DNA of 64,000 bases. Source: Chloroflexota bacterium. GTDB lineage: Bacteria; Chloroflexota; Anaerolineae; 4572-78; J111. Of this stretch, positions 1-64,000 are shown piece by piece. How positions within the stretch are numbered: position 1 is the stretch's first letter; each line of letters begins with the position of its first letter. The notes below the pieces were generated by a model that worked only from the letters and a program-made list of their open reading frames with translations, had not been told where the DNA came from and did no database searches. The translations under genes and the position numbers were made by a program. The DNA is taken from NCBI GenBank assembly GCA_016860845.1, contig BOKF01000010.1, forward strand, positions 62,001-126,000, in the 5' to 3' direction.

Positions 1-2
1 AT

Positions 3-548
3 GATACCGGAGCCCGGGTCCAGGAATTGATTGATATCCAAGTCGGGGATGTCACCCTGGATTCGCCAGCGGTGATCGTCCTCCATGGAAAAGGTAATAA
101 AACCAGAAGAGTACCCATCCTAAAGCCCACGGTTTCCTTACTTCAATCGTATTTGACGGAAAACAATCTGAACAAGCCAGGGAAAAACCAGCAGCCCTTG
201 TTCTTAAATTATCAGCACCATAAACTAACCAAGGAAGGCATTGCTTATATCCTCACAAAATATGCCCAGTCAGCCCGGAAGTCATCGACCATCGTGCCGG
301 TGAAGGTGAAACCGCACGTCATTCGCCATTCGAAGGCCATGCATCTTCTCCAGGCAGGGGTAAATCTCATCTACATTCGTGATTTCTTGGGTCATGTCGA
401 TATCAAAACGACAGAAATTTATGCCCGGGCCGATACGGAAACGAAACGGAAGGCGATTGAGAAGGCTTATCCCGACCTGATTGACAGCAATTTGCCGGAT
501 TGGAATAAGGATCAGGAACTCCTGGCGTGGCTATCTAATTTGAAATAG
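3..548 (+). CDS. Tyrosine recombinase/integrase, C-terminal catalytic domain (5' end outside window)
   Basis: Site-specific tyrosine recombinase that cuts and rejoins DNA through a covalent phosphotyrosine. The frame is open to the window edge, so the N-terminal DNA-binding part lies upstream; a TTG at 27 is not the true start because catalytic residues precede it. Visible motifs in order: the first catalytic Arg in ARVQEL, the beta-hairpin Lys in GKGNKTR, the H-x-x-R box HVIRHS, the LGH box, and the nucleophile Tyr in TEIYARA. The gene is followed within 10 bp by a perfect inverted repeat (556-624) that could be its crossover site, then by a group II intron remnant. This suggests the left end or interior of a mobile element. 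The family assignment is firm; the element it serves is unknown. Confidence 0.9.
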   Translation, partial: DTGARVQELIDIQVGDVTLDSPAVIVLHGKGNKTRRVPILKPTVSLLQSYLTENNLNKPGKNQQPLFLNYQHHKLTKEGIAYILTKYAQSARKSSTIVPVKVKPHVIRHSKAMHLLQAGVNLIYIRDFLGHVDIKTTEIYARADTETKRKAIEKAYPDLIDSNLPDWNKDQELLAWLSNLK

Positions 549-555
549 GTTCGGA

Positions 556-639
556 GATTATGCAAAGTAAATCGGCCAAAAACGGCCAAAACTGCCCTGG
601 TTGGGGCCATTACTTTGCATAATCGCTTTCTTTGCATAA
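556..639. repeat. Inverted repeat with extra direct copy; candidate recombinase site
   Basis: A 15-bp arm at 556-570 (GATTATGCAAAGTAA) is the exact reverse complement of 610-624. A third, partial copy (CTTTGCATAA) lies at 630-639, 17 bp after its match at 613-622. Between the arms, CGGCCAAAA(A/C) is tandemly duplicated at 573-592. Location immediately after the recombinase gene and exactly at the point where the intron protein becomes truncated (about 640) suggests a recombination junction or attachment site. The role is inference; the repeats are seen directly. Confidence 0.6.
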
Positions 640-1806
640 GGTGGTGTTTGTAGCCCCATCCTTGCCAATATCTACTTGGATCGTTTGGATCAGTATGTCG
701 AAAAGGTGCTTATCCCTACCCACACCAAAGGATTAGAACGACGAGAAAACCCGGCATATACAAACCTAGCAAGCAAAATCGCTAATCATCAACGACGCGG
801 ACGGAAAGAACAAGCCCGGCAGCTAAGAAAGCAACTCCAACAATTGCCTTCCAAAGACCCGGCTGACCCGGATTTTAGACGACTACGCTATGTTCGATAT
901 GCCGATGATGCGCTGTTAGGATTCACTGGCCCACAATACGAAGCCAAAGAAATCAAGCGAATGATTGGAGAATTTCTGCGTGATAACCTCAAATTGAAGT
1001 TATCCGAAGAAAAGACCCTCATCACCCACGCTACAAGTCAAGCCGCTGTGTTTCTCGGCTACGAAATCGTAAACCAACAAGCCAATGACAAACACGATCA
1101 GACAGGTCGTCGGTGTGCTAACGGCAGAATCGGTTTACGAGTCCCAAAGGAAGTTGTTGACAAGGCCAAAGCACGCTATATGAAACACGGATACGCTACC
1201 CACAGAAAAGAACTCTTGGACAGCAGCGATTACAGCATCGTCAGGTGCTACCAACAGGAATATCAAGGTATCGTCCAATACTTCGCGCTAGCTCAGAATG
1301 TCTGTTGGTTCTATGATCTCCACTGGGTTATGGAAACATCACTTCTGAAAACGCTTGCCCATAAACACCAGATAACCCTAACCAAAATTGCGCGAAAATA
1401 TATTACCACTCGGAGTACACCTGAAGGTCAATCACTGAGATGTCTAGAGGTACAGGTAGAACGTAAAAACAAACCACCACTAATAGCACAATTCGGTGGA
1501 CTGGCTCTAAAACGACAACCTTTCGCAATCCTCAATGACCAACCTCCTGTCTATAGAAGCAAGCGTACAGAAATCCTTAAACGTATGCTTGCAAATGAGT
1601 GCGAATTATGTGGATCAGGGACAAATATCGAAGTCCACCATATTCGACATCTCAAAAACCTAACAAAACGTGGAAGACGGGAAAAACCTGAATGGGTAAA
1701 ACGTATGGCCGCGCTTCGTCGCAAAACCCTGGTGGTTTGCTTTGAGTGCCACACCAATATCCATAAGGGCCGTCTTATACAAAGACGACAGGATAATTCG
1801 GAATGA
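640..1806 (+). pseudogene. Group II intron-encoded reverse transcriptase/maturase with HNH domain, 5'-truncated
   Basis: Reverse transcriptase/maturase that splices and mobilises a group II intron. The readable frame begins at a stop codon at 637-639 and enters directly in the RT4 block (GGVCSPILANIYLD), followed by the RT5 catalytic box YVRYADD and the maturase X region. A C-terminal HNH nuclease is present with CELC, VHHIRH and CFECH metal and catalytic elements. RT0-RT3 and the normal start are missing, so the protein (about 376 aa from a TTG at 676, against roughly 500-600 for complete members) is probably inactive. The truncation point coincides with the inverted-repeat site at 556-639. 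Domain V of the intron RNA follows at 1816. Confidence 0.85.
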
Positions 1807-1815
1807 TCTACTGGA

Positions 1816-1850
1816 GAGCCGTGGTGCATCGAAAGATGCAAGCCCGGTTC
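1816..1850 (+). ncRNA. Group II intron domain V (3' end of intron)
   Basis: A 35-nt hairpin 10 bp after the maturase stop has the hallmarks of group II domain V: lower stem GAGCCG/CGGTTC with the AGC catalytic triad, and an upper stem GCATC-GAAA-GATGC closed by a GAAA tetraloop. Domain VI and the 3' splice site should lie within roughly 1851-1915 but I cannot fix the exact boundary. It confirms that the upstream gene is an intron protein and that the 3' end of the intron survives although the 5' part is lost. Confidence 0.75.
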
Positions 1851-2211
1851 GGAGGGGGGACGACAGAAAAGGGTCTCCTAGACACCTCGCTGGCGGCCTA
1901 CCCTACACTTGAGTCGTGTGGCTGCTCAGCCCCAGATGGATGGGATTGAGATTCATCCGTCACATTGGCCAAGAGCGAAACTGCCGTCTCCAACACAAGG
2001 AGCGGAGCTAAACCTGCATGGTAGTTTTGTGTAGGTTTGGTGGAACAGAGGTAATGATAGAATTGTTGGGACGGTGAATAGAGCGCAACTCTAGTTATCT
2101 GCATTCGTCGGATCATCGCGCCAACGCGGTTTGCCCAGGTCAATTTCAGCCGTGCCGCACATTCCATACACCTGCAAGAACTCGCCGAGGGCCTCCTGGG
2201 CGCTGGCCGGC
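1851..2211. other. Intergenic stretch after the intron, no gene recognised
   Basis: Apart from the likely domain VI/3' splice region near 1851-1915, I see no coding homology here on either strand. Short open frames exist but show no family resemblance and overlap one another. Probably degenerated DNA between the intron remnant and the broken two-component gene. Confidence 0.4.
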
Positions 2212-2583
2212 AGAGGTCAAGCTGATGCGCAGAGGGCGGCTCTACCTGAAGCAGGCCGGTTACAGTGTTGTCTGGACGGAAGATGGCCGGCAGGGCCTGG
2301 CCGCCTTCCGCACTAAAAAACCGCGCTGGTACTGCTCGACCTGAACCTGCCCGGCGAGTTGGACGGCCTGGATATCTGCCGGACCCTGCGGCGCGAGTCG
2401 AATGTGCCAATCATCATGCTGACCGCCGCAGTGAAGAAACAGACCGGCTCATCGGCCTGGAGTTGGGCGCTGAGGGCTATATCACCAAGCCCTTCTCCCC
2501 CGCGAGGTCGTGGCTCGAGTCCGTACCTGGGACTGGCTGTTGTCAAACAACTCGTCGAGGCTCATGGGGTCAGGTCCAAGTGA
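2212..2583 (+). pseudogene. Decayed response-regulator receiver domain fused to histidine-kinase tail fragment
   Basis: Receiver-domain homology can be read only by switching among all three plus frames. Frame 1 carries [19 protein letters not shown]. The next gives [21 protein letters not shown] with the phospho-Asp, followed by PIIMLTA. The third gives [20 protein letters not shown] with the conserved Lys. Then, back in the second frame, [13 protein letters not shown] appears, which is the G2-box tail of a histidine kinase ATPase domain and not part of a regulator. The stretch is therefore a frameshifted remnant in which pieces of a kinase and its regulator have been joined by deletion. No function is expected. 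Confidence 0.75.
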
Positions 2584-2645
2584 CAAGCCAGGTAGGGGTC
2601 GAAACACAATTCAGGACCCATCTACCCTCAGCATAACGTTATCAA

Positions 2646-3005
2646 TTACCAACTCAAAGTTTGTGCGCCGTTGACCAGGGCTTCGACAGCCGTGGCCGCC
2701 CCGATGATCTCGGCCCCCTCAATCAAATCGGCCTGATTAATGTTGCGGGGCTTGGCGCAAGCGCCGCAGACCCAAACCCGTCCGCCGGCGGCCACAAATT
2801 GCTGAATCAGCTCACTTAAGGGAGCAAACCCATTGGCCTGCAACCCGTCAGTGTAACCTTTGGTGGCCACCCAGACCCCCTCGATCGTCAATAAGACAGT
2901 TGCCTCCTGACTGGAGTTGCGGGCCACGTTGCCCACCAGAAATGCCAGTGAAGCTCTTTCAACATCATCCTTGCCATGCGTATTGTGCAGCATTACTTGG
3001 GCCAT
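2646..3005 (-). CDS. DsrE-like sulfur-relay protein, cysteine form
   Basis: Small (119 aa) DsrE/DsrF-fold protein, a family that binds and passes on persulfide sulfur. Start ATG at 3005 is chosen for its GAGGAGG ribosome site; longer in-frame starts have none. The family motif is intact as VCGAC near residue 90, with a second conserved Cys two residues on. This makes it the in-window cysteine control for the two DsrE paralogues at 25944 and 28044, where the first Cys is a UGA. It is the last gene of a tight minus-strand set OsmC, methyltransferase/TusA, DsrE (26-bp gap). Partner and substrate are not known. Confidence 0.8.
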   Translation of the reverse strand: MAQVMLHNTHGKDDVERASLAFLVGNVARNSSQEATVLLTIEGVWVATKGYTDGLQANGFAPLSELIQQFVAAGGRVWVCGACAKPRNINQADLIEGAEIIGAATAVEALVNGAQTLSW

Positions 3006-3031
3006 ATTATCCTCCTCAAAAAAATTATGGC

Positions 3032-4183
3032 TCAACTCACCCGACGAATGAGATAACGATCCCCTTGTCGGGTCACCAATTCGTGACCGGTTAAGCGACA
3101 CCAGGCCGGTAGATCAACTGCTACGCTGGGATTGGTGGCCCGAACTTCCATGGTTTGACCCGGCAACAGGCTGCGCATTAGCCCCGCGATTTCGTTCAAT
3201 GGGCCATAGGCACAGCCCAGATCACCGGCATCGTAGAAGGCGTCCGCGCCCAAGATTGAGGCGGGTGTTATTGCCGCTGAGACCTCACTCCGCCTTGTGG
3301 GTGGGACTTCGCCCTCACCTACGCTGAGGACTTCGCCCCCACCTACGATGGGGACTTCGCAATTCAGGGCGGCCAGCGCCGTAGTCCATTCGGCCTCATC
3401 ACGGGCTTTACGGGCGCGGAAATTGATGCCCAGGGTACCAAAGTTAGCCGCGCTGCTCGCTTGGGGCGCGCCGCTGAAAACGTCGGCTCGCCAGGTGATC
3501 TCGAAATCTACAAAACCGGCCATGACCACGGCCATGTGCAACTCTGCTTCCAGCAGAGCGCCGGCAATTCAGCCAGTCCACAAGTCTATCTTGCGTTTGG
3601 CGCTCTCCGGTACAGCCTTCTGCACCAGGATGTCGCCAAGCTGCAGGCGACCGCCTGGCCTGAGCACTCGCGCCATTTCACCCAGGGCAGCGGCCTTGTC
3701 CGGCATCAGGTTAAGCACCCCGTTAGAGATGACCACATCGGCCCAGCCGTCAGGCACGGGCAGGGCCTCGGCATAACCCTCGCGGAATTCGACATTGGTC
3801 AACCCGGCTTCGGCAGCGGCACGACGCGCCTTGTTCAACATCGCCGGGGTCATATCCACCCCAATCACCCGGCCGGTTGGGCCGACCATTTTGGCGGCAA
3901 TGAGGCTGTCAATCCCGGCTCCACTGCCCACGTCTACTACCCGCTCGCCGGGTTTTAGTTCTCCCAGGCTAAAGGGGTTGCCGGTGCCGGCGAAGGACTC
4001 GATGGACGTTTCGGGGAGGCCGGCCAGCCATTCATCCGGGTAGCCCAGCAAGCGGGCCAGCGGGCGCCCGGTGTGAAAGTGAAAGCCACGGTCGGGTTCG
4101 AGCGCCACCCATTCATATTCTTCCTGGATCGCGGTGCGCAACGATCCCAGGTCGAGTGTCGGTAGGTAATTTGCTGCAATCAT
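3032..4183 (-). CDS. Candidate selenoprotein: ArsM-like SAM methyltransferase fused to TusA-like domain
   Basis: SAM-dependent methyltransferase (motif I VVDVGSGAGID, then VIGVDMTP) resembling arsenite methyltransferases, followed by a C-terminal TusA-like sulfur-carrier domain (GCAYGPL, then LPGQTMEV and PAWCRLTGHEL). In-frame TGA at 3569-3571 is codon 205; homology resumes immediately as IAGALLEAEL. In ArsM proteins this spot carries a conserved As-binding Cys, so Sec is the likely residue; total 383 aa. By my alignment from memory the other As-binding Cys (SNGVLNL here) is Gly, so the substrate may not be arsenic. A 24-bp tandem repeat (3305-3360) encodes the linker to TusA. Start ATG 4183 sits 3 nt after the OsmC stop, with AAGGA as ribosome site. 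The paralogue at 28590 has the same UGA but no TusA domain. Alternative: two separate genes. Confidence 0.75.
3305..3360 (-). repeat. 24-bp tandem repeat in methyltransferase-TusA linker
   Basis: GACTTCGCC-type units begin at 3305, 3329 and 3353, an exact 24-bp period, giving about 2.3 copies and an 8-residue Gly/Glu/Val/Pro-rich repeat. It sits exactly where the second paralogue (28590) terminates after NCQVPA, so it marks the fusion joint between the methyltransferase and the TusA-like domain. Confidence 0.7.
3541..3559 (-). promoter_or_regulatory. Candidate bacterial SECIS hairpin after UGA 3569
   Basis: On the transcript, nine nt after the UGA, GCUCUGC pairs with GCAGAGU (7 bp with one wobble) around the loop UGGAA. 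The loop starts 17 nt after the UGA and has G at its second position, matching the distance and loop features described for bacterial SECIS elements. The paralogue at 28787-28805 has the identical hairpin at identical spacing. Confidence 0.6.
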
Positions 4184-4186
4184 CGC

Positions 4187-4753
4187 TCAGTCCTTTAGTG
4201 AGACGGTCACGGGAACCGGGTTGCGGATGATGTCCAAAACCGGGGAAGTCTTCTGGACATAATTGCACAGCTCCACCAGCTTCTCCCGGGGCGCATCGCT
4301 CTTCACCCGGTAGGCCAGGTGGATGCTTTCGTAACCCGGGCGCACTGCTTCAGACAGACCCAGGAAGGCGCGCAGGTCCAGATCTCCTTCCAGGTCGAAG
4401 CTCAGGCTCTCGACGTGAATGCCTTGCGCTGCCGCGTTGTAGATAAAGCCGACCGCCAGGCAGGAAGCCAGGGCGTGCAGGACGGCTTCGACGGCATTGG
4501 GACCGGCGTTGTCGCCGAGGAGCACCGGCGGTTCGTCTCCTTCCAGGATAAGGGGTTGGCTGCGGGAGGTATCCTCCTGGCCGGCGCCGTAAAACCCCTG
4601 GATCGTAGTGCGAGAATGGCCGCCCCCGGCCCATTCATTGTGGGCCCGGAACTGGAAGCGGGCCAGCGCCGGATTCTGCTGGATGGCGTTTACGGTCATC
4701 ACCAATTGGTCGACATTAACGCCATTGATCAGGGTTGCGGTTTGGATCGTCAT
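4187..4753 (-). CDS. OsmC/Ohr-family peroxiredoxin-like protein
   Basis: OsmC-fold thiol protein (188 aa), a family that reduces organic hydroperoxides or handles persulfides using two cysteines. Both are present: ASCLAVG near residue 106 and ELCNYV near residue 164. Start ATG 4753 has an AAAGGA site. It heads a three-gene minus-strand operon with the Sec-methyltransferase/TusA gene (3-nt gap) and a DsrE gene, linking it to sulfur or metalloid chemistry. Substrate cannot be read from the sequence. Confidence 0.85.
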   Translation of the reverse strand: MTIQTATLINGVNVDQLVMTVNAIQQNPALARFQFRAHNEWAGGGHSRTTIQGFYGAGQEDTSRSQPLILEGDEPPVLLGDNAGPNAVEAVLHALASCLAVGFIYNAAAQGIHVESLSFDLEGDLDLRAFLGLSEAVRPGYESIHLAYRVKSDAPREKLVELCNYVQKTSPVLDIIRNPVPVTVSLKD

Positions 4754-4934
4754 CGTTTCGTTTCCTTTCTGAATATTGCCAATAAAATTTATCCAGAATA
4801 TAGCATCACCCCCTCACAAAAATCTTATTTCGGCCTTAATTGGGCATGACTTTTTCACTTTTCCGGGCAACAAAAATGCCGGGACATCCGTCCCGGCATG
4901 CAAGGGTCAAAGTTGCCTGCTAGAAGACCAGGGG

Positions 4935-7900
4935 TCAGGTCGCGCCCAGCCGCTCGAAGATCCGCCGGGCTTCCGTCTGCATCGCCTGCGCGGCCGCCAA
5001 GTCGTTTGGCGCGCTGCGGCCAAGCCGGAGCGCAGCGGCGGCGGCCAGGCAGCGGGCGGCTTCATATGCGTTCCCGGCCGCAGTGTATCCGGCCCGGGCT
5101 TCGGCGTAATCGTCCAACGCGACATCGAGCCGGCCCTGGGCTGCCGCCAGCTCTCCGCGCGATTGGCGCGCCATCGCCAGCCACATCCGGCTACCGTACT
5201 GTTCTGCTGCTGCCTCCAGTTGGCGGCAGAAGCGTTCGGCGGCGGCGAAGTCGCCCGCGGCCACCCGCATGCTCACGGCGGCCGGCAGGAGCAAGGCGTC
5301 ACAGGTGGCGCAGTGACCGTGGCGCTGGCTCATCGCCAGGCCCAGGTCCAGAGCCTGGTCGGCGGCAGCGAGGTCGCCTGCGGCAAGGCGATTGCGAGCC
5401 ATAGCGGCATAGAGACGGGCCAGGCAGTGCGCCCGCATGAGGGCCTGCTCGGCCGCCATCACACCCTCTTCCAGTGTCGCCAACCCCTCCGCCAGTTGGC
5501 CGCGGGCCGTCTGGAGCACACCTAGCCGCTGGCAGGCCAGCGCTTCTCCGGAGGCCGCGCCAATCTCGCGGTAAAGCTGGATGGATTCGCGCAGCGCCGC
5601 TTCTGCCACATCCCAGTGGCCGGCCTGAAATTCGAGCGCCCCATTAAAGCACTGGCACAGGGCGATCGCCCGCGGTGCGCTCATCCGCCGCGCTTGCTCG
5701 TGGGTCGTGCTGACGGCCTGTTTCACCTCTTCGTAACCCTTATCACCATACAGGTGATACTCCCACAGTCACAAGTGGACATCAAAGGCTTCGGTCACAT
5801 CGAGGCTCGAGCCGGCCAGGGCGGCGCGCTGCTGCTCAAAGCCGATCCCGGTCCGCCACTCTCCCAGCGAGTGGCAGGCCAGCGCCAGTATCTCGAAGGC
5901 GCGCGCAATCGCCGCCGGATCATTCAGCCGCTCGGCGATGGCCAGGCTAGCCTGCGCCACCTCGAAGGCCTCCTGGTACTCATTGCGATGCCAGTGTAAC
6001 TGGGCCATATTGTAGAGCACGTAGGCATAGTCGGCCGCATTCTTGTGTTCATCCACCTCGGCCAGCGCGGCGGTCAGGTGCGTCTCAGCCGCCGCGGTGT
6101 CTCCAACTGTAATCAAGGCTACCGCGGCGCCACGGTGCAGGCGCGCCCGATCGGAACCTGCTGGCTGCCACCCCTCGCCAGGCGGGAGCGCCAGCGCCTG
6201 TTCGAAGCAGGCCACACTGCGGGGTGTATCGGCCAGGATGATCCGCCACCAGCCGAGCGCCTCCAGGATCATCCAACGGTGGGCAGGATCGGCCAGTTTC
6301 AGCGCATCCATCAGGGTCAACGCCCGCTCAAAGTAGCCGACCGCGCTCTCAAAGGCGTAGACGGCCGACGCTTTCTGTCCGGCCCGCAGCAGATACTCGA
6401 GGGCGCGGTCGCGGCGGTCGCTCAAATCGTAGTGAAAGGCCAGGTCCTCGATGTAGGGGTCAAGTCCCATGAGCTGGCGGGCGTACAGCGCCTCGATCGT
6501 GGCGGCGGCCTGGCCGTGCAGCCGGGCGCGGCGGGCCCGGCTGAGGGCGGTGTAGAGGGCCTGGCGGGTGAGCGGATGCCGGAAGCGATAGCCGTCCGCC
6601 GTCTCCTCCAGCAGGTGAGCGGTGAGCGCGGCGTCGAGGGCATCGAGCAGCGCCCCATCGGGCAGCCCGGCTACGCCGCGCAGCACGTCGAAACGAAACT
6701 CACGCCCAACCACTGCCGCCGCCGTGAGGGCCGCTTCGACGGGTGGCCCCAGGCGGCGCGCCCGCTCGCGCAGCAGTCCGGCCAGATCGGCTGATATGCC
6801 CAGCGTAGCGCCCGGTCGCAGCCGCCACTGCCCGGCCTGGTTTTCCACCTGGTCAGACTTGAACAGGGCGCGGGTCATCTCTTCAATGAAGAAAGGATTG
6901 CCCTCGGTGATCTCGAATACCGCCTTGACCAACTCCGGGGTCACACCGCCGCCGAGGGTATGGGCCATAATGCTGGCGGCGGCGTCCCCAGTCAGCGGGG
7001 CCAGGGGCAGCGTCTCGCTCAGGCGCTCGCGGTAGAGCGCGGTGAGGAGCGCGCTAAGCGGCGTGGCGCTCGTGTCGCCCAGATCGCTGCGGCAGGTGGC
7101 CAGCAGCACCACCGGAGCGGCCCGCGTCTGCCGGGCCAGGTAATGGAAGAGCCGCAGGCTGGCCTCGTCGGCCGCGTGCAGATCATCCACCAGCAGAGCC
7201 ACCGGGTTGCGCAAGGCCAGGCCGGCCAGAAAGACGGCGGTGGCGTTGAACAACGCCCACTGTTCCTGCTGGGGGTCGCTGGAGCCGCGCGGTTTGAAGG
7301 AGGTGATCGGGTTCTCAGCGGGGGGACGCTGGCGTTCGGCCAGGTAGCGATCAAAGGCCTCGATGAAGGGTTGGTAGGCCAGTTGCCCCTCTTGCTCATA
7401 GGCCGCGCCAAAAAGTACCGCCATGCCGCTGCCAACGGCGGCGCACAAGAGTTCACCCGCCAGGAGAGTTTTGCCGATGCCGGCATCGCCGCTAATCAGG
7501 AGGGTCTGGCCCCGCCCCCGCCGGACCGTGTCCAGCCAACCCCGCAGCCTTTCGAATTCAGCCGCGCGTCCGACCAGCACCGGGCTAGGTTCGAGCTTGA
7601 GGGCAGCGGACGGGATGGGGCGGCCGGTTAAACTGCTTGCTCCAGGCCACGCGGTCAGCTCACCGCTGAGGATTTGCCCATACAAAGCCGCCGTTTCCGG
7701 GGCGGGCGGCACATCCAGATCGGCGGCCAGGGCCTCCACACAGGTCTGATATTGGCGCAGCGCCTCGTGACGGCGGCCGGCCAGAGCATAGAGCCGCATC
7801 AGTTCGCGATGAACCGGCTCGTCGGCCGGATCACCACCCAGGGCCAGGAGTGGGGTGAGCAGGGTAATCGCGCCGGTGTAGTCGCGGGCATCACGACAAT

Positions 7901-8426
7901 ACGCCGCCAGCGCCAGGCGGGCTTCGCGCTGGCGACGGTAGAGCGCCTCACGCGGGAGCAAGGTCCACTCGGCGTACCGGTCGTCGGGCAGCAGGTCGCC
8001 CTCGTAAATATCCAATGCCTGTTCAAGATTGGCTTGACGCTGCTCAGGAGGTACGGTCGGCGTTGTGGCGCACAGCCGCTCGAACTCCTGGACATCTACC
8101 CAGACCGACGGGGCAAGGCTCAAAACGCCATCTTCAAAGCTAAAGACCGCGTCGGCCGCGCCCTGACCAAGAGCCGTGTTAAGGGTTTGGCGCAAAACGT
8201 GGAGGGTGCTGTACAGGTTATTTGCCCCGGAAGCGAGGTTGGCGTCCGACCAGAGAAACTCAATCGCCTGTTCTTTCAACAGACGCCGCTCCATGGCCAG
8301 GCGTTGGAGGAGGGCGGCGGCCTTGCGGCGCGGCCACTCGGCGGCGCTTAAGGTGCGTTCTCCCCAAGCGACCTGGAAACGCCCCAACAGGTAGATGCGG
8401 ACAGAGGGCGAAGTTAAAGCTGGCAT
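4935..8426 (-). CDS. Candidate selenoprotein regulator: winged-helix/BTAD, AAA ATPase, TPR array with in-frame UGA
   Basis: Large transcriptional regulator of the SARP/AfsR-like type. Order: N-terminal winged-helix DNA-binding part and BTAD TPR domain (about 10-255), an ATPase module with Walker A GDAGIGKT near residue 315 and LLVDD as Walker B, then a long TPR region rich in Ala/Arg/Leu helices. An in-frame TGA at 5769-5771 is codon 886; the reading continues as LWEYHLYGDKGYEEV and another 277 residues of clear TPR repeats, total 1163 aa. Both halves lack anything that looks like a natural end or start at the junction. The hairpin at 5741-5759 fits a SECIS. ATG 8426 is preferred over GTG 8438 because AAAGGTG is correctly spaced. 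Stands alone between the OsmC operon and a rhodanese gene. Alternative: nonsense-mutated or split gene. Confidence 0.7.
5741..5759 (-). promoter_or_regulatory. Candidate bacterial SECIS hairpin after UGA 5769
   Basis: The mRNA has a perfect 7-bp stem UAUCACC/GGUGAUA with loop UGUAU. It begins 10 nt after the UGA and its loop starts at nt 17, with GU in the loop. This is one of the cleanest of the seven hairpins and lies wholly inside the coding region. Confidence 0.65.
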
Positions 8427-8773
8427 CGTTTGCTGCACCTTTATGAACTGGTCTCCTTTTCCCCATTTGCAGGGATAACTCGGTGAAGCTGGCCAGGCTT
8501 GGCGATTCTAAGTGACGGCGTCAAACCCAAAAAGAAAGTCGCCTTTTCACCCTGCAATTATAGTAATTTGTATCGTTCTCGTTTTCATTTTACTTCGGAT
8601 TGGCTGTGTTTTCAAGACCACCCCCCCACATTCTGAGCTGCGTCGATAGTGCAGGTGGCGAGCGCGCTCGAAAAAATCGAGCGCGCTCCGTCCCACCTAC
8701 TCTGATGGCAAGTAAACTGGAATAATTGTAAAGCTCTATTATTCACACTTCACTTTCTAGTTACGACCCAAAT
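8427..8773. other. Intergenic region with a strong palindrome
   Basis: No gene recognised. It holds the upstream region of the minus-strand BTAD regulator and, at 8653-8698, a long inverted repeat annotated separately. The rest is AT-rich with no motif I can name. Confidence 0.4.
8653..8698. repeat. Inverted repeat, possible terminator of the rhodanese gene
   Basis: GAGCGCGCTCGA (8660-8671) pairs perfectly with 8677-8688 around an A5 loop, and AGGTGG/CCACCT at 8653-8658 and 8693-8698 extend the stem. It lies 75 bp past the end of the minus-strand rhodanese gene. No U-run follows, so termination is only a possibility. Confidence 0.5.
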
Positions 8774-9631
8774 CTACCGTTCAATCGGCGCGCCGATGAG
8801 GCTGCCCCACTCGGTCCAGGAGCCATCATAGTTACGCACGTTGGGGTAGCCCAGCAAGTAACTCAGCACAAACCAGGTATGCGACGAGCGCTCGCCGATG
8901 CGACAGTAGGCGATGATTTCCTTGTCGGCAGAAATACCCTGGCCCTCGTATAGCGCTTTCAAATCGACCAGGGTCTTGAAAGTTCCATCTTCCAAAACCG
9001 CCTTGCTCCAGGGAATATTGGCCGCGCCGGGGATATGCCCACCACGCTGCGCGCCTTCCTGGGGCAGGTTAACTGGGGCCAGCAATTTGCCGGAGAACTC
9101 GTCGGGGGAGCGCACATCCACCAAGGCACGCCCGGTATGATGTAAACTGGCCTCGACAAAACTGCGTAAAGCTCTCAGGTTTGTATTGTGGGGTTGGGCC
9201 TGATAGCTGGTGGGATAATGGGCGGGTGCGAAAGTGGTCAGTGGCCGTCCTTCGGCCAACCACTTCTTGCGACCCCCATTGAGCAGGCGCACATCCTGGT
9301 GACCGTACAGTTTGAGCAGCCAGAAGGCATAGGTGGCAAACCAGTTATCCAGGTCGCCATACAGCACCACGGTAGTCTCATTGGCAATACCGGCCTGGCT
9401 CATCAAGGCTTCGAAATCGGCCTGGTCAGGAATGTCGCGGCGCAGCGTAGCCTGGGTATCCTTTTTCCAGCTCCAGCCGATGGCGCCGGGAATGTGCCCG
9501 GAGCCGTAGGCTTCGGTATCAACGCTGACTTCCACCAGGCGCACGTTGGCGTCATCCAGATGTTCCGCCAGCCAATCGGTGGTGACTAACACCTCGTCGA
9601 AAACGTAATCATTTTTTCCATTGGTCCTCAT
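8774..9631 (-). CDS. Two-domain thiosulfate/3-mercaptopyruvate sulfurtransferase (rhodanese)
   Basis: Tandem rhodanese protein (285 aa) moving sulfane sulfur to a thiol acceptor. The N-terminal non-catalytic domain (LVEVSVDTEAYGSGHIPGA) is followed by a catalytic domain with VDVRSPDEFSG, GGHIPGAANIPW and the active-site loop YCRIGERSS. That loop (C-R-x-G-x-R-S) resembles thiosulfate:cyanide sulfurtransferases of the SseA/CysA group. The active Cys is a normal UGC. Length is typical of the family. Ends TAG at 8774. Context is one of several sulfur-transfer genes in the island. Confidence 0.9.
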   Translation of the reverse strand: MRTNGKNDYVFDEVLVTTDWLAEHLDDANVRLVEVSVDTEAYGSGHIPGAIGWSWKKDTQATLRRDIPDQADFEALMSQAGIANETTVVLYGDLDNWFATYAFWLLKLYGHQDVRLLNGGRKKWLAEGRPLTTFAPAHYPTSYQAQPHNTNLRALRSFVEASLHHTGRALVDVRSPDEFSGKLLAPVNLPQEGAQRGGHIPGAANIPWSKAVLEDGTFKTLVDLKALYEGQGISADKEIIAYCRIGERSSHTWFVLSYLLGYPNVRNYDGSWTEWGSLIGAPIER

Positions 9632-9763
9632 TGTTTAGTTTCCTTTACTTGATAAAAATTTGATAGAATTTATGTGGGGATTTTGACGGTTAACTTGTCA
9701 AACAAAATACTTCTTTGGGTATCACCCCCTTTCAAAGACAGCACTTTCTCCGAAAATCCATGA

Positions 9764-10543
9764 TTAAACTCGGCTCAGTCTTCCCACCCGAACTTGGCGC
9801 CGCAAGACCACCTGGGCCACACCACCTGTTCCAAGAACCAGTTCGTTCACCTTTCTTACGACCTTGTCATCAATCATGAGCTGGCTCAAAGGCTCGTCCC
9901 ACCATTGGCGGAGAGCGTCGAAGCTGTCGGCATAAACTAAATAATCGAAGACGCGCTCGGCCACGGGCCAAAATAAACCAGCTTTGACTACCTGATCCAG
10001 AGCTGCTTTTGCTTGTTTGAACATCTCAAAATCGTCGGTACGATCCATCGGTTCGGCGTGCTTGACCTCGCCCTGATGATGAACCTCTAATGAAAAAGGT
10101 TCGCCGGTGAAATGGCTTTCCATTAGCACACCCCCTGACTTGAGCAAGCGATGCGCTTTCTCCAGGGCATGACCCATGCCCTTAACGGCGATTCAACAGA
10201 GACTCCGCGTGAAGATAACAACATCAAAGCCTGGAACGCCTGGCGCGACGGCAAAATCCTCGATGCCACTCACTCGAAACTCAACCCGCTCGCTTAATTC
10301 AGCCGGTCTCTGCTTGATGGCGTTGGCGATGGCTTCCTGGTTGGGATCAAGTGCCATGGTGGACGCGGCCTGAGCAGCGTATTGCCACGTCACCCGGCCG
10401 TCGCCGCAACCAATCTCTAATACATGTCTGCCGGTGAAGTCCATTAGCTCGTGGAGTACGGTAGTTTCGGTTGTATCGGGGTCAGCCGTTATGGTCTTGA
10501 TTTCTCCAGTCCCAGTGACAAGTTGCATCTCTTTAAACGCCAT
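9764..10543 (-). CDS. Candidate selenoprotein: UbiE-like SAM methyltransferase with in-frame UGA
   Basis: Class I SAM methyltransferase: motif I VLEIGCGDGRV, acidic MALDPNQEAI, then GFDVVIFTRSLC, and after the UGA a continuation IAVKGMGHALEKAHRLLKSGGVLM, which is the normal post-motif helix and strand of the fold. TGA at 10193-10195 is codon 117, directly after a Cys, giving a Cys-Sec pair; total 259 aa. Neither half could fold alone because the break falls inside the Rossmann core. Start ATG 10543 has GGAGGGG, which lies in the tail of the DUF2917 gene 2 bp upstream. It is the last gene of the operon ParB-like, DUF2917, methyltransferase. The hairpin at 10165-10181 has a GGU loop. Substrate unknown. 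Confidence 0.75.
10165..10181 (-). promoter_or_regulatory. Candidate bacterial SECIS hairpin after UGA 10193
   Basis: Transcript stem GGGCAUG/CAUGCCC (7 perfect bp) with loop GGU, stem starting 12 nt and loop starting 19 nt after the UGA. A GGU-containing apical loop at this distance is the textbook arrangement of the E. coli fdhF SECIS, making this the strongest of the seven candidates. Confidence 0.7.
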
Positions 10544-10544
10544 A

Positions 10545-10835
10545 TTACCCCTCCTTTTGAGGGGTGGTCCCAAAAACCTCCAAAATCAGGGGATTGCGGC
10601 CCAACGCCGAAATCAACGCCGCATCTCTGCGGGAAGGCAGCCATAATTTCTCCCTGGAGGCCAGGAAAATATCGCAACCGTTGACTGTCACCCAGGCCAT
10701 TCCTTCGACCACCTCGATGCTCCGGCTGGCCACCGGCAAGCGAAAGACCTCGTTGTGACGCACTAACATCAGTCGCACCATCAGGTTGGTTGTGTTTAGC
10801 CGCTTTTCCAGTCCGTTTGGCTTGAGCGAAATCAT
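10545..10835 (-). CDS. DUF2917-family protein
   Basis: A 96-aa protein with the DUF2917 core (EVVEGMAWVTVNG, then LWLPSRRDAALIS), a small beta-rich domain of unknown function sometimes found beside methyltransferases. Its ATG overlaps the stop of the upstream ParB-like gene (TGATG), and its 3' end carries the ribosome site of the following Sec-methyltransferase, so the three are translationally coupled. Confidence 0.7.
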   Translation of the reverse strand: MISLKPNGLEKRLNTTNLMVRLMLVRHNEVFRLPVASRSIEVVEGMAWVTVNGCDIFLASREKLWLPSRRDAALISALGRNPLILEVFGTTPQKEG

Positions 10836-11335
10836 CAGTTGACTCCTATTCGCCGCTGAGGCTGAGCTATCAAATCTGTAGCACCAATGGGGGTTGACGG
10901 CCAGACGGTCACATTAGCCTGAAGGGTGGGCCAGCCTAAATAGCTGGCCACCGAAACGCGATGATGTCCATTCTGGACAAAGTACACCGGGCCAATTTGA
11001 AAAACCTCAACGGGCGGAAAACCAGCGCCAGAAACAGCCAGAGTATAGATGATCCGCCAACGCTCTTTGCTCTGCTCATCCCTCACGCGAGGCATGAAGT
11101 GGCGGGTGAAATCCCGAGCGCGCCCCACGCTGCCCACGATGTTTTTGAGGGGAATATCTTGTAAACCTGAATTAATGGTCGGGGTAGCTGGCAACCCTTT
11201 GACAACTTCCTGGAAAGGCAGCAGGAAAGGTTTGTGACCGGTCATCAGGCTGCGCTTGACGTCCCAGAAGCCCTTGCTTCTGGCTCGACTAAATTCAGTC
11301 TCACTCTGAATATAGATCATTGTTTTGAGGTCCAT
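10835..11335 (-). CDS. ParB/sulfiredoxin-fold hypothetical protein
   Basis: 166-aa protein with a GHHR-type motif (QNGHHRVSVASYLG) typical of the ParB/sulfiredoxin-like nucleotide-binding fold. Family unknown to me beyond that. ATG 11335 is favoured over GTG 11344 because AAAGGAAA is too close to the latter. First gene of a three-gene minus-strand operon ending in the UGA-containing methyltransferase. A sulfiredoxin- or kinase-like role would fit the redox context but is inference. Confidence 0.6.
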   Translation of the reverse strand: MDLKTMIYIQSETEFSRARSKGFWDVKRSLMTGHKPFLLPFQEVVKGLPATPTINSGLQDIPLKNIVGSVGRARDFTRHFMPRVRDEQSKERWRIIYTLAVSGAGFPPVEVFQIGPVYFVQNGHHRVSVASYLGWPTLQANVTVWPSTPIGATDLIAQPQRRIGVN

Positions 11336-11432
11336 CGAGAGCACTTTCCTTTCAACCTAAAAACCAAGTTATGGTTTCATTCTACAAGAGGCGTGTCCCC
11401 CTGATGTCCCAAAAATGTCCCCTGTCAGAAAT

Positions 11433-11458
11433 AAAAAAGGGGCGATATACATCGCCCC
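11433..11458 (-). terminator. Intrinsic terminator after the SemiSWEET gene
   Basis: On the minus strand GGGGCGAT/ATCGCCCC forms an 8-bp GC-rich stem with a 4-nt loop, immediately followed by U6. It lies 15 bp past the stop of the 11473 gene and cleanly separates it from the 11335 operon. Confidence 0.85.
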
Positions 11459-11472
11459 AAATTGTTGTAATA

Positions 11473-11760
11473 TCAGATGGGCTTCTTAAAGTTGCAGGAC
11501 TGACGCTGACAATACATTATCAACAACACACCACTCGAAATCGTGTAAAAGATATGCAGAAGCCAAACCGGGCCTGGGGGCAAGCTCACCAGGTAGAGCC
11601 AATAGACCAGGTTGCCAATATTGATCAGGATAAGATTCAGGCGACTATACGAGCGTAAATCTTGAGTTCGATAGGCTTTTAACAACAGGGGCACGTAGCT
11701 ACCGATGAAGATGAAGCTCGAGATCGCTCCGGCTATGAGAGCAAGATATTCCGTGTCCAT
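11473..11760 (-). CDS. SemiSWEET/PQ-loop small membrane transporter
   Basis: 95-aa protein with three predicted membrane helices and the PQ-loop-like repeat of bacterial SemiSWEETs (AGAISSFIFIGSYVPLLLKAYRTQ, with QDLRSYSRLNLILINIGNLVYWLY). SemiSWEETs dimerise into sugar uniporters. The canonical Pro-Gln is read here as VPLLLK, so substrate specificity is uncertain. Monocistronic, with its own terminator. Confidence 0.7.
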   Translation of the reverse strand: MDTEYLALIAGAISSFIFIGSYVPLLLKAYRTQDLRSYSRLNLILINIGNLVYWLYLVSLPPGPVWLLHIFYTISSGVLLIMYCQRQSCNFKKPI

Positions 11761-11867
11761 AACTTTTCTCTTTCAAAGCTGCGAATTTTTTGTTTGCTAC
11801 GTATCAACGCGACTCAAAGGAAAGAAATAGGTTCCCCAGAAGGGTTGAAAAAATGCACTTTTTCACC

Positions 11868-13208
11868 CTAAATATAGGTAGGCACTAACCCGGTACTGCC
11901 TACCGCGTCATCACGCTTCCGCGACATTACCTGTGTCATCCTGGCTACAAGTCGCTGGCGTTGGCGTCGGGCCAGATCAACCTCTTCGACGACTTCCACC
12001 ATTGGCCAGCGCCGATCCTGATCCGTCACCAATTTCCACAGATCAGCCATGGCATGGCTCAGACGTTTTTGAAAAGTGCTGGCCAGGCCGGTCAGGCCAC
12101 TCCCCCTAGCCTCGGCTCGTTGCGCCTGCAGGGCCTCATTCAGGGCCAGGCTACCCAACACGGCTGCGGTCATGCCCATCGCATGGACCGGGTTTAGGGT
12201 ATAAGCGGCATCGCCACCCACCAGAAACCCCTCTAAATAGTGCGGCAGTCGCTCGTAATGACGCCGCCGGTTTTCAGTCTGGAGATAACCGCGCGGCTCG
12301 GTCAACGGCTCGGCGGCGTAAATGGCCTCGTAAAACTGTGGCGTCGGCAGGCTCTGGGCAAAGGCCAGGAAACCAGCCTCACCGGTCGGCGGGTGGTCGC
12401 CGGCCATGCCGTGTAGTGTCACGTGCCAACGGTCACCCTCGATGGGAATGATCACCCCGCCGCGGGTGCCATAGGCGGGCGTTGGCCGGACATACAACGT
12501 CTTCCAGCCCTCGTTGAATCCGGCCGGCCGCCGGTAAAGGCGACTACTGTATCCGGTAAAGGCATTGACAATCGTTTCTTGAGGCGGAGTGTATCCCAGA
12601 CGGGCCAGCCACTGCGGCGCTTGCGAAGCGCGCCCGCTGGTATCCAGGATCAGATCGGCAGCCATCGTGGTTTCCGGGGCAGACAAGCCGCCCCGGTGGC
12701 GCAACTGCACCCCGGTCACGCGCTTTCTAGCCCGGTCAACCGTCAGACCTGCCACTCCATGTTCCTGGAGGATATGCACCCTGGGATAGGCCGCCACGCG
12801 CCGGTAAAGCAGGTTTTCCAGCAACGGCCGGCTGCACGTTATGGACATGATGGCCGCATGGGGCCGAACCTGGTGCCACTCCCCGGCAACAAAGAAGGCC
12901 ATCTCACTGCCGGCATTAATGCTCACCGCACCCTGGCCGACCAATTCATCCGTCAGGCCGGGGAACTGTTGCTCAAACAGGGTCTGACCTCGTACCGGCA
13001 GGATATGAGCATGCTGGGCCTGGGGCACACCGTGACGGAATTGGGGAGCATCGGGTAGGCGATCTCGTTCGATAATGGTTACTTGGGCAAAGTGCTCAGT
13101 TAAAACGCGCGCAGCGGCCAGGCCGGCGATGCCACTGCCGATAACAACAGCATGACCAAAGGCCGTCTCGCTCGGTTGATCGTAATTTGTGGTTGATTTC
13201 CTGTTCAT
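11868..13208 (-). CDS. FAD-dependent oxidoreductase/monooxygenase
   Basis: 446-aa flavoprotein of the p-hydroxybenzoate hydroxylase/geranylgeranyl reductase superfamily: N-terminal dinucleotide-binding GSGIAGLAAARVL followed by the ERDRLP acidic end, a central LDTSGRAS segment, and the second FAD box GGDAAYTLNPVHAMGM. No membrane segment or signal is seen. Substrate cannot be inferred. It is transcribed with an EamA transporter and a BBE-type flavoprotein upstream in the same orientation, hinting at metabolism of an exported or imported small molecule. Confidence 0.75.
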   Translation of the reverse strand: MNRKSTTNYDQPSETAFGHAVVIGSGIAGLAAARVLTEHFAQVTIIERDRLPDAPQFRHGVPQAQHAHILPVRGQTLFEQQFPGLTDELVGQGAVSINAGSEMAFFVAGEWHQVRPHAAIMSITCSRPLLENLLYRRVAAYPRVHILQEHGVAGLTVDRARKRVTGVQLRHRGGLSAPETTMAADLILDTSGRASQAPQWLARLGYTPPQETIVNAFTGYSSRLYRRPAGFNEGWKTLYVRPTPAYGTRGGVIIPIEGDRWHVTLHGMAGDHPPTGEAGFLAFAQSLPTPQFYEAIYAAEPLTEPRGYLQTENRRRHYERLPHYLEGFLVGGDAAYTLNPVHAMGMTAAVLGSLALNEALQAQRAEARGSGLTGLASTFQKRLSHAMADLWKLVTDQDRRWPMVEVVEEVDLARRQRQRLVARMTQVMSRKRDDAVGSTGLVPTYI

Positions 13209-13262
13209 TCGACTGACCTCAAGGTAATAAGCTTTCCTTAGTTTTAAAGTTTACAGCGCCGT

Positions 13263-14180
13263 CTATGATCTGACCGTTGCGCTCCTTAGCCGACGCGGGT
13301 CGCCAGCCTGGAAGAGGCCATTAACCGCCATAACTCCTAGCAGAATGAGACCGCAGCCCAGGTAAGCATTCCAACCCAGTTGTTCACCCAAGATCGTCAC
13401 CCCCAAAATTACCGCGACAAGGGGGGCCAGGTAAGCAATCATTGATAAGCTGGTAGCGCTCGCCTGCTCCATCAGCCAATAGTACAGCATAAAGGTTAAG
13501 ACTGTGCATCCGACGGCCAACGCTAATAACGAAGCCAGGGCTGACCAAGAGGGGAAAGGCATGGTATAGGGTTGCTCGACCACCATGGCTAACGGTAGGA
13601 GATAAACCGCAGCCATAACGAGTTGGGCTGTCGGCACCACCAGGGGCGGCAAGCCGCGCAGATGTTGCCGGGCAAAGACGATGCCTATCCCATAGCTGGC
13701 CGCCGCGACGATGGTCGCCAGCAAACCCCAGGTAGTAGCTTGCAGTCCATCGAGGAGGGCGGGAGTCACTAACACCGTTAAGCCGCCGAAGCCCAACAAC
13801 ACGCCCGCCCCTTTCGTCAGGGTCAGGCGATCATCGCTGGTAAAAAGATGAGCCAGGATCAGGGTGAAAAGCGGGGTTGTGCCGGTCAGGATCGCTGCCA
13901 GGGCGCTGTCAATGTACTGCTCCCCCCAACTGGTCAAGGCAAAGGGTAAGGCGCTGGAAACCAAGCCGACCACGGCAAAATGCTTCCAGATAGCCCCGAA
14001 CCTGGGTAAGTGACGGCCCTGAAATCTCAAAAAGAGGTAAAGAATTGCCGCCGCCAGGCTTACCCGTGTCGCCATTAAGGTCAGGGGTGGAATCTCATAG
14101 ACAGCGACTTTGATGAACAAAAACGCTGGCCCCCAAATCCAGCCCAGGATAACCAGCCAGATAAAAATTTTTAGATTCAT
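13263..14180 (-). CDS. EamA-family (DMT) metabolite exporter
   Basis: 305-aa integral membrane protein with about ten hydrophobic helices and two EamA repeats (WGPAFLFIKVAV in the first, GVTILGEQLGWNAYLG in the second). ATG 14180 follows GGAGGAAAA; the upstream start lacks a site. DMT family members export amino acids or metabolites. Neighbours are two flavin enzymes. Substrate unknown. Confidence 0.85.
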   Translation of the reverse strand: MNLKIFIWLVILGWIWGPAFLFIKVAVYEIPPLTLMATRVSLAAAILYLFLRFQGRHLPRFGAIWKHFAVVGLVSSALPFALTSWGEQYIDSALAAILTGTTPLFTLILAHLFTSDDRLTLTKGAGVLLGFGGLTVLVTPALLDGLQATTWGLLATIVAAASYGIGIVFARQHLRGLPPLVVPTAQLVMAAVYLLPLAMVVEQPYTMPFPSWSALASLLALAVGCTVLTFMLYYWLMEQASATSLSMIAYLAPLVAVILGVTILGEQLGWNAYLGCGLILLGVMAVNGLFQAGDPRRLRSATVRS

Positions 14181-14295
14181 GATTTTCCTCCGCAAATTAA
14201 AGTCTCCCGGAGGTTGTCAGAGATAGCGATGTTGCACCTCCGGGAGATTGATTTTTGATCTACCAAACCAGCTTGGCAGGGTTAAGCCATCGGCC

Positions 14296-15753
14296 TTATC
14301 TCTTTATAAAGCGTTCCTGTGTCGGCTTGATGTTCTGGTTCAGCCGGAACAGGTTGGTCGGGTCGTACTTGTTTTTGAGAGTGACCAATCGCTCATAATT
14401 CGCGCCAAAGCTGGCTCGGACGTACTGCTCCCGGTCTTGATCCTCATTGAGGCCGGGAAAGTTGAGATACCCGCCTCCGGCCGAGTAAGGTTGCACCGCT
14501 TCGTAGAAGGCCCGCGTCCAGGCAATATTTTTGTCTGTATCCTGCGGATCGGTCCAGGACGTGTTGAACACCAGCCAGAAAGGCGCACTCCGGTCGCCAA
14601 AGGCTGTCGCGTCGGTGGCGACCCGGTTGACCGCACCACCCATGGCCCACAGGTCAACGATTGTCTGTGATGAAGGGCTGGTAGCGGCCCACTTGCTGAT
14701 CGTGTCAATCACCTGGTCATCGAGATGGCGCAGAGAGGTGGATTTCCAGTAGGCCAGTAATTCCCCTTTGGGAAAGAGCGGATCAAAGATGCTTTGCACG
14801 GCGGTGTAAGGCATCGGCCCGCTGAAATCTATCACCGGCTGGGTCAGTTGGCGCAGGGGCTGGATCAGCCGTTCCCCCTCGATCACCTCGCCGGAATACA
14901 TCCCAAAGAGTACAAACACCGGCTTGCCGTGGATTTCGGCGGGCATGAACGGCGCGGATGGCACAGTGGTGAACTTGCCGTTGCTGCTCAGTTCTTCAGG
15001 GGCCGTGGTCATAAAGTCGCGCCAGGCTGGGATGATCTGCTTGGCTTCTTCGGCAGGATACATGACCAGGAGCAGCGTCACAGTTGGGCCAACGGGATGG
15101 AGGGTATATTCAAATGAAGTCACTACTCCGAAGTTGCCGCCGCCGCCCCGCACGGCCCAGAACAGGTCGGCGTTCTCGGTTTTGCTGGCGGTCAGGATTT
15201 GACCATCTGCTGTCACCACCTCCACCGAGCGGAGATTGTCAATGCTCAGGCCGTACTTGCGCCGCAGAAGGCCCAGCCCGCCGCCCAGGGTCAGGCCGGC
15301 GATACCGGTGGTCGAGACGATACCGCCGGGCGTGGCCAGGCCAAATTCCTGGGTCGCCTGATCTAATTCGCCCCAGGTGACGCCGCCCTGAACGCGCACA
15401 ATCCGTGCTTGCGGGTCAACCTGGATGCCTTTCATGAGCGACAAATCAATGACCAGGCCGCCGTCGTTGGTGGCATGGCCGGCTGCATTGTGGCCGCCGC
15501 CTCGCACGGAAACCAGCAAATCGTTCTCGCGGGCGAAGTTGACCGCGGCGACGACATCGGCCACGTCGGCGACGCGAGCAATCAAGGCCGGATATTTGTC
15601 AATCAAGCCATTCCAAACCCGGCGCGCTTCATCGTACGCCGCATCGCCGGGTCGGATGAGTTGACCGGTCAGGCGAGTTTTGAATTCTTCAATTTTTGTT
15701 TCGTCAAGGGCGGCTGCTTCCTTGACCTTGAAGGGTGAAACTTGGGTTAACAT
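14296..15753 (-). CDS. FAD-linked oxidoreductase with BBE domain
   Basis: 485-aa berberine-bridge-like oxidase. The PCMH-type FAD domain has SVRGGGHNAAGHA (the His expected to bind FAD covalently) and TGIAGLTLGGGLG; the C-terminal BBE domain contains YLNFPGLNEDQ and LVTLKNKYDPTNLFRLNQNI. The second covalent attachment residue, a Cys in bicovalent members, appears replaced (GGIVSTTGIAG), so monocovalent FAD is predicted. Cytosolic, no signal peptide. Substrate unknown. Confidence 0.85.
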   Translation of the reverse strand: MLTQVSPFKVKEAAALDETKIEEFKTRLTGQLIRPGDAAYDEARRVWNGLIDKYPALIARVADVADVVAAVNFARENDLLVSVRGGGHNAAGHATNDGGLVIDLSLMKGIQVDPQARIVRVQGGVTWGELDQATQEFGLATPGGIVSTTGIAGLTLGGGLGLLRRKYGLSIDNLRSVEVVTADGQILTASKTENADLFWAVRGGGGNFGVVTSFEYTLHPVGPTVTLLLVMYPAEEAKQIIPAWRDFMTTAPEELSSNGKFTTVPSAPFMPAEIHGKPVFVLFGMYSGEVIEGERLIQPLRQLTQPVIDFSGPMPYTAVQSIFDPLFPKGELLAYWKSTSLRHLDDQVIDTISKWAATSPSSQTIVDLWAMGGAVNRVATDATAFGDRSAPFWLVFNTSWTDPQDTDKNIAWTRAFYEAVQPYSAGGGYLNFPGLNEDQDREQYVRASFGANYERLVTLKNKYDPTNLFRLNQNIKPTQERFIKR

Positions 15754-15768
15754 GATTTTTTCTCCTTG

Positions 15769-15993
15769 CTATAAAAGGTTGGTTAGGATAAGCGCTTCGC
15801 ATCCCGTAGGGGATAGTATTATTGAACTCAGTTTAATGAGCAGAGTAACTAACCCCCGCTTAAAACGTTGGGCTAAAGTTTGTCCTCTACCCTGGCTGAT
15901 GACCAGCTTGATCAGCCGGACTTGCTCTGCTTCCTCTAATCTTTGGCGCCGGTATTCGCGACCAAGTTGTTCGATATGATGATAGGAAATCAA
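15769..15993 (-). CDS. Small hypothetical protein
   Basis: 74-aa open frame with a charged N-terminal half (EYRRQRLEEAEQVRLIKL) and a hydrophobic stretch near the end (LVTLLIKLSSIILSPTG). It sits just upstream of the BBE gene in the same direction. I recognise no family; it may be a small membrane-associated protein or not real. Confidence 0.35.
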   Translation of the reverse strand: MISYHHIEQLGREYRRQRLEEAEQVRLIKLVISQGRGQTLAQRFKRGLVTLLIKLSSIILSPTGCEALILTNLL

Positions 15994-16039
15994 GGCTAAA
16001 TCTCCCTCTAAGGATGCACCTTAATCGTTATTCAGATTG

Positions 16040-16345
16040 CTAGCCCGCTTGAACGCTGACCAAGTAATGGTCCACGATACCGGATCCGGCCAAAACCCAG
16101 GCTATTTTTTCAATTTGTTGCTGGTAATAGTCATTGGTTTCGCTCGCCATCATATCGCTTTCCGTCTCCCAAAGGGTGATAGATATAGCCTTACCCGTGT
16201 GAGAGTTCGTGAGCAGAAGTGCATCTTTGAATCCTTTCTGCTGCTGGGCGGCTAGCACGATAGAATTCTGATAAGTACGGATCGCCCTGTCCATCTCACC
16301 AAGCTTTTCAGGTTTTACCTGTCCAATCATGGCTCTGGCGTGCAT
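16040..16345 (-). CDS. Dimeric alpha-beta barrel (ABM-like) protein
   Basis: 101-aa protein resembling antibiotic-biosynthesis-monooxygenase-like ferredoxin-fold dimers (MHARAMIGQVKPEK, QKGFKDALLLT, SITLWETESDM). ATG 16345 is supported by GGAGGTAAGACG. It begins 4 bp after the end of the rhodanese gene at 16350, so the two form an operon. Function unknown; such folds often bind heme or small aromatics. Confidence 0.6.
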   Translation of the reverse strand: MHARAMIGQVKPEKLGEMDRAIRTYQNSIVLAAQQQKGFKDALLLTNSHTGKAISITLWETESDMMASETNDYYQQQIEKIAWVLAGSGIVDHYLVSVQAG

Positions 16346-16349
16346 CGTC

Positions 16350-16691
16350 TTACCTCCACTGCTCATAAACGATTACACTTTCGCCTTCCAATGGAAAGCC
16401 GGCGTCCTCCCACTCCAAGAGACCTCCGGCGTAGCGGCGAACGTTCTTGTAGCCATGGTCCATCAAAAAGTGGTAGGCGAAGATACTGGCAGGACATGTT
16501 GGATTGGAGCAGTAGACGATGATCTCGTCGTCCTGGTCAAGCACCTGCAGGGTCTCCTCTGGGTCATCGAAGTGGAGAGAGCCAGGGATGTGCTTGGCCC
16601 GATACTGCCAGGAGCCTAGAGCGAAAACCAATTTAATGTCCTCTTCTTTGTCCAGCTTTTCTTTAAGCTCCTCACGGGATATTAGTTTCAT
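16350..16691 (-). CDS. Single-domain rhodanese-like sulfurtransferase
   Basis: 113-aa rhodanese domain with KHIPGSLHFDD, active-site loop YCSNPTCPAS (Cys present as normal codon) and a GGLLEWEDAGFPLEG end. ATG 16691 follows GGAGGTAAAA. Carries persulfide on the loop Cys. Paired in an operon with the alpha-beta barrel protein. Confidence 0.85.
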   Translation of the reverse strand: MKLISREELKEKLDKEEDIKLVFALGSWQYRAKHIPGSLHFDDPEETLQVLDQDDEIIVYCSNPTCPASIFAYHFLMDHGYKNVRRYAGGLLEWEDAGFPLEGESVIVYEQWR

Positions 16692-16977
16692 TTTTACCTC
16701 CAACTGCACTTAGTGAGTCATCTGGATAAACGTCTGGATCAGGGAGACAAGCGTTTCCGGCGCGTCTTCCTGGCAGGGTGATGCTGGTGATCGTCGTACC
16801 CAAGTCGGACAACATTTATCCTTTCGTTCAGCTAAGGGTGTTTGAATGAATAACGTTTATCAACAAGGCTTACTTTAGCAGTAAACCCTGGGTCATGTCA
16901 TCTAACAATGGTGTAATGTGAGCTTGGTTTGAGGTTTAATTGGGGAAGATGAGTGAGCGGTCTAACTCGCTAAAGGT
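16692..16977. other. Intergenic region, nothing recognised
   Basis: 286 bp between the end of the minus-strand LuxR-type regulator (16978) and the start of the minus-strand rhodanese gene (16691). It should hold the promoter of the rhodanese operon and the 3' end of the regulator transcript. No clear operator, terminator or RNA was found. Confidence 0.3.
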
Positions 16978-19608
16978 TTATAGCAAGCCCGATTCCCTGG
17001 CCCGGGCAAGGGCCTGGACCCGGTTAGTAACGTTTAGCTTGCCATAAATATGATGGGTGTGGGCTTTGACCGTGCCGGTGGTAATAATCAGGGCAGTGGC
17101 GATTTCCGGGTTGGATAAACCGGCGGCAATCAATTGGAGGATTTCCAGTTCGCGGGAGGTGAGCGGCTCTATTAAAGGATGAGGGACTGCCGACGACCGC
17201 AGGGAGGGAGCTCCCGGCGAGGATGAAGGATGAAAGGAGGTGTCTTTAATTTCATCCTTCACGCGCAGCGTTCCGCCTTCATCCTTACCAATCGCGGCCA
17301 GTTCGTTTTGAATGACTGCGATCACGTTTTGGAGGTTGCCCACTGTACCGGACTCAATCTCTACAAGGTCATCAACCTCATAGCGCTTCAGCAGGTGCTG
17401 CACTTTAGCCTTGAGCTGATAGTCGCCGGCGGGATGAGACCCGGTCAAGGTCAGCAATTCCAACCCGCGTTCAATCCGTCCGGCTCGGAACAACAGTTCG
17501 GCTACACTCACCAACACAGATAAGATGAGCGGCACAAACTGGATTTCGGCGGCAATCTGTAACGCCTGTTGAAATTGGCGTTGGGCCGCCGGGTAATCGC
17601 CCTGGGCTACCGCCACACGCGCCAGCCCATTGAGCGAAGTGGCCAGGCCGCCCCGGTCGTTGATCTGCCGGTAAAAAGCCAGACTGCGCTGGTAGAGTTG
17701 CCCGGCCTCGGCATAGGCTGCCTGAACCAGTGCAATTTCAGCTAAATGGTTTAAAGCCAGGGCCATCCCTTCAGGATCACCGAATTCCTCACGCAGGGCA
17801 TAACTGGACTGGTAATGGTTCTTGGCGGCGGCATAGTCGCCCAGCGCGCAGGCCACATTGCCCAACTCGTTGAGACAGTAGGCCATGAACCAGCGATCTT
17901 GAGTTTCCTCGGCCACCAGATAGGCTTGTTGGGCGTATTGTTGCGCGGCCTCGTACTGCCCCTGGAGCAAGGCCGCCCGCGCCAGCAAATAATAGGCGCA
18001 CTCACGGTTCCAGCCCTGAGGATGGAACTCGCTGACCTGGCGGGCTGCCTCACCCAGTCGGGCAACTTCAGCATAATCGCCCCGAATGGAGGCCAGGACC
18101 CCTAAAGGTAGACAAGGGTCGGAAGCATAGCCTGGTGGCGCGTCCAGGCGGCGATTGAGGTCTTGGGCTTCGAGCAATGCCGCCTCTGCCTCCGCCAGCC
18201 GGCCCAGGCGAATATAAAACCAGCTGACATCGGTCAAAAGTTTAGCCAGCAGCAATTCATTTGAGGCAGTCATCTCCTCGCGCCTCAAACCTTCGACTGC
18301 CTTCTCCAGCGCCCTGGTTCCTTCCAGATAGCGGCCTTGAAATTGAAAGATCAGGGATAAAGCTTCTCTCGATTTTTCGATAGCCGCCACGTTGGCTAAT
18401 TCGACCGCCCACTGCCAGGCCGCCCGGACATTTTCTAATTCGGCGGCAATTTCGGCGAAGGCCTCTCGTTGGCGGCCTCCCCCCAAAGCCCCTAACCGCT
18501 GGTGCAGAAAATCGGTATAAAAGGCGCAGTGCGCATCATACACCTGGGCGACGTCCTCCGGCGACAGCACCAACTGTTCGGCGGCATACTGGCGTAACAA
18601 ATCGTGGATGTGGTAGCGGCCATCTGGCGCCCAGCGTAAAAACGATTTATCGCTTAGCGCCGTCAGCGTGGTCAACGATGCCCCGGCCACCCACTCGGCC
18701 GCCTCACGGCGAAAGCTGCCCCGAAAGACAGACAGCCGCTTGAACACGCTGCGCTCCTTCTCACCAAGACTCCGCCAGCAATAGTCAAAGGTAGCTCGCA
18801 CACTCCGCTGCCGTTCCGGGACATTGTGGAGCGTGGTGGCTAAAAAATCGAGGTTGCGCTGGATTTCGGCGGCAATATCCGCGCAGCGCAGCGTTTTTGT
18901 CCACGAGGCAGCCAATTCAATTGCCAGGGGTACGCCTTCGACCAGTTGGCAGATGCGGGCCACGTCGGCCTGTTCGTCGGCCAGTGAAAAATTTCGCTGA
19001 ACCCGCCGCGCCCGTTCAACAAATAACTGGACGGCGCTGTAGGCTTCGATTCCCTCGCTGCCCCCGCCGAAGGGCTGGGGTGGGGGTGGAAAGGACAAGC
19101 CCTGAACAGGGTAAAGCCATTCCTCGTGCAAGTTCAGGACTTCGTGTGAGGTGATCAGAAGTTTTACCCCAGGGGCAGCGGCGAGAATCTCGCTGAGGAT
19201 TTCTCCGCCGCCTTTTGCCTCCCCCTCAGACGGAGAAAGCAATTGCTCAAAGTTATCCAGCACCCATAGGATTTCTTTGTCCCGCAGATAGGTGAGCAAC
19301 TGCACTTGGAGGTCTGCGTGGCCGCTGAGCGCCAGGTTCAGGCTGTCGGCTAGCGCAGAGATGAAAAAGTTGCTTGACTCAACGGCCTGCAAGAACGCGA
19401 AGTAGACGCCATCCGCAAAGTTGTCCGGCAATTCAGCCGCAACCTGGAGAGCCAGCCGGGTTTTGCCGATGCCTCCCCCGCCCACCAGAGTCAGTAACCG
19501 GCAGGCAGGATCGGCCAACAGCCGGATAATCTCTTGAACTTCGTCGGTCCGGCCGATGAAGGGGATGAGTTGGGCTGGCAGTTGAATAGCTTTGGCTTGT
19601 GGCGACAT
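16978..19608 (-). CDS. LuxR-family (LAL/MalT-like) ATPase-TPR transcriptional regulator
   Basis: 876-aa regulator. An N-terminal STAND/NB-ARC ATPase has Walker A GGGGIGKTRLA near residue 43 and LWVLDNFEQLL as Walker B; it is followed by a winged segment and a long TPR region. The C-terminal LuxR/GerE HTH reads TSRELEILQLIAAGLSNPEIA followed by VKAHTHHIYGKL. ATG 19608 chosen; GTG 19611 is one codon earlier. Unlike its two BTAD neighbours it has no internal UGA and ends with TAA. Likely inducer-sensing via TPRs; target genes unknown, possibly the rhodanese operon downstream. Confidence 0.85.
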   Translation of the reverse strand: MSPQAKAIQLPAQLIPFIGRTDEVQEIIRLLADPACRLLTLVGGGGIGKTRLALQVAAELPDNFADGVYFAFLQAVESSNFFISALADSLNLALSGHADLQVQLLTYLRDKEILWVLDNFEQLLSPSEGEAKGGGEILSEILAAAPGVKLLITSHEVLNLHEEWLYPVQGLSFPPPPQPFGGGSEGIEAYSAVQLFVERARRVQRNFSLADEQADVARICQLVEGVPLAIELAASWTKTLRCADIAAEIQRNLDFLATTLHNVPERQRSVRATFDYCWRSLGEKERSVFKRLSVFRGSFRREAAEWVAGASLTTLTALSDKSFLRWAPDGRYHIHDLLRQYAAEQLVLSPEDVAQVYDAHCAFYTDFLHQRLGALGGGRQREAFAEIAAELENVRAAWQWAVELANVAAIEKSREALSLIFQFQGRYLEGTRALEKAVEGLRREEMTASNELLLAKLLTDVSWFYIRLGRLAEAEAALLEAQDLNRRLDAPPGYASDPCLPLGVLASIRGDYAEVARLGEAARQVSEFHPQGWNRECAYYLLARAALLQGQYEAAQQYAQQAYLVAEETQDRWFMAYCLNELGNVACALGDYAAAKNHYQSSYALREEFGDPEGMALALNHLAEIALVQAAYAEAGQLYQRSLAFYRQINDRGGLATSLNGLARVAVAQGDYPAAQRQFQQALQIAAEIQFVPLILSVLVSVAELLFRAGRIERGLELLTLTGSHPAGDYQLKAKVQHLLKRYEVDDLVEIESGTVGNLQNVIAVIQNELAAIGKDEGGTLRVKDEIKDTSFHPSSSPGAPSLRSSAVPHPLIEPLTSRELEILQLIAAGLSNPEIATALIITTGTVKAHTHHIYGKLNVTNRVQALARARESGLL

Positions 19609-19786
19609 CACTTTTGCTGCTGATATGGCTGAGTCAGGAAATCCTGACGCGGCCTTTATAGATTGAAATGACCGATAGGTAAAAAAGTGAAAATTAAAAG
19701 TTACACGAATTGAGGAAGAATTAGGTTTACATGCAATATATTCGGCCTTAAACGCCTACACCCAGTATCTTCTGCGGGTGTGGTCG

Positions 19787-22700
19787 TCAGTCCAGGACTG
19801 CCAGGGCTGCCCGAACCCGAGCGGCATCCGGCGCTGCTTTCATTTCCTCAAACGCTGCCAGCGCACGGGAAAAGTAGTCGCGGGCGGTGGTGGTCTCGGC
19901 GCGCGCCGCCGCCAGTGTACCCAACTCAGACAGCGTCCGCCCGATTTGCCAGCGGGTATCCAAATCCTGGAACAATGCCAGGGCTTGATGCAAACGCACG
20001 TTGGCCTGGTCATGCTCACCTGCCAGCCGGTGGGCCACGCCCCAGGCGCGATGGGCGATGGCCTGGTACAACCCATGGCCACACTGCGCGGCTGTTTTTT
20101 CAGCCAGGGGCGCGTACTGACGTAGGGCCGCCAGGTCACGCTGCTGGGCAGCAACGTCGGCAAGCATCGCGTACAGGTCATTGTCAACGGCAGGGGTGAC
20201 GTAGGTCGGCGAGATATCGAGCTTGATCAGCGCCTCTTCCAGATGTTGTCTGACCAGGGCGAACTCGCCCTCCGCCGCCAGGGGCTGGCACAGTCAATAA
20301 TGGTGGCTACGTCTCCAGCGCTCCGGCGGCCCACTGATGCCGGCCATTATGGTATACGATTCTTCTCGCAGTAACTTAGCCTGGTCGAACTGGCCGCGCA
20401 GGGCATGCACTGTTGCGCTGAGTCCAATGGCAAAACAGGTCGCCCCCAGCCGTTCGAGCGAATAGAGTTGTTGAAGCGTGCGCCGCCTCTCTTCTATTTT
20501 GAACATCTCGTCCCAGCGATCCAGGCGGAACAAGCCCTGGTGCAAGGCCGACAGGGCCCGGGCCTGCTCATCCACAGCCCGAATCTGGTCGGCCAGGCCC
20601 TCTGCTTCCAGGAGATGGGGGACAGCGTGGGCGTATTCGCCGGCATGAATCAGGGCGCTGCCGGTCCCAATCAGGATATTAATCCGCTCCCGTATGTCGT
20701 CGAAGCGCGGGTCGTGGCTCAGAGCCAACGCTCGCAGGGCTACCTCCACCCGCTCACGCAGCAAGCCACCCGCGCCATAGATGCTGGAAAGGGTGATGAG
20801 CGCCGACGACAATTCAATCGGCGCATCCAGGTGTTCGGCAGCCACAACCGCCGCTTGGGCATATTGCACTGCTTCATCCCACTTGGCCGGGAAGCGGGTG
20901 ATTAAGGCATCAGCCGCCAGCGTCTTGAGCAGGCGTACCATTTCTGGATGCGGCGGTTCGTCCTCCATAGATCGTAAGAGGGCGTCAATTTTTATCCGCA
21001 GGGCGGTGCTGACCTGAGAAGCAAACTCAAATTGCTGAAAATCGGCGTTCCCCCACATACCTGCCGTCGTTTGAAAGATCTTGCGATGCAAACGCACAGC
21101 CATGATTTTGTCGGCCTGCCTCAAGCTGGACCACAGGTCAAGGGCAGCCTGGTAGGTTGAAATCGCGTCAACGCCCTGCCGTAGCAAGCGATAATTGTCG
21201 GCCAATGCTTCCAGAAGCGTCAGGCGCAGCTCAGACTGTTCTCCACTTTCAAGCAGGTCGAGGGCAGTGCGCAGATGTTGGACCGCCTCTTCGTAGGCAT
21301 ACAGCATCTCAGCCCGTTGCGCTGCCCGCCGGGAGTATTCAATCGCCGTGCCCGGTTCACCGGCAGCGATGAAGTGATAAGCCAGCGCTTCAAAGTCGTC
21401 TGGATGAAGGGCCTGGATCGCTTCAGCCAGGCGCCGGTGAAAGTATGTCCGCCGGGGAGGAGTCAGATCGGCGTAGATCGCCTCCTGCACCAAATGGTGG
21501 GCGAAAGTGAAATCACCTCTATCTTCACCTTCGCGGATAAACCCGCGCGCCAGCAACTCTTCCAAGGCGCCCAGGGCCAATTCGTCAGCCCAACCTTCGG
21601 CGTGTCGCACCAGTTCATACTCAAAAACCCGCCCGGCCACCGCCGCTACCCGCAGAAATGTCCGGGCCATTTCCGTCAATCGCTCCAGGCGCGCCCTGAT
21701 CGTTTCGCGCAGCGATTCGGGTAGCAGCACTACCGCACCCGGCGCGGCCTCGACAAAGGCCCCAATCCAGCGCCCGCCACTGGCAAAGATTTGCCCGGCT
21801 TCAATCAACCCCCTGACGATTTCTTCCAGGAAAAAAGGATTGCCCATCGTCTCAACAAACAACCGGTCTGCTACCTGAACAGCCAGTGGCTCTGCCAGGC
21901 CCGACAGGTGGGCAACCCATTCTCGGTTGGTCTCCTGCGACAGCGGTTTGAGCGAGATCGTTGAAACCGTACCTTCGTGGGTGAAGCGCCGTCCCAGCCG
22001 GGCCAGAGCACGTTCAGCGCCCACCTCGTCCGTCCGGTAGGTAATCACCACCAGTAGGCGGCTGGCGCTTAGGCGGGGCGCGATGTAGGTTAACCAATCC
22101 AGGGTGGACTCCGCAGCCCAATGCACATCTTCGAAGAGGAGCAACAGCGGCCGGCTGCGGGCCAGGACCAGGAAGGCTTGCAGCAGGGCCTCAAATAGTT
22201 GCGCCCGCAAGTCATCCGGTGAAATTATTGCCTCTTCGACCAGGCGGTCAGCCACGCCGAGTACATCCGGTACCAGGCGAGCCAGCGTCACCCGGTACAC
22301 TGCCGGCAGGGTGGCGTTCCGCAGCAGGTTCGCCGCCGAGCGTAACATCTCGACCATGGCTTGATAGGGCAGCGCCCGCTCGAACTCGTAAGAGTGACCC
22401 ACCAGCGCCAGGCCACCCTGTTGGATCGCATCGTCGGCCAGGCTGAGGGTCAGATGGCTCTTGCCCACCCCGGCCTCGCCACCGACGATAGCTAAACGAC
22501 CACGGCCAGAGACGGCCTCTGTCCACAGCCGGCTCAATCTATCCATTTCGACCTCTCGCCCAAAGAGTTTGGGCAGGCCTGGCAGATGGGATGGCGCTGG
22601 AGTCGCCATTTCCCTTTCAGCGGCCGGCAGGGGCAATCCTCGCACGATGGCCGTCCACAGGGCTTCGGTTTCGGCCATAGGTTCGACCCCCAACTCATCG

Positions 22701-23353
22701 CGCAGCAAGGTGCATAGACGCTCATATTCGGCCAGGGCCGCAGCCCGATCACCGGCCTCATACCGGAGGGCGATGAGATCGCGGTAAACGGCCTCGGCCA
22801 GGGGCTCCAGATCAAGCGCCCGGTGGATGAGGTTCAGCATCGTATCAACTTCACCTATGGCCCGGTGGTGGGCCACAAGCTGGCGCAGGCTGTTGAGTTG
22901 GATTTGGCGCAGGCGTTCGCGCTCGGCCAAGAGCCATTCATCGTCAAAGCCCGCCAGCAAATCACCCGTGTAGAACGAGATAGCCTCATGGAGCGCAGCA
23001 GGGTCGGCCTGTTTAACCAAGTGCTCATAAGCTTCGATATCGAGCCAGTAAGGTGCGTCGAGGTTCCAGCGCAACTGATCGTGGACCTCAACGATCCATT
23101 CATCCCCCGGACATTCGGGCAAGGTGGTGCGCAGCTCACTCAGGGCACGCCGCAACGTGCCTAAAGCCTCTTTCTCAGGACTGTCAAGCCATAATTTGAA
23201 GGCTATTTCTTGACGAGACAGGGGCGTGTGGCGATGCAACAGCAGGTAAGCCAACAGGCGTCGGGCGCGCGGCCGGAAAAGCAGCATCGTGGAGGTCGCC
23301 CCGGCTGTCACATGGAGTTGGCCCAGCAGCTTTAATTTCAAGGTCACGACCAT
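19787..23353 (-). CDS. Candidate selenoprotein regulator 2: winged-helix/BTAD, AAA ATPase, TPR with in-frame UGA
   Basis: Second giant SARP-type regulator, 1188 aa. N-terminal DNA-binding and BTAD region (LLGQLHVTAG; YTGDLLAGFDDEWLL; ALAEYERLCTLLRDELGVEP), ATPase with Walker A GGEAGVGKSHL near residue 295 and LLLLFEDVHWA as Walker B, then TPRs. TGA at 20294-20296 is codon 1020; the frame continues as LCQPLAAEGEFALVRQHL and another TPR stretch to 19787 (168 residues after Sec). In both BTAD regulators of the window the UGA is followed by Leu and lies in the TPR region. ATG 23353 has AGGAGG. A nonsense TGG-to-TGA change cannot be excluded here because the Cys identity in homologues is not verifiable by me. 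Confidence 0.6.
20256..20271 (-). promoter_or_regulatory. Candidate SECIS hairpin after UGA 20294
   Basis: Transcript stem AGGGCG/CGCCCU (6 bp) with loop AGUU starting 29 nt after the UGA, inside the accepted bacterial range. A second hairpin UGCCAG/CUGGCG with loop CCC lies nearer, but its loop lacks G. This is a weaker case than the others. Confidence 0.4.
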
Positions 23354-23511
23354 TGGCCTCCTGAGAAAACTAGGGTCAAAGCAGAATGACGAGATGACCC
23401 CGTTTGATCATAGCTAATTTCACGTCTCTCGCCACTTCCGGTTGGCTCATCGAGTCAAGCCAACGCCTCTCCTTGAAAAATCTATCCCGCTAAACTCACC
23501 CCAAACAGTCA

Positions 23512-24804
23512 TCACCGTTTGGGCAACGTCTCGTACATCACCCCGGCGACGATCACGCCCGAAAGAAAGGTTAGCCCACCGATGGCGGCGATAGCGATTG
23601 GGATGCCGAACGCGTCGGCCAGCAGTCCGGCCATCAAGGCGCCGACCGCATAGCCGCCATCCCGCCACAGGCGATAGACACCCACCGCCGAGGCCCGCCA
23701 TTCGGGATGAGCGACATCGGAGATAGCAGCTAACAGGGTAGGGTAGACCAGAGCCGTACCCAGCCCCAGCAGAACCGCCCCGGCAAACCAGGCCCAGAAA
23801 GCATAACCTATGACAAACAGCGCGATGCCGATAGCCTGCACCCACATTCCTACGGCGATCAGCCACTTGCGCCCCCAGCGGTCACTGAGCGCGCCGGTCA
23901 CGAGTTGGCCCAGTCCCCAAACAGCTGGATAGATGGCAGCAATGATGCCTACCTGTTCCAGCGGCAGCCCGGCTCCGGCTAAAAAGATGGGAACTAACCC
24001 CCAAACCAGACCATCGTTGAGGTTATTGACCAGCCCGGCCTGACTGGCCGCAAAGAGCGCCCGGTCTTTCCAACTGGTCAAAAGTAGGATCTGGGCAAAG
24101 GATAAATCGGCTCCTTTAGTTCCTTGCTTAACCGAGGAGCTAAGGGGATTTGTAGGAACTGAGGGAACTTGAGACAACTTAGCTTCGTGCCGGGCGTGAG
24201 CATGAGTCTCACGGACAAAAAAGATGGAAAGGACCAATCCTAGCAGAGCAAAAGCGATGCCGGGGTAAAAGGGGACGGGACGCAGGCCGTAGGCCGCCGC
24301 CAGGTAGCCGGTCATGAGCGCCGACAGGGAGACGGCCACGTAACCGGCAGATTCATTGAGACCCATCGCCAGACCGCGCTGCTTGGGACCGACTAAATCT
24401 ATCTTCATAATCACGGTCGTAGACCAGCATAGGCCTTGATTGATGCCCAACAGCACATTGGCAAAGACCACCCAACCCCAACTGGGCGCAAAAATGATCA
24501 GGAACGGCACCGGCAATCCGGCCAGCCAGCCGGCAATTAAGATGCGCTTGCGTCCCACCCGGTCGGACAACCGCCCGGCGAACAGATTAGCCAGGGCTTT
24601 AACTACTCCAAAGCTAACCAGGAAGGAGAGTGTGACCGACTTGGCAACCAGGCCAAAATCGGCCTCGGCGATGAGGGGTAAGACGCTTCGCTCCAGGCCG
24701 ACCATCGCCCCGACAAAAGCATTGACAATGACTAATAAGCTGAACTGTTCCCAATTGGCCCGCAGGCCCAGGCGGACAGAGGTTAGGGTTGTTGACGTCA
24801 TCAT
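23512..24804 (-). CDS. MFS transporter
   Basis: 430-aa major facilitator with about twelve hydrophobic segments and the signature GRLSDRVGRKRIL between helices 2 and 3 and its repeat GALSDRWGRKWLI in the second half. Begins 9 nt after the rhodanese-MBL gene stop, so the two, plus the Sec-DsrE gene, form one minus-strand operon. Drug/metabolite exporter type; in this context a sulfur, selenium or metalloid compound is possible but unproven. Confidence 0.85.
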   Translation of the reverse strand: MMTSTTLTSVRLGLRANWEQFSLLVIVNAFVGAMVGLERSVLPLIAEADFGLVAKSVTLSFLVSFGVVKALANLFAGRLSDRVGRKRILIAGWLAGLPVPFLIIFAPSWGWVVFANVLLGINQGLCWSTTVIMKIDLVGPKQRGLAMGLNESAGYVAVSLSALMTGYLAAAYGLRPVPFYPGIAFALLGLVLSIFFVRETHAHARHEAKLSQVPSVPTNPLSSSVKQGTKGADLSFAQILLLTSWKDRALFAASQAGLVNNLNDGLVWGLVPIFLAGAGLPLEQVGIIAAIYPAVWGLGQLVTGALSDRWGRKWLIAVGMWVQAIGIALFVIGYAFWAWFAGAVLLGLGTALVYPTLLAAISDVAHPEWRASAVGVYRLWRDGGYAVGALMAGLLADAFGIPIAIAAIGGLTFLSGVIVAGVMYETLPKR

Positions 24805-24813
24805 TCTTCCCGC

Positions 24814-25923
24814 TCAAGCCACCGCGCAGCGATTTGCGCCGGCTTCCAGATCGGTTGGGTCGCCCTCGAAGGTCGCTCCACTTTCATTCAAGGTCACAAT
24901 GCGGTGATGATTCGGCGGTGTCGGGGGGATGCGCGCCAGCAATGACTCGACAAAAGCAGCTTCAGGGACAGACAATAGTTCAACCCGCTGCTGCACCTCG
25001 GTCAATGGCGCAGTAACCGGCTGACCATCAAAGGCAATCGGTTCGCTGGTATGGCCGGGCAAAATAAGGGTTTCGGGGGAAAGGGTCAGCAGTCGTTGGA
25101 GGGAGCGGTACAGCAAGGACGCTCGCTGCCGCGCTTCAATAGGACTGGCTTCCAGGTCAGGCCGGCCCACCCCGGCCAAAAAGAGAGTATCCCCGCTGAA
25201 GAGAGCCTGGTCATCGAGCAAGTAACACGTACTTTCCAGGGTGTGACCCGGCGTGTGCAGCACCACCAAGTGGGCCGTCCCAATAGTGAGCACATCACCG
25301 TCACGAAGGGGGCTAAACAAAAAGGTCGCCCGCTCCTGGTCTGGCAGATACAACGTTGCGCCGCTTTGCTCGGCCAGCCGGCGGGCACGGGAGAGGTGGT
25401 CGGCGTGGATGTGCGTGTCCAAAACAGTCGTGATATTCCAGCCGTAACGCTGGGCCAGGTCCAGATAAATCTCCGGTTCGAGGGCTGCGTCAATCACGGC
25501 AGCGCTATCCTGGGAACCAATCAAATAGGACAGGCAGCCCTTGCCGGTTCGGCGTACTTGAATAACCTGAGCCTGACTCCCCGGTACAGGCACTTCAGCG
25601 TTGTTCCAGGCCAGGCTCCAGGCTTTCATTCCTCCCGCCAGGGAAAGCGCCGCAAAGCCACGGGCGCGAAGCTGTTCGGCGGCAGTGAGGCTGGTTACAC
25701 CCGCACCGCAGATGGCCACAACCGGCCGGTCAGCGGGCAGGTTCACTCCGGCCAGCGCGTTGGGATCATTGGCTTTCAGGGCATCGTAGGCTGGTATGTG
25801 TAAACTGCCTGGAATAGCCCATTCGGCCCGATCTTCCGCCCGGCGAACGTCCAGTACGGTCACTGGCTGTTGCTGTTCCAATAATTCACGCAAAGTCTCG
25901 ACGTCAATAGTGGTCTGTGTCAT
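24814..25923 (-). CDS. Rhodanese-metallo-beta-lactamase fusion, persulfide dioxygenase-like
   Basis: 369-aa protein with an N-terminal rhodanese domain (VLDVRRAEDRAEW, active loop ICGAGVTS) and a C-terminal metallo-beta-lactamase domain with the THIHADHLS metal box, HTPGHTLEST, SGDTLFLAGVGRPDL and LPGHT. This architecture is known for ETHE1-type persulfide dioxygenases and related hydrolases that oxidise glutathione or protein persulfide. Here the rhodanese precedes the MBL domain. Start ATG 25923, 20 bp after the Sec-DsrE gene. Together with DsrE and the MFS gene it suggests a sulfane-sulfur (or selane) detoxification operon. Confidence 0.85.
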   Translation of the reverse strand: MTQTTIDVETLRELLEQQQPVTVLDVRRAEDRAEWAIPGSLHIPAYDALKANDPNALAGVNLPADRPVVAICGAGVTSLTAAEQLRARGFAALSLAGGMKAWSLAWNNAEVPVPGSQAQVIQVRRTGKGCLSYLIGSQDSAAVIDAALEPEIYLDLAQRYGWNITTVLDTHIHADHLSRARRLAEQSGATLYLPDQERATFLFSPLRDGDVLTIGTAHLVVLHTPGHTLESTCYLLDDQALFSGDTLFLAGVGRPDLEASPIEARQRASLLYRSLQRLLTLSPETLILPGHTSEPIAFDGQPVTAPLTEVQQRVELLSVPEAAFVESLLARIPPTPPNHHRIVTLNESGATFEGDPTDLEAGANRCAVA

Positions 25924-25943
25924 AGGTTCCCCCTTGATGATAC

Positions 25944-26309
25944 TTAGAAAACGATAACTTGATCGGCAGCCAGGGTCCATTCGCCCAGCAAATCCATGCT
26001 GCCCAACAGCACACCCTCTAGCAAATCCTCCGGCTCGAACCCGCGAGCCTCGCGACAGCTCCCTCAGAGGGCCACCTCGCCTCGCTGGGCCAGCGATTTC
26101 AACATCCGTTCAATATTGTAAAACCCATTCGGTGTCTTTTGTCCCCTTTTGGCGCAAACGACCCCATCGCCGGTCAGAAAGACATGTACCGCCGTTTCTG
26201 GCCGCTTGACCAGATTCAGGGCCAGGCGCAGAGCATTGTAAGCCCGTTCGCTGCCATATGGCCCGTCGTTAATAATGAATAAAATGTTGCGGGGACTTGT
26301 GGTTGCCAT
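25944..26309 (-). CDS. Candidate selenoprotein: DsrE-like protein with UGSC motif
   Basis: 121-aa DsrE-fold protein. N-terminal strand NILFIINDGPYGSERAYNALRLA and FLTGDGVVCAKR lead to VAL, then TGA (26064-26066, codon 82), then GSCREARGFEPEDLL, SMDLLGEWTLAADQVIVF and a TAA stop. The family has CGxC here and the Cys-only paralogue in this window reads VCGAC, so the UGA replaces the first Cys, giving UGSC. The part after the UGA contains the conserved ARG and W..AD..I.F tail, so without readthrough the protein lacks a third of its fold. Start ATG 26309 after AAAGGAGACG. Heads the operon with the rhodanese-MBL and MFS genes. Confidence 0.8.
26042..26054 (-). promoter_or_regulatory. Candidate SECIS hairpin after UGA 26064
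   Basis: Transcript stem CGCGA/UCGCG (5 bp, plus a flanking wobble) with loop GGC, loop beginning 15 nt after the UGA. Short, but GC-rich and with G at the first loop positions. Confidence 0.45.
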
Positions 26310-26431
26310 AGAGGTTTCTTCGTCTCCTTTATCTTGGATGGTTTATGGTTATGGTTGCAGCTCAAGAGACTGGCGAGGGTTTGACACCCACCGACTTCTT
26401 TCCCCCATTCAAGCTTCCCCCTATACACCAA

Positions 26432-27073
26432 TCAGCGGCCATAGACGACGACTTGCCACACCCCCGCGGTCTGATAGGAACGCCGCTGCAAGCCGTGGGC
26501 GTGCACGATGGCCTCAACTGCGGCGGTGGGATGGACATATAGCCGGAAAGGGTTTCGTTGCAGCCAGAAGAGGCGATTTTCAAGGGCGAAGCCCAGCTTC
26601 GCCCACCATGTATCGCGAGGATAGACCAGGCCGTACAATTTATTCGCCCGCGCTGCCGATAACTCGACCAAGGCCGGCATATCGTGATAGCAGCAAATCA
26701 CCCGGTCGAGGGTGACAATGTCAGTGGGCGGCAGGATGGCGGCCAAATCAGTAAAATTGCCCTGGTAATGATTAATCCGGTCGGCGTGACCTTGCCGACC
26801 GGCCTCATCGGCGCTGGCGCTGAGGTAGGCTGAAGATGCTTCGACACCGATGGCGCTACTGAGGCCAGTTTTCAACAGCTCATGCTGAATCGCGCCAATA
26901 CCACCACCGATGTCGAGCAGAGTTAGCCCGGCGACGCCTTCCGCCTTGAGCGCATCAAGCAATACACGGGTCGTCTTTTCTGGCCCCTGCTGGCGATACT
27001 GTTTGAGTTTTTCAGCCGCTACCTTCTGATTGAAGCGAGTCTCAATAGCCTGGCACTGGCAGCAATTCATCAT
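26432..27073 (-). CDS. Class I SAM-dependent methyltransferase, Cys-rich N-terminus
   Basis: 213-aa methyltransferase: motif I LLDIGGGIGAI, IGVEASSAYL, then DIVTLDRVICCYHDM. The N-terminus has three Cys (NCCQCQ) and motif IV has CC, consistent with thiol or metal ligation. It resembles magnesium-protoporphyrin O-methyltransferase-like class I enzymes only loosely. Ends with a normal TGA; no homology continues past it, so I treat this UGA as a true stop. Lies between the Sec-DsrE operon and another methyltransferase. Confidence 0.75.
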   Translation of the reverse strand: MMNCCQCQAIETRFNQKVAAEKLKQYRQQGPEKTTRVLLDALKAEGVAGLTLLDIGGGIGAIQHELLKTGLSSAIGVEASSAYLSASADEAGRQGHADRINHYQGNFTDLAAILPPTDIVTLDRVICCYHDMPALVELSAARANKLYGLVYPRDTWWAKLGFALENRLFWLQRNPFRLYVHPTAAVEAIVHAHGLQRRSYQTAGVWQVVVYGR

Positions 27074-27120
27074 ATACTCCCGTTTTATCTGATAAAGCTC
27101 AACTGGCCCGAATGTTAGTC

Positions 27121-27930
27121 TTAAGCTGGTTTCGTACCGGCCACGACAATATAGCCGAGATAAGGCACGGCCCGCTGCATGCGGGGCATCAGCCAGGCCA
27201 TCTTCTTGATATAGGCCAGGCGGGACATGGTCCGGCCCATAAAGAACAGACAGTTCACGAAGCCTTCGTCTCTCAGGAAGCCGGCCGGGGTCATCATCTC
27301 GAAAGGACCGGAGGTCACTTGCACCTCCTCTAGCCCCGCCTCCCGATAAATCTGAACCCAGTCCTCCATCGTGTCGAAATTCATGCCGGGGCAGACTTCA
27401 CCCAAAAAGATTTGGCGCGCCTCTGGCGTGGGCGGCTTGCGCCACAAAAACTCGGTGGCCAACACCCGCCCACCCGGTCGGCAGACCCGCACCAGTTCCC
27501 GCGCCGCTTTGGGCCGATCCACAAACATGGTCACCGCCTCGGCAATAACCCGATCAAAGCGGTTATCGGCAAAATCAAGAGCCAGGATGTCGCCCTTTTT
27601 CACCTCGATCTGTTGGCCCAAACCGGCTGAGCGGATATTGGCCTGGGCCCGGTCCAGCATCAGGGGGGAGATATCAAGCGCAGTCACCTGAGCCCCGAAA
27701 CGACGGGCTATTTGAGCGGCCGTAGTGCCCACACCGCAGCCGACATCCAACACCAGTTGGCCGGCTTGAAAGCTGGCTCGCGCGAATAATTCATCGGTTG
27801 AACGGCGCCCGCCCGGGTGGATGACCCGTTTACCCAGTACCGCCATGAGCGCATACGGATCGAGCCCCTCGACCTCCGCCGCCGTTAGTCGAGACTTTTC
27901 CGGAGTTGTTACATTGACGCTAACGCTCAT
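27121..27930 (-). CDS. Class I SAM-dependent methyltransferase
   Basis: 269-aa methyltransferase with LVLDVGCGVGTTAAQIA (motif I), VTALDISPLML, DFADNRFDRVIAEAVTMFV and the late CRPGGRVLATEFLW strand, similar to UbiE/gamma-tocopherol-methyltransferase-like enzymes. The C-terminal part is hydrophobic (AYIKKMAWLMPRM, YLGYIVVAGT), hinting at membrane contact. Ends TAA. Fourth methyltransferase of the island; substrate unknown. Confidence 0.8.
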   Translation of the reverse strand: MSVSVNVTTPEKSRLTAAEVEGLDPYALMAVLGKRVIHPGGRRSTDELFARASFQAGQLVLDVGCGVGTTAAQIARRFGAQVTALDISPLMLDRAQANIRSAGLGQQIEVKKGDILALDFADNRFDRVIAEAVTMFVDRPKAARELVRVCRPGGRVLATEFLWRKPPTPEARQIFLGEVCPGMNFDTMEDWVQIYREAGLEEVQVTSGPFEMMTPAGFLRDEGFVNCLFFMGRTMSRLAYIKKMAWLMPRMQRAVPYLGYIVVAGTKPA

Positions 27931-28043
27931 TGTTTCTCCTTTCTTACAGCTTCTCTAATATTTGGCGAGAAGACAACATCGCTCCTTGAAAAATGGCTGG
28001 CCTGGGAGTGCGCGTGACCAGCCATATTCATTATCCTCTTCGG

Positions 28044-28406
28044 TTAAAAGCTAACCACCCGATCTGCGGCTACCGTCAACTCCGCCCCGACTTTCGGGTT
28101 AATAAAGCGGGCATTTTTGCCCTGCAAATCTGCATCAGTGACCCCACGGGCCGCGCTGCAGCCCCCTCAGACATGGATGGAGACGCCCTGGGCGACGGCT
28201 TTGGCCATCAGCTCTTTCAAGGGTGGCCAGCCCACCCCGTGTACCGCCTCGGCCACAGCGTCTTTCATCAAATAGGTCGCCTCACCCATCAACGCGATCT
28301 GAGCTTGATGCCCGGCTTCCACCGCCCCCAAAGCTCCCAAAAAGGGGAGCGTGGCCCGGGTTGGGTCGTCAGACCCGGACGTTCCGAAATAAAGAATGGT
28401 CGCCAT
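28044..28406 (-). CDS. Candidate selenoprotein: DsrE-like protein with UGGC motif
   Basis: 120-aa DsrE-family protein. ILYFGTSGSDDPTRATLPFLGAL and IALMGEATYLM lead to VSIHV, then TGA (28167-28169, codon 80), then GGCSAARGVTDADL and a tail VAADRVVSF ending TAA. The UGA aligns with the first Cys of VCGAC in the 2646 paralogue and with the UGA of the 25944 paralogue. ATG 28406 has a GGGGG ribosome site; longer in-frame starts are not needed. A TTGAATA/TATTCAA operator lies 34-55 bp upstream. Next upstream on this strand is the Sec-methyltransferase at 28590. Confidence 0.8.
28140..28152 (-). promoter_or_regulatory. Candidate SECIS hairpin after UGA 28167
   Basis: Transcript stem GGCCC/GGGUC (5 bp, one wobble) with loop GUG beginning 20 nt after the UGA. 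A stronger 7-bp stem GGGCUGC/GCGGCCC with loop AGC sits closer (loop at nt 10), nearer than usual for SECIS; the two are mutually exclusive. Confidence 0.35.
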
Positions 28407-28439
28407 ACAGTTACTTTGCCCCCTTGCTTTGAATATTTG

Positions 28440-28461
28440 ATTGAATACAGTCTTATTCAAT
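28440..28461. promoter_or_regulatory. ArsR-type operator upstream of Sec-DsrE gene
   Basis: Perfect inverted repeat ATTGAATA-N6-TATTCAAT, with an additional TTTGAATA half-site at 28429-28436. It shares the TTGAATA/TATTCAA half-sites with the region upstream of the ArsR-rhodanese gene (30273-30294), the dyad type recognised by ArsR/SmtB repressors. Likely controls the DsrE gene starting at 28406. Confidence 0.65.
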
Positions 28462-28589
28462 TGTCAGAATTGTTACTGCCGGACCACCCCCCTTCTTCTA
28501 ACCCCCAGACTTTAGTCGTGCGGTCGGGAATACCCAAATGGTGAGTAGGTTGTGGGATCAAAAATATCAGCCGGGCTGGCTCCTTATCG

Positions 28590-29459
28590 TCAGGCTGGAA
28601 CCTGGCAATTCAGGACAGCCAGCGCCCTGGCCCATTCAACCTCATCACGTGGCTTGCGAGCACGGAAATTGATCCCCAGCGTGCCAAACTCGGCAGCGCT
28701 TGAGGATTGGGGCGCACCGCTAAATACATCAGCTCGCCAGGTGATCTCGAACTCCACAAAACCGGCCATCACGACGGCCATCTCTAACTCTGCTTCCAGC
28801 AGAGCACCGGCAATTCAGCCGGTCCACAACGAGATATCACTTTTTGCGTCTTCTGGCACGACGGTTTGGACCAAAATATCCCCGATTTGCAGGCGGCCAG
28901 TCGGCTTCCCTAACCCAGGGTTAGGACTGCGTAGCACACGGGCCATTTCGCTCAGCGCAGCCGCTTTGTCCGGCATCAAGTTGAGAACGCCATTGGAGAT
29001 GAGTACGTCCGCCCAGCTATCCGGCACTGGCAGGGCCTCAGCATATCCCTGGCGGAACTCAATATTGGTCAAGCCAGTCTCAACCGCTGCACGGCGAGCC
29101 TTGTCGAGCATTGCCGGGGTCATATCCACTCCAATCACCTGACCGGCCGGCCCAACCATTTTCGCTGCGATGAGGCTATCAATCCCCGCCCCACAGCCCA
29201 CATCCACCACCCGCTCTCCTGGACGGATTTGGCCCAGACTAAAGGGGTTACCGGTGCCGGCAAAAGACTCGATAGATGTTTCCGGGATACCGGCCAGCCA
29301 TTCGTCGGGATAGCCCAGCAGGTGCGCTAGGGGCCGACCGGTATGAAAATGAAAGCCCTGCTCCGGTTTCAGGGCGACCGCTGTGTATTCTTCGCTAATA
29401 GCGACGCGCAGCTCGGTCAAATCCAAACCCAACGCCTCAACCAAGGTATTATTCATCAT
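28590..29459 (-). CDS. Candidate selenoprotein: ArsM-like SAM methyltransferase, short paralogue
   Basis: 289-aa paralogue of the 3032 gene: EQGFHFHTGRPLAHLLGYP, motif I VVDVGCGAGIDSLI, VISNGVLNLMPDK, then SLWTG, TGA at 28815-28817 (codon 215), then IAGALLEAELEMAVVMAGFVEFEI and a stop after NCQVPA. Both the UGA and the following hairpin are identical to the first copy although the two genes differ at many synonymous positions, which argues that the UGA is maintained by selection. This copy lacks the TusA-like extension and its linker repeat. Start ATG 29459 follows a run of G. Contains an insertion SPNPGLGKPT before the strand GRLQIGD. Confidence 0.75.
28787..28805 (-). promoter_or_regulatory. 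Candidate bacterial SECIS hairpin after UGA 28815
   Basis: Same CUCUGC-UGGAA-GCAGAG hairpin as in the 3032 gene, nine nt after the UGA with the loop at nt 17. Conservation between diverged paralogues supports function, although it also encodes the conserved ALLEAEL residues. Confidence 0.6.
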
Positions 29460-29576
29460 TTCCCCCCTTCATCGAGTAACTTCCTCGACAAAAACAGCCC
29501 AGTCAATAAAATGCTTGCTTAACCAATTGGAATCAGCCCATAGGCCAGCATCCTTTTACATAGGTGAGCAAACTAG

Positions 29577-30248
29577 CTATGCTGCCAACTTATAACCCGC
29601 CTCTCGCCACTCGGCAATACCCTCTTCCAGCCGCGCCACTTGCCAGCCTCGCTCGGCCAACAAACCCAATGCATCGTCGGCGTAGACACAGTAGGGGCCG
29701 CGGCAGTAAGCAACAATAAGTTTGTTGGGCGGAAGTTCATGCAAGCGGCGTTCCAATTCGTCAATAGGAATAGAAATTGCCTCCGGCAAGTGTCCGGCCT
29801 CATACTCTGCTGCGGGGCGCACATCGAGCAAGACCACTTCACCGTGGCGCAACCAGCTTCGCAGCTCCTCGGAGGAAATACCCTCAAATTCGTGGCGGCG
29901 ATGGCGGTAGGCGTCGAGGGTGCGTTCCACCTCGGCCAACTGCTGCTCGGCCACAGCTCGCAATTCCAGCCACAAACGGGCTACCGCTGGATCGGCCAGC
30001 CGGTAACGGATATACAAACCCTCTCGTTCGTTCAGCACCAACTTGGCTTGCTTGAGCCGCTGTAGATGTTGGGAGGTGTTGGCCACACTCATATGAGCTT
30101 CCTGGGCCAGTTCCTCCACCGTACGGGGGGCCTGAACAAGCAAATCCAACAGTTCCAGGCGGTGAGGATTCGACATCGCTGTGGCTACCTGGCTAAACAG
30201 CTGATAGAGTCGTTCTTTGTGTCGCCGCTTGTCAGTTGAGGTTGTCAT
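29577..30248 (-). CDS. ArsR-family repressor fused to rhodanese domain
   Basis: 223-aa regulator. Residues 1-100 are an ArsR winged helix (MSNPHRLELLDLLVQAPRTVEELA, NTSQHLQRLKQAKLV); residues 125-223 are a rhodanese domain with VVLLDVRPAAEYEAGHLPEA and the loop YCRGPYC. The only cysteines are in the rhodanese loop, so persulfide or electrophile sensing probably occurs there rather than in the HTH part, unlike SqrR/BigR. It should bind the TATTCAA-N8-TTGAATA dyad just upstream (autoregulation) and the matching site before the Sec-DsrE gene. Ends TAG. Confidence 0.85.
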   Translation of the reverse strand: MTTSTDKRRHKERLYQLFSQVATAMSNPHRLELLDLLVQAPRTVEELAQEAHMSVANTSQHLQRLKQAKLVLNEREGLYIRYRLADPAVARLWLELRAVAEQQLAEVERTLDAYRHRRHEFEGISSEELRSWLRHGEVVLLDVRPAAEYEAGHLPEAISIPIDELERRLHELPPNKLIVAYCRGPYCVYADDALGLLAERGWQVARLEEGIAEWREAGYKLAA

Positions 30249-30272
30249 CTGATTACCTTTAGAATATACAAA

Positions 30273-30294
30273 TATTCAATAGATTACTTGAATA
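30273..30294. promoter_or_regulatory. ArsR-type operator, autoregulatory
   Basis: TATTCAA-N8-TTGAATA (perfect 7-bp arms) 25 bp upstream of the ArsR-rhodanese start. Same half-sites as the operator at 28440-28461. Confidence 0.65.
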
Positions 30295-30412
30295 ATATCT
30301 TATAAAATCGTTTGAGTCAAGTACAATTGGCCTTTTTTCCTTAAAATTAGTCAGATCCTGTCGCTAAATGTATAGGCGGGTAACGATGACCAAGCTTGAA
30401 CCAAATGGATTT

Positions 30413-30455
30413 TGAGACAAAAGTCACATACTCCTGTCGCTACTGCTGTTATAGT
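30413..30455 (+). promoter_or_regulatory. CRP/FNR-type activator site with -10 box, upstream of DUF364 gene
   Basis: TGAGA-CAAAAG-TCACA at 30413-30428 (one mismatch to TGTGA-N6-TCACA) and a -10 box TATAGT at 30450-30455. A start near 30462 would place the site centre at -41.5, the class II activator position. The same layout precedes the molybdoenzyme operon. Confidence 0.65.
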
Positions 30456-30543
30456 AGCCACATGTTTCTTAAGTATGATTACGGCTCACAAACCTATTAC
30501 TTCAAACTCAATCAAGTGATCCATAATTAACCAGGAGGTTGCT

Positions 30544-31377
30544 ATGACAAATATTATCGAAGCCTGGCTGACCGAATTATGGTGTGTCCTGGAAGGTGAA
30601 CCCATCATCGTCACCGACGTTCGTATTGGCGTCTTTTATACCGCAGCGCAGCTTTCCACCACGCATGTCGGAGTGGCTTTTACCCCACGAGATTTGAGCG
30701 ACACCGTCTGCTGCCCCAAATCGGCAGCGGCGGCCCCACCGGCGGGCTGGATGGCCGGGCAAGATGCCTGGACCCTGGCCAAGTACGCGCTCTCGCCGGT
30801 TCCATTGCGCCGAGCCGTTGGCGTGGCTGTACTCAATGCGCTCTCGGCCCAGGCGATGGCCCATCACGGCGTGCCGGGCGGGCAACTGCTTGCCGGTGTG
30901 GACGCCCTGGCTGCTGCAGCGATTCAGGCTCAGGATCGGGTGGCGATGGTAGGCGGCTTTGTGCCCTTTATCAAAACCTTGAAGGGGCAAGTGTCGCAGT
31001 TATGGGTGGTGGATAAGCACCGCGAGGCTCTGAAAGCAGACGAGTTGCCCTTCTGGCAATCACCCGAAAAGGCAATCGAGGTTGTAGCTCAGGCCAGCGT
31101 AGTCATCATCACCGGCTCGGCGTTGGTGGAAGGCGGCCTTGACGCCCTGTTGCAGGCAGCCAGCGGCGCGCGGGCGGTTGTTCTGGCTGGACCCACCGCC
31201 TCACCCTGGCCCCCGCCGTTTTTTGAACGCGGGGTACATGTGTTGGGTGGTATTCGGGTGCGGGATCATCACAAGATCCTGCAAGTCGTCAGCGAGGGCG
31301 GTTCCGGTTACTTTTTTGAGACGGAGGCCGAGAAAATCTGCCTGGTGCGACAGCAAGCAGTTGAGCTTGCGCATTAA
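30544..31377 (+). CDS. DUF364-family putative metal-binding protein
   Basis: 277-aa protein of the DUF4213/DUF364 type: an N-terminal part with VGVAFTPRDLSDTVCCP and a Rossmann-like C-terminal half (VAMVGGFVPFIK, ASVVIITGSALVEGGLD, VVLAGPTASPWP). Members have been proposed to chelate heavy metals and often sit near metal or molybdenum genes; function is unproven. Ribosome site AGGAGG. Probably co-transcribed with the cupin gene and under the same CRP/FNR-type control as the molybdoenzyme operon that follows. Confidence 0.8.
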   Translation: MTNIIEAWLTELWCVLEGEPIIVTDVRIGVFYTAAQLSTTHVGVAFTPRDLSDTVCCPKSAAAAPPAGWMAGQDAWTLAKYALSPVPLRRAVGVAVLNALSAQAMAHHGVPGGQLLAGVDALAAAAIQAQDRVAMVGGFVPFIKTLKGQVSQLWVVDKHREALKADELPFWQSPEKAIEVVAQASVVIITGSALVEGGLDALLQAASGARAVVLAGPTASPWPPPFFERGVHVLGGIRVRDHHKILQVVSEGGSGYFFETEAEKICLVRQQAVELAH

Positions 31378-31519
31378 AAAATGGAGTGTTCACGAGTTTG
31401 CGACTGGCTGTCAACAATAAAAAAGGTAGCAAGGCGGCAGAGTAGCAGGGAGATATTTGTTATCCCTGTCTACCGCTTCGCATACCGTCTGCCGTCTACT
31501 AAGTTTTGAGGAGAGATTT

Positions 31520-31888
31520 ATGACCATTGTGCTAACTTCATACCAACAAGCTGCGGCTTTTACCGAGCAGCGGTTCAATCCGGTTGTCCTGACTGAAAAT
31601 GAGCGGGTTAAAGTGGTTTTGGCCTGTTTTGAACCCGGCCAGTTTATCCCGGTGCATCAACCCAATGTAGATTTGACTCTGACCATTTTGGAGGGCGAAG
31701 CGCTGGTAGCGGCCGGCGAGCAGGAGACGCGGCTTGGCCCCGGCAGCCTGGTCTTTGTACCGGCGGGAGAGGCGCGGGGCATCAAAGCCGAAAACCGGTT
31801 GGTTATCTTGCACGTGGTTACGCCCCCACCCACTTTTGAGGATCATACTGAAGTGATGGCTGGACTCAAACGAGGCAGTTGGCGTTGA
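31520..31888 (+). CDS. Small cupin-domain protein
   Basis: 122-aa single cupin. Motif 1 is PGQFIPVHQPNVDLTLTILEGE (His and Glu ligands recognisable) and motif 2 is LGPGSLVFVPAGEARGIKAENRL. Metal binding by the conserved His/Glu is expected; substrate unknown. Start ATG 31520 follows GAGGAGAG. Lies between the DUF364 gene and the molybdoenzyme operon. Confidence 0.8.
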   Translation: MTIVLTSYQQAAAFTEQRFNPVVLTENERVKVVLACFEPGQFIPVHQPNVDLTLTILEGEALVAAGEQETRLGPGSLVFVPAGEARGIKAENRLVILHVVTPPPTFEDHTEVMAGLKRGSWR

Positions 31889-31935
31889 AGCAGCAAGGTC
31901 AGGCCTAATAATGAATCAATTTCAGTAAGACTGAA

Positions 31936-31978
31936 TGTGACAAAAGTCACATCCACTGACCATATAACCTGCTATACT
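31936..31978 (+). promoter_or_regulatory. CRP/FNR-type site at -41.5 before molybdoenzyme operon
   Basis: TGTGACAAAAGTCACA at 31936-31951 is an exact TGTGA-N6-TCACA palindrome. A -10 box TATACT lies at 31973-31978 with no good -35, so a start near 31985 puts the palindrome centre at -41.5. The leader to the ATG at 32172 is about 190 nt. Confidence 0.75.
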
Positions 31979-32171
31979 ACCTCTCAGCGGGGTAGTTCAA
32001 AAGCTGTCCACACCTGGCCCCCCTCCGGGTGGGCTTTTGGATTACCCCTTAAAATCGTTAATCCCGTTTTTCTTCTACTTCGCCCTCATCCGTCATTCAT
32101 TTCAACTTGGGGTGAAGTTGTCGAGTACGAGTTGAAAGTCGCAATTTTAACCTGCCAAAGGAGGTTGGTCT

Positions 32172-35100
32172 ATGACTTTTTTTTCGCGCCGGGATTTTCT
32201 GAAGTTGTCCGGGGCCTCGGCCCTGGCACTGGCTCTGTCCGAGCCGCAGTTGCAGTTGCTCACACCCATCCAGGTAGACAATCCCCTGGCCGGCTACCCG
32301 GACCGGGGCTGGGAAAAAATCTACCGCAACCAGTACCAGTACGACTCCTCATTTACCTACGTCTGCTCCCCCAACGACACCCACGCCTGCCGCCTGCGGG
32401 CCTTTACCCGCAACGGTATCATCCTCCGCTCCGAAACCAATTACGATGTCGGCAACTACGGCGATCTGTACGGCAATAAGGCCACCGCGCACTGGAATCC
32501 CCGCGGCTGCAAAAAGGGGCAGACCTTTCATCGCCGGGTGTACGGGCCACACCGCCTCAAAGGGCCGCTCATGCGCAAAGGCTGGCAGGCCTGGGCCGAC
32601 GACGGCTTCCCCGAACTGACCCCGGAGAACAAAAGCAAGTACAAGTTCGACGCGCGGGGCGCGGATGAGCTGCTGCCCATCTCCTGGGAAACGGCCTACG
32701 ATTACATCGCCCGCGGCATGATCGCCATCGCCACCCGCTACTCCGGCGACGAAGGCGCGGCCCTCTTGCGGGAGCAAGGCTACCCGGAGGAGATGATCGA
32801 AGCGATGGGCGGAGCCGGGACGCGCACCTTCAAGTGTCGCGGCGGCATGGGGCTGTTGGGGGTCATCGGCAAGTACGGCATGTACCGTTTCTCCAATACT
32901 CTGGCCCTGCTCGATACCCACGTGCGCGGTGTCGAGCCGGAAGAGGCCCGGGGCGGGCGTATCTGGTCCAACTACACCTGGCACGGCGACCAGGCCCCCG
33001 GCCACCCCTTTACCACCGGCCTGCAAACCTCCGACGAGGATTTTAACGACCTGCGCAACTCCATGTTGCACATCCAGTGCGGCAAAAATTTGGTCGAAAA
33101 CAAAATGGCCGAGTCTCACTTCTTCATCGAAGCGATGGAGCGGGGGGCCAAAATTGTGACCATCACCCCCGAATATTCGCCCCCGGCTACCAAGTCGGAT
33201 TACTGGATTCCCATCCGCCCGGCCACCGATACGGCCCTCTTTCTGGGCATCACCCGCTGGCTGATAGACAATCAAAAGTACGACGAAGATTTCGTCAAGC
33301 GCTTCACCGACTTCCCCCTGCTGGTGCGGGCCGATACGCTCCAGCGGCTGCGGGCGGCCGATGTTTTTCCCGATTACGCGCCCGGCCTCGACCCCGACGG
33401 CCCCAGCTTCAAGCTCCAGGGCCTCACCCCGGAACAGTACGACAAATTGGGCGATTACGTGGTGCGGGACCAGAAGAGCGACGAGCTGGTCGCCCTGACC
33501 CGCGACGACGTGGGCGCGGCTATGACTGGTAAGGGCATTGACCCCGCGCTCGACTGGTCGGGCGCGATTACCCTGGCCGATGGCGCGGAGGTTGAAGTGC
33601 TGACCCTGTGGGCCATGTACCAGGAACATCTCAAAGATTATGACCTGGATACTGTCGCCGAGATCACCCACGCTCCCAAAGAGCTGATTGAGCGCCTGGC
33701 CAACGACATCGCCACCATCAAGCCCACCGCCATCCACATCGGCGAAGGCATCAACCACTGGTTCCACGCCACCCTGGCCAACCGCGCCCAATTTTTGCCG
33801 CTCATGCTCACCGGCAACATCGGCAAGCCGGGCGCGGGCTGCTACACCTGGGCCGGCAACTACAAAGCGGCGCTGTTCCAGGGATCGCCCCAAACCGGGC
33901 CGGGCTTCAAAGGCTGGGTGGCCGAAGACCCCTTTGAGCCGAACCTGGACGAGACTGCTGCCGGTAAAAAGATCCACGCCCACGCCTACACCAAAGATGA
34001 AGAACCGGCCTACTGGAACCACTCCGAGCGGCCACTGATTGTGGACACGCCCAAGTATGGCCGCAAGGTCTTCACCGGTCAGACCCACATGCCCACGCCA
34101 ACCAAAGTGCAGTTCTTCACCAACGTCAACCTGCTCAACAACGCCAAGCACCACTACGAGATGATTAAAAACGTCAACCCCAACATCGAGCTGATCATCT
34201 CGGTAGACATCGAAATGACGGCCAGCGTCGAGTACGCGGATTTTGGCCTGGCGGCCAACTCCTGGGCCGAGTTCGAGACCTACGAAATCACCGCCTCCTG
34301 CTCCAACCCCTTCCTGCAAATCTGGAAGGGCGGCATCCCGCCGGTCTACGACACCCGCGACGACAGCCGCATCCTGGCCGAAACGGCCGCCGCCATCGGC
34401 GATCAACTGGGCGACCAGCGTTTCCGCGATTACTGGAAATTCATCCTGGCAGGCCGGCCCGAAATATACATCCAGCGGCTGCTCGACTCGTCGCTGACGA
34501 CCAGCGGCTACAAATTTGAGGACATTATTGGCGGCAAGTACGGCGAGCCGGGCGCGGCTATGATGCTTTTCCGCACCTACCCGCGCATCCCCTTCTGGGA
34601 GCAAATCAACGACTCGGTCCCCTTCTTCACCGACACCGGGCGGCTCAACGCCTACTGCGACATCCCCGAAGCCCTGGAATACGGCGAAAACATCATCAGC
34701 CACCGCGAAAGCCCAGAAGCCACGCCCTACCTGCCCAACGTCATCGTCACCGCCAGCCGCTTTGTCCGGCCCGATGATTACGGCATCCCCCTCGATGCCA
34801 TGGGCTGGGAGGAGCGCACCGTGCGCAACGTCGCCATGAATTGGGCCCAGGTCAAGCAGACCAAGAACGCGCTGTGGGAACAGGGCTATCACTTTTACTG
34901 TCTGACCCCCAAGACCCGCCACCGCGTCCACTCCTCCTGGAGCACAGTAGATTGGACCATCATCCTCGACTCCAACTTTGGCGACCCCTACCGGGTGGAC
35001 AAGCGCCTGCCCGGTCCCGGCGACCACCAACTGCACATGAATCCGCAGGCCGCCCAGGATTTGGGCATCGAGGATGGCGATTACGTTTACGTGGACGCCA

Positions 35101-35615
35101 ACCCGGCCGACCGGCCCTATATCGGCTGGCAGCCCGACGACCCCTTCTACAAAGTGGCCCGGCTGATGCTGCGGGTCAAGTACAACCCGGCTTACCCTTA
35201 CCACATCATCATGCTCAAGCACGGCCCCTTTATGGCCACCGAGAAATCGGTGCTGGCCCACGAAACCCGGCCCGACGGCCTGGCCAAATCGGAAGGCACC
35301 GGCTACATGGCTAACCTGCGCTACGGCTCGCAGCAGTCGCTCACCCGCGATTGGTCCATGCCCATGCACCAGACCGACACCCTCTTCCACAAAACCAAAG
35401 CGGCGACCGGCTTCATCTTTGGCGGCGAGGCCGACAACCACGCCCTCAACACTGTGCCCAAAGAAACGCTGGTCAAAGTGACCAAGGCCGAAGACGGTGG
35501 TCTGAACGGCCAGGGCAAGTGGGAACCGGCCACCCGCGGCCTGACCCCTGGCCACGAGAACGATTTCATGCAGCGCTACCTCAACGGCGAAATGGTTGAG
35601 GTAAAGGAAGCCTAA
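32172..35615 (+). CDS. Periplasmic NxrA/NarG-like molybdopterin oxidoreductase, alpha subunit
   Basis: 1147-aa catalytic subunit of a type II DMSO-reductase-family enzyme with Mo-bis-PGD. A Tat signal (SRRDFLKLSGAS) predicts export folded. Residues C65, H71, C73 and C113 provide an FS0 [4Fe-4S] pattern. The motif WHGD-QAPGHPFTTGLQTSDED places Asp273 as the Mo ligand, as in NarG and nitrite oxidoreductases. The length and the opening YPDRGWEKIYR fit the periplasmic Nitrospira/anammox-type NxrA and related nitrate reductases better than shorter selenate or chlorate reductases. Direction (nitrite oxidation, nitrate reduction or another oxyanion) cannot be told. Codons are strongly biased to C/G endings. 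Confidence 0.85.
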   Translation: MTFFSRRDFLKLSGASALALALSEPQLQLLTPIQVDNPLAGYPDRGWEKIYRNQYQYDSSFTYVCSPNDTHACRLRAFTRNGIILRSETNYDVGNYGDLYGNKATAHWNPRGCKKGQTFHRRVYGPHRLKGPLMRKGWQAWADDGFPELTPENKSKYKFDARGADELLPISWETAYDYIARGMIAIATRYSGDEGAALLREQGYPEEMIEAMGGAGTRTFKCRGGMGLLGVIGKYGMYRFSNTLALLDTHVRGVEPEEARGGRIWSNYTWHGDQAPGHPFTTGLQTSDEDFNDLRNSMLHIQCGKNLVENKMAESHFFIEAMERGAKIVTITPEYSPPATKSDYWIPIRPATDTALFLGITRWLIDNQKYDEDFVKRFTDFPLLVRADTLQRLRAADVFPDYAPGLDPDGPSFKLQGLTPEQYDKLGDYVVRDQKSDELVALTRDDVGAAMTGKGIDPALDWSGAITLADGAEVEVLTLWAMYQEHLKDYDLDTVAEITHAPKELIERLANDIATIKPTAIHIGEGINHWFHATLANRAQFLPLMLTGNIGKPGAGCYTWAGNYKAALFQGSPQTGPGFKGWVAEDPFEPNLDETAAGKKIHAHAYTKDEEPAYWNHSERPLIVDTPKYGRKVFTGQTHMPTPTKVQFFTNVNLLNNAKHHYEMIKNVNPNIELIISVDIEMTASVEYADFGLAANSWAEFETYEITASCSNPFLQIWKGGIPPVYDTRDDSRILAETAAAIGDQLGDQRFRDYWKFILAGRPEIYIQRLLDSSLTTSGYKFEDIIGGKYGEPGAAMMLFRTYPRIPFWEQINDSVPFFTDTGRLNAYCDIPEALEYGENIISHRESPEATPYLPNVIVTASRFVRPDDYGIPLDAMGWEERTVRNVAMNWAQVKQTKNALWEQGYHFYCLTPKTRHRVHSSWSTVDWTIILDSNFGDPYRVDKRLPGPGDHQLHMNPQAAQDLGIEDGDYVYVDANPADRPYIGWQPDDPFYKVARLMLRVKYNPAYPYHIIMLKHGPFMATEKSVLAHETRPDGLAKSEGTGYMANLRYGSQQSLTRDWSMPMHQTDTLFHKTKAATGFIFGGEADNHALNTVPKETLVKVTKAEDGGLNGQGKWEPATRGLTPGHENDFMQRYLNGEMVEVKEA

Positions 35616-35616
35616 T

Positions 35617-35886
35617 ATGCCCTACGATGAATTTGTCGAAGAAGATCCGCTGGAACTGGTTGGCATGGCCCTGCCCGGCGAGCCGGGCCAGCTTGAGACC
35701 ATGGCCGAAATAATGGTTGAGGAATATGTACGCCTGGGTTGGGGCGAGCGGCGGCTCATGGGCCTGTTTACCAGCCCGGTCTACCTGGCGACCCATCGCA
35801 TCTACCGGGAAAAAGGCGAAGCCTACGTCCGGGAGTTAATCCAGCGAACCTGCGCGAAATGGGGCATCGTGAGATGCGAGGCGTAA
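35617..35886 (+). CDS. Small conserved operon protein
   Basis: 89-aa acidic protein (EEDPLELVGMALPGEPG) with a helical C-terminal half, starting 1 bp after the alpha subunit stop. No family recognised; position suggests an accessory or assembly factor for the molybdoenzyme. Confidence 0.6.
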   Translation: MPYDEFVEEDPLELVGMALPGEPGQLETMAEIMVEEYVRLGWGERRLMGLFTSPVYLATHRIYREKGEAYVRELIQRTCAKWGIVRCEA

Positions 35887-35972
35887 AAAAGTTCACGTTT
35901 CACGCCTCACACATCAAGGTGTGACAGAACCAAGTCCTGGACTCAAGCATTATCATCCAACAAGGAGACCTT

Positions 35973-37232
35973 ATGGCTGAAGTTTACAACTGGCATCTGG
36001 GCCGCAAGATGGGTTACGTTTTTGAGGAAGCGCACCCCGAAAAGCAGTTTGTGGCCGTTTTCAATATCAATCGCTGCATCGGCTGCCAGACCTGCACTGG
36101 GGCCTGCAAAGCAACCTGGACTTTCTCCAAAGGCCAGGAGTATATGTGGTGGAACAACGTCGAGACCAAGCCTTACGGCGGCTATCCCCAGCATTGGGAC
36201 GTGAAAATTCTGCAACTGCTGGATGAAGCCCACCAGGCCGCCGGGCAAAAGGCTGAATGGGATACCGGCCAGGCCGGCGAGACAGCCCCCTACGGGGTAT
36301 ACAACGGCTTGGCCCTCAGCGAGGCTGCTGGCCCCAACAACCAGGCCCTCGGCTACCTGCCCGAGGACGGCGAGTGGCGCGCCCCCAATTTTTACGAGGA
36401 TACCTCGACTGCCTACAAGGGTGACAAGCTGGGCCTCAGCCTGGAAGGCGCCTCGCTGCCGGAACACCAGACCTGGTTTTTCTACCTACAGCGGATCTGC
36501 AATCACTGCACCTATCCGGCCTGCGCCGCTGCCTGCCCGCGCAAGGCCATCTACAAGCGTCCCGAAGACGGCATCGTCCTGATTGACCAGGCCCGCTGCC
36601 GGGGCTATCGCAAATGTATGGAGCAGTGCCCCTACAAAAAGCCGATGTACCGGGGCACAACGCGTACCAGCGAAAAGTGCGTGGCTTGTTATCCCCGCGT
36701 TGAGGGCAACGACCCGCTCAGCGATGGTGTGCCTATGGAGACCCGCTGCATGGCCGTCTGCCCCGGCAAAATCCGGCTGAACGGCCTGGTGGACATCGCC
36801 GCGGATGGCTCGTGGGCCGCCGCGCCGGAGCATCCACTCTACTACCTGATCAAGGTGGAAAAGGTGGCCCTGCCCTTGTATCCCCAGTTTGGCACCGAGC
36901 CAAATATCTACTACATCCCGCCGCGTTGGGCCCCGCGCGCCTATCTACGCCAGATGTTTGGTCCCGGCGTGGATGAGGCCATCGCCCGCTACACTGCGCC
37001 CTCGCGGGAACTGCTGGCCGTGTTGCAGCTTTTCCGCACCACCCAGAAGATGATTTTTCGATATGAAATCGAAGAAGGGCCGCTGGCCCTGGAAACCGAA
37101 ATCAACGGCCAGCCCTGGCAAATGTACAACGACACGGTCATCGGCTTTGATGCCAAAGGGCGGGAGGCCGTGCGCCTGAGCGTGGTCGAGCCGGTCTACG
37201 AGCGCCCGGCCGAGCGACCCAATTCAATTTGA
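35973..37232 (+). CDS. NxrB/NarH-like iron-sulfur beta subunit
   Basis: 419-aa electron-transfer subunit with four Fe-S cluster motifs: CIGCQTCTGACK, CNHCTYPACAAACP, CRGYRKCMEQCPYKK and KCVACYPRVEG with TRCMAVCPGK. In the third motif Tyr replaces a Cys, as Trp does in NarH, predicting one [3Fe-4S] and three [4Fe-4S] clusters. No signal peptide of its own, so it is probably exported with the Tat-bearing alpha subunit. Length matches NxrB-type proteins. Confidence 0.9.
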   Translation: MAEVYNWHLGRKMGYVFEEAHPEKQFVAVFNINRCIGCQTCTGACKATWTFSKGQEYMWWNNVETKPYGGYPQHWDVKILQLLDEAHQAAGQKAEWDTGQAGETAPYGVYNGLALSEAAGPNNQALGYLPEDGEWRAPNFYEDTSTAYKGDKLGLSLEGASLPEHQTWFFYLQRICNHCTYPACAAACPRKAIYKRPEDGIVLIDQARCRGYRKCMEQCPYKKPMYRGTTRTSEKCVACYPRVEGNDPLSDGVPMETRCMAVCPGKIRLNGLVDIAADGSWAAAPEHPLYYLIKVEKVALPLYPQFGTEPNIYYIPPRWAPRAYLRQMFGPGVDEAIARYTAPSRELLAVLQLFRTTQKMIFRYEIEEGPLALETEINGQPWQMYNDTVIGFDAKGREAVRLSVVEPVYERPAERPNSI

Positions 37233-37304
37233 GGGTGAAACGTGAAACGTGAGGGATGTAGACTCTCTACGCATCACGTATCACGCATCAGAGAGGTTCC
37301 ATCA

Positions 37305-37988
37305 ATGGACATCAACACTATCATTTGTCGCGCCCAGGTTTACAGCTTTCTGGCCGGGGCGTTTCTCTATCCCCAGGAAAATTGGACCACCGATGCGCCG
37401 GTGCTGGCCGAAATTGTGGCCGGCCTGGAGATGGGTCTGACCGGCCCATTCGTCGCACAGACCGAACTGTCCGCCCTGCAGACCGCCTATCGCCGCACCT
37501 TTGGGCTGACCGGCTCGCTCTGCTACGAGACCGAGTACGGGCTGCCCCATGAGTTTCGCCAGAGCCAGGAGCTGGCCGATCTGAGCGGCTTTTACCGCGC
37601 CTTTGGCTTTGAGGTTGGCGGCGCGGTACGTGAGCGGCCGGATCACCTGGCTGTGGAGTTGGAGTTTATGCAGGTTTTGGCGCTCAAAGAGGCTTATGCA
37701 GTGGGGCAGGAGCTGGTTGAGCAGGCCGAAATTTGTCAGGAGGCCCAGCGTAAATTTTTACAGGATCACCTGGGGCGCTGGCTGGGCCTGTTTGCCCACA
37801 GCCTGGCCCTGAATGCCCCGGAGGGCGCGTACCTGGCTTTGGGCCGCTTTGCAGTGGCCTTTGTCAAGGCCGACGCCGCCCGCCTGGGAGTGGAACTTGA
37901 GGAGCAGCCGGTCGGCCAGATGCAGCATACCCCCTTTGACCCGGATTTCTCCTGCTCAAGCTGCCCCGCCGCCGAGTTAAGCCGGTAA
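37305..37988 (+). CDS. NarJ/TorD-like molybdoenzyme chaperone
   Basis: 227-aa helical protein of the TorD/DmsD/NarJ family ([46 protein letters not shown] split by the usual insertion). It should guard the Tat signal and cofactor insertion of the alpha subunit. The C-terminus carries CSSCPAAE, a possible metal site. ATG 37305 after AGAGAGG. Between the beta and gamma genes. Confidence 0.85.
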
Positions 37989-38020
37989 GATTGACCCCCT
38001 ATTGGGATTGGAGGCATTGA

Positions 38021-39088
38021 ATGATCACATCCTACAGAGTCTTTGTTGCTTTCATTTTTATCCTGGCTGCGGCGCTCACTTTTTTTAAGATTCCCCTGGC
38101 CAGTTCGCAAGGGGTCACCGTGATGGCGGCGCGGGTGGCGGAAGAGCTGCCAACCACCGACCTGGACTCCCCCCTCTGGCAGCAGGCCACAGCCATCGAA
38201 GTGCCCCTGAGCGCCCAGGTCGTGGCCCGGCCCATGCTACCGGAAACCAGGATCAAGGTGCTGACCACCCGGGCGCTGCACAACGACCGGCAGTTGGCTT
38301 TGCTGGTTGAGTGGGCCGACGAAACCCAAAACGACAGCATGGTCCGGGTGCAGGATTTTCGGGACGCCGTGGCCGTGCAGTTCCCCCTGGCCGAAGGTCC
38401 GCCCTTCTACTGTATGGGCCAGTTGGGTGGAGACGTGAACATCTGGCACTGGAAGGCCGATTGGCAGGCCGATCTGGACACGCGCCAGGATTTGGAGACT
38501 GCCTACCCCAATATGTACGCCGACTACTACGCCTTTGCCGAAGCGGACAAAGGCGTCGCCGCCGGCCCCGGCGATTACACCGATGTAAACTACGTCCCGG
38601 CCATGGCCGCGGATAATTTGTTTGCCAGCACCGGCCATGAGTCGCCGGTGGAAGACCTGATCGCCGGGGGTTTTGGGACGCTGACCAGCCAGGGGGCGGG
38701 CGGCCAAAATGTGCAGGGCTACGGAGCCTGGGCCGAAGGCAAATGGCGGGTCATCTTTAGCCGCGATCTTACCTCAACCGAAGCCGAGGACGTCAGTTTT
38801 ACCGCCAATCAGGTCTACTCGATTGCCTTTGCCGCCTGGGATGGGGCCAATGGCGAGCGCAACGGGCAGAAATCTACCTCGCAGTGGGTCTCGTTGCAAT
38901 TGGGCGGGGCCGCTGCTCCAGCCACCCAGGCACCCGCGGCCAGCGCCGCTCCGGCTGCCGCGGCCGCAACGGGCAGTACGCTCCCGGTCACCCAGATCAT
39001 GACTTTGAGTCTCATCAGCATCGTTGTCGGCAGCCTGGTTCTGTTACTGGTGCTGATCCTGCTTTCAAAACTATCAGAGCAGCAATGA
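38021..39088 (+). CDS. Heme-binding gamma subunit (ethylbenzene-dehydrogenase type)
   Basis: 355-aa protein with an N-terminal hydrophobic signal/anchor (FVAFIFILAAALTFF), a heme-b-binding beta-sandwich region typical of type II DMSO-reductase gamma subunits (LAEGPPFYCMGQLGGDVNIWHWKAD with candidate Met ligand), an Ala/Pro-rich linker and a C-terminal membrane helix (LISIVVGSLVLLLVLILL). This tail would anchor the enzyme to the outer face of the membrane and pass electrons to or from a cytochrome. Confidence 0.85.
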   Translation: MITSYRVFVAFIFILAAALTFFKIPLASSQGVTVMAARVAEELPTTDLDSPLWQQATAIEVPLSAQVVARPMLPETRIKVLTTRALHNDRQLALLVEWADETQNDSMVRVQDFRDAVAVQFPLAEGPPFYCMGQLGGDVNIWHWKADWQADLDTRQDLETAYPNMYADYYAFAEADKGVAAGPGDYTDVNYVPAMAADNLFASTGHESPVEDLIAGGFGTLTSQGAGGQNVQGYGAWAEGKWRVIFSRDLTSTEAEDVSFTANQVYSIAFAAWDGANGERNGQKSTSQWVSLQLGGAAAPATQAPAASAAPAAAAATGSTLPVTQIMTLSLISIVVGSLVLLLVLILLSKLSEQQ

Positions 39089-40041
39089 GAGGAGACGGAC
39101 TGCTGCGCTGGCTGGCGCTGGCCGCCGTAGCTGATTGGCTGATCGCCCGGACCTTGACCCGCGCCGCCATCTTCATGCCCAAGCCGCCGCCAATGCTGGT
39201 ACTTTATGAGGCGCTCACCCTGGCCGGGCAACTGGCGACCACCCTGACCGGCCTGCTGGGACTGGGCATGCTGGGCTGGATAGCCTGGCGCGAATGGCAA
39301 ACTGGCCATCAGTCTGACAGCTTTTCCCCGGACACAGCGACCAGGTCTGTCCTGGGAGTTGGACTGTCGCTTATCTTGCTGAGCCAGGTCGGCTTCAGCC
39401 TGATGTTTCTGTGGGTCGCGCCGGCCGGCTGGGGGATGGTCGCTAACCTGGGGTTGGGGGTAGTCGCTGTGGTTATTATCGCCGCCCGGAGCCGGCACAT
39501 CGGGCTGCTGCTCCCGGCTCTGGCCCTGCTGCTGGGGCGCTTGTACCAACTCCTGCCCGCCTGGTACACTGCCTGGGGCTGGTCTGGCCCGCCGCCCTTA
39601 ACTGAAACCCTCTTTAACCTGGGGGAACTGCTGGTGGTTGCTAGCGCGGGGAGCTTATGGTATGCCTACGGGCGAGGGGCGTCGCGCCGGGAGATGTTTA
39701 TGGCCGCCGGACCGGCCCTGGCCTTCACCGGACTCTACCTGGCCAACCCGGCCCTGACCGGGACCCTGGCGGTCTGGTCTACCGGCCTGACCCTCTACCT
39801 GCCCTGGCCGCTGTACACCCTGAGTCTCTGGTTAGCCGGCGTGACGGCGGCCGCAGCGCTGCGCCGGAAGGAGCCGGCCGGTTGGGTCATCCTGTTGCTC
39901 GCTGCTGGCAGCTATGCGCCGCAGCTCAGCACCCAGGCCTTTCTCGGTCTTATCGCCCTGTGGCTGCTTGCTGGTGGGGTTAAAAGAGAGGGCGAGAGAG
40001 TTTGCCTTGTCCGCGAGTCATTCCTTGAGGTTCCCAGTTGA
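39085..40041 (+). CDS. Polytopic membrane protein of the molybdoenzyme operon
   Basis: 318-aa protein with about nine hydrophobic helices. ATG 39085 overlaps the gamma stop (ATGA), so it is translationally coupled. No quinone- or heme-binding motif I can name; two lone His residues. It could be the membrane electron-transfer partner or an assembly factor. Family not recognised. Confidence 0.6.
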   Translation: MRGDGLLRWLALAAVADWLIARTLTRAAIFMPKPPPMLVLYEALTLAGQLATTLTGLLGLGMLGWIAWREWQTGHQSDSFSPDTATRSVLGVGLSLILLSQVGFSLMFLWVAPAGWGMVANLGLGVVAVVIIAARSRHIGLLLPALALLLGRLYQLLPAWYTAWGWSGPPPLTETLFNLGELLVVASAGSLWYAYGRGASRREMFMAAGPALAFTGLYLANPALTGTLAVWSTGLTLYLPWPLYTLSLWLAGVTAAAALRRKEPAGWVILLLAAGSYAPQLSTQAFLGLIALWLLAGGVKREGERVCLVRESFLEVPS

Positions 40042-40118
40042 GGTGAGTTTTTCCGGCTGCTCATCTGAGGCATATTGTAGTGTGAGTAATCATCACCCAT
40101 ACCACAGGAGAAAGTTCT

Positions 40119-40553
40119 ATGAGAAATCAAGCTAACATTAATGTTCGCCCCCATGAGGCTATGACAAGCAGCGATTGGGTGAAAAGAGGCTTTCTGGCAG
40201 CCGCAGCCAGTATCATAGCTGTCCTGGTGGTGCAAGCCCTATCTATTTCTATTTGGCCGGAGATTGCCCTGTTTGCCCCGCTGGATAACTATTTCCGTTC
40301 GGCTATTTTTACGCTTGTCCCAACCGTTGTGGCGACAGCCCTTTTTGCCTGGTTGGACGGGCATACGGCTCGGCCGGTTCGTGTCTTTATCATCATTTCT
40401 GTCGTCGTGCTGCTGATCAGCTTCATCCCGGACTATGCTGTGCCCGTTCCTTACAAAACTATCCTGGCCAGTACCGTAGCCGCATTTTTGCACGTGGTGG
40501 CAGCCGTAGCAACAGTATCGCTGTTGGTCATCGGTTATCAGCGGCGAAAGTAA
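40119..40553 (+). CDS. DUF6069-like membrane protein
   Basis: 144-aa protein with four membrane helices and the conserved short motif GHTARPVRVF between helices 2 and 3, resembling the DUF6069 family. Start at 40119 with AGGAGAAAG. Function unknown. Confidence 0.6.
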   Translation: MRNQANINVRPHEAMTSSDWVKRGFLAAAASIIAVLVVQALSISIWPEIALFAPLDNYFRSAIFTLVPTVVATALFAWLDGHTARPVRVFIIISVVVLLISFIPDYAVPVPYKTILASTVAAFLHVVAAVATVSLLVIGYQRRK

Positions 40554-40577
40554 GGGCAAAACCGCCTAAAATTACCA

Positions 40578-41684
40578 TCACGGGTCTGCCGTTTTTAGAA
40601 TTTTTAGCTGAGACAAGCGTGACAGGTAACTGATAAGTAAGGCCAGCGCAAATAAGCCCAGCGCCACCGCCTGATGGGCTAAGGCCAGAGCCAGGGGGAC
40701 GTGCCAGGTAATCACCCCCAGACCCAATAGTATCTGCACCGCACCCAGTGCCAAAAAGGTCAGGACGGTCAATTGTAATCTACGGCCATACCTCCTGTTT
40801 CTGACCTGATAAAAAAGAAAGCCGGCCAGGGCTAAAACCATGAAGGCCAGCCAGCGATGCACAAAATGAACTGTGACCGGGTTAGCTACCAGGTTTGCCG
40901 GCCAGGGGTAAAAGGATGACAGCAGGCCCGGCGGAACCAGATAACCAAACATCAATGGAAATGTGTCTGAGATATAGCCGGCTTTCAAACCAGCCATTAA
41001 GCCACCGTAGGTGATCTGAATAACCAAGACCACCGCCAAACCCAGTGACAGCTTGAAAATCGTGGGGCGTCCGGGCATTTGGTTTAAGGTCAAAATTTGG
41101 CTGGCCTTGCTCAAAGCGAGCCAGAAGCAGAGACCAAATAAAAGCAAGGCCAGCAGCAAGTGAGCCGTTAGGCGATAATGACTGACCGCAGGTTGGTCAA
41201 CGAGGCCACTCTTGACCATATACCAACCCATCACTCCCTGCAAGGCAAAGAGCAAGCCCAGGCCCAGATAAAGCGGACCTTCTCGACGGGAGATGGTTTT
41301 GCCGATAAGAAAAATAGTGAGGGGAATGACCAGCATCAACCCGGTCAATCGGCCCAGCAGACGATGGGAATATTCAACGTAGTAGATGAACTTGTACTCC
41401 GGGAGAGTCATGGTGTGATTGATATGGCGATACTCAGGCGTTTGTTGGTACTTGACGAAGGCTGCCTGCCAGGCCGCTTCGCTAAGGGGCGGTACCACCC
41501 CGGTGATAACCTGCCATTCCACAATCGAAAGTCCTGAACGGGTCAAGCGCACAAAACCACCCAGAATTACCATCAGAGCAATCAAAAAGCATAAGCTAAA
41601 TAACCACCGGCTCAGAAGCTTGTTTGACGTTTGAAGGTGGAAGTTAAAGAGTTGGTTCATTTGACCCAATTTAATATACCCCAT
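40578..41684 (-). CDS. ctaA: Heme A synthase (COX15/CtaA)
   Basis: About 360-aa membrane protein converting heme O to heme A for aa3-type cytochrome oxidases. Seen: GGFVRLTRSGLSIVEWQVITG with the catalytic Glu, VEYSHRLLGR with a heme His, a second pair in SHYRLTAHL and VHFVHRWLAF, and ALAHQAV. Eight transmembrane helices. Start either ATG 41684 or ATG 41660; neither has a strong site. Its presence points to oxygen respiration despite the anaerobic aromatic cluster nearby. Confidence 0.9.
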   Translation of the reverse strand: MGYIKLGQMNQLFNFHLQTSNKLLSRWLFSLCFLIALMVILGGFVRLTRSGLSIVEWQVITGVVPPLSEAAWQAAFVKYQQTPEYRHINHTMTLPEYKFIYYVEYSHRLLGRLTGLMLVIPLTIFLIGKTISRREGPLYLGLGLLFALQGVMGWYMVKSGLVDQPAVSHYRLTAHLLLALLLFGLCFWLALSKASQILTLNQMPGRPTIFKLSLGLAVVLVIQITYGGLMAGLKAGYISDTFPLMFGYLVPPGLLSSFYPWPANLVANPVTVHFVHRWLAFMVLALAGFLFYQVRNRRYGRRLQLTVLTFLALGAVQILLGLGVITWHVPLALALAHQAVALGLFALALLISYLSRLSQLKILKTADP

Positions 41685-41873
41685 CCTCGGAATATTGGGT
41701 TCCCCTTCTCAAACAACTAATTCGTTCGACCGAGGGTGGTCAGTAAACCCACAATGGCTACATCATCACCACAGGTTCTTCAGCACCAAGATGAATAATC
41801 GTGATTTCCCGTCCCGCAAAATATCTTCCTGATAATCCAAAATTATGCGCCGGTTATGATATAATAAGCTATT

Positions 41874-44800
41874 ATGCTTCCGGCTCACCTTAAAGACAAC
41901 TTTCCATTCAAATTTAAGAATGTCCCTTTGCTTATTGTCCTGCTTGTGCCCTTTGCATTGCTAACAGCTCTGGCCGTTGGCTCAACCGGCTATCTCTCCT
42001 TTCGTAACGGGCAGCAGGCTGTTAATGAAGTAACCACCCAGCTACAGCGCGAAATTGCCGTCCAAGTCAAGCAGGAACTGGAAACCTTTTTGGAAACACT
42101 CCACCTGCTCAACCAGATTAACGCCAATGCTATCCAAGATGGGCTGATAAACCCCGGCGACTCCGCCGCTTTGGAGCGTTACTTCTGGCAGCAGCTTCAG
42201 CTTTTTGAGAACGTCAGCAGTATTTATTTTGGCAACCCGCAAGGCGGTCTGGTAGACGCCGGGCGTGAGGGCGCTGGCGGCCTTTTGTATATCGCTGCCA
42301 CCGATGGCTTTGCCGCCGGCCCCTTTAGAAAATACGCCGCCGATGAACGGGGTAACCGGGCCAACCTGTTAACCACCATCCCCGATTTCGACGCGCGTGC
42401 CCACCCCTGGTACGCCCGCGCCCTGGCAAGCGGCCAACCCGCCTGGAGCGATATTTACATTCTGGCTACCGGGCAGGATCTGGCCCTGGCCGCCAGCCGC
42501 CCGGTTTATGATACCTATGGGGAATTGCTGGGCGTGGTCTCCAGCGACATCTTCCTCTCCCATCTCAACGCCTTTTTGCAAAGTTTAACCGCCGATAAAG
42601 GCGGAGAGATCTTTATTGTGGAACGTTCCGGCCTACTGGTAGCCGCTTCAACCGGCGACTCTCTCTTGACCGTTGCCGAAAAGAGCCAATCATCCCAACG
42701 TTTTTTGGCTGCCGCCAGCAACGCGCCCCTGATTCAACAAGGCGCAGCTCAACTAGCGGTCCAATTCGGCAACCTGGCAGCCATCAAAAGCCGGCAGAAC
42801 TTTACCTTTGAGCTAAACGGCCGCCGCTATCTGGCCCAGGTTATCCCCTTTTACCGGGAGCCAAACCTGGACTGGTTGGTGGTGGTGCTCATTCCTGAAG
42901 CCGATTTTATGGCCCCTCTACATGCCAATAACCGCAACACCGTTTGGCTCATTGTAATCGTGCTGGCGGCGGTTCTTACGGCCGGCATCATCACCGCTCG
43001 GTGGGTGTCGCAACCCCTGTTGAACCTGAACCATGCCGCCAAATTGCTGGCCGGGGGGGCATGGACGCAGCCGCTGCGTTTTGACCATATTAAAGAGATT
43101 AACGAGCTATCACAGTCCTTCAATACGATGGCCGTCCAATTAACCCAGAGCCTGGAGCGTATGGCCGCCGAAATTACCGCACGCAGGCAGGCCGAGGAAA
43201 AGATAGTTGCCAGCCAGCAGCGCTTTCGGACCTTGATTGAAAAAAGCATGGACGTCATCGTCTTGCTGAATGCCACCGGCGATATTATTTACCAAAGCCC
43301 CTCGGGCCTGCGCCTCACGGGCTATTCCGCCGAGGAACGAATTGGCCGGAGCGGACTCGATTTAATCCACCCCGACGACCTTGATCATATCAGACGTCTT
43401 TTTGCCGGCCTGATCCAAGAACCAGGGGCGGACGTGAGCATCCAGTTACGCTCGCGCCGCAAGGATGGCAGTTGGCGTTGGCTGGAAGTGACCGGGGCCA
43501 ACCTGCTGGCCGACCCCAACGTACAGGCGGTGGTGGTCAATTACCGCGACATCACCGAGCGCAAGCAGGTGGAAGACGCCCTGCGGCAGGAAAAAGATTT
43601 CAACCATACTCTCATTGACAGCCTGCCAGGTATTTTCTATCTTTTTGATGAACAGAGCAAGTTTATCCGCTGGAACAAAAACTTTGAAACCGTCTCCGGC
43701 TACTCCAGCCAGGAAATTGCCCGCATGTCGCCCCTGGATTTCTTTAGGGAGCCGGACAAAAGTCTTATTGCAGAGCGAATCGGGCAGGTGTTCTTAACCG
43801 GCCAGGCCACGGCCGAGGCCACCTTTATCTCCAAAGACCAAACCCCAACCCCTTACTTTTTCACCGGAACGTTGTTTCTGCTGGATGGAAAACCCTGCCT
43901 GCTTGGCATGGGGATTGATATTACCGAGCGCAAGCGGTCGGAAGAGGAAAACCGGCTGTTGCTGACCTTGACCAAAGTTTTGGCCGAAGCCGAAACCTTT
44001 GACTCCGCCCTGACTCTCGCTCTGACGATGGTATGTGAAGCCACAGAGTGGGACTATGGTGAAGCATGGCTTCCTTCGCCTGCCGGCGACCGCCTTGAAC
44101 TTGCTTCACCTTACTACTGTAGAGTCGGGGAAGTGGAAAGTTTTCGCCGTATCAGCGAGGGTTTTGTGGTTGCGTTTGGCATCGGACTCCCCGGTCGAGT
44201 TTGGACGTTGGGGAGCCCGATGTGGGTTCCTGACGTAACCACAGACGCCAATTTTCTACGCGCCCTTTCGGCCAAAGAGGCCGGGATCAAGTCAGCTATA
44301 GGTATCCCTATTTTGGCCAACAATACCGTTGTAGCCGTGATGGGCTTTTTCCTGCAAGGAACGTGGCCAGAAGACCGGAGGATGATGACCCTTGTCTCCG
44401 CCGTTGCCGCGCAGTTGGGAACAGCGTTTCAACGCAAACAGGCAGAAGAATCCATACGACAGGCAGAAGCCAAGTACCGCGCCCTGGTGGAGAATACCCC
44501 GGCCGTAGTGTACGTGGATAAGGCCGACGAAAACGGCAGTTGCTACTACATCAGCCCGCAAATCGAAACCTTGCTTGGTTACCCACCCTCCGTCTACACA
44601 GAAAACCCGACCTTATGGCATAAACAGATTGACCCGCAGGACTACCAACGCGCCGTCCGCACCATCCAGGAGACATTGGAACAGGGCCGGGCCATGGCAG
44701 AATACCGCCTGATTGCCCGCGACGGCCGCGTAGTTTGGGTGCGCGATTCGAGCGTGCTCATCCGCGACCGGGAGGGGAACCCGGAATTTATCCAGGGCTT

Positions 44801-46376
44801 TCTTGAAGACATCACCGAAGGTAAGCAGGCTGAAAAATTGCTGCAAGACCTTTCTGTGGCGGTCAATGCTTCCGGCGATATTGTCTTTATGACCGATAAA
44901 GAGGGCCTTATCACTTCGATCAATGCGCAATTCACCGCTTTGTACGGGTACGGCCAGGAAGAGGTGGTTGGTAAAGTAACGCCGCGCATCTTGAAGAGTG
45001 GCCGACAGAGCCAGGAAGTTTATGAGCAGTTTTGGGAAACAATATTGCGCGGTGAGTTGTTTCGCGGCGAGGTTATCAACAAATCAAAGGACGGCCGCTT
45101 AATCTTCATCGAAGAGACGGTTAGCCCTTTTCTGGATGACCGCGGCCGCATCGCCGGCTTTCTGGCTATTCAGAGAAATATCACCGAACGTAAACAACTG
45201 GAAGCTCGCTTGCTGCAGGCCCAAAAGATGGAGGCTATTGGCCGCTTGGCCGGGGGCATTGCCCACGATTTCAACAACATCCTGCTGCCTATCATCGGCT
45301 ATGCCGAATTGGGTCTACTAAAACTGCCCCCGGATGACGATCTCTACGCCGATTTAATGCGAATAAGAAAAGCGGCCGACCGGGCCGCAGGTCTGGTTCG
45401 CCAGATTTTGGCCTTTAGCCGCCAGCAAGTGCTGGAAATGCGGGTCTTAGGCCTTAATGCGGTCATTCTGGACTTCAGCGAGATGATTCGGCGGCTGATT
45501 GGGGAAGATATTGAGTTAGAAATATTTTTGGAGCCAGCTCTTTATCAAGTTAAGGCCGACAAAGGACAACTTGAGCAGGTGCTGCTAAACTTGGTCATCA
45601 ATGCCCGCGACGCTATGCCCACGGGCGGCAAATTAACCATAGAAACAGCCAACGTTTACCTGGACGAAGAATATGTGAAGAAATACGCAGGGTTGCAAAT
45701 CCCTGGCTATTTTGCCATGCTATCGGTCAGCGATACCGGGCACGGCATGGACGCCGCTACAAAGGAACGCATTTTTGAACCCTTTTTTACCACCAAAGAA
45801 GAGAGTAAAGGGACGGGCTTGGGCCTGGCCACCGTCTTTGGCATTATCCAACAGCATGGCGGCAGTATCTGGGTCTACAGCGAACCGGACCATGGGGCCA
45901 CCTTCAAAATCTATCTACCCAAAGCAGAAAATCCTGGCCACAATCTTGTTACAGCCGCATCAGAACCCGCCTTTATAGACGGAATAGAAACCATTCTGGT
46001 GGTAGAAGATGAAGAGATGGTGCGTCAGTTGGTGTGCGAGACCCTGGCCGCCCACGGCTATTCGGTTATCGAGGCCCAAGGCCCCAGCGAGGCCCTGCAA
46101 CTGGCCACCGAACATAAAGAAACCATTCACCTGCTGCTGACCGATGTCATTATGCCCGGCATGAACGGTAAAGCGCTGTATCACCAAGTGGCGGCCATTT
46201 ATCCTAGCATCAAGGTCTTGTATATGTCGGGTTATACGGATAACGCCATTGTCCATCATGGCGTGTTGGATGAGGGCGTAAACTTTCTGCAAAAACCCTT
46301 TACGGTTAATAATCTGACCCAAAAGGTTAGAAGCGTCTTGAGGATCTCAGGACATCGGGGCGTCAAATTGCCTTAA
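41874..46376 (+). CDS. Hybrid sensor histidine kinase (Cache-HAMP-PAS-PAS-GAF-PAS-PAS-HK-REC)
   Basis: 1500-aa membrane hybrid kinase. An N-terminal helix and an extracytoplasmic double-Cache-like region (to about 345) are followed by a second helix, HAMP (about 370-425), two PAS domains (about 445-690), GAF (about 705-865), two PAS domains (about 870-1110), the HisKA H-box GGIAHDFNN near residue 1131, an ATPase with [10 protein letters not shown] and [12 protein letters not shown], and a C-terminal receiver with [11 protein letters not shown] as phospho-acceptor and LQKPF Lys. No response regulator is adjacent. Convergent with the kinase at 46430. Confidence 0.9.
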
Positions 46377-46429
46377 ATCAGGTCAACCCTACGTGACAAA
46401 TCTATAAAAATTTGGTGTTGTGGAGCTTT

Positions 46430-47842
46430 TTATAGGTCGCAAGGAATGATCAATTCCAGATGGGTGCCCTGACCTGGCCGACTCTTGATGATCAATTTTC
46501 CGCCTAATAGCCGCGCTCGCTCTTGCATATTGCGCAGGCCGTAACCGACCATATAATCCGGGGGAAAGCCAGCGCCATCGTCGCTCACACTCAAGCAAAG
46601 ATAATCTGCCCGCATCTGGACGGCAAGTTTGACACACTCAGCCCGCGCGTGATGGGCCACGTTGATCAGGGCTTCCCTGGCAATGGCTAGAAGATGGCTC
46701 ATCTGGCGAGGGGCCAGCGGCCGATCCTCGGGCAAATCAATCTCCACCTCGGCGATGGGGGTTAGCCTACTCTCGTGGATCAATTGAGCTAACCCATTAG
46801 CCAAGCTTAAAGCAGTCGGCTGAGTCTGCAAGTTGGTAATATACTGGCGGATGTCGGTTACAGCCCGGCCCAGAATCTGCTCAGCTTGATCCAGGCTGTT
46901 ATGTACCGCTTCATCTTCCCAGCGATGCAGGGCGTGGCGGGCCGCATCTACCATTAAGCCAGCGGCGTAAGCCATCTGGAGAGTTCGGTCGTGCAGCTCC
47001 CGGCCAATTTGTTCGCGCTCAGTGGCCAGAATGTGAGCTTCCTCCAACGCGTTTAACCGGCTATCAAGTTCCAGCTCAAAAATCTCCAGGGCGCGGCTGA
47101 GGGCAACGACCATTATCAACCCCAAGAGGCTGCGGAAAACCTGGGCTGGGATGCCCAGCCAGGTCTCGAATAAAGCCGTGTTGAGCCAGTTAGCCGGGGG
47201 AAATGGAGCGGGAGGAACCACCAACCCACCCATAAGTGCAAAACCGATCAAAGCCAGCCCCACCAACCGGAGGGTCCGTAGGGTCCGGGTTTCGCCCAGG
47301 GGCGCGATAAGCCGGAAGGTGCGACGCCGTAAGCTATAAGCGACCAGGAGGGCGCCAGGCCAGCCGAACAGATATCTGCCCCAGATCTCGGCATGCTTTA
47401 GTCCCTCGACGAGCGTAAGGGGGGTCACGATCAGCCCGGTCACCACGGTTAGTGACCATAGGAACAGCAACGTCACCGGCAACCAGCGCAACCAGGTCCA
47501 GGCAGGCGGCAGGGGTCGCAACAGATCAATGCCATATTGGAACAGACAGGCCAAGGAGAGGACCAGCAGCCCCAGTTGAACCACTCTGAAGAGGTTGACG
47601 AGGTGAGGTGGCAGGTAGGTCGCTTGAATAGGGATAAAGACACCGCCCCACTCAGACAGACCCAGGAGGAAGCCAAAAAGAGCAAACCAGTGCAGGCTCC
47701 GTCCCAGAACTAGTCGGCTATGTCGTCGCGAGCGAAGAGTGATGGCCAGCCCCAGCATGAAGAAAATTAGGCCAGACACAAAGAAAAGCACAGGCCGATT
47801 TATGGTGAAAAACTCTTGTAAGACGATACGATCTGGCAACAT
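46430..47842 (-). CDS. NarX-type sensor histidine kinase with multi-helix N-terminus
   Basis: 470-aa kinase: about seven hydrophobic helices in residues 15-245, then the HisKA_3 box REQIGRELHDRTLQMAYAAG with the phospho-His, and an ATPase with REALINVAHHARA and GAGFPPDYMVGYGLRNMQERA. Such kinases pair with NarL/LuxR-type response regulators, none of which is next to it. Could sense a membrane or energy signal for neighbouring respiratory genes (inference). Confidence 0.85.
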   Translation of the reverse strand: MLPDRIVLQEFFTINRPVLFFVSGLIFFMLGLAITLRSRRHSRLVLGRSLHWFALFGFLLGLSEWGGVFIPIQATYLPPHLVNLFRVVQLGLLVLSLACLFQYGIDLLRPLPPAWTWLRWLPVTLLFLWSLTVVTGLIVTPLTLVEGLKHAEIWGRYLFGWPGALLVAYSLRRRTFRLIAPLGETRTLRTLRLVGLALIGFALMGGLVVPPAPFPPANWLNTALFETWLGIPAQVFRSLLGLIMVVALSRALEIFELELDSRLNALEEAHILATEREQIGRELHDRTLQMAYAAGLMVDAARHALHRWEDEAVHNSLDQAEQILGRAVTDIRQYITNLQTQPTALSLANGLAQLIHESRLTPIAEVEIDLPEDRPLAPRQMSHLLAIAREALINVAHHARAECVKLAVQMRADYLCLSVSDDGAGFPPDYMVGYGLRNMQERARLLGGKLIIKSRPGQGTHLELIIPCDL

Positions 47843-48040
47843 GGGCGCTATCCACCAGGAGGTTAGAAGGTAGCAGACACTTGCTCAACTACAGTCACTT
47901 CCTCACCTTCCCTGCTTACAAGATATTCAATAGACTAACCAAAAAGATTGCCGTTTGGGGAGTTTGAGCATGCATCGAACGGTCCTGCCCTATAACGAGG
48001 CATTACCCCCAGAATAGACCAACTAACTCCGAGTTAATAG

Positions 48041-48074
48041 TGACATGTGTCATTTTTATAGCTGACATCTGTCA
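48041..48074. promoter_or_regulatory. Two tandem TGACA-N2-TGTCA operators
   Basis: TGACATGTGTCA (48041-48052) and TGACATCTGTCA (48063-48074), centres exactly 22 bp apart, about two helical turns. They lie about 140 bp upstream of the promoter at 48213. Binder unknown. Confidence 0.55.
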
Positions 48075-48212
48075 TAAAAAGATGGGGCGGCGATTCAAAG
48101 GGAGCGGGCGTTGCAGCCACAGGCTGTAGTGGTAGGTCAGGCCAAAGAATCACCCCTGGCTCAAATTAAAGCTTAAAGAAACGGGACTTAAAAAACTTAT
48201 GTTGAAAAACTC

Positions 48213-48241
48213 TTGACAAAATAAAAAAGCCATGTTATATT
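48213..48241 (+). promoter_or_regulatory. Sigma70-type promoter
   Basis: TTGACA at 48213-48218, 17-bp spacer, TATATT at 48236-48241. Predicted start near 48248, giving a leader of about 320 nt before the ring-hydrolase gene. Confidence 0.65.
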
Positions 48242-48251
48242 TCGATATATC

Positions 48252-48420
48252 TCACTTATTTAACGACAAGATATAAAAGTGACATATATAGTGTGCTATT
48301 GTGTTCACTGCCCTTTTGGGCCATCAGTGTTGATGAGAGGTTTGTCGTGAGCGGCCAATTAGTAAATCTTTTTTTACGCCCCGATATATGTCACTTTCTC
48401 TGTGCAATTAAAATAAGTGA
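48252..48420. repeat. Nested inverted repeats in leader
   Basis: Outer arms TCACTTATTT (48252-48261) and AAATAAGTGA (48411-48420); inner arms AAAGTGACATATAT (48276-48289) and its exact complement at 48384-48397. All four units share a GTGACA/GATATAT core, so they may be four operators in alternating orientation or one large RNA stem. Confidence 0.65.
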
Positions 48421-48501
48421 CAGGTGTTATTCGGGTAAAAGGGTTCCTTCCAAGCAGCCGACGACCCGCTGCCGTCCCGTTTATATTTGAGCGTTAAGAA
48501 G

Positions 48502-48537
48502 ACCATCTTCTCCTAACTAGGAGAAAGGTGGTTTTTT
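48502..48537 (+). terminator. Intrinsic terminator inside the leader
   Basis: ACCA..TTCTCCT pairs with AGGAGAA..TGGT (11 bp with a small internal loop) and runs into T6 at 48532-48537, only 32 bp before the ring-hydrolase ATG. Position suggests transcription attenuation of the whole catabolic cluster. Confidence 0.7.
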
Positions 48538-48569
48538 GTTGCTAAAGAGTCTACTCAGGAGGTAAACGA

Positions 48570-49652
48570 ATGGGTTATTTCCAAACCAAGCCAGCTAAAG
48601 GTTTCGCTTTTAAGGATATTCTCTATGAAAAAGGGGACTGGGTGGCCCGCATCACCATCAACCGGCCCCACAACTACAACGCCTACAGCACCCTGGCTCT
48701 GGAAGAGTTGGCGATGGCCTTCCGTGACGCCAGCTTTGACGACCGGGTGGCGGTGATTGTTTTTACCGGGGCCGGGCATACTGCTTTCTGTACCGGCGGC
48801 GACGTTAAAGAGTACGAGGCCCAGTACACCCAGACCCCCCGCGATTATTGGAAGTACATGGGGCTGTTCAAGGCATACATCGAGGCCATTCTGAACTCTG
48901 GCAAGCCGGTCATTGCCCGAATAAATGGAATGGCCGTTGGCGGCGGCAACGAGAGCCAGTTGGCCTGCGACCTGTCGGTGATGGCCGAACACGCTTATAT
49001 TGGGCAGGTAGGCACCAGCGTGGGCAGCGTGGCCTGCGGCGGCTCGACCCAATGGCTGCCCATCACCGTGGGCGACCGGCGGGCGCGAGAGATGCTGCTG
49101 CTGAACGAGCGCATCCCGGCCTATCAAGCCCTGGAGTGGGGTCTGGTCAATCGCGTAGCTCCTTCGGTGACCAGAGAGGGGCAGTTTATCGAGCGGGCGT
49201 CACCGGAGGAGATCAAACAGGCCCAGCAGGAAAAGAACGGCTACACCATTGATTTGAGCAAATTGGATGAAGCGGTGGACGAGTTAGTCCAAAAGCTCAT
49301 CCGTAAATTCCCGGAGTGTACCCGCTACACCAAGCAAAACGTCAATTTCTGGAAAGACATGGCCTGGCACCAGACCATCGGCCACGCTCGCGACTGGCTG
49401 GCCATCCATTACGCTTCCTGGGAGCCGCTGGAGGGCATGCAGGCCTTTGTCGAGAAGCGCCCGGCCGATTACCTCAAGCTGCGCGAAGCGGCGGCGGCGG
49501 GCAAATCGAGCGAATTTAGATGGGGGCCGTACTCTCAAACCTGCCCCAGTTGCGGGGCCACCAATCTGCCCGCCGAATTTAAGTACTGCGGGGTTTGCGG
49601 GAATTATCTCACCGCTCAGACGATTTATGTGGATTATGACAGTGAAATGTAA
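48570..49652 (+). CDS. bamA: 6-oxocyclohex-1-ene-1-carbonyl-CoA hydrolase (ring-opening)
   Basis: 360-aa crotonase-fold enzyme closely resembling BamA/Oah/BzdY, which hydrates and opens the alicyclic ring to 3-hydroxypimelyl-CoA. Recognisable: ITINRPHNYNAYS, FCTGGDVKEYEAQYTQTPRDYW and RINGMAVGGGNESQLACDLSVM. An unusual C-terminal CPSCGATN...CGVCG zinc-ribbon-like tail is present. First gene of the cluster, controlled by the long leader. Ribosome site AGGAGG. Confidence 0.85.
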   Translation: MGYFQTKPAKGFAFKDILYEKGDWVARITINRPHNYNAYSTLALEELAMAFRDASFDDRVAVIVFTGAGHTAFCTGGDVKEYEAQYTQTPRDYWKYMGLFKAYIEAILNSGKPVIARINGMAVGGGNESQLACDLSVMAEHAYIGQVGTSVGSVACGGSTQWLPITVGDRRAREMLLLNERIPAYQALEWGLVNRVAPSVTREGQFIERASPEEIKQAQQEKNGYTIDLSKLDEAVDELVQKLIRKFPECTRYTKQNVNFWKDMAWHQTIGHARDWLAIHYASWEPLEGMQAFVEKRPADYLKLREAAAAGKSSEFRWGPYSQTCPSCGATNLPAEFKYCGVCGNYLTAQTIYVDYDSEM

Positions 49653-49740
49653 AAAGGTAGCAGGGCGGCAGGGTAGCAGAGTCGCAAAGTCGCAGGGTGG
49701 CAGGACTTAGGCAGTTCCAAGATTTAAATCATCCAATTGT

Positions 49741-49830
49741 TCTCACCGGCTTGATGCGTGATACGTGATGCGTAAGAAATCTTGCCTGGATACCATCACG
49801 CATCACGCATTACGTATCACGGACTTTGGA
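49741..49830. repeat. Intergenic inverted repeat (GCGTGATACGT type)
   Basis: GATGCGTGATACGTGATGCG on the left faces CGCATCACGCATTACGTATCACG on the right, an imperfect hairpin. Similar CGCATCACGTATCACGCATCA sequence occurs at 37269-37290. Preceded at 49653-49710 by GTAGCAGGGCGGCAGGGTAGCAG units. Confidence 0.55.
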
Positions 49831-49905
49831 TAATTACTTTCTTGGAGTTGCCTTATCTGACTACTGGCTACTGACATCTGATTACTATTGTGTTGGGAGG
49901 GTAGA

Positions 49906-51072
49906 ATGACGCCTCAAATCTTTACTGAATGGCGCGATCAATCATTAGAAGAGATATTTTACCAGTGCCGGGAGCTGGTTGAGGATGGTAACTTTCCGAC
50001 GGTCCGCCGCTGGCGGGAAGCAGGGGGGAAGGTGGTCGGTCACTTTCAGGTCTATTTTCCTGAGGAGATTGTCCACGCGGCGGGTTTGCTGCCTTTCAAG
50101 GTGCGGGGCGCGCCTATCGAAGCCGTACGAGCCGACTCGCGCTTTGGCTCTTACCTTTGTTCGATCCTCAAAACCTCGCTGGAGCTGGCTCTGAGCGGGC
50201 GGGTTGAGTTGGAAATGTTTGTCACTCACCCCATCTGCGACGCCGCCCGCAACCTGGCGGCGGTTTGGGGGCGCAACTTCACCTATCCGTGCCAGATTCT
50301 TTATTTGCCGCAAAACGCCAACTCCGGCTATGCGGCTCAATACTTGTGCGCGGAGTACGACCGGCTCAAAGGGAATATCGAAGCAATTGCCGGGCGGGCT
50401 GTGGCCGATGATGACCTGCGCCGCTCACTGGTTGTGTTCAACGAAAACCGGGCCTTGCAGCGGGAGCTTTACGACATCAAACGGGAAACGCCCTGGCTGA
50501 TTTCCGCCGATGAAGCTTACGTACTGGTATCGGTCGGTGGGATGATTCCCCGCGAAGAGCACAATGAGCTGCTGCGGGCGGTCCTGCCGCTCATTCAAAG
50601 CCGGTCGGCCAAGCGGCAAGATAAAATTCGGGTGGTGTACGAAGGCGGCTTTTGCGAGCAGCCGCCGCTGGACCTGATTCGCACCATTGCCCAATCCTGC
50701 TACGTAGTGGACGACGATTTACTCATCGGGCTGCGCTGGATTTTGCAAGACGTACCACTGGAAGGCGATCCCTTACTTAACCTGGCCGAAGCCTACCTAG
50801 AAAAATCTTCCTACAGCCCGGTACAGCATGATTTGCGCAAACCCAAAGAGAAGATGCTGCTCCAGCGGATTAGAAACGCCGGGGCCGATGCGGCCATTAT
50901 CACCGCCGCCAAGATGTGCGAGCCGGGGCTGGAAGAGCAGGTCGCTTACACACGCTGTCTAGACCAGGAAAATATCCCCTACTTTGTCAGCGAGTTTGAG
51001 GAAAATATGACCAGCTTCGACCACCTGGCGATTCAACTGGAAACGTTTGTGGAGAACATCCTGTTTAATTAA
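49906..51072 (+). CDS. bzdN: ATP-dependent benzoyl-CoA reductase, subunit BzdN/BcrC-like
   Basis: 388-aa member of the 2-hydroxyglutaryl-CoA dehydratase D-component family, forming with the next gene the active-site half of class I benzoyl-CoA reductase (reductive dearomatisation). Seen: [27 protein letters not shown] split pattern, [37 protein letters not shown]. Conserved Cys residues supply the [4Fe-4S] ligands. ATG 49906 after GGGAGGG. Confidence 0.85.
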
Positions 51073-51213
51073 GATTTTGGATTTTGGACTGCCCGTCAGA
51101 GGGGCGTAGATTTTGGATTTATATCGCAAAGGTATCCTTTAGGATGATTGGGCTTAGCGCCTTTAATCGTAAATCGTAAATCCAAAATCGTAAATTGAAA
51201 GGCGGTGAATCTG

Positions 51214-52515
51214 ATGACTGAGCAACAAGTTGACAATCCCCTGGTTGGGCGGGGTAATAAAGTGGGGGCGCAACTGTTCCGTGAGTGGTTTCAAGAATTG
51301 GGCGAGGTAGCGGAGCGTGGGGGACAGACTGCTTATGTTTTTGTGATGGGCAGCATGGCCGAAATTCTGAAGGTATTTGACCTGCCGGTGGTCTTTCCCG
51401 AAATCAATTCGCTGCAAACGGCCGTACGGCGGGTGGCCCACGAATATCTCAACGAGGCCGAGGATTACGGTTACTCCCCCGATATATGCGGTTATGTCAA
51501 GGCTGATGTGGCCGTGCAACTGCGCGGCGGCCAGCATCCGATGGGCCGCATCCCCAAGCCGACTCTGGCCGTGCTGACTAACGCCTGCAACACCTACATC
51601 AAATGGGCCGAAATCTGGGAGCGCATGTATCACATCCCGGTTTTTACCCTGGATGTACCGGGCACGCGAGCGGCCGGAACCCAAACCTGGCCGGGCGATC
51701 CCGATTTTGAAAACGATCGCCGCTACGTGGCCGGGCAGGTCAAAGAGCTGATTGGCCTGTGCGAAGAAGTAACGGGGGTCAAATTTGACATTGACAAGCT
51801 GCGCGAGGTGCTGGACCACGCCAACCAGATGAGCCTGGGCTGGAAACGGGTGCTGGAGCTCAACCGGAGCTGCCCTTCATTGTTCAACGCCCTGACCGAC
51901 GGCACGATTTACCTGGGGGTGAGCAACGGCTTTCGCGGCACGGCGCCGGGCAGCGTCTACTTTAACGAGCTGGTCGAGGAGATGGAATACAAAGCCGCGC
52001 ATGGCATCGGCACACTGACTGATGAGCAGTATCGCCTCATTTTTGTAGGCGTGCCCTGCTACCCCATCTTCCGCCGCTTCAACGAGATGTTCACCGACCT
52101 GGGCGGCACCTTTGTCAACTCGACCTACCTCTGGTTCGCTTCCGGCGGGACCAACCTGGGCTTTACCTACGACCTGAATAACCCGCTGGACAGTCTGGCC
52201 GAAGGCATCCTGATCGGCGTGCGTGATGCGATGGACAGCATGTTCTACCAGGATCGCATCTTGATGGATATGGTTGACACCTTCCAGGTGGATGGCGTGG
52301 TTTACCATCCCATCAAAAGCTGTCGCACTGTCTCCACCGGTCTGGCCGATAATCGCCGCTCGCTCATGGCCGCCCGCGACATTCCCAGCCTGTTCATCGA
52401 GTCGGATATGATGGACCGGCGGGTCGTTTCGGAAGCGCAGCTCAAAAACCGGATTGACGCATTCTTTGAAGGACTGGCTTCGCGCAAGCAGCAAGCCGCC
52501 ATCCAATCATTTTAG
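51214..52515 (+). CDS. bzdO: ATP-dependent benzoyl-CoA reductase, subunit BzdO/BcrB-like
   Basis: 433-aa paralogue in the HgdB/BcrB family, the second active-site subunit. It has YVFVMGSMAEILKVFDLPVVFPE split, TNACNTYIKWAEIW with Cys ligand, FVGVPCYPIFRRFNEMF and HPIKSCRTVSTG. ATG 51214 preferred over GTG 51205 on the AAAGGCGG spacing. Size and the following two short ATPase subunits match the Azoarcus bzdNOPQ arrangement more than Thauera bcrCBAD. Confidence 0.85.
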   Translation: MTEQQVDNPLVGRGNKVGAQLFREWFQELGEVAERGGQTAYVFVMGSMAEILKVFDLPVVFPEINSLQTAVRRVAHEYLNEAEDYGYSPDICGYVKADVAVQLRGGQHPMGRIPKPTLAVLTNACNTYIKWAEIWERMYHIPVFTLDVPGTRAAGTQTWPGDPDFENDRRYVAGQVKELIGLCEEVTGVKFDIDKLREVLDHANQMSLGWKRVLELNRSCPSLFNALTDGTIYLGVSNGFRGTAPGSVYFNELVEEMEYKAAHGIGTLTDEQYRLIFVGVPCYPIFRRFNEMFTDLGGTFVNSTYLWFASGGTNLGFTYDLNNPLDSLAEGILIGVRDAMDSMFYQDRILMDMVDTFQVDGVVYHPIKSCRTVSTGLADNRRSLMAARDIPSLFIESDMMDRRVVSEAQLKNRIDAFFEGLASRKQQAAIQSF

Positions 52516-52581
52516 ATTTACGATTTTGGATTTTCGATTTTATCTGTCAATCCAAAATCTAAAATCTAAAATCCAAAATCC
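52514..52581. repeat. AATCCAAAATC-type inverted repeat
   Basis: GATTTTGGATTTTCGATTTT faces CCAAAATCTAAAATCTAAAATCCAAAATCC. The same CCAAAATC units recur at 51073-51190, 56139-56226 and 59722-59780, all between genes of this cluster. Confidence 0.55.
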
Positions 52582-52598
52582 GAAAGGGGAGGTGTTTT

Positions 52599-53435
52599 AT
52601 GGCCTATGCCGCCGGTGTGGACGTGGGGTCCACCCAAACCAAAGCAATTATCATTAACGAAGCAAAAGAGGTTGTTGGCCGGGCGCTAACCGATACCGGG
52701 GCCAACGTCGTCCTGGCCGCGGAAAATGCCTTCCGGCAGGCGCTGGAAAATGGAAGTATCGGCGACGAAGAGGTGGAATACGTTATCGGCACCGGTTATG
52801 GCCGTTACCGGGTCACTTTTGGCAACACCCAGGTAACGGAGATCAGTTGTCACGGCCGGGGCGCGGTGCATATGTTTCCCAGCACACGCACGGTGGTGGA
52901 TATGGGCGGGCAGGATACCAAAGCCATCCGTGTCTCGCCGACCGGGGAAATCATTGATTTTTGCATGAATGACAAGTGCGCTGCTGGCACGGGTCGCTTT
53001 TTGGGCGCGGCTTCAGCGGCGCTGGAAATTCCACTGGGTGAGCTTGGCCCGACGGCGCTCCAGGGTGAAAAGCCGGTGCGCATCAGCACGACCTGCACCG
53101 TTTTTGCCGAGTCGGAGGTATTGTCGTGGTTGGGCAAAGGCAAGAAGATTGAGGACATCTTGCTGGGGGTCCACCAATCTATTGCCGCCCGCTCCATCGG
53201 CCTGTTGCGGCGGGTCGGCATTGAAGAAGAAGTAACTTTTACCGGCGGTGTAACCCGTAATTCGGCCATGGTTCACACACTAAACGAAGGCTTGGGGCTG
53301 AAAGTAAACGTCAGCGATGAGTCGCACTTTATGGGGGCGTTGGGTGCAGCTCTGTTCGCGCTCGATCACATTTTGTCCAGCCGGGTTCCCGTTGACTCAA
53401 AAGCGGCGGTGGGTCTGGCAGAAGGGAGGGCATGA
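52599..53435 (+). CDS. bzdP: Benzoyl-CoA reductase ATPase subunit (BzdP/BcrD-like activator)
   Basis: 278-aa ASKHA ATPase that drives low-potential electron transfer. Phosphate loops [15 protein letters not shown] and [12 protein letters not shown]; the bridging [4Fe-4S] ligands in [12 protein letters not shown] and STCTVF reading as [10 protein letters not shown]; adenosine motif [11 protein letters not shown]. Ribosome site GGGGAGG. Its stop overlaps the next start (ATGATGG). P or Q identity is by order only. Confidence 0.85.
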
Positions 53436-54253
53436 TGGTTACAGCCGGGATTGACGTCGGTTCAACTTATACCAAGGCGCTTATTCTCAGCCAGGACAAC
53501 CGGATTGTAGGCCGGGCAGTGTCGCAGACCGGCTTCAAGCTGGCCGAGGTAGCGGAGCGGGTCTATCACACCGCCCTGGCCCAGGCCAGCCTGACCGGGC
53601 AGGATGTGGCCTACATTGTCGCCACCGGCTTTGGCCGTCATCAAGTCCCTTTCAGCGATGTGCAAGTGACGGACCTGACCGCAGCAGCGCGGGGCGCAAC
53701 CTTCCTTTTCCCCCGCACCCGCACTATCTTGGATGTGGGTGGGCAGACGATGAAGGCCAGCCGGCTCGACGATCTGGCCAAGGTTAAATCGTTTCGCTTG
53801 AACGACAAATGTGCTGCCGGTACCGGCGCTTTTCTGGAAAAGACGGCCCGCTACATGGGCTTTTCCACCGAAGAGATTGGCCCGTTGGTGGCAACCTCCA
53901 AAGAGGTGGTGCCTATTTCCGGCGTCTGCGCCGTTTTTGCCGAGTCAGAAGTGATCAATCACTTGTCGCAGGGTATGTCCCCGGCGGATATTATGCATGG
54001 GGCGATTGCCTCGCTGGTGGATCGCTCGATGCAGTTAATGAAACGGGTGCGCATGGAGCCAGAATTTACCCTGATTGGCGGCATTCTGCGCTTCGAGACG
54101 ATGGTACGGGTTATTTCGGAGCAGTTGGGTGCTCAAGCCAACGTGCCGGAAGGCGACATGGTGCAGTATGTCAGCGCGCTGGGAGCGGCTATCCTGGGAC
54201 ATCGCCGCTTGCAAAAGCTGGATGAACAAGAACACGCCCTCGTTGAGGCCTAA
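53432..54253 (+). CDS. bzdQ: Benzoyl-CoA reductase ATPase subunit (BzdQ/BcrA-like activator)
   Basis: 273-aa partner ASKHA ATPase: [27 protein letters not shown], cluster ligands [12 protein letters not shown] and [10 protein letters not shown], and [11 protein letters not shown]. Overlaps the preceding gene by 4 bp. Being short (BcrA of Thauera is longer) it fits the Bzd-type enzyme. Heterodimer with the previous gene product. Confidence 0.85.
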
Positions 54254-54264
54254 AGGCAGTATCT

Positions 54265-54412
54265 ATGAGTAGATTCTTGTACAGGGAGCAAGAAGTTGTT
54301 ACACGGAGAGACACTGAGAAGTCACAAAGTTTCACAGAGGAATTTATAGAACTTCTCTGCGTCTCTCTGCGGAGTCTCTGTGTAACTCTGTGTTCCTTGT
54401 CGCCAGGAAGGT
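54265..54412. repeat. Intergenic dyad of ACACGGAGAGAC/CTCTGCGTCTCTCT units
   Basis: CACGGAGAGACACTGAGAAGTC and TTCACAGAGG on the left are mirrored by ACTTCTCTGCGTCTCTCTGCGGAGTCTCTGTG on the right. Low-complexity degenerate palindrome, non-coding. Confidence 0.5.
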
Positions 54413-54416
54413 TAAA

Positions 54417-54719
54417 ATGTCTGATCCTGACCCACCAAATTCCCCACCGCAGTTAAGCCTTCTGATCGAGCAAGAAGCCCGGCGGGTCCTGGCCGAGGCT
54501 CAACTCCGCCCTAACCCGGCCCTGGTTGCTGAGGGCTGGGAGCGGCGCTTCATTGCTGATGCTCGCCAGGCCAAAGAGACTGCTGAATTGTACAGCCAAC
54601 TGGGCTTTGAAGTGCTGGCCGAACCGGTGCAGGCCGCGGAAATGGGCGAGGATTGTGAAGATTGCCAGGTGTTGGTGCTGTTGCAGTTCAAAACGATTTA
54701 CACACGGAAGAAACCGTAG
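54417..54719 (+). CDS. Small conserved protein of the benzoyl-CoA cluster
   Basis: 100-aa protein, helical, with a C-terminal CEDCQVLVLLQFKTIYTRKK segment (two Cys in CxxC). I do not recognise the family. Start ATG 54417 after CAGGAAGG. Given the absence of a ferredoxin gene here, the CxxC might matter for metal or redox, but there are too few Cys for an Fe-S cluster. Confidence 0.55.
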   Translation: MSDPDPPNSPPQLSLLIEQEARRVLAEAQLRPNPALVAEGWERRFIADARQAKETAELYSQLGFEVLAEPVQAAEMGEDCEDCQVLVLLQFKTIYTRKKP

Positions 54720-54800
54720 ATAGTAGATAGAAGATAGTAGATAGTTCTATCCACTATTCACTATCTGCTAGCCTTCCCGTCTACCGTCTACTGTCTACCG
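54720..54800. repeat. TAGATAGTAGATAG intergenic dyad
   Basis: Left ATAGTAGATAGAAGATAGTAG units oppose right CTACCGTCTACTGTCTACC units to form an imperfect hairpin. Non-coding; same style as the other intergenic dyads of the cluster. Confidence 0.5.
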
Positions 54801-54818
54801 GCTCAAGGAGTGATGCAG

Positions 54819-55352
54819 ATGTCCCCAAACCCATTTGATATTTTTATACAAGAGCACAATCACGGCCTGGCTGCTCTGGAAAAGATGGAGCGCGGCGCGG
54901 ACAGCCTGCGCCAGCGTGGCTACTCGGCGGAGGCGCTGAAGCTGATTAGAGAGGCTAATGAGTTTATCAAAACCGAGGTTAAAGCGCACAACCAGAAGGA
55001 AGAGGATGCTCTTTTTCCGGTGCTGCGTCCTTACATGCCCACGCCCAGTATTATTGACCTGATTGTCGAAGAGCATCGGGAGTTGTGGACGCAAGAGGAA
55101 GATTTGCAGGGGCTGCTGGTGGCGCTGCTGGGCGATCATCAGGAACTGTGGGCCGAGGAAGACCGGCTGGAGGCGCTGCTCAACGCGCCCGACGCGGCGG
55201 AACAGGCCGGCGATATTGCCGCGTCTGCCTACACCATCGTTGACATGCTGCGCGACCACATCAACAAGGAAAATCAAATTCTCTTCCCTACGGCGCAAGA
55301 TATTTTAAGCGACGCCGAAGTGGCCGAGGTGGCCGAAAAAATGGGATTGTAA
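54819..55352 (+). CDS. Hemerythrin-like HHE-domain protein
   Basis: 177-aa helical protein with two spaced diiron-type His motifs: EHNHGLAALEKME and VKAHNQKEEDALFPVL in the first half, VEEHRELWTQEED and LRDHINKENQILFP in the second. HHE proteins bind oxygen or nitric oxide with a diiron site. In an oxygen-sensitive reductase cluster it may scavenge or sense oxygen. ATG 54819 is spaced 9 nt from AGGAG; ATG 54813 is too close. Confidence 0.8.
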   Translation: MSPNPFDIFIQEHNHGLAALEKMERGADSLRQRGYSAEALKLIREANEFIKTEVKAHNQKEEDALFPVLRPYMPTPSIIDLIVEEHRELWTQEEDLQGLLVALLGDHQELWAEEDRLEALLNAPDAAEQAGDIAASAYTIVDMLRDHINKENQILFPTAQDILSDAEVAEVAEKMGL

Positions 55353-55364
55353 CCGGGAGGAGTT

Positions 55365-56135
55365 ATGTACCAAACAATCAATTTTCAAGTTGATGGTGTA
55401 GTGGCTCGGCTTACCCTCAACCGGCCGCCGCTCAATGTTATCACCATACCCATGATGGCCGAGATGGTGGAGGCGGTGGAAAGTCTGCGCGAGCAGCCGG
55501 CCGTTAAAGTGTTGGTCATCGAGGCTGCGGCGGGGAGCAAGGCCTTTTCCGCGGGGGTGGATGTGGCCGACCATACCGCCGACAAGGTTCAAGATATGAT
55601 CCATGGCTTTCATCGCTTCTTTCGCCTGCTGGCCGGCCTCAATATCCCTACCCTGGCCGTGGTGAATGGTGCGGCCCTGGGCGGCGGCTGCGAGTTAGCC
55701 ATCTTCTGTGATATGATTGTCGCTTCGGAGCGGGCCAAATTTGGGCAGCCGGAAATCAAAGTCGGCGTCTTTCCGCCGCTTGCTGCGGTGATGCTGCCCC
55801 GGCTTATCCCTCATCATCGCGCCCTTGAATTACTCTTAACCGGCGAAACGATAGATGCCACCGAAGCGTATCGGCTGGGTTTGGTCAATCGGGTCGCTCC
55901 GCCGGAGGAATTGCAGGCTGCGGCCAATGAGTTGATTGAAAAGCTGGCCAGTCTGAGCGCTTCTATTTTGCGCTCCACCCGCAAAGCAGCATGGTTGGGC
56001 GCGGCCGGCTCCTTCCCCGATGCCCTGGCCGCCGTCGAGAAACTTTACCTGGATGAACTGATGCAAACCCACGACGCTCACGAAGGTCTGGCCGCTTTTA
56101 TGGAAAAACGCCCACCCGCCTGGCAAAACAAATAG
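55365..56135 (+). CDS. bzdW: Enoyl-CoA hydratase, probable cyclohexa-1,5-diene-1-carbonyl-CoA hydratase
   Basis: 256-aa crotonase: VARLTLNRPPLNVITIPM, KAFSAGVDVADHT and VVNGAALGGGCELAIFCDM oxyanion-hole motifs. Position between the reductase and the dehydrogenase fits the dienoyl-CoA hydratase step (Dch/BzdW). A generic enoyl-CoA hydratase role is possible. Ribosome site GGGAGGAG, 12 bp after the hemerythrin gene. Confidence 0.75.
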   Translation: MYQTINFQVDGVVARLTLNRPPLNVITIPMMAEMVEAVESLREQPAVKVLVIEAAAGSKAFSAGVDVADHTADKVQDMIHGFHRFFRLLAGLNIPTLAVVNGAALGGGCELAIFCDMIVASERAKFGQPEIKVGVFPPLAAVMLPRLIPHHRALELLLTGETIDATEAYRLGLVNRVAPPEELQAAANELIEKLASLSASILRSTRKAAWLGAAGSFPDALAAVEKLYLDELMQTHDAHEGLAAFMEKRPPAWQNK

Positions 56136-56243
56136 ATTTTGGGTTTTAGATTATTTCTTCCAATCCAAAATCTACGCCCGTCTGACGGGCAGTCCAAAAT
56201 ACCCAAAGGGTACGATGTCCAAAATCGAATGGAGGGATACTCA

Positions 56244-57269
56244 ATGAAGGCCGCGATATTCTATGGTCCTGGTCAGCCATTTAAAATAGAAGAGACGCCT
56301 ACCCCGCAGCCGGGAGTGGGGGAAGTACTGGTCAAAGTAGCCGCCTGTGGGGTCTGCCACACCGATTTGCACTACACCGACCACAATGTACCCACCTTTA
56401 AAAAGCCGCCGCTCATTCTGGGCCACGAAGCTTCGGGCTGGGTGGCGGCAGTAGGCGCAGGAGTGACTCGCTGGCATGAAGGCGACCGGATGCTGCTGCC
56501 CGCGGTGTACGGCTGCGGTGTGTGCGAGGCGTGTCGCCGGGGCCGGGAGAATATTTGCGATAATATGGTCATGTTTGGCAACAACATTGACGGCGCTTTT
56601 GCCGAATATATTGTCGTCAGCCAGCACACCCTCTTTGCTCTGCCCGCAGAGCTACCCTTGATTGAAAGTTGTATCATCGCCGATGCCATCACCACCCCCT
56701 ACCAAGCCGTCGCCAATCGGGGGCGAGTCAAGCCGGGCGATGCGGTGGCTGTTTTTGGCTGCGGTGGGATTGGCTTGAATGTGGTACAGATGGCTGCCGC
56801 TGCCGGAGGACAGGTTATTGCTGTAGATTTGCTGGAGCAAAAATTGGTGTGGGCCAAACAGTTGGGCGCGGTCGCTACCATCAACGCCAGCCAGGTGGAG
56901 CGGGTGGACAAAGAAATCCGTAGACTCAGCAGTAGCGGTGTGGATGTGGCTTTCGAGGCTATTGGTCTGCCGGTCACGCAGGAAGCCGCCTTTGCCAGCA
57001 CCCGCAACGGTGGACGGCTGGTGCTGGTCGGCTACAGCAGCAAACCGATGACGCTCAACAGCGGCCGGACCATGTATCGAGAGATGGAAATTGTCGGCTC
57101 GCTGGGCTGCCCGGCCTCGGAATACCCCAAGGTGATCGAACTGGCCCGGACCGGCAAAATTAAGGTGAAGGAACTCGTCACCGCCCACTTCCCGTTGGCT
57201 CAAATCAATGAGGCTTTTGACACCCTGCGCCGGGGCGAGGGCATTCGCTCGGTGGTAGTGATGGAGTAA
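56244..57269 (+). CDS. bzdX: Zinc alcohol dehydrogenase, probable 6-hydroxycyclohex-1-ene-1-carbonyl-CoA dehydrogenase
   Basis: 341-aa medium-chain dehydrogenase. [12 protein letters not shown] and GHEASGWV give the catalytic zinc ligands; [15 protein letters not shown] supplies the structural zinc Cys set; [17 protein letters not shown] is the NAD fold. Neighbours identify it as the Had/BzdX step producing the oxo compound cleaved by the 48570 hydrolase. ATG 56244 after GGAGGG. Confidence 0.8.
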
Positions 57270-57273
57270 AATA

Positions 57274-57675
57274 ATGTCGCTCACTCTCATTAATCCACCC
57301 TCTTTACCAGCTCCTAAAGGCTTCAATCACGGTATCCTGGTCACCGGCAGGCGGCTGCTCTTTCTGGCCGGACAGGATGCCAGCGACGCCGACGGCAATA
57401 TTGTTGCCCCGGGTGATTTGGTGGCCCAATTTGAGCAGGTCCTGCGTAACCTCAAAGCGGTGGTTGAAGAGGCCGGCGGCACCACGCAGGATATAGTTAA
57501 ACTCAATGTTTTTGTCCGTGACCGTGACTCTTACGTGGCTAACCTGAAGCCCCTGGGCCGGGTCTTTCGCGCCTATTTTGGCGACCACTACCCCACGATG
57601 GCCTTGTTTGAAGTCTCGGCCTTTTTCCGGGACGGGAATCTCATCGAACTGGAAGGTATCGCTACGGTAGAGTAA
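57274..57675 (+). CDS. RidA/YjgF-family protein
   Basis: 133-aa trimeric RidA-like protein: NHGILVTGRRLLFLAGQDASDADGN split by turns, VKLNVFVRDRDSYVANLKPLGRVF, and FYPTMALFEVSAFF. RidA members hydrolyse reactive imines; a role in aromatic degradation clusters is not established. 4 bp after the dehydrogenase stop, so in the same operon. Confidence 0.8.
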   Translation: MSLTLINPPSLPAPKGFNHGILVTGRRLLFLAGQDASDADGNIVAPGDLVAQFEQVLRNLKAVVEEAGGTTQDIVKLNVFVRDRDSYVANLKPLGRVFRAYFGDHYPTMALFEVSAFFRDGNLIELEGIATVE

Positions 57676-57840
57676 AATAAGGTAACAGGTAGCAGGGTAG
57701 CAACGTTGCAGAGCCAAGGGTTCTCTGCCACTAGGAGCCTTTGGCTCTGGATAGTCTTATCTTTTCGGCGATCAGCGGTCCCCCAAGGGGAGGCGAAGCG
57801 CTCTCGGTCGTCGGCGGTCATGTCCAGAGGAGAACATCAA

Positions 57841-58635
57841 ATGAAAATCATTGTCCTGGTTAAACAGGTTCCCGATACGGCCCAACTATCCATTCTGATG
57901 GATGGCCTGAAACTGATGGCCGAGGGCGGGCCGCGCATCATCAATCCCTGGGATGAATACGCTCTTGAAACCGGCCTGCAGCTCAAAGAAGCGCACGGCG
58001 GCACAGTGACCCTCTTATCGCTGGGCAAACCTGAAGCCATCGAAGCTTTGAAGACAGGGCTGGCCATGGGCGCCGACGAAGCTATCCTGCTGTCGGACCC
58101 CGCTTTTGAGGGCAGCGACAGCCTGGCCACGGCCCGCGCTCTGGCTACGGCCATCAAAAAAGTGGGTGAATTCGATCTGATAATTGCCGGCTGCATGGCG
58201 ATTGACAGCCATAACGCAGCCACCGCCGGGCAGGTAGCCGCGCTGTTAAGACTTCCACAGCTTGCCTACGTAGCCGCTCTCAAAGCAGTTGACCCGGCGG
58301 CCAGAACAATAACCGCTATCCGGCTGGTAGACAACGGCCATGAGATAGTGAGCAGCCGGCTGCCGATCATGATGACAGTGGTTCAGGAAATCAACCAACC
58401 GCGCTATCCCAGTTTTATGGGCATTCGTCGAGCGGCCAAAGCCACCATCCCCACCTGGGGTCTGGCCGAACTGGATTTGCCGGGCGATCAGGTCGGGACA
58501 GCCGGGGCGCAGGTCAGATGGACCAAGATCAGCTTGCCTCCAACCAGAAAGGGCGGCGCTGAGGTAATTAGCGGCGTCCCGGCAGAGGCAGCAAAAACTC
58601 TGCTGGATAAGTTGGTGGCCCAAAAAGTAATATAA
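57841..58635 (+). CDS. etfB: Electron transfer flavoprotein beta subunit
   Basis: 264-aa EtfB: KIIVLVKQVPDTAQ, NPWDEYALETGLQL, GADEAILLSD, GCMAIDSHNAATAGQVAALL and VVQEINQPRYPSFMGIRRAAK. Pairs with the next gene to carry electrons, presumably from acyl-CoA dehydrogenation of the ring-cleavage product. ATG 57841 after AGAGGAG. Confidence 0.9.
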   Translation: MKIIVLVKQVPDTAQLSILMDGLKLMAEGGPRIINPWDEYALETGLQLKEAHGGTVTLLSLGKPEAIEALKTGLAMGADEAILLSDPAFEGSDSLATARALATAIKKVGEFDLIIAGCMAIDSHNAATAGQVAALLRLPQLAYVAALKAVDPAARTITAIRLVDNGHEIVSSRLPIMMTVVQEINQPRYPSFMGIRRAAKATIPTWGLAELDLPGDQVGTAGAQVRWTKISLPPTRKGGAEVISGVPAEAAKTLLDKLVAQKVI

Positions 58636-58729
58636 AGAGGGTAGCAGAGTCGCCAGGTAGCAAGTAATTACCTTGCGACCTGCTACCCTGTGTTACTAAC
58701 TTTTCTGAGCAAATTGGGGTGAAATTATT

Positions 58730-59719
58730 ATGTCAGACCAGCCCGTTTTTGTCTGGATTGAACAGCGCGACGGCCAGACTGCTACAGTGTCCTGGGAAAC
58801 CCTGAGTGCAGGTCGTTATGTAGCCGATCAACTGGGCGGCCAACTGGTGGCGGTTGTGTTGGGGGAGCAGGTGAGCCACCTGGCGGAGCAGGCGATTCAG
58901 TACGGGGCAGACCAGGTTCTGGTCGCCAGCAATGCCTCCTTAAAACAGTTTCGCCTGGAGCCGTACGCTGCCCTGCTGACCCAATTGGCCCAGGAACGCC
59001 AACCGGCAGCACTCTTACTTGGCGCGACCAACACGGGCCTAGAACTGGCCCCGTATGTCGCCGCGCTGTTAGGGGTGGGGCTGGCGTCGGATTGCACCGA
59101 TTTGAGGGTAGAGAATGGCTGCCTGGTCGCTACCCGTCCGATACTGGCCGGCAGTCTGACGGCCAGTGTGGCGTTCGGCCCGGCCCAGCCCCACATGGCG
59201 ACCCTGCGCGGCAGGGCCTTTCCAATGCCAGCCTTAGACCCGACTCGCACCGGCGAGATTATCGCCGTTGCTCCTGCGTTGGTGGAAGGGGAGATCACAG
59301 TCAAAATCGAGGGCTTTGCCGCCGCGGACAGCCGGGTCAATTTGACCGAGGCGAAGGCTATTGTGTCGGGGGGCCGAGGGGTTGGCGGGCCGGAAGGATT
59401 TGCGCCCCTACAGACGCTGGCCGAGATTATGGGCGGGGCGCTGGGGGCCAGCCGGGCTGCGGTTGACGCCGGCTGGGTGTCTTACGAGCACCAGATCGGA
59501 CAGACCGGTAAAACTGTCCAGCCCGATCTCTATATCGCCTGCGGCATCTCCGGGGCGATCCAACACTTGTCCGGGATGAAAACTTCTAAAGTGATTGTCG
59601 CCATCAACAAAGACCCGGAAGCGCCCATCTTCAGGTACGCCCACTATGGGATTGTCGGCAATCTGTTCCACTATGTTCCGGCGCTGATCGAGGAGGCTAA
59701 GAAGCGGTTAGGCAAATAA
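58730..59719 (+). CDS. etfA: Electron transfer flavoprotein alpha subunit
   Basis: 329-aa EtfA with the FAD-binding C-terminal region: [65 protein letters not shown] and [19 protein letters not shown]. Separated from etfB by 94 bp containing a GGTAGCAGAGTCG/CGACCTGCTACC dyad. End of the plus-strand catabolic set. Confidence 0.9.
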
Positions 59720-59847
59720 GCCGATTTTAGATTTCGCTTTGCGTGCCTTTGGCAGATTTTGGATTTTAGATTTCGGATATTTTGTAGCGAGGAGCCAGCG
59801 CCCCTAGGTGCGACTCCTCGACTCGTGATTTGCTGAATTTTTGACGA

Positions 59848-60534
59848 TTAAACAACCTCGCGCTCAAAGTCGCCTTTGCCGGGCCAGCCGGGACCGTCAG
59901 GGCCAAAGAGATGAGGATAGCCCTCTTGAAAAGCGCGAACCATGCGCTCGAAGGGTAAATCGGCAAACTGGTCGTGATCGCGCAGGTACTCCATGTGTTT
60001 GTTGCCCAACTGGTCAAACGGGTGAAAGATCGAATCGGTGCGCCCGTCAAACTCCAACGGTTGGACCTTGAACCGTTCACACAAAGAGAGGTTGAAGGCC
60101 GGCGTGGCTTTGACCCACCGGTCCGCCAGATACAGCTCGGTGTAGCCGTGATAGATGAAGGCATCGGTGCGCATCAATTCGATGAGGCGGGGCGTCGCCA
60201 GATGATTGCGCACATCGGCAAAGCCCAGCCGGCTGGGAATCCCAATTGCTCGCGCGGCAGCGGCCAGGAGAACCGCTTTCTGGATGCAAAAACCCACTTG
60301 TTCGCGCAGCACCCAACTGGCCTTGAACCTGACCGGCTCAAAAGTGATGCCGTAAGGACTGTAACGAATCCCATCACGGACGGCGTAATAGAGCTTAACC
60401 CCTTGTTCGATCTCTGTTTTGGCTGCGCCCACACTCGACCGGGCAAATTCGATCACCTCGGCTGCATCGCTGTCAATAAATTGAGTGGGTTGTAAGTAGT
60501 GTTGCCAACTGCTGCTGGCCGATATATCTTCCAT
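59848..60534 (-). CDS. Transglutaminase-like cysteine protease-fold protein
   Basis: 228-aa protein with the transglutaminase core: QVGFCIQKAVLLAAAARAIGIPSR holds the catalytic Cys, YHGYTELYLADRWVKA the His, followed by an Asp in TPAFN-type position region. No signal peptide. Function unknown; the domain is common in peptide or protein-modifying enzymes. Confidence 0.75.
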   Translation of the reverse strand: MEDISASSSWQHYLQPTQFIDSDAAEVIEFARSSVGAAKTEIEQGVKLYYAVRDGIRYSPYGITFEPVRFKASWVLREQVGFCIQKAVLLAAAARAIGIPSRLGFADVRNHLATPRLIELMRTDAFIYHGYTELYLADRWVKATPAFNLSLCERFKVQPLEFDGRTDSIFHPFDQLGNKHMEYLRDHDQFADLPFERMVRAFQEGYPHLFGPDGPGWPGKGDFEREVV

Positions 60535-60622
60535 TAGTCTTGACCTCGCTGGGGAATTTTAATCGAACCCGGCTGATACCGAAAATTTGAACCGCGCCCA
60601 TTTCGAATGGAGGGAAACTCCC

Positions 60623-61891
60623 ATGAAGATTGAGACGCTGTCTACGCTGAGCCTCCATTATGCCTGGGTGGTGCTGGTCATCAGCACGTTGGTTGTATTT
60701 GGTTCACTGGGCCTGGCCCGGTTTGGCTACACGGTGGTGCTGCTGGCCATGCAGACAAGCCTAGGGATGGACAACACCCAGGCCGGCATGTTAGCTACTT
60801 CGAATCTGATTGGCTATACGGCCCTGTCGGTCATTGGCGGGGCGCTGGCGGCGCGATTTGGTCCGCGCCGGGTTATCACCGCCGGCCTGGCCCTGGCCGG
60901 GATAGGAATGCTGCTGACCGGTCTGGCCGCTGGCTTTCTGCCGGTGTTAGTATGGCGGGTGCTGACAGGCATTGGCAGCGGCGCCAGCAACGTGCCCGTG
61001 ATGGGCTTGCTGGCAGCCTGGTTTGCCACCCGGCAGCGTGGCCTGGCGGCCGGTATTGCCGTAGCCGGTTCATCGCTGGCCTTGATCTTTGTTGGCCCGG
61101 TTGTCCCATCCCTCCTGGTGGCTTATGGAGAGAATGGCTGGCGGGTCTGCTGGTTCATTTTTGGCGGGATTACCTTGCTGCTGGCTGTTGGCAACCTCTT
61201 GTTTTTGCGAAACCGGCCCGCCGAGAAAGGCTTGTCTCCCCTAGGCGAGAACGAGATGGTTCGGCTTGATCCTCCCCAGGCTGGCCCCGCTCCGGCTGAG
61301 GCGCTGGAATGGGGGCGGATCTACCGAGCGGCGATGGTATGGCATCTAGGCTTGGTTTATGCCGCCTTTGGCCTGGCCTACATTATTTACATGACCTTTT
61401 TTACCAAATTTCTGGTGGCCGAAGGGGGCTATAGTCCCGCCGCCGCCGGAGGATTGTTTATGCTGATGGGTTGGTTCAGCCTGCTGTGCGGGTTGATCTG
61501 GGGTACAATCTCCGACAGGATCGGGCGCAAACCGGCCTTAATGATGGTCTACCTGATCCATGTCGTAGCTTTTGGCCTGTTTGCTCTCTGGCCGGCTCCG
61601 CCTGGATTTACCCTTTCGGCGATTTTATTCGGTTTGACGGCCTGGAGTATCCCGGCAATTATGGCCGCGACCTGCGGCGATGTTCTCGGCCCCCGGCTGG
61701 CCCCGGCGGCGCTGGGGTTCCTGACCCTCTTCTTTGGCAGCGGGCAGGCCATTGGCCCCAGCCTGGCCGGGGCTATCGCCGACGCCGCTGGCTCTTTCGC
61801 CCCGGCCTTCTTGCTGGCCGCCGCCGTGTCCCTCCTGGGCGCGTTGGGCGCCTTTCTGCTGCGCCCAGCCTCAACGGTGGGTGAAGGATAG
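60623..61891 (+). CDS. MFS transporter (OFA/monocarboxylate-like)
   Basis: 422-aa facilitator, about twelve helices, with GGALAARFGPRRVI and GTISDRIGRKPALM signature loops. ATG 60623 follows GGAGGG; an upstream frame start at 60587 has no site. Placed next to aromatic acid and acyl-CoA genes, it may import an aromatic or carboxylic acid. Confidence 0.8.
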   Translation: MKIETLSTLSLHYAWVVLVISTLVVFGSLGLARFGYTVVLLAMQTSLGMDNTQAGMLATSNLIGYTALSVIGGALAARFGPRRVITAGLALAGIGMLLTGLAAGFLPVLVWRVLTGIGSGASNVPVMGLLAAWFATRQRGLAAGIAVAGSSLALIFVGPVVPSLLVAYGENGWRVCWFIFGGITLLLAVGNLLFLRNRPAEKGLSPLGENEMVRLDPPQAGPAPAEALEWGRIYRAAMVWHLGLVYAAFGLAYIIYMTFFTKFLVAEGGYSPAAAGGLFMLMGWFSLLCGLIWGTISDRIGRKPALMMVYLIHVVAFGLFALWPAPPGFTLSAILFGLTAWSIPAIMAATCGDVLGPRLAPAALGFLTLFFGSGQAIGPSLAGAIADAAGSFAPAFLLAAAVSLLGALGAFLLRPASTVGEG

Positions 61892-61898
61892 CGAGCCG

Positions 61899-63518
61899 TT
61901 AAAACCGCACTGGCTCCTTAAACTCACCCAGCACTTGCTTCATCACTTCGATGATTTCTCCCAGAGTGCAATATGTCTGCACGGCCCGCATCATAGCCGG
62001 CATTACGTTCTGTTCTCGCCGGCACACGTCGCGCACTTCGTTCAAGGCGGCCTCCACTTCCACTGCATCGCGCGCTTGCTTGACCTGGGCCAGCCGTTGC
62101 AACTGTTCGTCCCTGGCCTCGGTGCGGTAGGGGTGAAGTTCAACCTCCGGAATTTTCTGATCACTTTCCTCCACCCGATACTTGTTGACGCCCACTTTGA
62201 CAATCTCGCCGCGCTGCAACTTGCGCTCGTATTCATAAGCCTGGCGGGCTACCTTTTGCTGGATCAACCCCGCACTGACCGCCTGCACAATGCCGCCCCA
62301 CTCCTGGTCAACCTGGCGCATCTCAGCCACGATGCGCTGCTCCATCTCGGCGGTCAGCCGTTCAATGTAGTACGAGCCGGCCAGCGGGTCTACCGTGTCG
62401 GACAGGCCGATCTCCTCGGCCAGGATTTGCATGGTGCGCAGGGAAATGAGCTGCGCCTTGGGAGTTGGAATGGTATAGGCTTCATCATAACAACATAGGG
62501 CGCTGGTTTGTGTCCCGCTCAGGGCAGCAATGAGGGCGTAATAAGCCCCTCGGACAATGTTATTCTCCGGTTCCTCGATGGTCAGGCCGCTGCCGCCGCC
62601 CCCGGCAATCATCTTCATCTGCATGGTGCTCGCTTTTTTGGCCCCAAACTCTTCCTTCATCAACCGCGCCCACAAGCGGCGGGCGGCCCGAAACTTGGCC
62701 ACCTGCTCCCACAGGTTGCCGTAGATGTTAAAATTAAACGAAATCCGCCCGGCAAAATCATCCACCCCCAGACCCCGCCCGTTGACCTCTTGAATGTAGG
62801 CTCTGGCGATGCCATAGGCGTAGGCAATCTCCTGGGCCGGGGTAGCGCCGGACTCGCGGATGTGATAGCCGCAAACGCTGACCGGGTAATAGTGCGGCGC
62901 TGCTTTGGCGCAAAACTCCATCGTATCCCCGGTCAGCCGCAGCGACGGCTCGACCGGAAAAATCCAGGCCCCCCGGCCAATGTACTCCTTGAGGATATCG
63001 TTTTGCGTAGTGCCGCGCACCTGCCCTCGCGGCACGCCGTACTTCTCGGCCATGCTCAGGTACATGGCTAGGATGACCGGCGTAACCGCATTGACCGTCA
63101 ACGAGACGCTAATCTGGTCAATGGGAATATCTTTGAAGGCCACCTCCATATCGCGCAGGGTATCTACCGCCATCCCCACCCGCCCCACCTCCCCCTCGGC
63201 CAGCGGGTCATCCGAATCCAACCCCATTTGGGTGGGCAGGTCAAAGGCCACGTTGAGGGCATTTTGGCCGTGCTCGATCAAAAAATGGAAGCGCCGGTTG
63301 GTTTCATCAGGGCTGCCAAAGCCAGTGTACTGGCGCATGGTCCAGGGTCGGGCGCGGTACATGTGGCGGTGGATGCCCCGCGTAAAGGGATACTCCCCCG
63401 GCTGGCCGACTGTCTGCTCCAGGTCGAGGCCGGCAACATCCTCCGGGCCGTAAACCGGCTTAACTTCAATCCCCGATTCCAGGATGACCGGGCGTAACTC
63501 GTTTTCATGGATAGCCAT
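61899..63518 (-). CDS. Acyl-CoA mutase large subunit (methylmalonyl-CoA mutase type)
   Basis: 539-aa TIM-barrel subunit: YPFTRGIHRHMYRARPWTMRQYTGFGS split across the substrate region, FDLPTQMGLDSDDP, GRISFNFNIYGN and QTSALCCYDEAYTIPT. Lacks the B12 domain, which is the separate gene at 63587. Split subunits are typical of archaeal-type methylmalonyl-CoA mutases, isobutyryl-CoA and 2-hydroxyisobutyryl-CoA mutases; substrate not settled by sequence alone. Confidence 0.85.
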   Translation of the reverse strand: MAIHENELRPVILESGIEVKPVYGPEDVAGLDLEQTVGQPGEYPFTRGIHRHMYRARPWTMRQYTGFGSPDETNRRFHFLIEHGQNALNVAFDLPTQMGLDSDDPLAEGEVGRVGMAVDTLRDMEVAFKDIPIDQISVSLTVNAVTPVILAMYLSMAEKYGVPRGQVRGTTQNDILKEYIGRGAWIFPVEPSLRLTGDTMEFCAKAAPHYYPVSVCGYHIRESGATPAQEIAYAYGIARAYIQEVNGRGLGVDDFAGRISFNFNIYGNLWEQVAKFRAARRLWARLMKEEFGAKKASTMQMKMIAGGGGSGLTIEEPENNIVRGAYYALIAALSGTQTSALCCYDEAYTIPTPKAQLISLRTMQILAEEIGLSDTVDPLAGSYYIERLTAEMEQRIVAEMRQVDQEWGGIVQAVSAGLIQQKVARQAYEYERKLQRGEIVKVGVNKYRVEESDQKIPEVELHPYRTEARDEQLQRLAQVKQARDAVEVEAALNEVRDVCRREQNVMPAMMRAVQTYCTLGEIIEVMKQVLGEFKEPVRF

Positions 63519-63519
63519 T

Positions 63520-63586
63520 TTTATCTCCTCGAATACCAGTGATCAGTAACCAGTGACCCGTGATCAGTAACCAGTCTGACTACTGA
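63520..63586. repeat. CAGTGATCAGTAACCAGT short tandem/dyad repeat
   Basis: CAGTGATCAGTAACCAGTGACC, TGATCAGTAACCAGT and ACTACTGACTACTGATTACTG fill the gap between the two mutase genes. Similar in style to other intergenic repeats in the window. Confidence 0.45.
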
Positions 63587-63997
63587 CTACTGATTACTGA
63601 AAGATGCCACACTTCTCACAAACGCGACAATATCATCTAGCGGCGAAGCGGTAGGAAAAACCGCGCTCGCGCCTAATTCGAGCAGCCGGGGGCGGTCCCG
63701 GTGGGGGATGTTGCCGCCGACCAGCACCACTACGTCAGGCAGTCCCTCTTCCCGCAAACGGTATATCAGCTTCTCGGTCAGCTCCAGGTGCGCCCCTGAC
63801 AGCATAGACAGCCCGATGATATCCACATCCTCCTGCAAGGCTGCTTCAACAATTTGGTCAATGGTTTTGTGCAGCCCGGTGTAAATAACCTCACAGCCGG
63901 CGTCGCGCAGAGCATGAGCCACCACTTTAGCCCCTTTATCGTGCCCATCCAGCCCCGGTTTGCCAATCAGAACCCGCAGCGGGCGTTGTTGGGTCAT
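63587..63997 (-). CDS. B12-binding small subunit of acyl-CoA mutase
   Basis: 136-aa cobalamin-binding domain with the DGHDKGAK base-off His motif, GLSMLSGAHLEL and VLVGGNIPHRD. Begins ATG 63997 near the window edge. Partner of the 61899 gene; together they rearrange an acyl-CoA carbon skeleton. Confidence 0.9.
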   Translation of the reverse strand: MTQQRPLRVLIGKPGLDGHDKGAKVVAHALRDAGCEVIYTGLHKTIDQIVEAALQEDVDIIGLSMLSGAHLELTEKLIYRLREEGLPDVVVLVGGNIPHRDRPRLLELGASAVFPTASPLDDIVAFVRSVASFSNQ

Positions 63998-64000
63998 AAG

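Follow-up and report, generated by a model that had tools for sequence, protein, structure and literature searches.

The question raised by this locus is why seven genes of one island, two of them encoding large regulators, should each be interrupted by a single UGA. The window is a 64,000-nucleotide stretch of a Chloroflexota bacterium contig (BOKF01000010.1). Each of the seven in-frame TGAs (minus strand; lower coordinates 3569, 5769, 10193, 20294, 26064, 28167 and 28815) is the only stop codon within its gene, and from it the reading frame runs uninterrupted in both directions as far as the next stop. TAA or TAG occurs at none of the seven sites, which has a probability of (1/3)^7, or ∼5 × 10−4, if the three stops are assumed to be equally likely. 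Pfam domains span the UGA in both UGA-containing DsrE genes and in the 9.8–10.6 kb methyltransferase, and the TusA domain of the first ArsM lies 3′ of its UGA. These results bear out a sequence-only reading of the locus, which had noted seven genes with single in-frame TGAs at these positions, never TAA or TAG, the resumption of family homology past them and, as the Pfam matches confirm, their clustering with rhodaneses, OsmC, DsrE and methyltransferases. We propose that the seven UGAs encode selenocysteine (Sec), that the regulators form two new families of Sec-containing AfsR-type activators, and that regulator 1 acts on an OsmC-ArsM operon through a promoter box, a joint reading to which we assign a probability of roughly 0.75.

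Table 1. Features of the island in window coordinates. The coordinates of the -10-like hexamer were counted by hand; the PF02635 cut-off is 22.7 bits.
Feature	Coordinates	Strand	Basis
DsrE with Cys (CGAC)	2649..3101	-	PF02635
ArsM-like methyltransferase-TusA fusion, UGA 3569-3571 (WTG-U-IAG)	3035..4183	-	profile matches, homologues
SECIS-like hairpin, UGA 3569	3538..3561	-	hairpin rule
OsmC-like protein, without UGA	4190..4753	-	PF02566, 66.5 bits
SARP-type promoter element 5′ of OsmC (box 4811-4840; -10-like TATATT 4797-4802)	4797..4840	-	box scans
Regulator 1, BTAD-AAA_16-TPR (large SARP), 1167 aa, UGA at residue 890	4938..8438	-	Pfam, homologues
SECIS-like hairpin, regulator 1 (UAUCACC-UGUAU-GGUGAUA)	5741..5759	-	hairpin rule; frozen in 16 UGA loci
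In-frame UGA of regulator 1 (FDVHL-U-LWEYHLYG)	5769..5771	-	open frame; homologue and locus comparison
Two-domain rhodanese	8777..9631	-	PF00581
Methyltransferase, UGA 10193-10195 (RSLC-U-IAV)	9767..10573	-	Pfam, homologues
SECIS-like hairpin, UGA 10193	10164..10182	-	hairpin rule
Single-domain rhodanese	16353..16709	-	domain search
LuxR-type NTPase/TPR regulator, without UGA	16981..19611	-	domain search
Regulator 2 (large SARP), BTAD-AAA_16-TPR, 1188 aa, UGA 20294-20296 (residue 1020, SHHY-U)	19790..23353	-	Pfam, homologues
SECIS-like hairpin, UGA 20294, regulator 2	20252..20276	-	hairpin rule
MFS transporter	23515..24804	-	domain search
Rhodanese/metallo-beta-lactamase fusion	24817..25980	-	domain search
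DsrE, UGA 26064-26066 (VAL-U-GSC)	25947..26309	-	PF02635, 75.3 bits
SECIS-like hairpin, UGA 26064	26026..26055	-	hairpin rule
DsrE, UGA 28167-28169 (IHV-U-GGC)	28047..28460	-	PF02635, 43.2 bits; TGA in G011
SECIS-like hairpin, UGA 28167	28131..28160	-	hairpin rule
Second ArsM-like methyltransferase, UGA 28815-28817 (WTG-U-IAG)	28593..29459	-	profile matches
SECIS-like hairpin, UGA 28815	28787..28805	-	hairpin rule
ArsR-rhodanese fusion	29580..30248	-	domain search

The seven UGAs are likely to be read as Sec, a conclusion drawn from comparison of sequences and supported by Cys/UGA exchange, by retention of the UGA in relatives, by frozen synonymous codons and by the occurrence of SelB and tRNA-Sec in relatives. 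Cys or UGA is found at the conserved site in relatives of regulator 1, ArsM, the methyltransferase with UGA 10193 and the DsrE with UGA 26064 (Cys in YchN, 1jx7), while the DsrE with UGA 28167 has UGA in G011 and Cys in a paralogue. The expectation that homologues would have Cys at the UGA held for regulator 1, ArsM, DsrE 26064 and the 10193 methyltransferase; for regulator 2, no Cys form was found among 13 close homologues or in a distant relative. The same UGA is kept in other genomes at six of the seven sites, and the seventh has a Cys homologue. Synonymous positions +1 to +9 after the UGA of regulator 1 are frozen (0.795 versus a mean of 0.416, s.d. 0.064, over 394 windows), as are those after the UGA in ArsM. 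TGAs arising by chance in pseudogenes or through sequencing errors would be in keeping with broken copies in relatives, namely the OsmC gene of locus L063, rejected as an extra selenoprotein because its stop is TAA, and two copies of regulator 1, one ending abruptly 146 codons past the UGA (G003) and one shifting frame upstream (G001), which are perhaps assembly errors. However, the retention of the UGA at six sites, with frozen SECIS codons, and the Cys homologue of the seventh leave that explanation with a negligible chance.

SelB is encoded by all 15 relatives that carry a UGA regulator 1, and a confirmed tRNA-Sec by 13 of them; no tRNA-Sec was found in G001 and G005, whose weak matches (48–50 bits) were rejected as Ser and Leu tRNAs. 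Genome G004, the sole Cys genome among the first 12, is without SelB. Later Cys genomes (G622, G552 and G579) encode SelB, and an association of the Cys form with loss of Sec decoding is therefore not claimed. If UGA meant another amino acid throughout the organism, in-frame UGAs would also arise, but many genes in the window end normally with TGA (twice as a double TGA), close homologues have Cys rather than Trp or Gly, and the relatives have SelB and tRNA-Sec. The earlier judgement that UGA is a normal stop elsewhere in the window and that global recoding is unlikely was thus sound, and we regard such recoding as exceedingly improbable.

A SECIS-like hairpin follows each of the seven UGAs, as had been reported, with loop centres measured at 21–32.5 nt from the T of the UGA in place of the earlier ∼15–29 nt. 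Under the same hairpin rule, the seven hairpins are stronger than those after 150 sampled Cys codons (Mann–Whitney p=5 × 10−4), 200 random codons (p=4 × 10−4) and 16 ordinary terminal TGAs (p=0.012). Plain folding of 48 nt is less impressive, with z-scores of −0.04 to −2.23 for the seven sites. No compensatory changes were found in the SECIS stem, which hardly varies; the regulator 2 stem (AGGGCG..CGCCCU) is kept in G005 with one C-to-T change.

Regulator 1 matches the Pfam models BTAD (64.4 bits; cut-off 22.1 bits), AAA_16 (83.6 bits) and TPR_MalT (48.6 bits), all above cut-off, and the Pfam search gave no match to an N-terminal OmpR-type winged helix. A TPR fold is predicted for the sensor domain (pLDDT 89), with domain III of MalT (1hz4) among the structural matches (TM 0.57/0.61), and the UGA lies within this TPR domain in the motif FDxHL[U/C]LWEYHLYG. 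Among the matches listed, 120 homologues comprise 68 that terminate exactly at ..HL and 52 with Cys there. A codon-blind DNA pattern search of the genome collection returned 12 loci (TGA in 11, TGC in one), and over all 21 loci the codon is TGA in 16 and TGC or TGT in five. Sec and Cys forms occur in sister proteins, and both are found within one genome (G003). OsmC and/or UGA ArsM adjoins regulator 1 in 13 of the 15 informative UGA loci, and UGA ArsM in 12; neither adjoins the UGA regulator 1 of G009 and G012. Regulator 1 was present in 3 of 298, 1 of 240 and 8 of 400 genomes and regulator 2 in 2 of 400 (one just 30% identical), in samples that include centre genomes already known, and in view of these low counts the two regulators are a rare accessory trait.

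Without Sec, regulator 1 would end at residue 889 and lose 277 sensor residues. The UGA might on this account be a selenium gate and nothing else, tying full-length activator to selenium supply through a residue that senses nothing, and the UGA methyltransferase in the adjoining operon at 12 of the 15 informative loci would fit such an arrangement. However, Cys occupies exactly this position, with no gate, in the 52 homologues described above, and the site is inside a motif conserved across 53 Cys and 12 Sec sequences. Since Cys is kept where there is no gate, and in a conserved motif, the side chain appears to matter, and a gate alone seems quite improbable.

Of the 21 loci examined, 12 (11 with UGA and one with Cys) have a SARP-type promoter element downstream of regulator 1. 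Its repeats are 11 bp apart and 8 nt ahead of a -10-like hexamer, in agreement with the rule for SARP targets (11 bp from repeat to repeat, then 8 bp to the -10) given in the available part of a published account (PMC10936776). In leave-one-out scans the box was the top site of its own locus at 12 of the 21 loci, 8 of the 12 box sites having originally been chosen by eye at the same place, and the box-to-TANNNT spacing was 8 nt in all 12. The box is weak or missing at nine of the 21 loci, and its score at L061 is low (10.6). A genome-wide scan found a single site per genome in 9 of 17 genomes, compared with 0 of 17 for the reversed control. Because the box heads the OsmC-ArsM operon in the window, regulator 1 is predicted to drive this selenium-dependent arsenic operon through the direct repeats. 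The genes headed by the box are TusA-like and DsrE-like in the Cys genome G622 and of other kinds in G009 and G012, and the island is full of OsmC, DsrE and rhodaneses, as might be expected if the regulators sensed reactive sulfur or selenium (persulfide or selenide) rather than arsenic, with ArsM as just one output. The frequency with which UGA ArsM adjoins regulator 1 (12 of 15 loci) argues against this alternative, which we consider rather unlikely.

For regulator 2, BTAD (76.3 bits) and AAA_16 (78.2 bits) are above cut-off, and Trans_reg_C, an OmpR-type winged helix (25.4 versus a cut-off of 26.2), and TPR_12 are just below. All 13 close homologues terminate at the UGA position, G005 has TGA at the site, and the distant relative has Ile next to a gap there. 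The two downstream regions that were compared for a regulator 2 promoter share no stretch longer than seven bases. A pair of AATTC repeats 11 apart and 8 nt from TAATTT, upstream of the LuxR gene of the window, was the single match when the regions 5′ of 12 island genes were searched and is put forward as a lead only to a candidate regulator 2 promoter site.

We suggest that in resting regulator 1 the TPR domain keeps the ATPase off, as the sensor domain of MalT does. The selenol, with conserved Cys and His residues of the TPR domain, for which C928, H1004-C1005, H1040, C1043 and C1046 are candidates, would bind or react with a soft ligand. Arsenite or a methylated arsenical is the most likely ligand, reactive sulfur or selenium a less likely one, and ATP-driven release would allow the SARP domains to pair on the repeats and RNA polymerase to be recruited. 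Loss of the sensor residues when Sec is lacking would provide a selenium gate and, since the operon encodes a UGA methyltransferase, the same UGA would couple the switch to selenium supply. That a family of STAND/SARP activators is the first Sec-based signal sensor, with a TPR selenol as the sensing group and with the decoding of UGA serving at the same time as a selenium gate for a selenium-dependent arsenic/sulfur operon, is a tentative proposal with a little less than an even chance of being correct. If true, selenium chemistry would be serving signalling, through Sec in the sensor domain of a transcription activator, and the operon would be made only with the poison present and selenium available. 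In this system it becomes testable whether selenium supply gates a regulon through the decoding of UGA. Why Sec persists where Cys works too can also be tested, because sister proteins, even within one genome, naturally carry one or the other. Because gene callers stop at the UGA in these proteins, as in 68 of the 120 regulator 1 homologues among the matches listed, the second half of the sensor is hidden.

Sulfur- or arsenic-handling enzymes are the likely products of the five other UGA genes, and the neighbouring genes suggest a metalloid or chalcogen role for the island. The two ArsM copies, which are 82% identical, score 226.8 and 208.1 bits with NF008823 (arsenite methyltransferase), below the curated 263, and are therefore termed ArsM-like; the OsmC-like protein scores 48.5 bits with OsmC_like_Se, below the cut-off of 95. 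All five (two ArsM, two DsrE and one methyltransferase) are of known or near-known kinds. The table of a 2026 inventory of 119 selenoprotein families includes arsenite methyltransferase, DsrE, OsmC and rhodanese; enzymes, carriers and proteins without an assigned role make up most of it, and a SARP/AAA/TPR regulator is absent from it. The new Sec-dependent system put forward in the sequence-only reading is thus reduced by families already listed, and what is likely new is the two Sec-containing AfsR-type large-SARP regulators, one of which comes with a promoter box.

The ArsM fold and the UIAG at the conserved Cys are common to the window copies and the known Sec arsenite methyltransferase (UxxG), from which the first copy differs in its fusion to TusA and both in falling below the NF008823 cut-off. 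The window DsrE genes, with PF02635 and UGSC or UGGC, show no notable difference from the DsrE-like selenoprotein (UxxC). MalT, a STAND activator that binds maltotriose, shares the TPR sensor fold, its domain III matching the predicted regulator 1 domain, but is without Sec and has a LuxR DNA-binding domain. FmdB with Sec (TIGR02605, motif UxxU) is the sole entry termed regulatory in the available part of the inventory (‘putative regulatory protein’) and, unlike the window regulators, is not a SARP/AAA/TPR protein. AfsR of Streptomyces, as described in the part of PMC10936776 consulted, has a BTAD, a nucleotide-binding domain and TPR in the same order as the window regulators and target repeats with the spacing seen in the regulator 1 box; the score with the NCBIfam AfsR model is far below cut-off. 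What sets the new regulators apart from AfsR is a conserved TPR motif that holds a likely Sec, or Cys, and a place beside OsmC and ArsM genes.

Each of the seven minus-strand genes picked out by the sequence-only reading proved to carry a single in-frame TGA with the frame open on either side (64 kb window, 57% GC). Domain scans of the joined proteins identified two ArsM-like methyltransferases (82% identical to each other, one with a TusA fusion), two DsrE proteins, one further methyltransferase and two large BTAD-AAA_16-TPR regulators. The proposed clustering with OsmC, DsrE, rhodaneses and methyltransferases was borne out by domain scans of the neighbours, which include OsmC, a third DsrE (with Cys), one MFS and one EamA transporter, and four rhodanese-domain proteins, one of them an ArsR fusion. 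UGA is, as had been claimed, a normal stop elsewhere in the window, where TGA ends many genes and a double TGA occurs twice.

Coordinates of features in the window and in loci (L) from relative genomes (G)
Feature	Location	Remarks
Regulator 1	4938..8438 (-)	UGA 5769
Regulator 2	19790..23353 (-)	UGA 20294
ArsM-TusA fusion	3035-4183	UGA 3569; G622 instead has a separate TusA-like stretch (69%) and DsrE after regulator 1
Second ArsM copy		UGA 28815
Methyltransferase 10193		UGA 10193
DsrE 26064		UGA 26064
DsrE 28167		UGA 28167
Second ArsM type	L055:1066-1605, L060:6893-7360	TGA at AFAG-U-LGGA; conserved TCTC-GGA-GAGA hairpin 3' of TGA
Rhodanese/metallo-beta-lactamase fusion	L054:11602-12717 (G011)	TGA at VTV-U-GAG
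Cys paralogue of regulator 1	L066:9618-13400 (G003)	TGT
OsmC beside regulator 1	L063:18099-18662 (G006)	internal TAA
SARP-type box	4811-4840	between regulator 1 and OsmC-ArsM operon
Box before membrane protein	L059:7954-9935 (G009), L087:6647-7189 (G012)	not OsmC-ArsM
Candidate regulator 2 target	19612-19786	between regulator 2 and LuxR gene
Partial group II intron	676-1906	reverse transcriptase/maturase ORF; RF00029 match at 1814-1906
Molybdopterin enzyme cluster	32172-40041	DMSO reductase II/ethylbenzene dehydrogenase type; Fe-S, chaperone-like and EB_dh subunits
Benzoyl-CoA reductase-like genes	49888-59719	2 HGD-D, 2 BadF/BcrA ATPases; enoyl-CoA hydratase, electron transfer flavoproteins

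Alignment, the check proposed with the original claim, placed Cys at the UGA in homologues of ArsM, DsrE 26064, regulator 1 and methyltransferase 10193. For regulator 1, 7,993 candidates were scored and 202 had E≤1e-3; among the 120 of these that were tallied, 52 have Cys in FDxHLC[L/V]WEY and the other 68 terminate precisely at ..HL, with no third state. A search of the genome collection with a DNA pattern that had NNN for the UGA codon recovered 12 regulator 1 loci (11 TGA, one TGC), and with later loci included the site is TGA in 16 of 21 (the window and 15 genomes) and TGC or TGT in five. The Cys paralogue in G003 has TGT where TGA would stand but still carries the SECIS hairpin DNA. This suggests a recent Sec-to-Cys change, of which the paralogue is likely a fossil; G003 contains the UGA form as well. 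The window ArsM UGA aligns to a conserved Cys of the solved ArsM 5evj (ECLAGAL); TGA occupies the site in the two window copies and in ten more from nine relatives (L053, L054, L057, L058, L061-L064, L075, L077), and the second ArsM type also has TGA. The UGA of DsrE 26064 aligns to a Cys of YchN and is TGA in G011 and in G003 (a copy split by a frame break), and that of DsrE 28167 is TGA in G011. We put the probability that UGA is decoded as Sec in regulator 1, ArsM and DsrE at about 0.97.

The same decoding is almost as secure for regulator 2, of which all 13 close homologues (44-99% identity) among the 18 listed end at the UGA site, the other five being weak matches; the site is TGA in G005, and in G622 a remote relative (30%) shows Ile next to a gap there. 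It is also very likely for methyltransferase 10193, for which 14 of 29 homologues were aligned: P0140, the sole close full-length one among them (39%), has Cys at the site, and 11 distant ones have His. P0139 lacks the site region but matches the sequence downstream of the UGA at 87% identity, and P0141 ends at SWSL, one residue short of the site, as would happen if UGA replaced the adjacent Cys in the SLCC motif. The G011 copy of the rhodanese/metallo-beta-lactamase fusion has TGA precisely in place of the active-site Cys of the rhodanese, a position that is Cys in the window and in G003.

A hairpin follows all seven UGAs, as proposed, but with its loop centre 21-32.5 nt downstream rather than ∼15-29 nt. 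The hairpin scoring rule looks for a G early in the SECIS loop. The seven hairpins are stronger than those after Cys codons (p=5e-4) or ordinary TGA stops (p=0.012); their plain folding z-scores are modest. The strongest SECIS sign is the freezing of synonymous codons after the UGA: synonymous identity over codons +1 to +9 of regulator 1 is 0.795 (12 sequences) versus a mean of 0.416 (sd 0.064, 394 other windows), and in ArsM it is 0.897 (8 sequences) versus 0.406 (sd 0.068, 174 windows). The sequence TATCACCTGTAYGGTGAY at the regulator 1 stem is common to 16 UGA loci with protein identity as low as ∼37%, and in L078 the stem is unchanged though the peptide differs (W to G). Among three Cys loci with the same peptide, the stem is broken in G004 and G622 and kept in the G003 paralogue; no compensatory changes were found in the regulator 1 stem. 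SelB scored above cut-off in all 15 relatives with UGA regulator 1, and ARAGORN-confirmed tRNA-Sec was present in 13; the search in G001 and G005 returned Ser and Leu tRNAs alone. G003, with both regulator 1 forms, has both components. Among Cys-form-only genomes, G004 has neither, G552 and G579 have both, and G622 has SelB, with no tRNA-Sec at E≤1e-8.

OsmC and/or UGA ArsM adjoins regulator 1 in 13 of the 15 UGA loci able to show this (upstream in G001, downstream in the rest), the exceptions being G009 and G012; the G597 contig stops at regulator 1 and is outside the count. At a position that is Ser in other copies, the G006 OsmC has TAA rather than TGA, through a nonsense change or an assembly error. 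Repeats 11 bp apart were noticed in the gap before OsmC, and a weight matrix built from eight sites chosen by eye added four more (L054, L057 of G003, L059 and the Cys locus L076). When each locus was dropped in turn (window and G003 together), these 12 sites were each the top score of their own whole locus (10.6-37.8) among 21 loci examined. In the same scan the top score of L056 was a low-scoring stretch within the gene, L075 was weak (rank 2), and L064, L077, L078, L066, L004, L079 and L080 had no box at the expected place. A TANNNT hexamer begins 8 nt past the box in all 12 top-scoring sites; the SARP rule, stated in the AfsR structure paper (PMC10936776), is that direct repeats are spaced by 11 or 22 bp and that the last of them lies 8 bp from the -10 element.

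The consensus pattern (≤3 mismatches) matched nine of 17 genomes, one site each, and its reversed control none of 17; seven of the nine sites adjoin regulator 1, the pattern having been built from such sites. An extra site in G005 has no clear gene by it, and in the Cys genome G622 the box precedes TusA-like and DsrE-like genes. The G012 box lies on a separate contig from regulator 1, upstream of a 92.5% orthologue of a gene that in G009 comes after regulator 1 and the box; this arrangement suggests action in trans. In G009 the box also heads two more proteins, putatively DUF2182- and DUF1326-like. Regulator 1 probably drives the OsmC-ArsM operon via the box. By regulator 2, AATTCTT/AATTCGT repeats 11 apart and 8 nt ahead of TAATTT are a possible target.

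Table 1 of a 2026 review comprises 119 selenoprotein families (PMC13188914); arsenite methyltransferase, DsrE, OsmC and rhodanese are already listed (PMC13188914, PMC9312934), and SARP/AAA/TPR regulators are absent from that table and from the available text of PMC9312934. Among the papers that full-text searches returned, a scope outside which subscription papers and preprints fall, no title or opening abstract line describes a Sec-containing transcription regulator of such kind. NCBIfam models matched the regulators, yet far under cut-off.

Conservation is complete or almost complete across 12 Sec and 53 Cys sequences of regulator 1 (alignment numbering is protein numbering + 23) at H-x-[U/C]-x-W, an HC pair and the CxxC of HGxCxTC downstream of the UGA. 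The Sec may well be the sensing residue; arsenic is a more tentative suggestion as the ligand. For the sensor domain (388 residues, 39 sequences), structure prediction gives a TPR superhelix with mean pLDDT 89, lowest (59-73) near the Sec helix. Its Foldseek matches are mostly TPR proteins, with LGN first and domain III of MalT tenth (TM 0.57/0.61).
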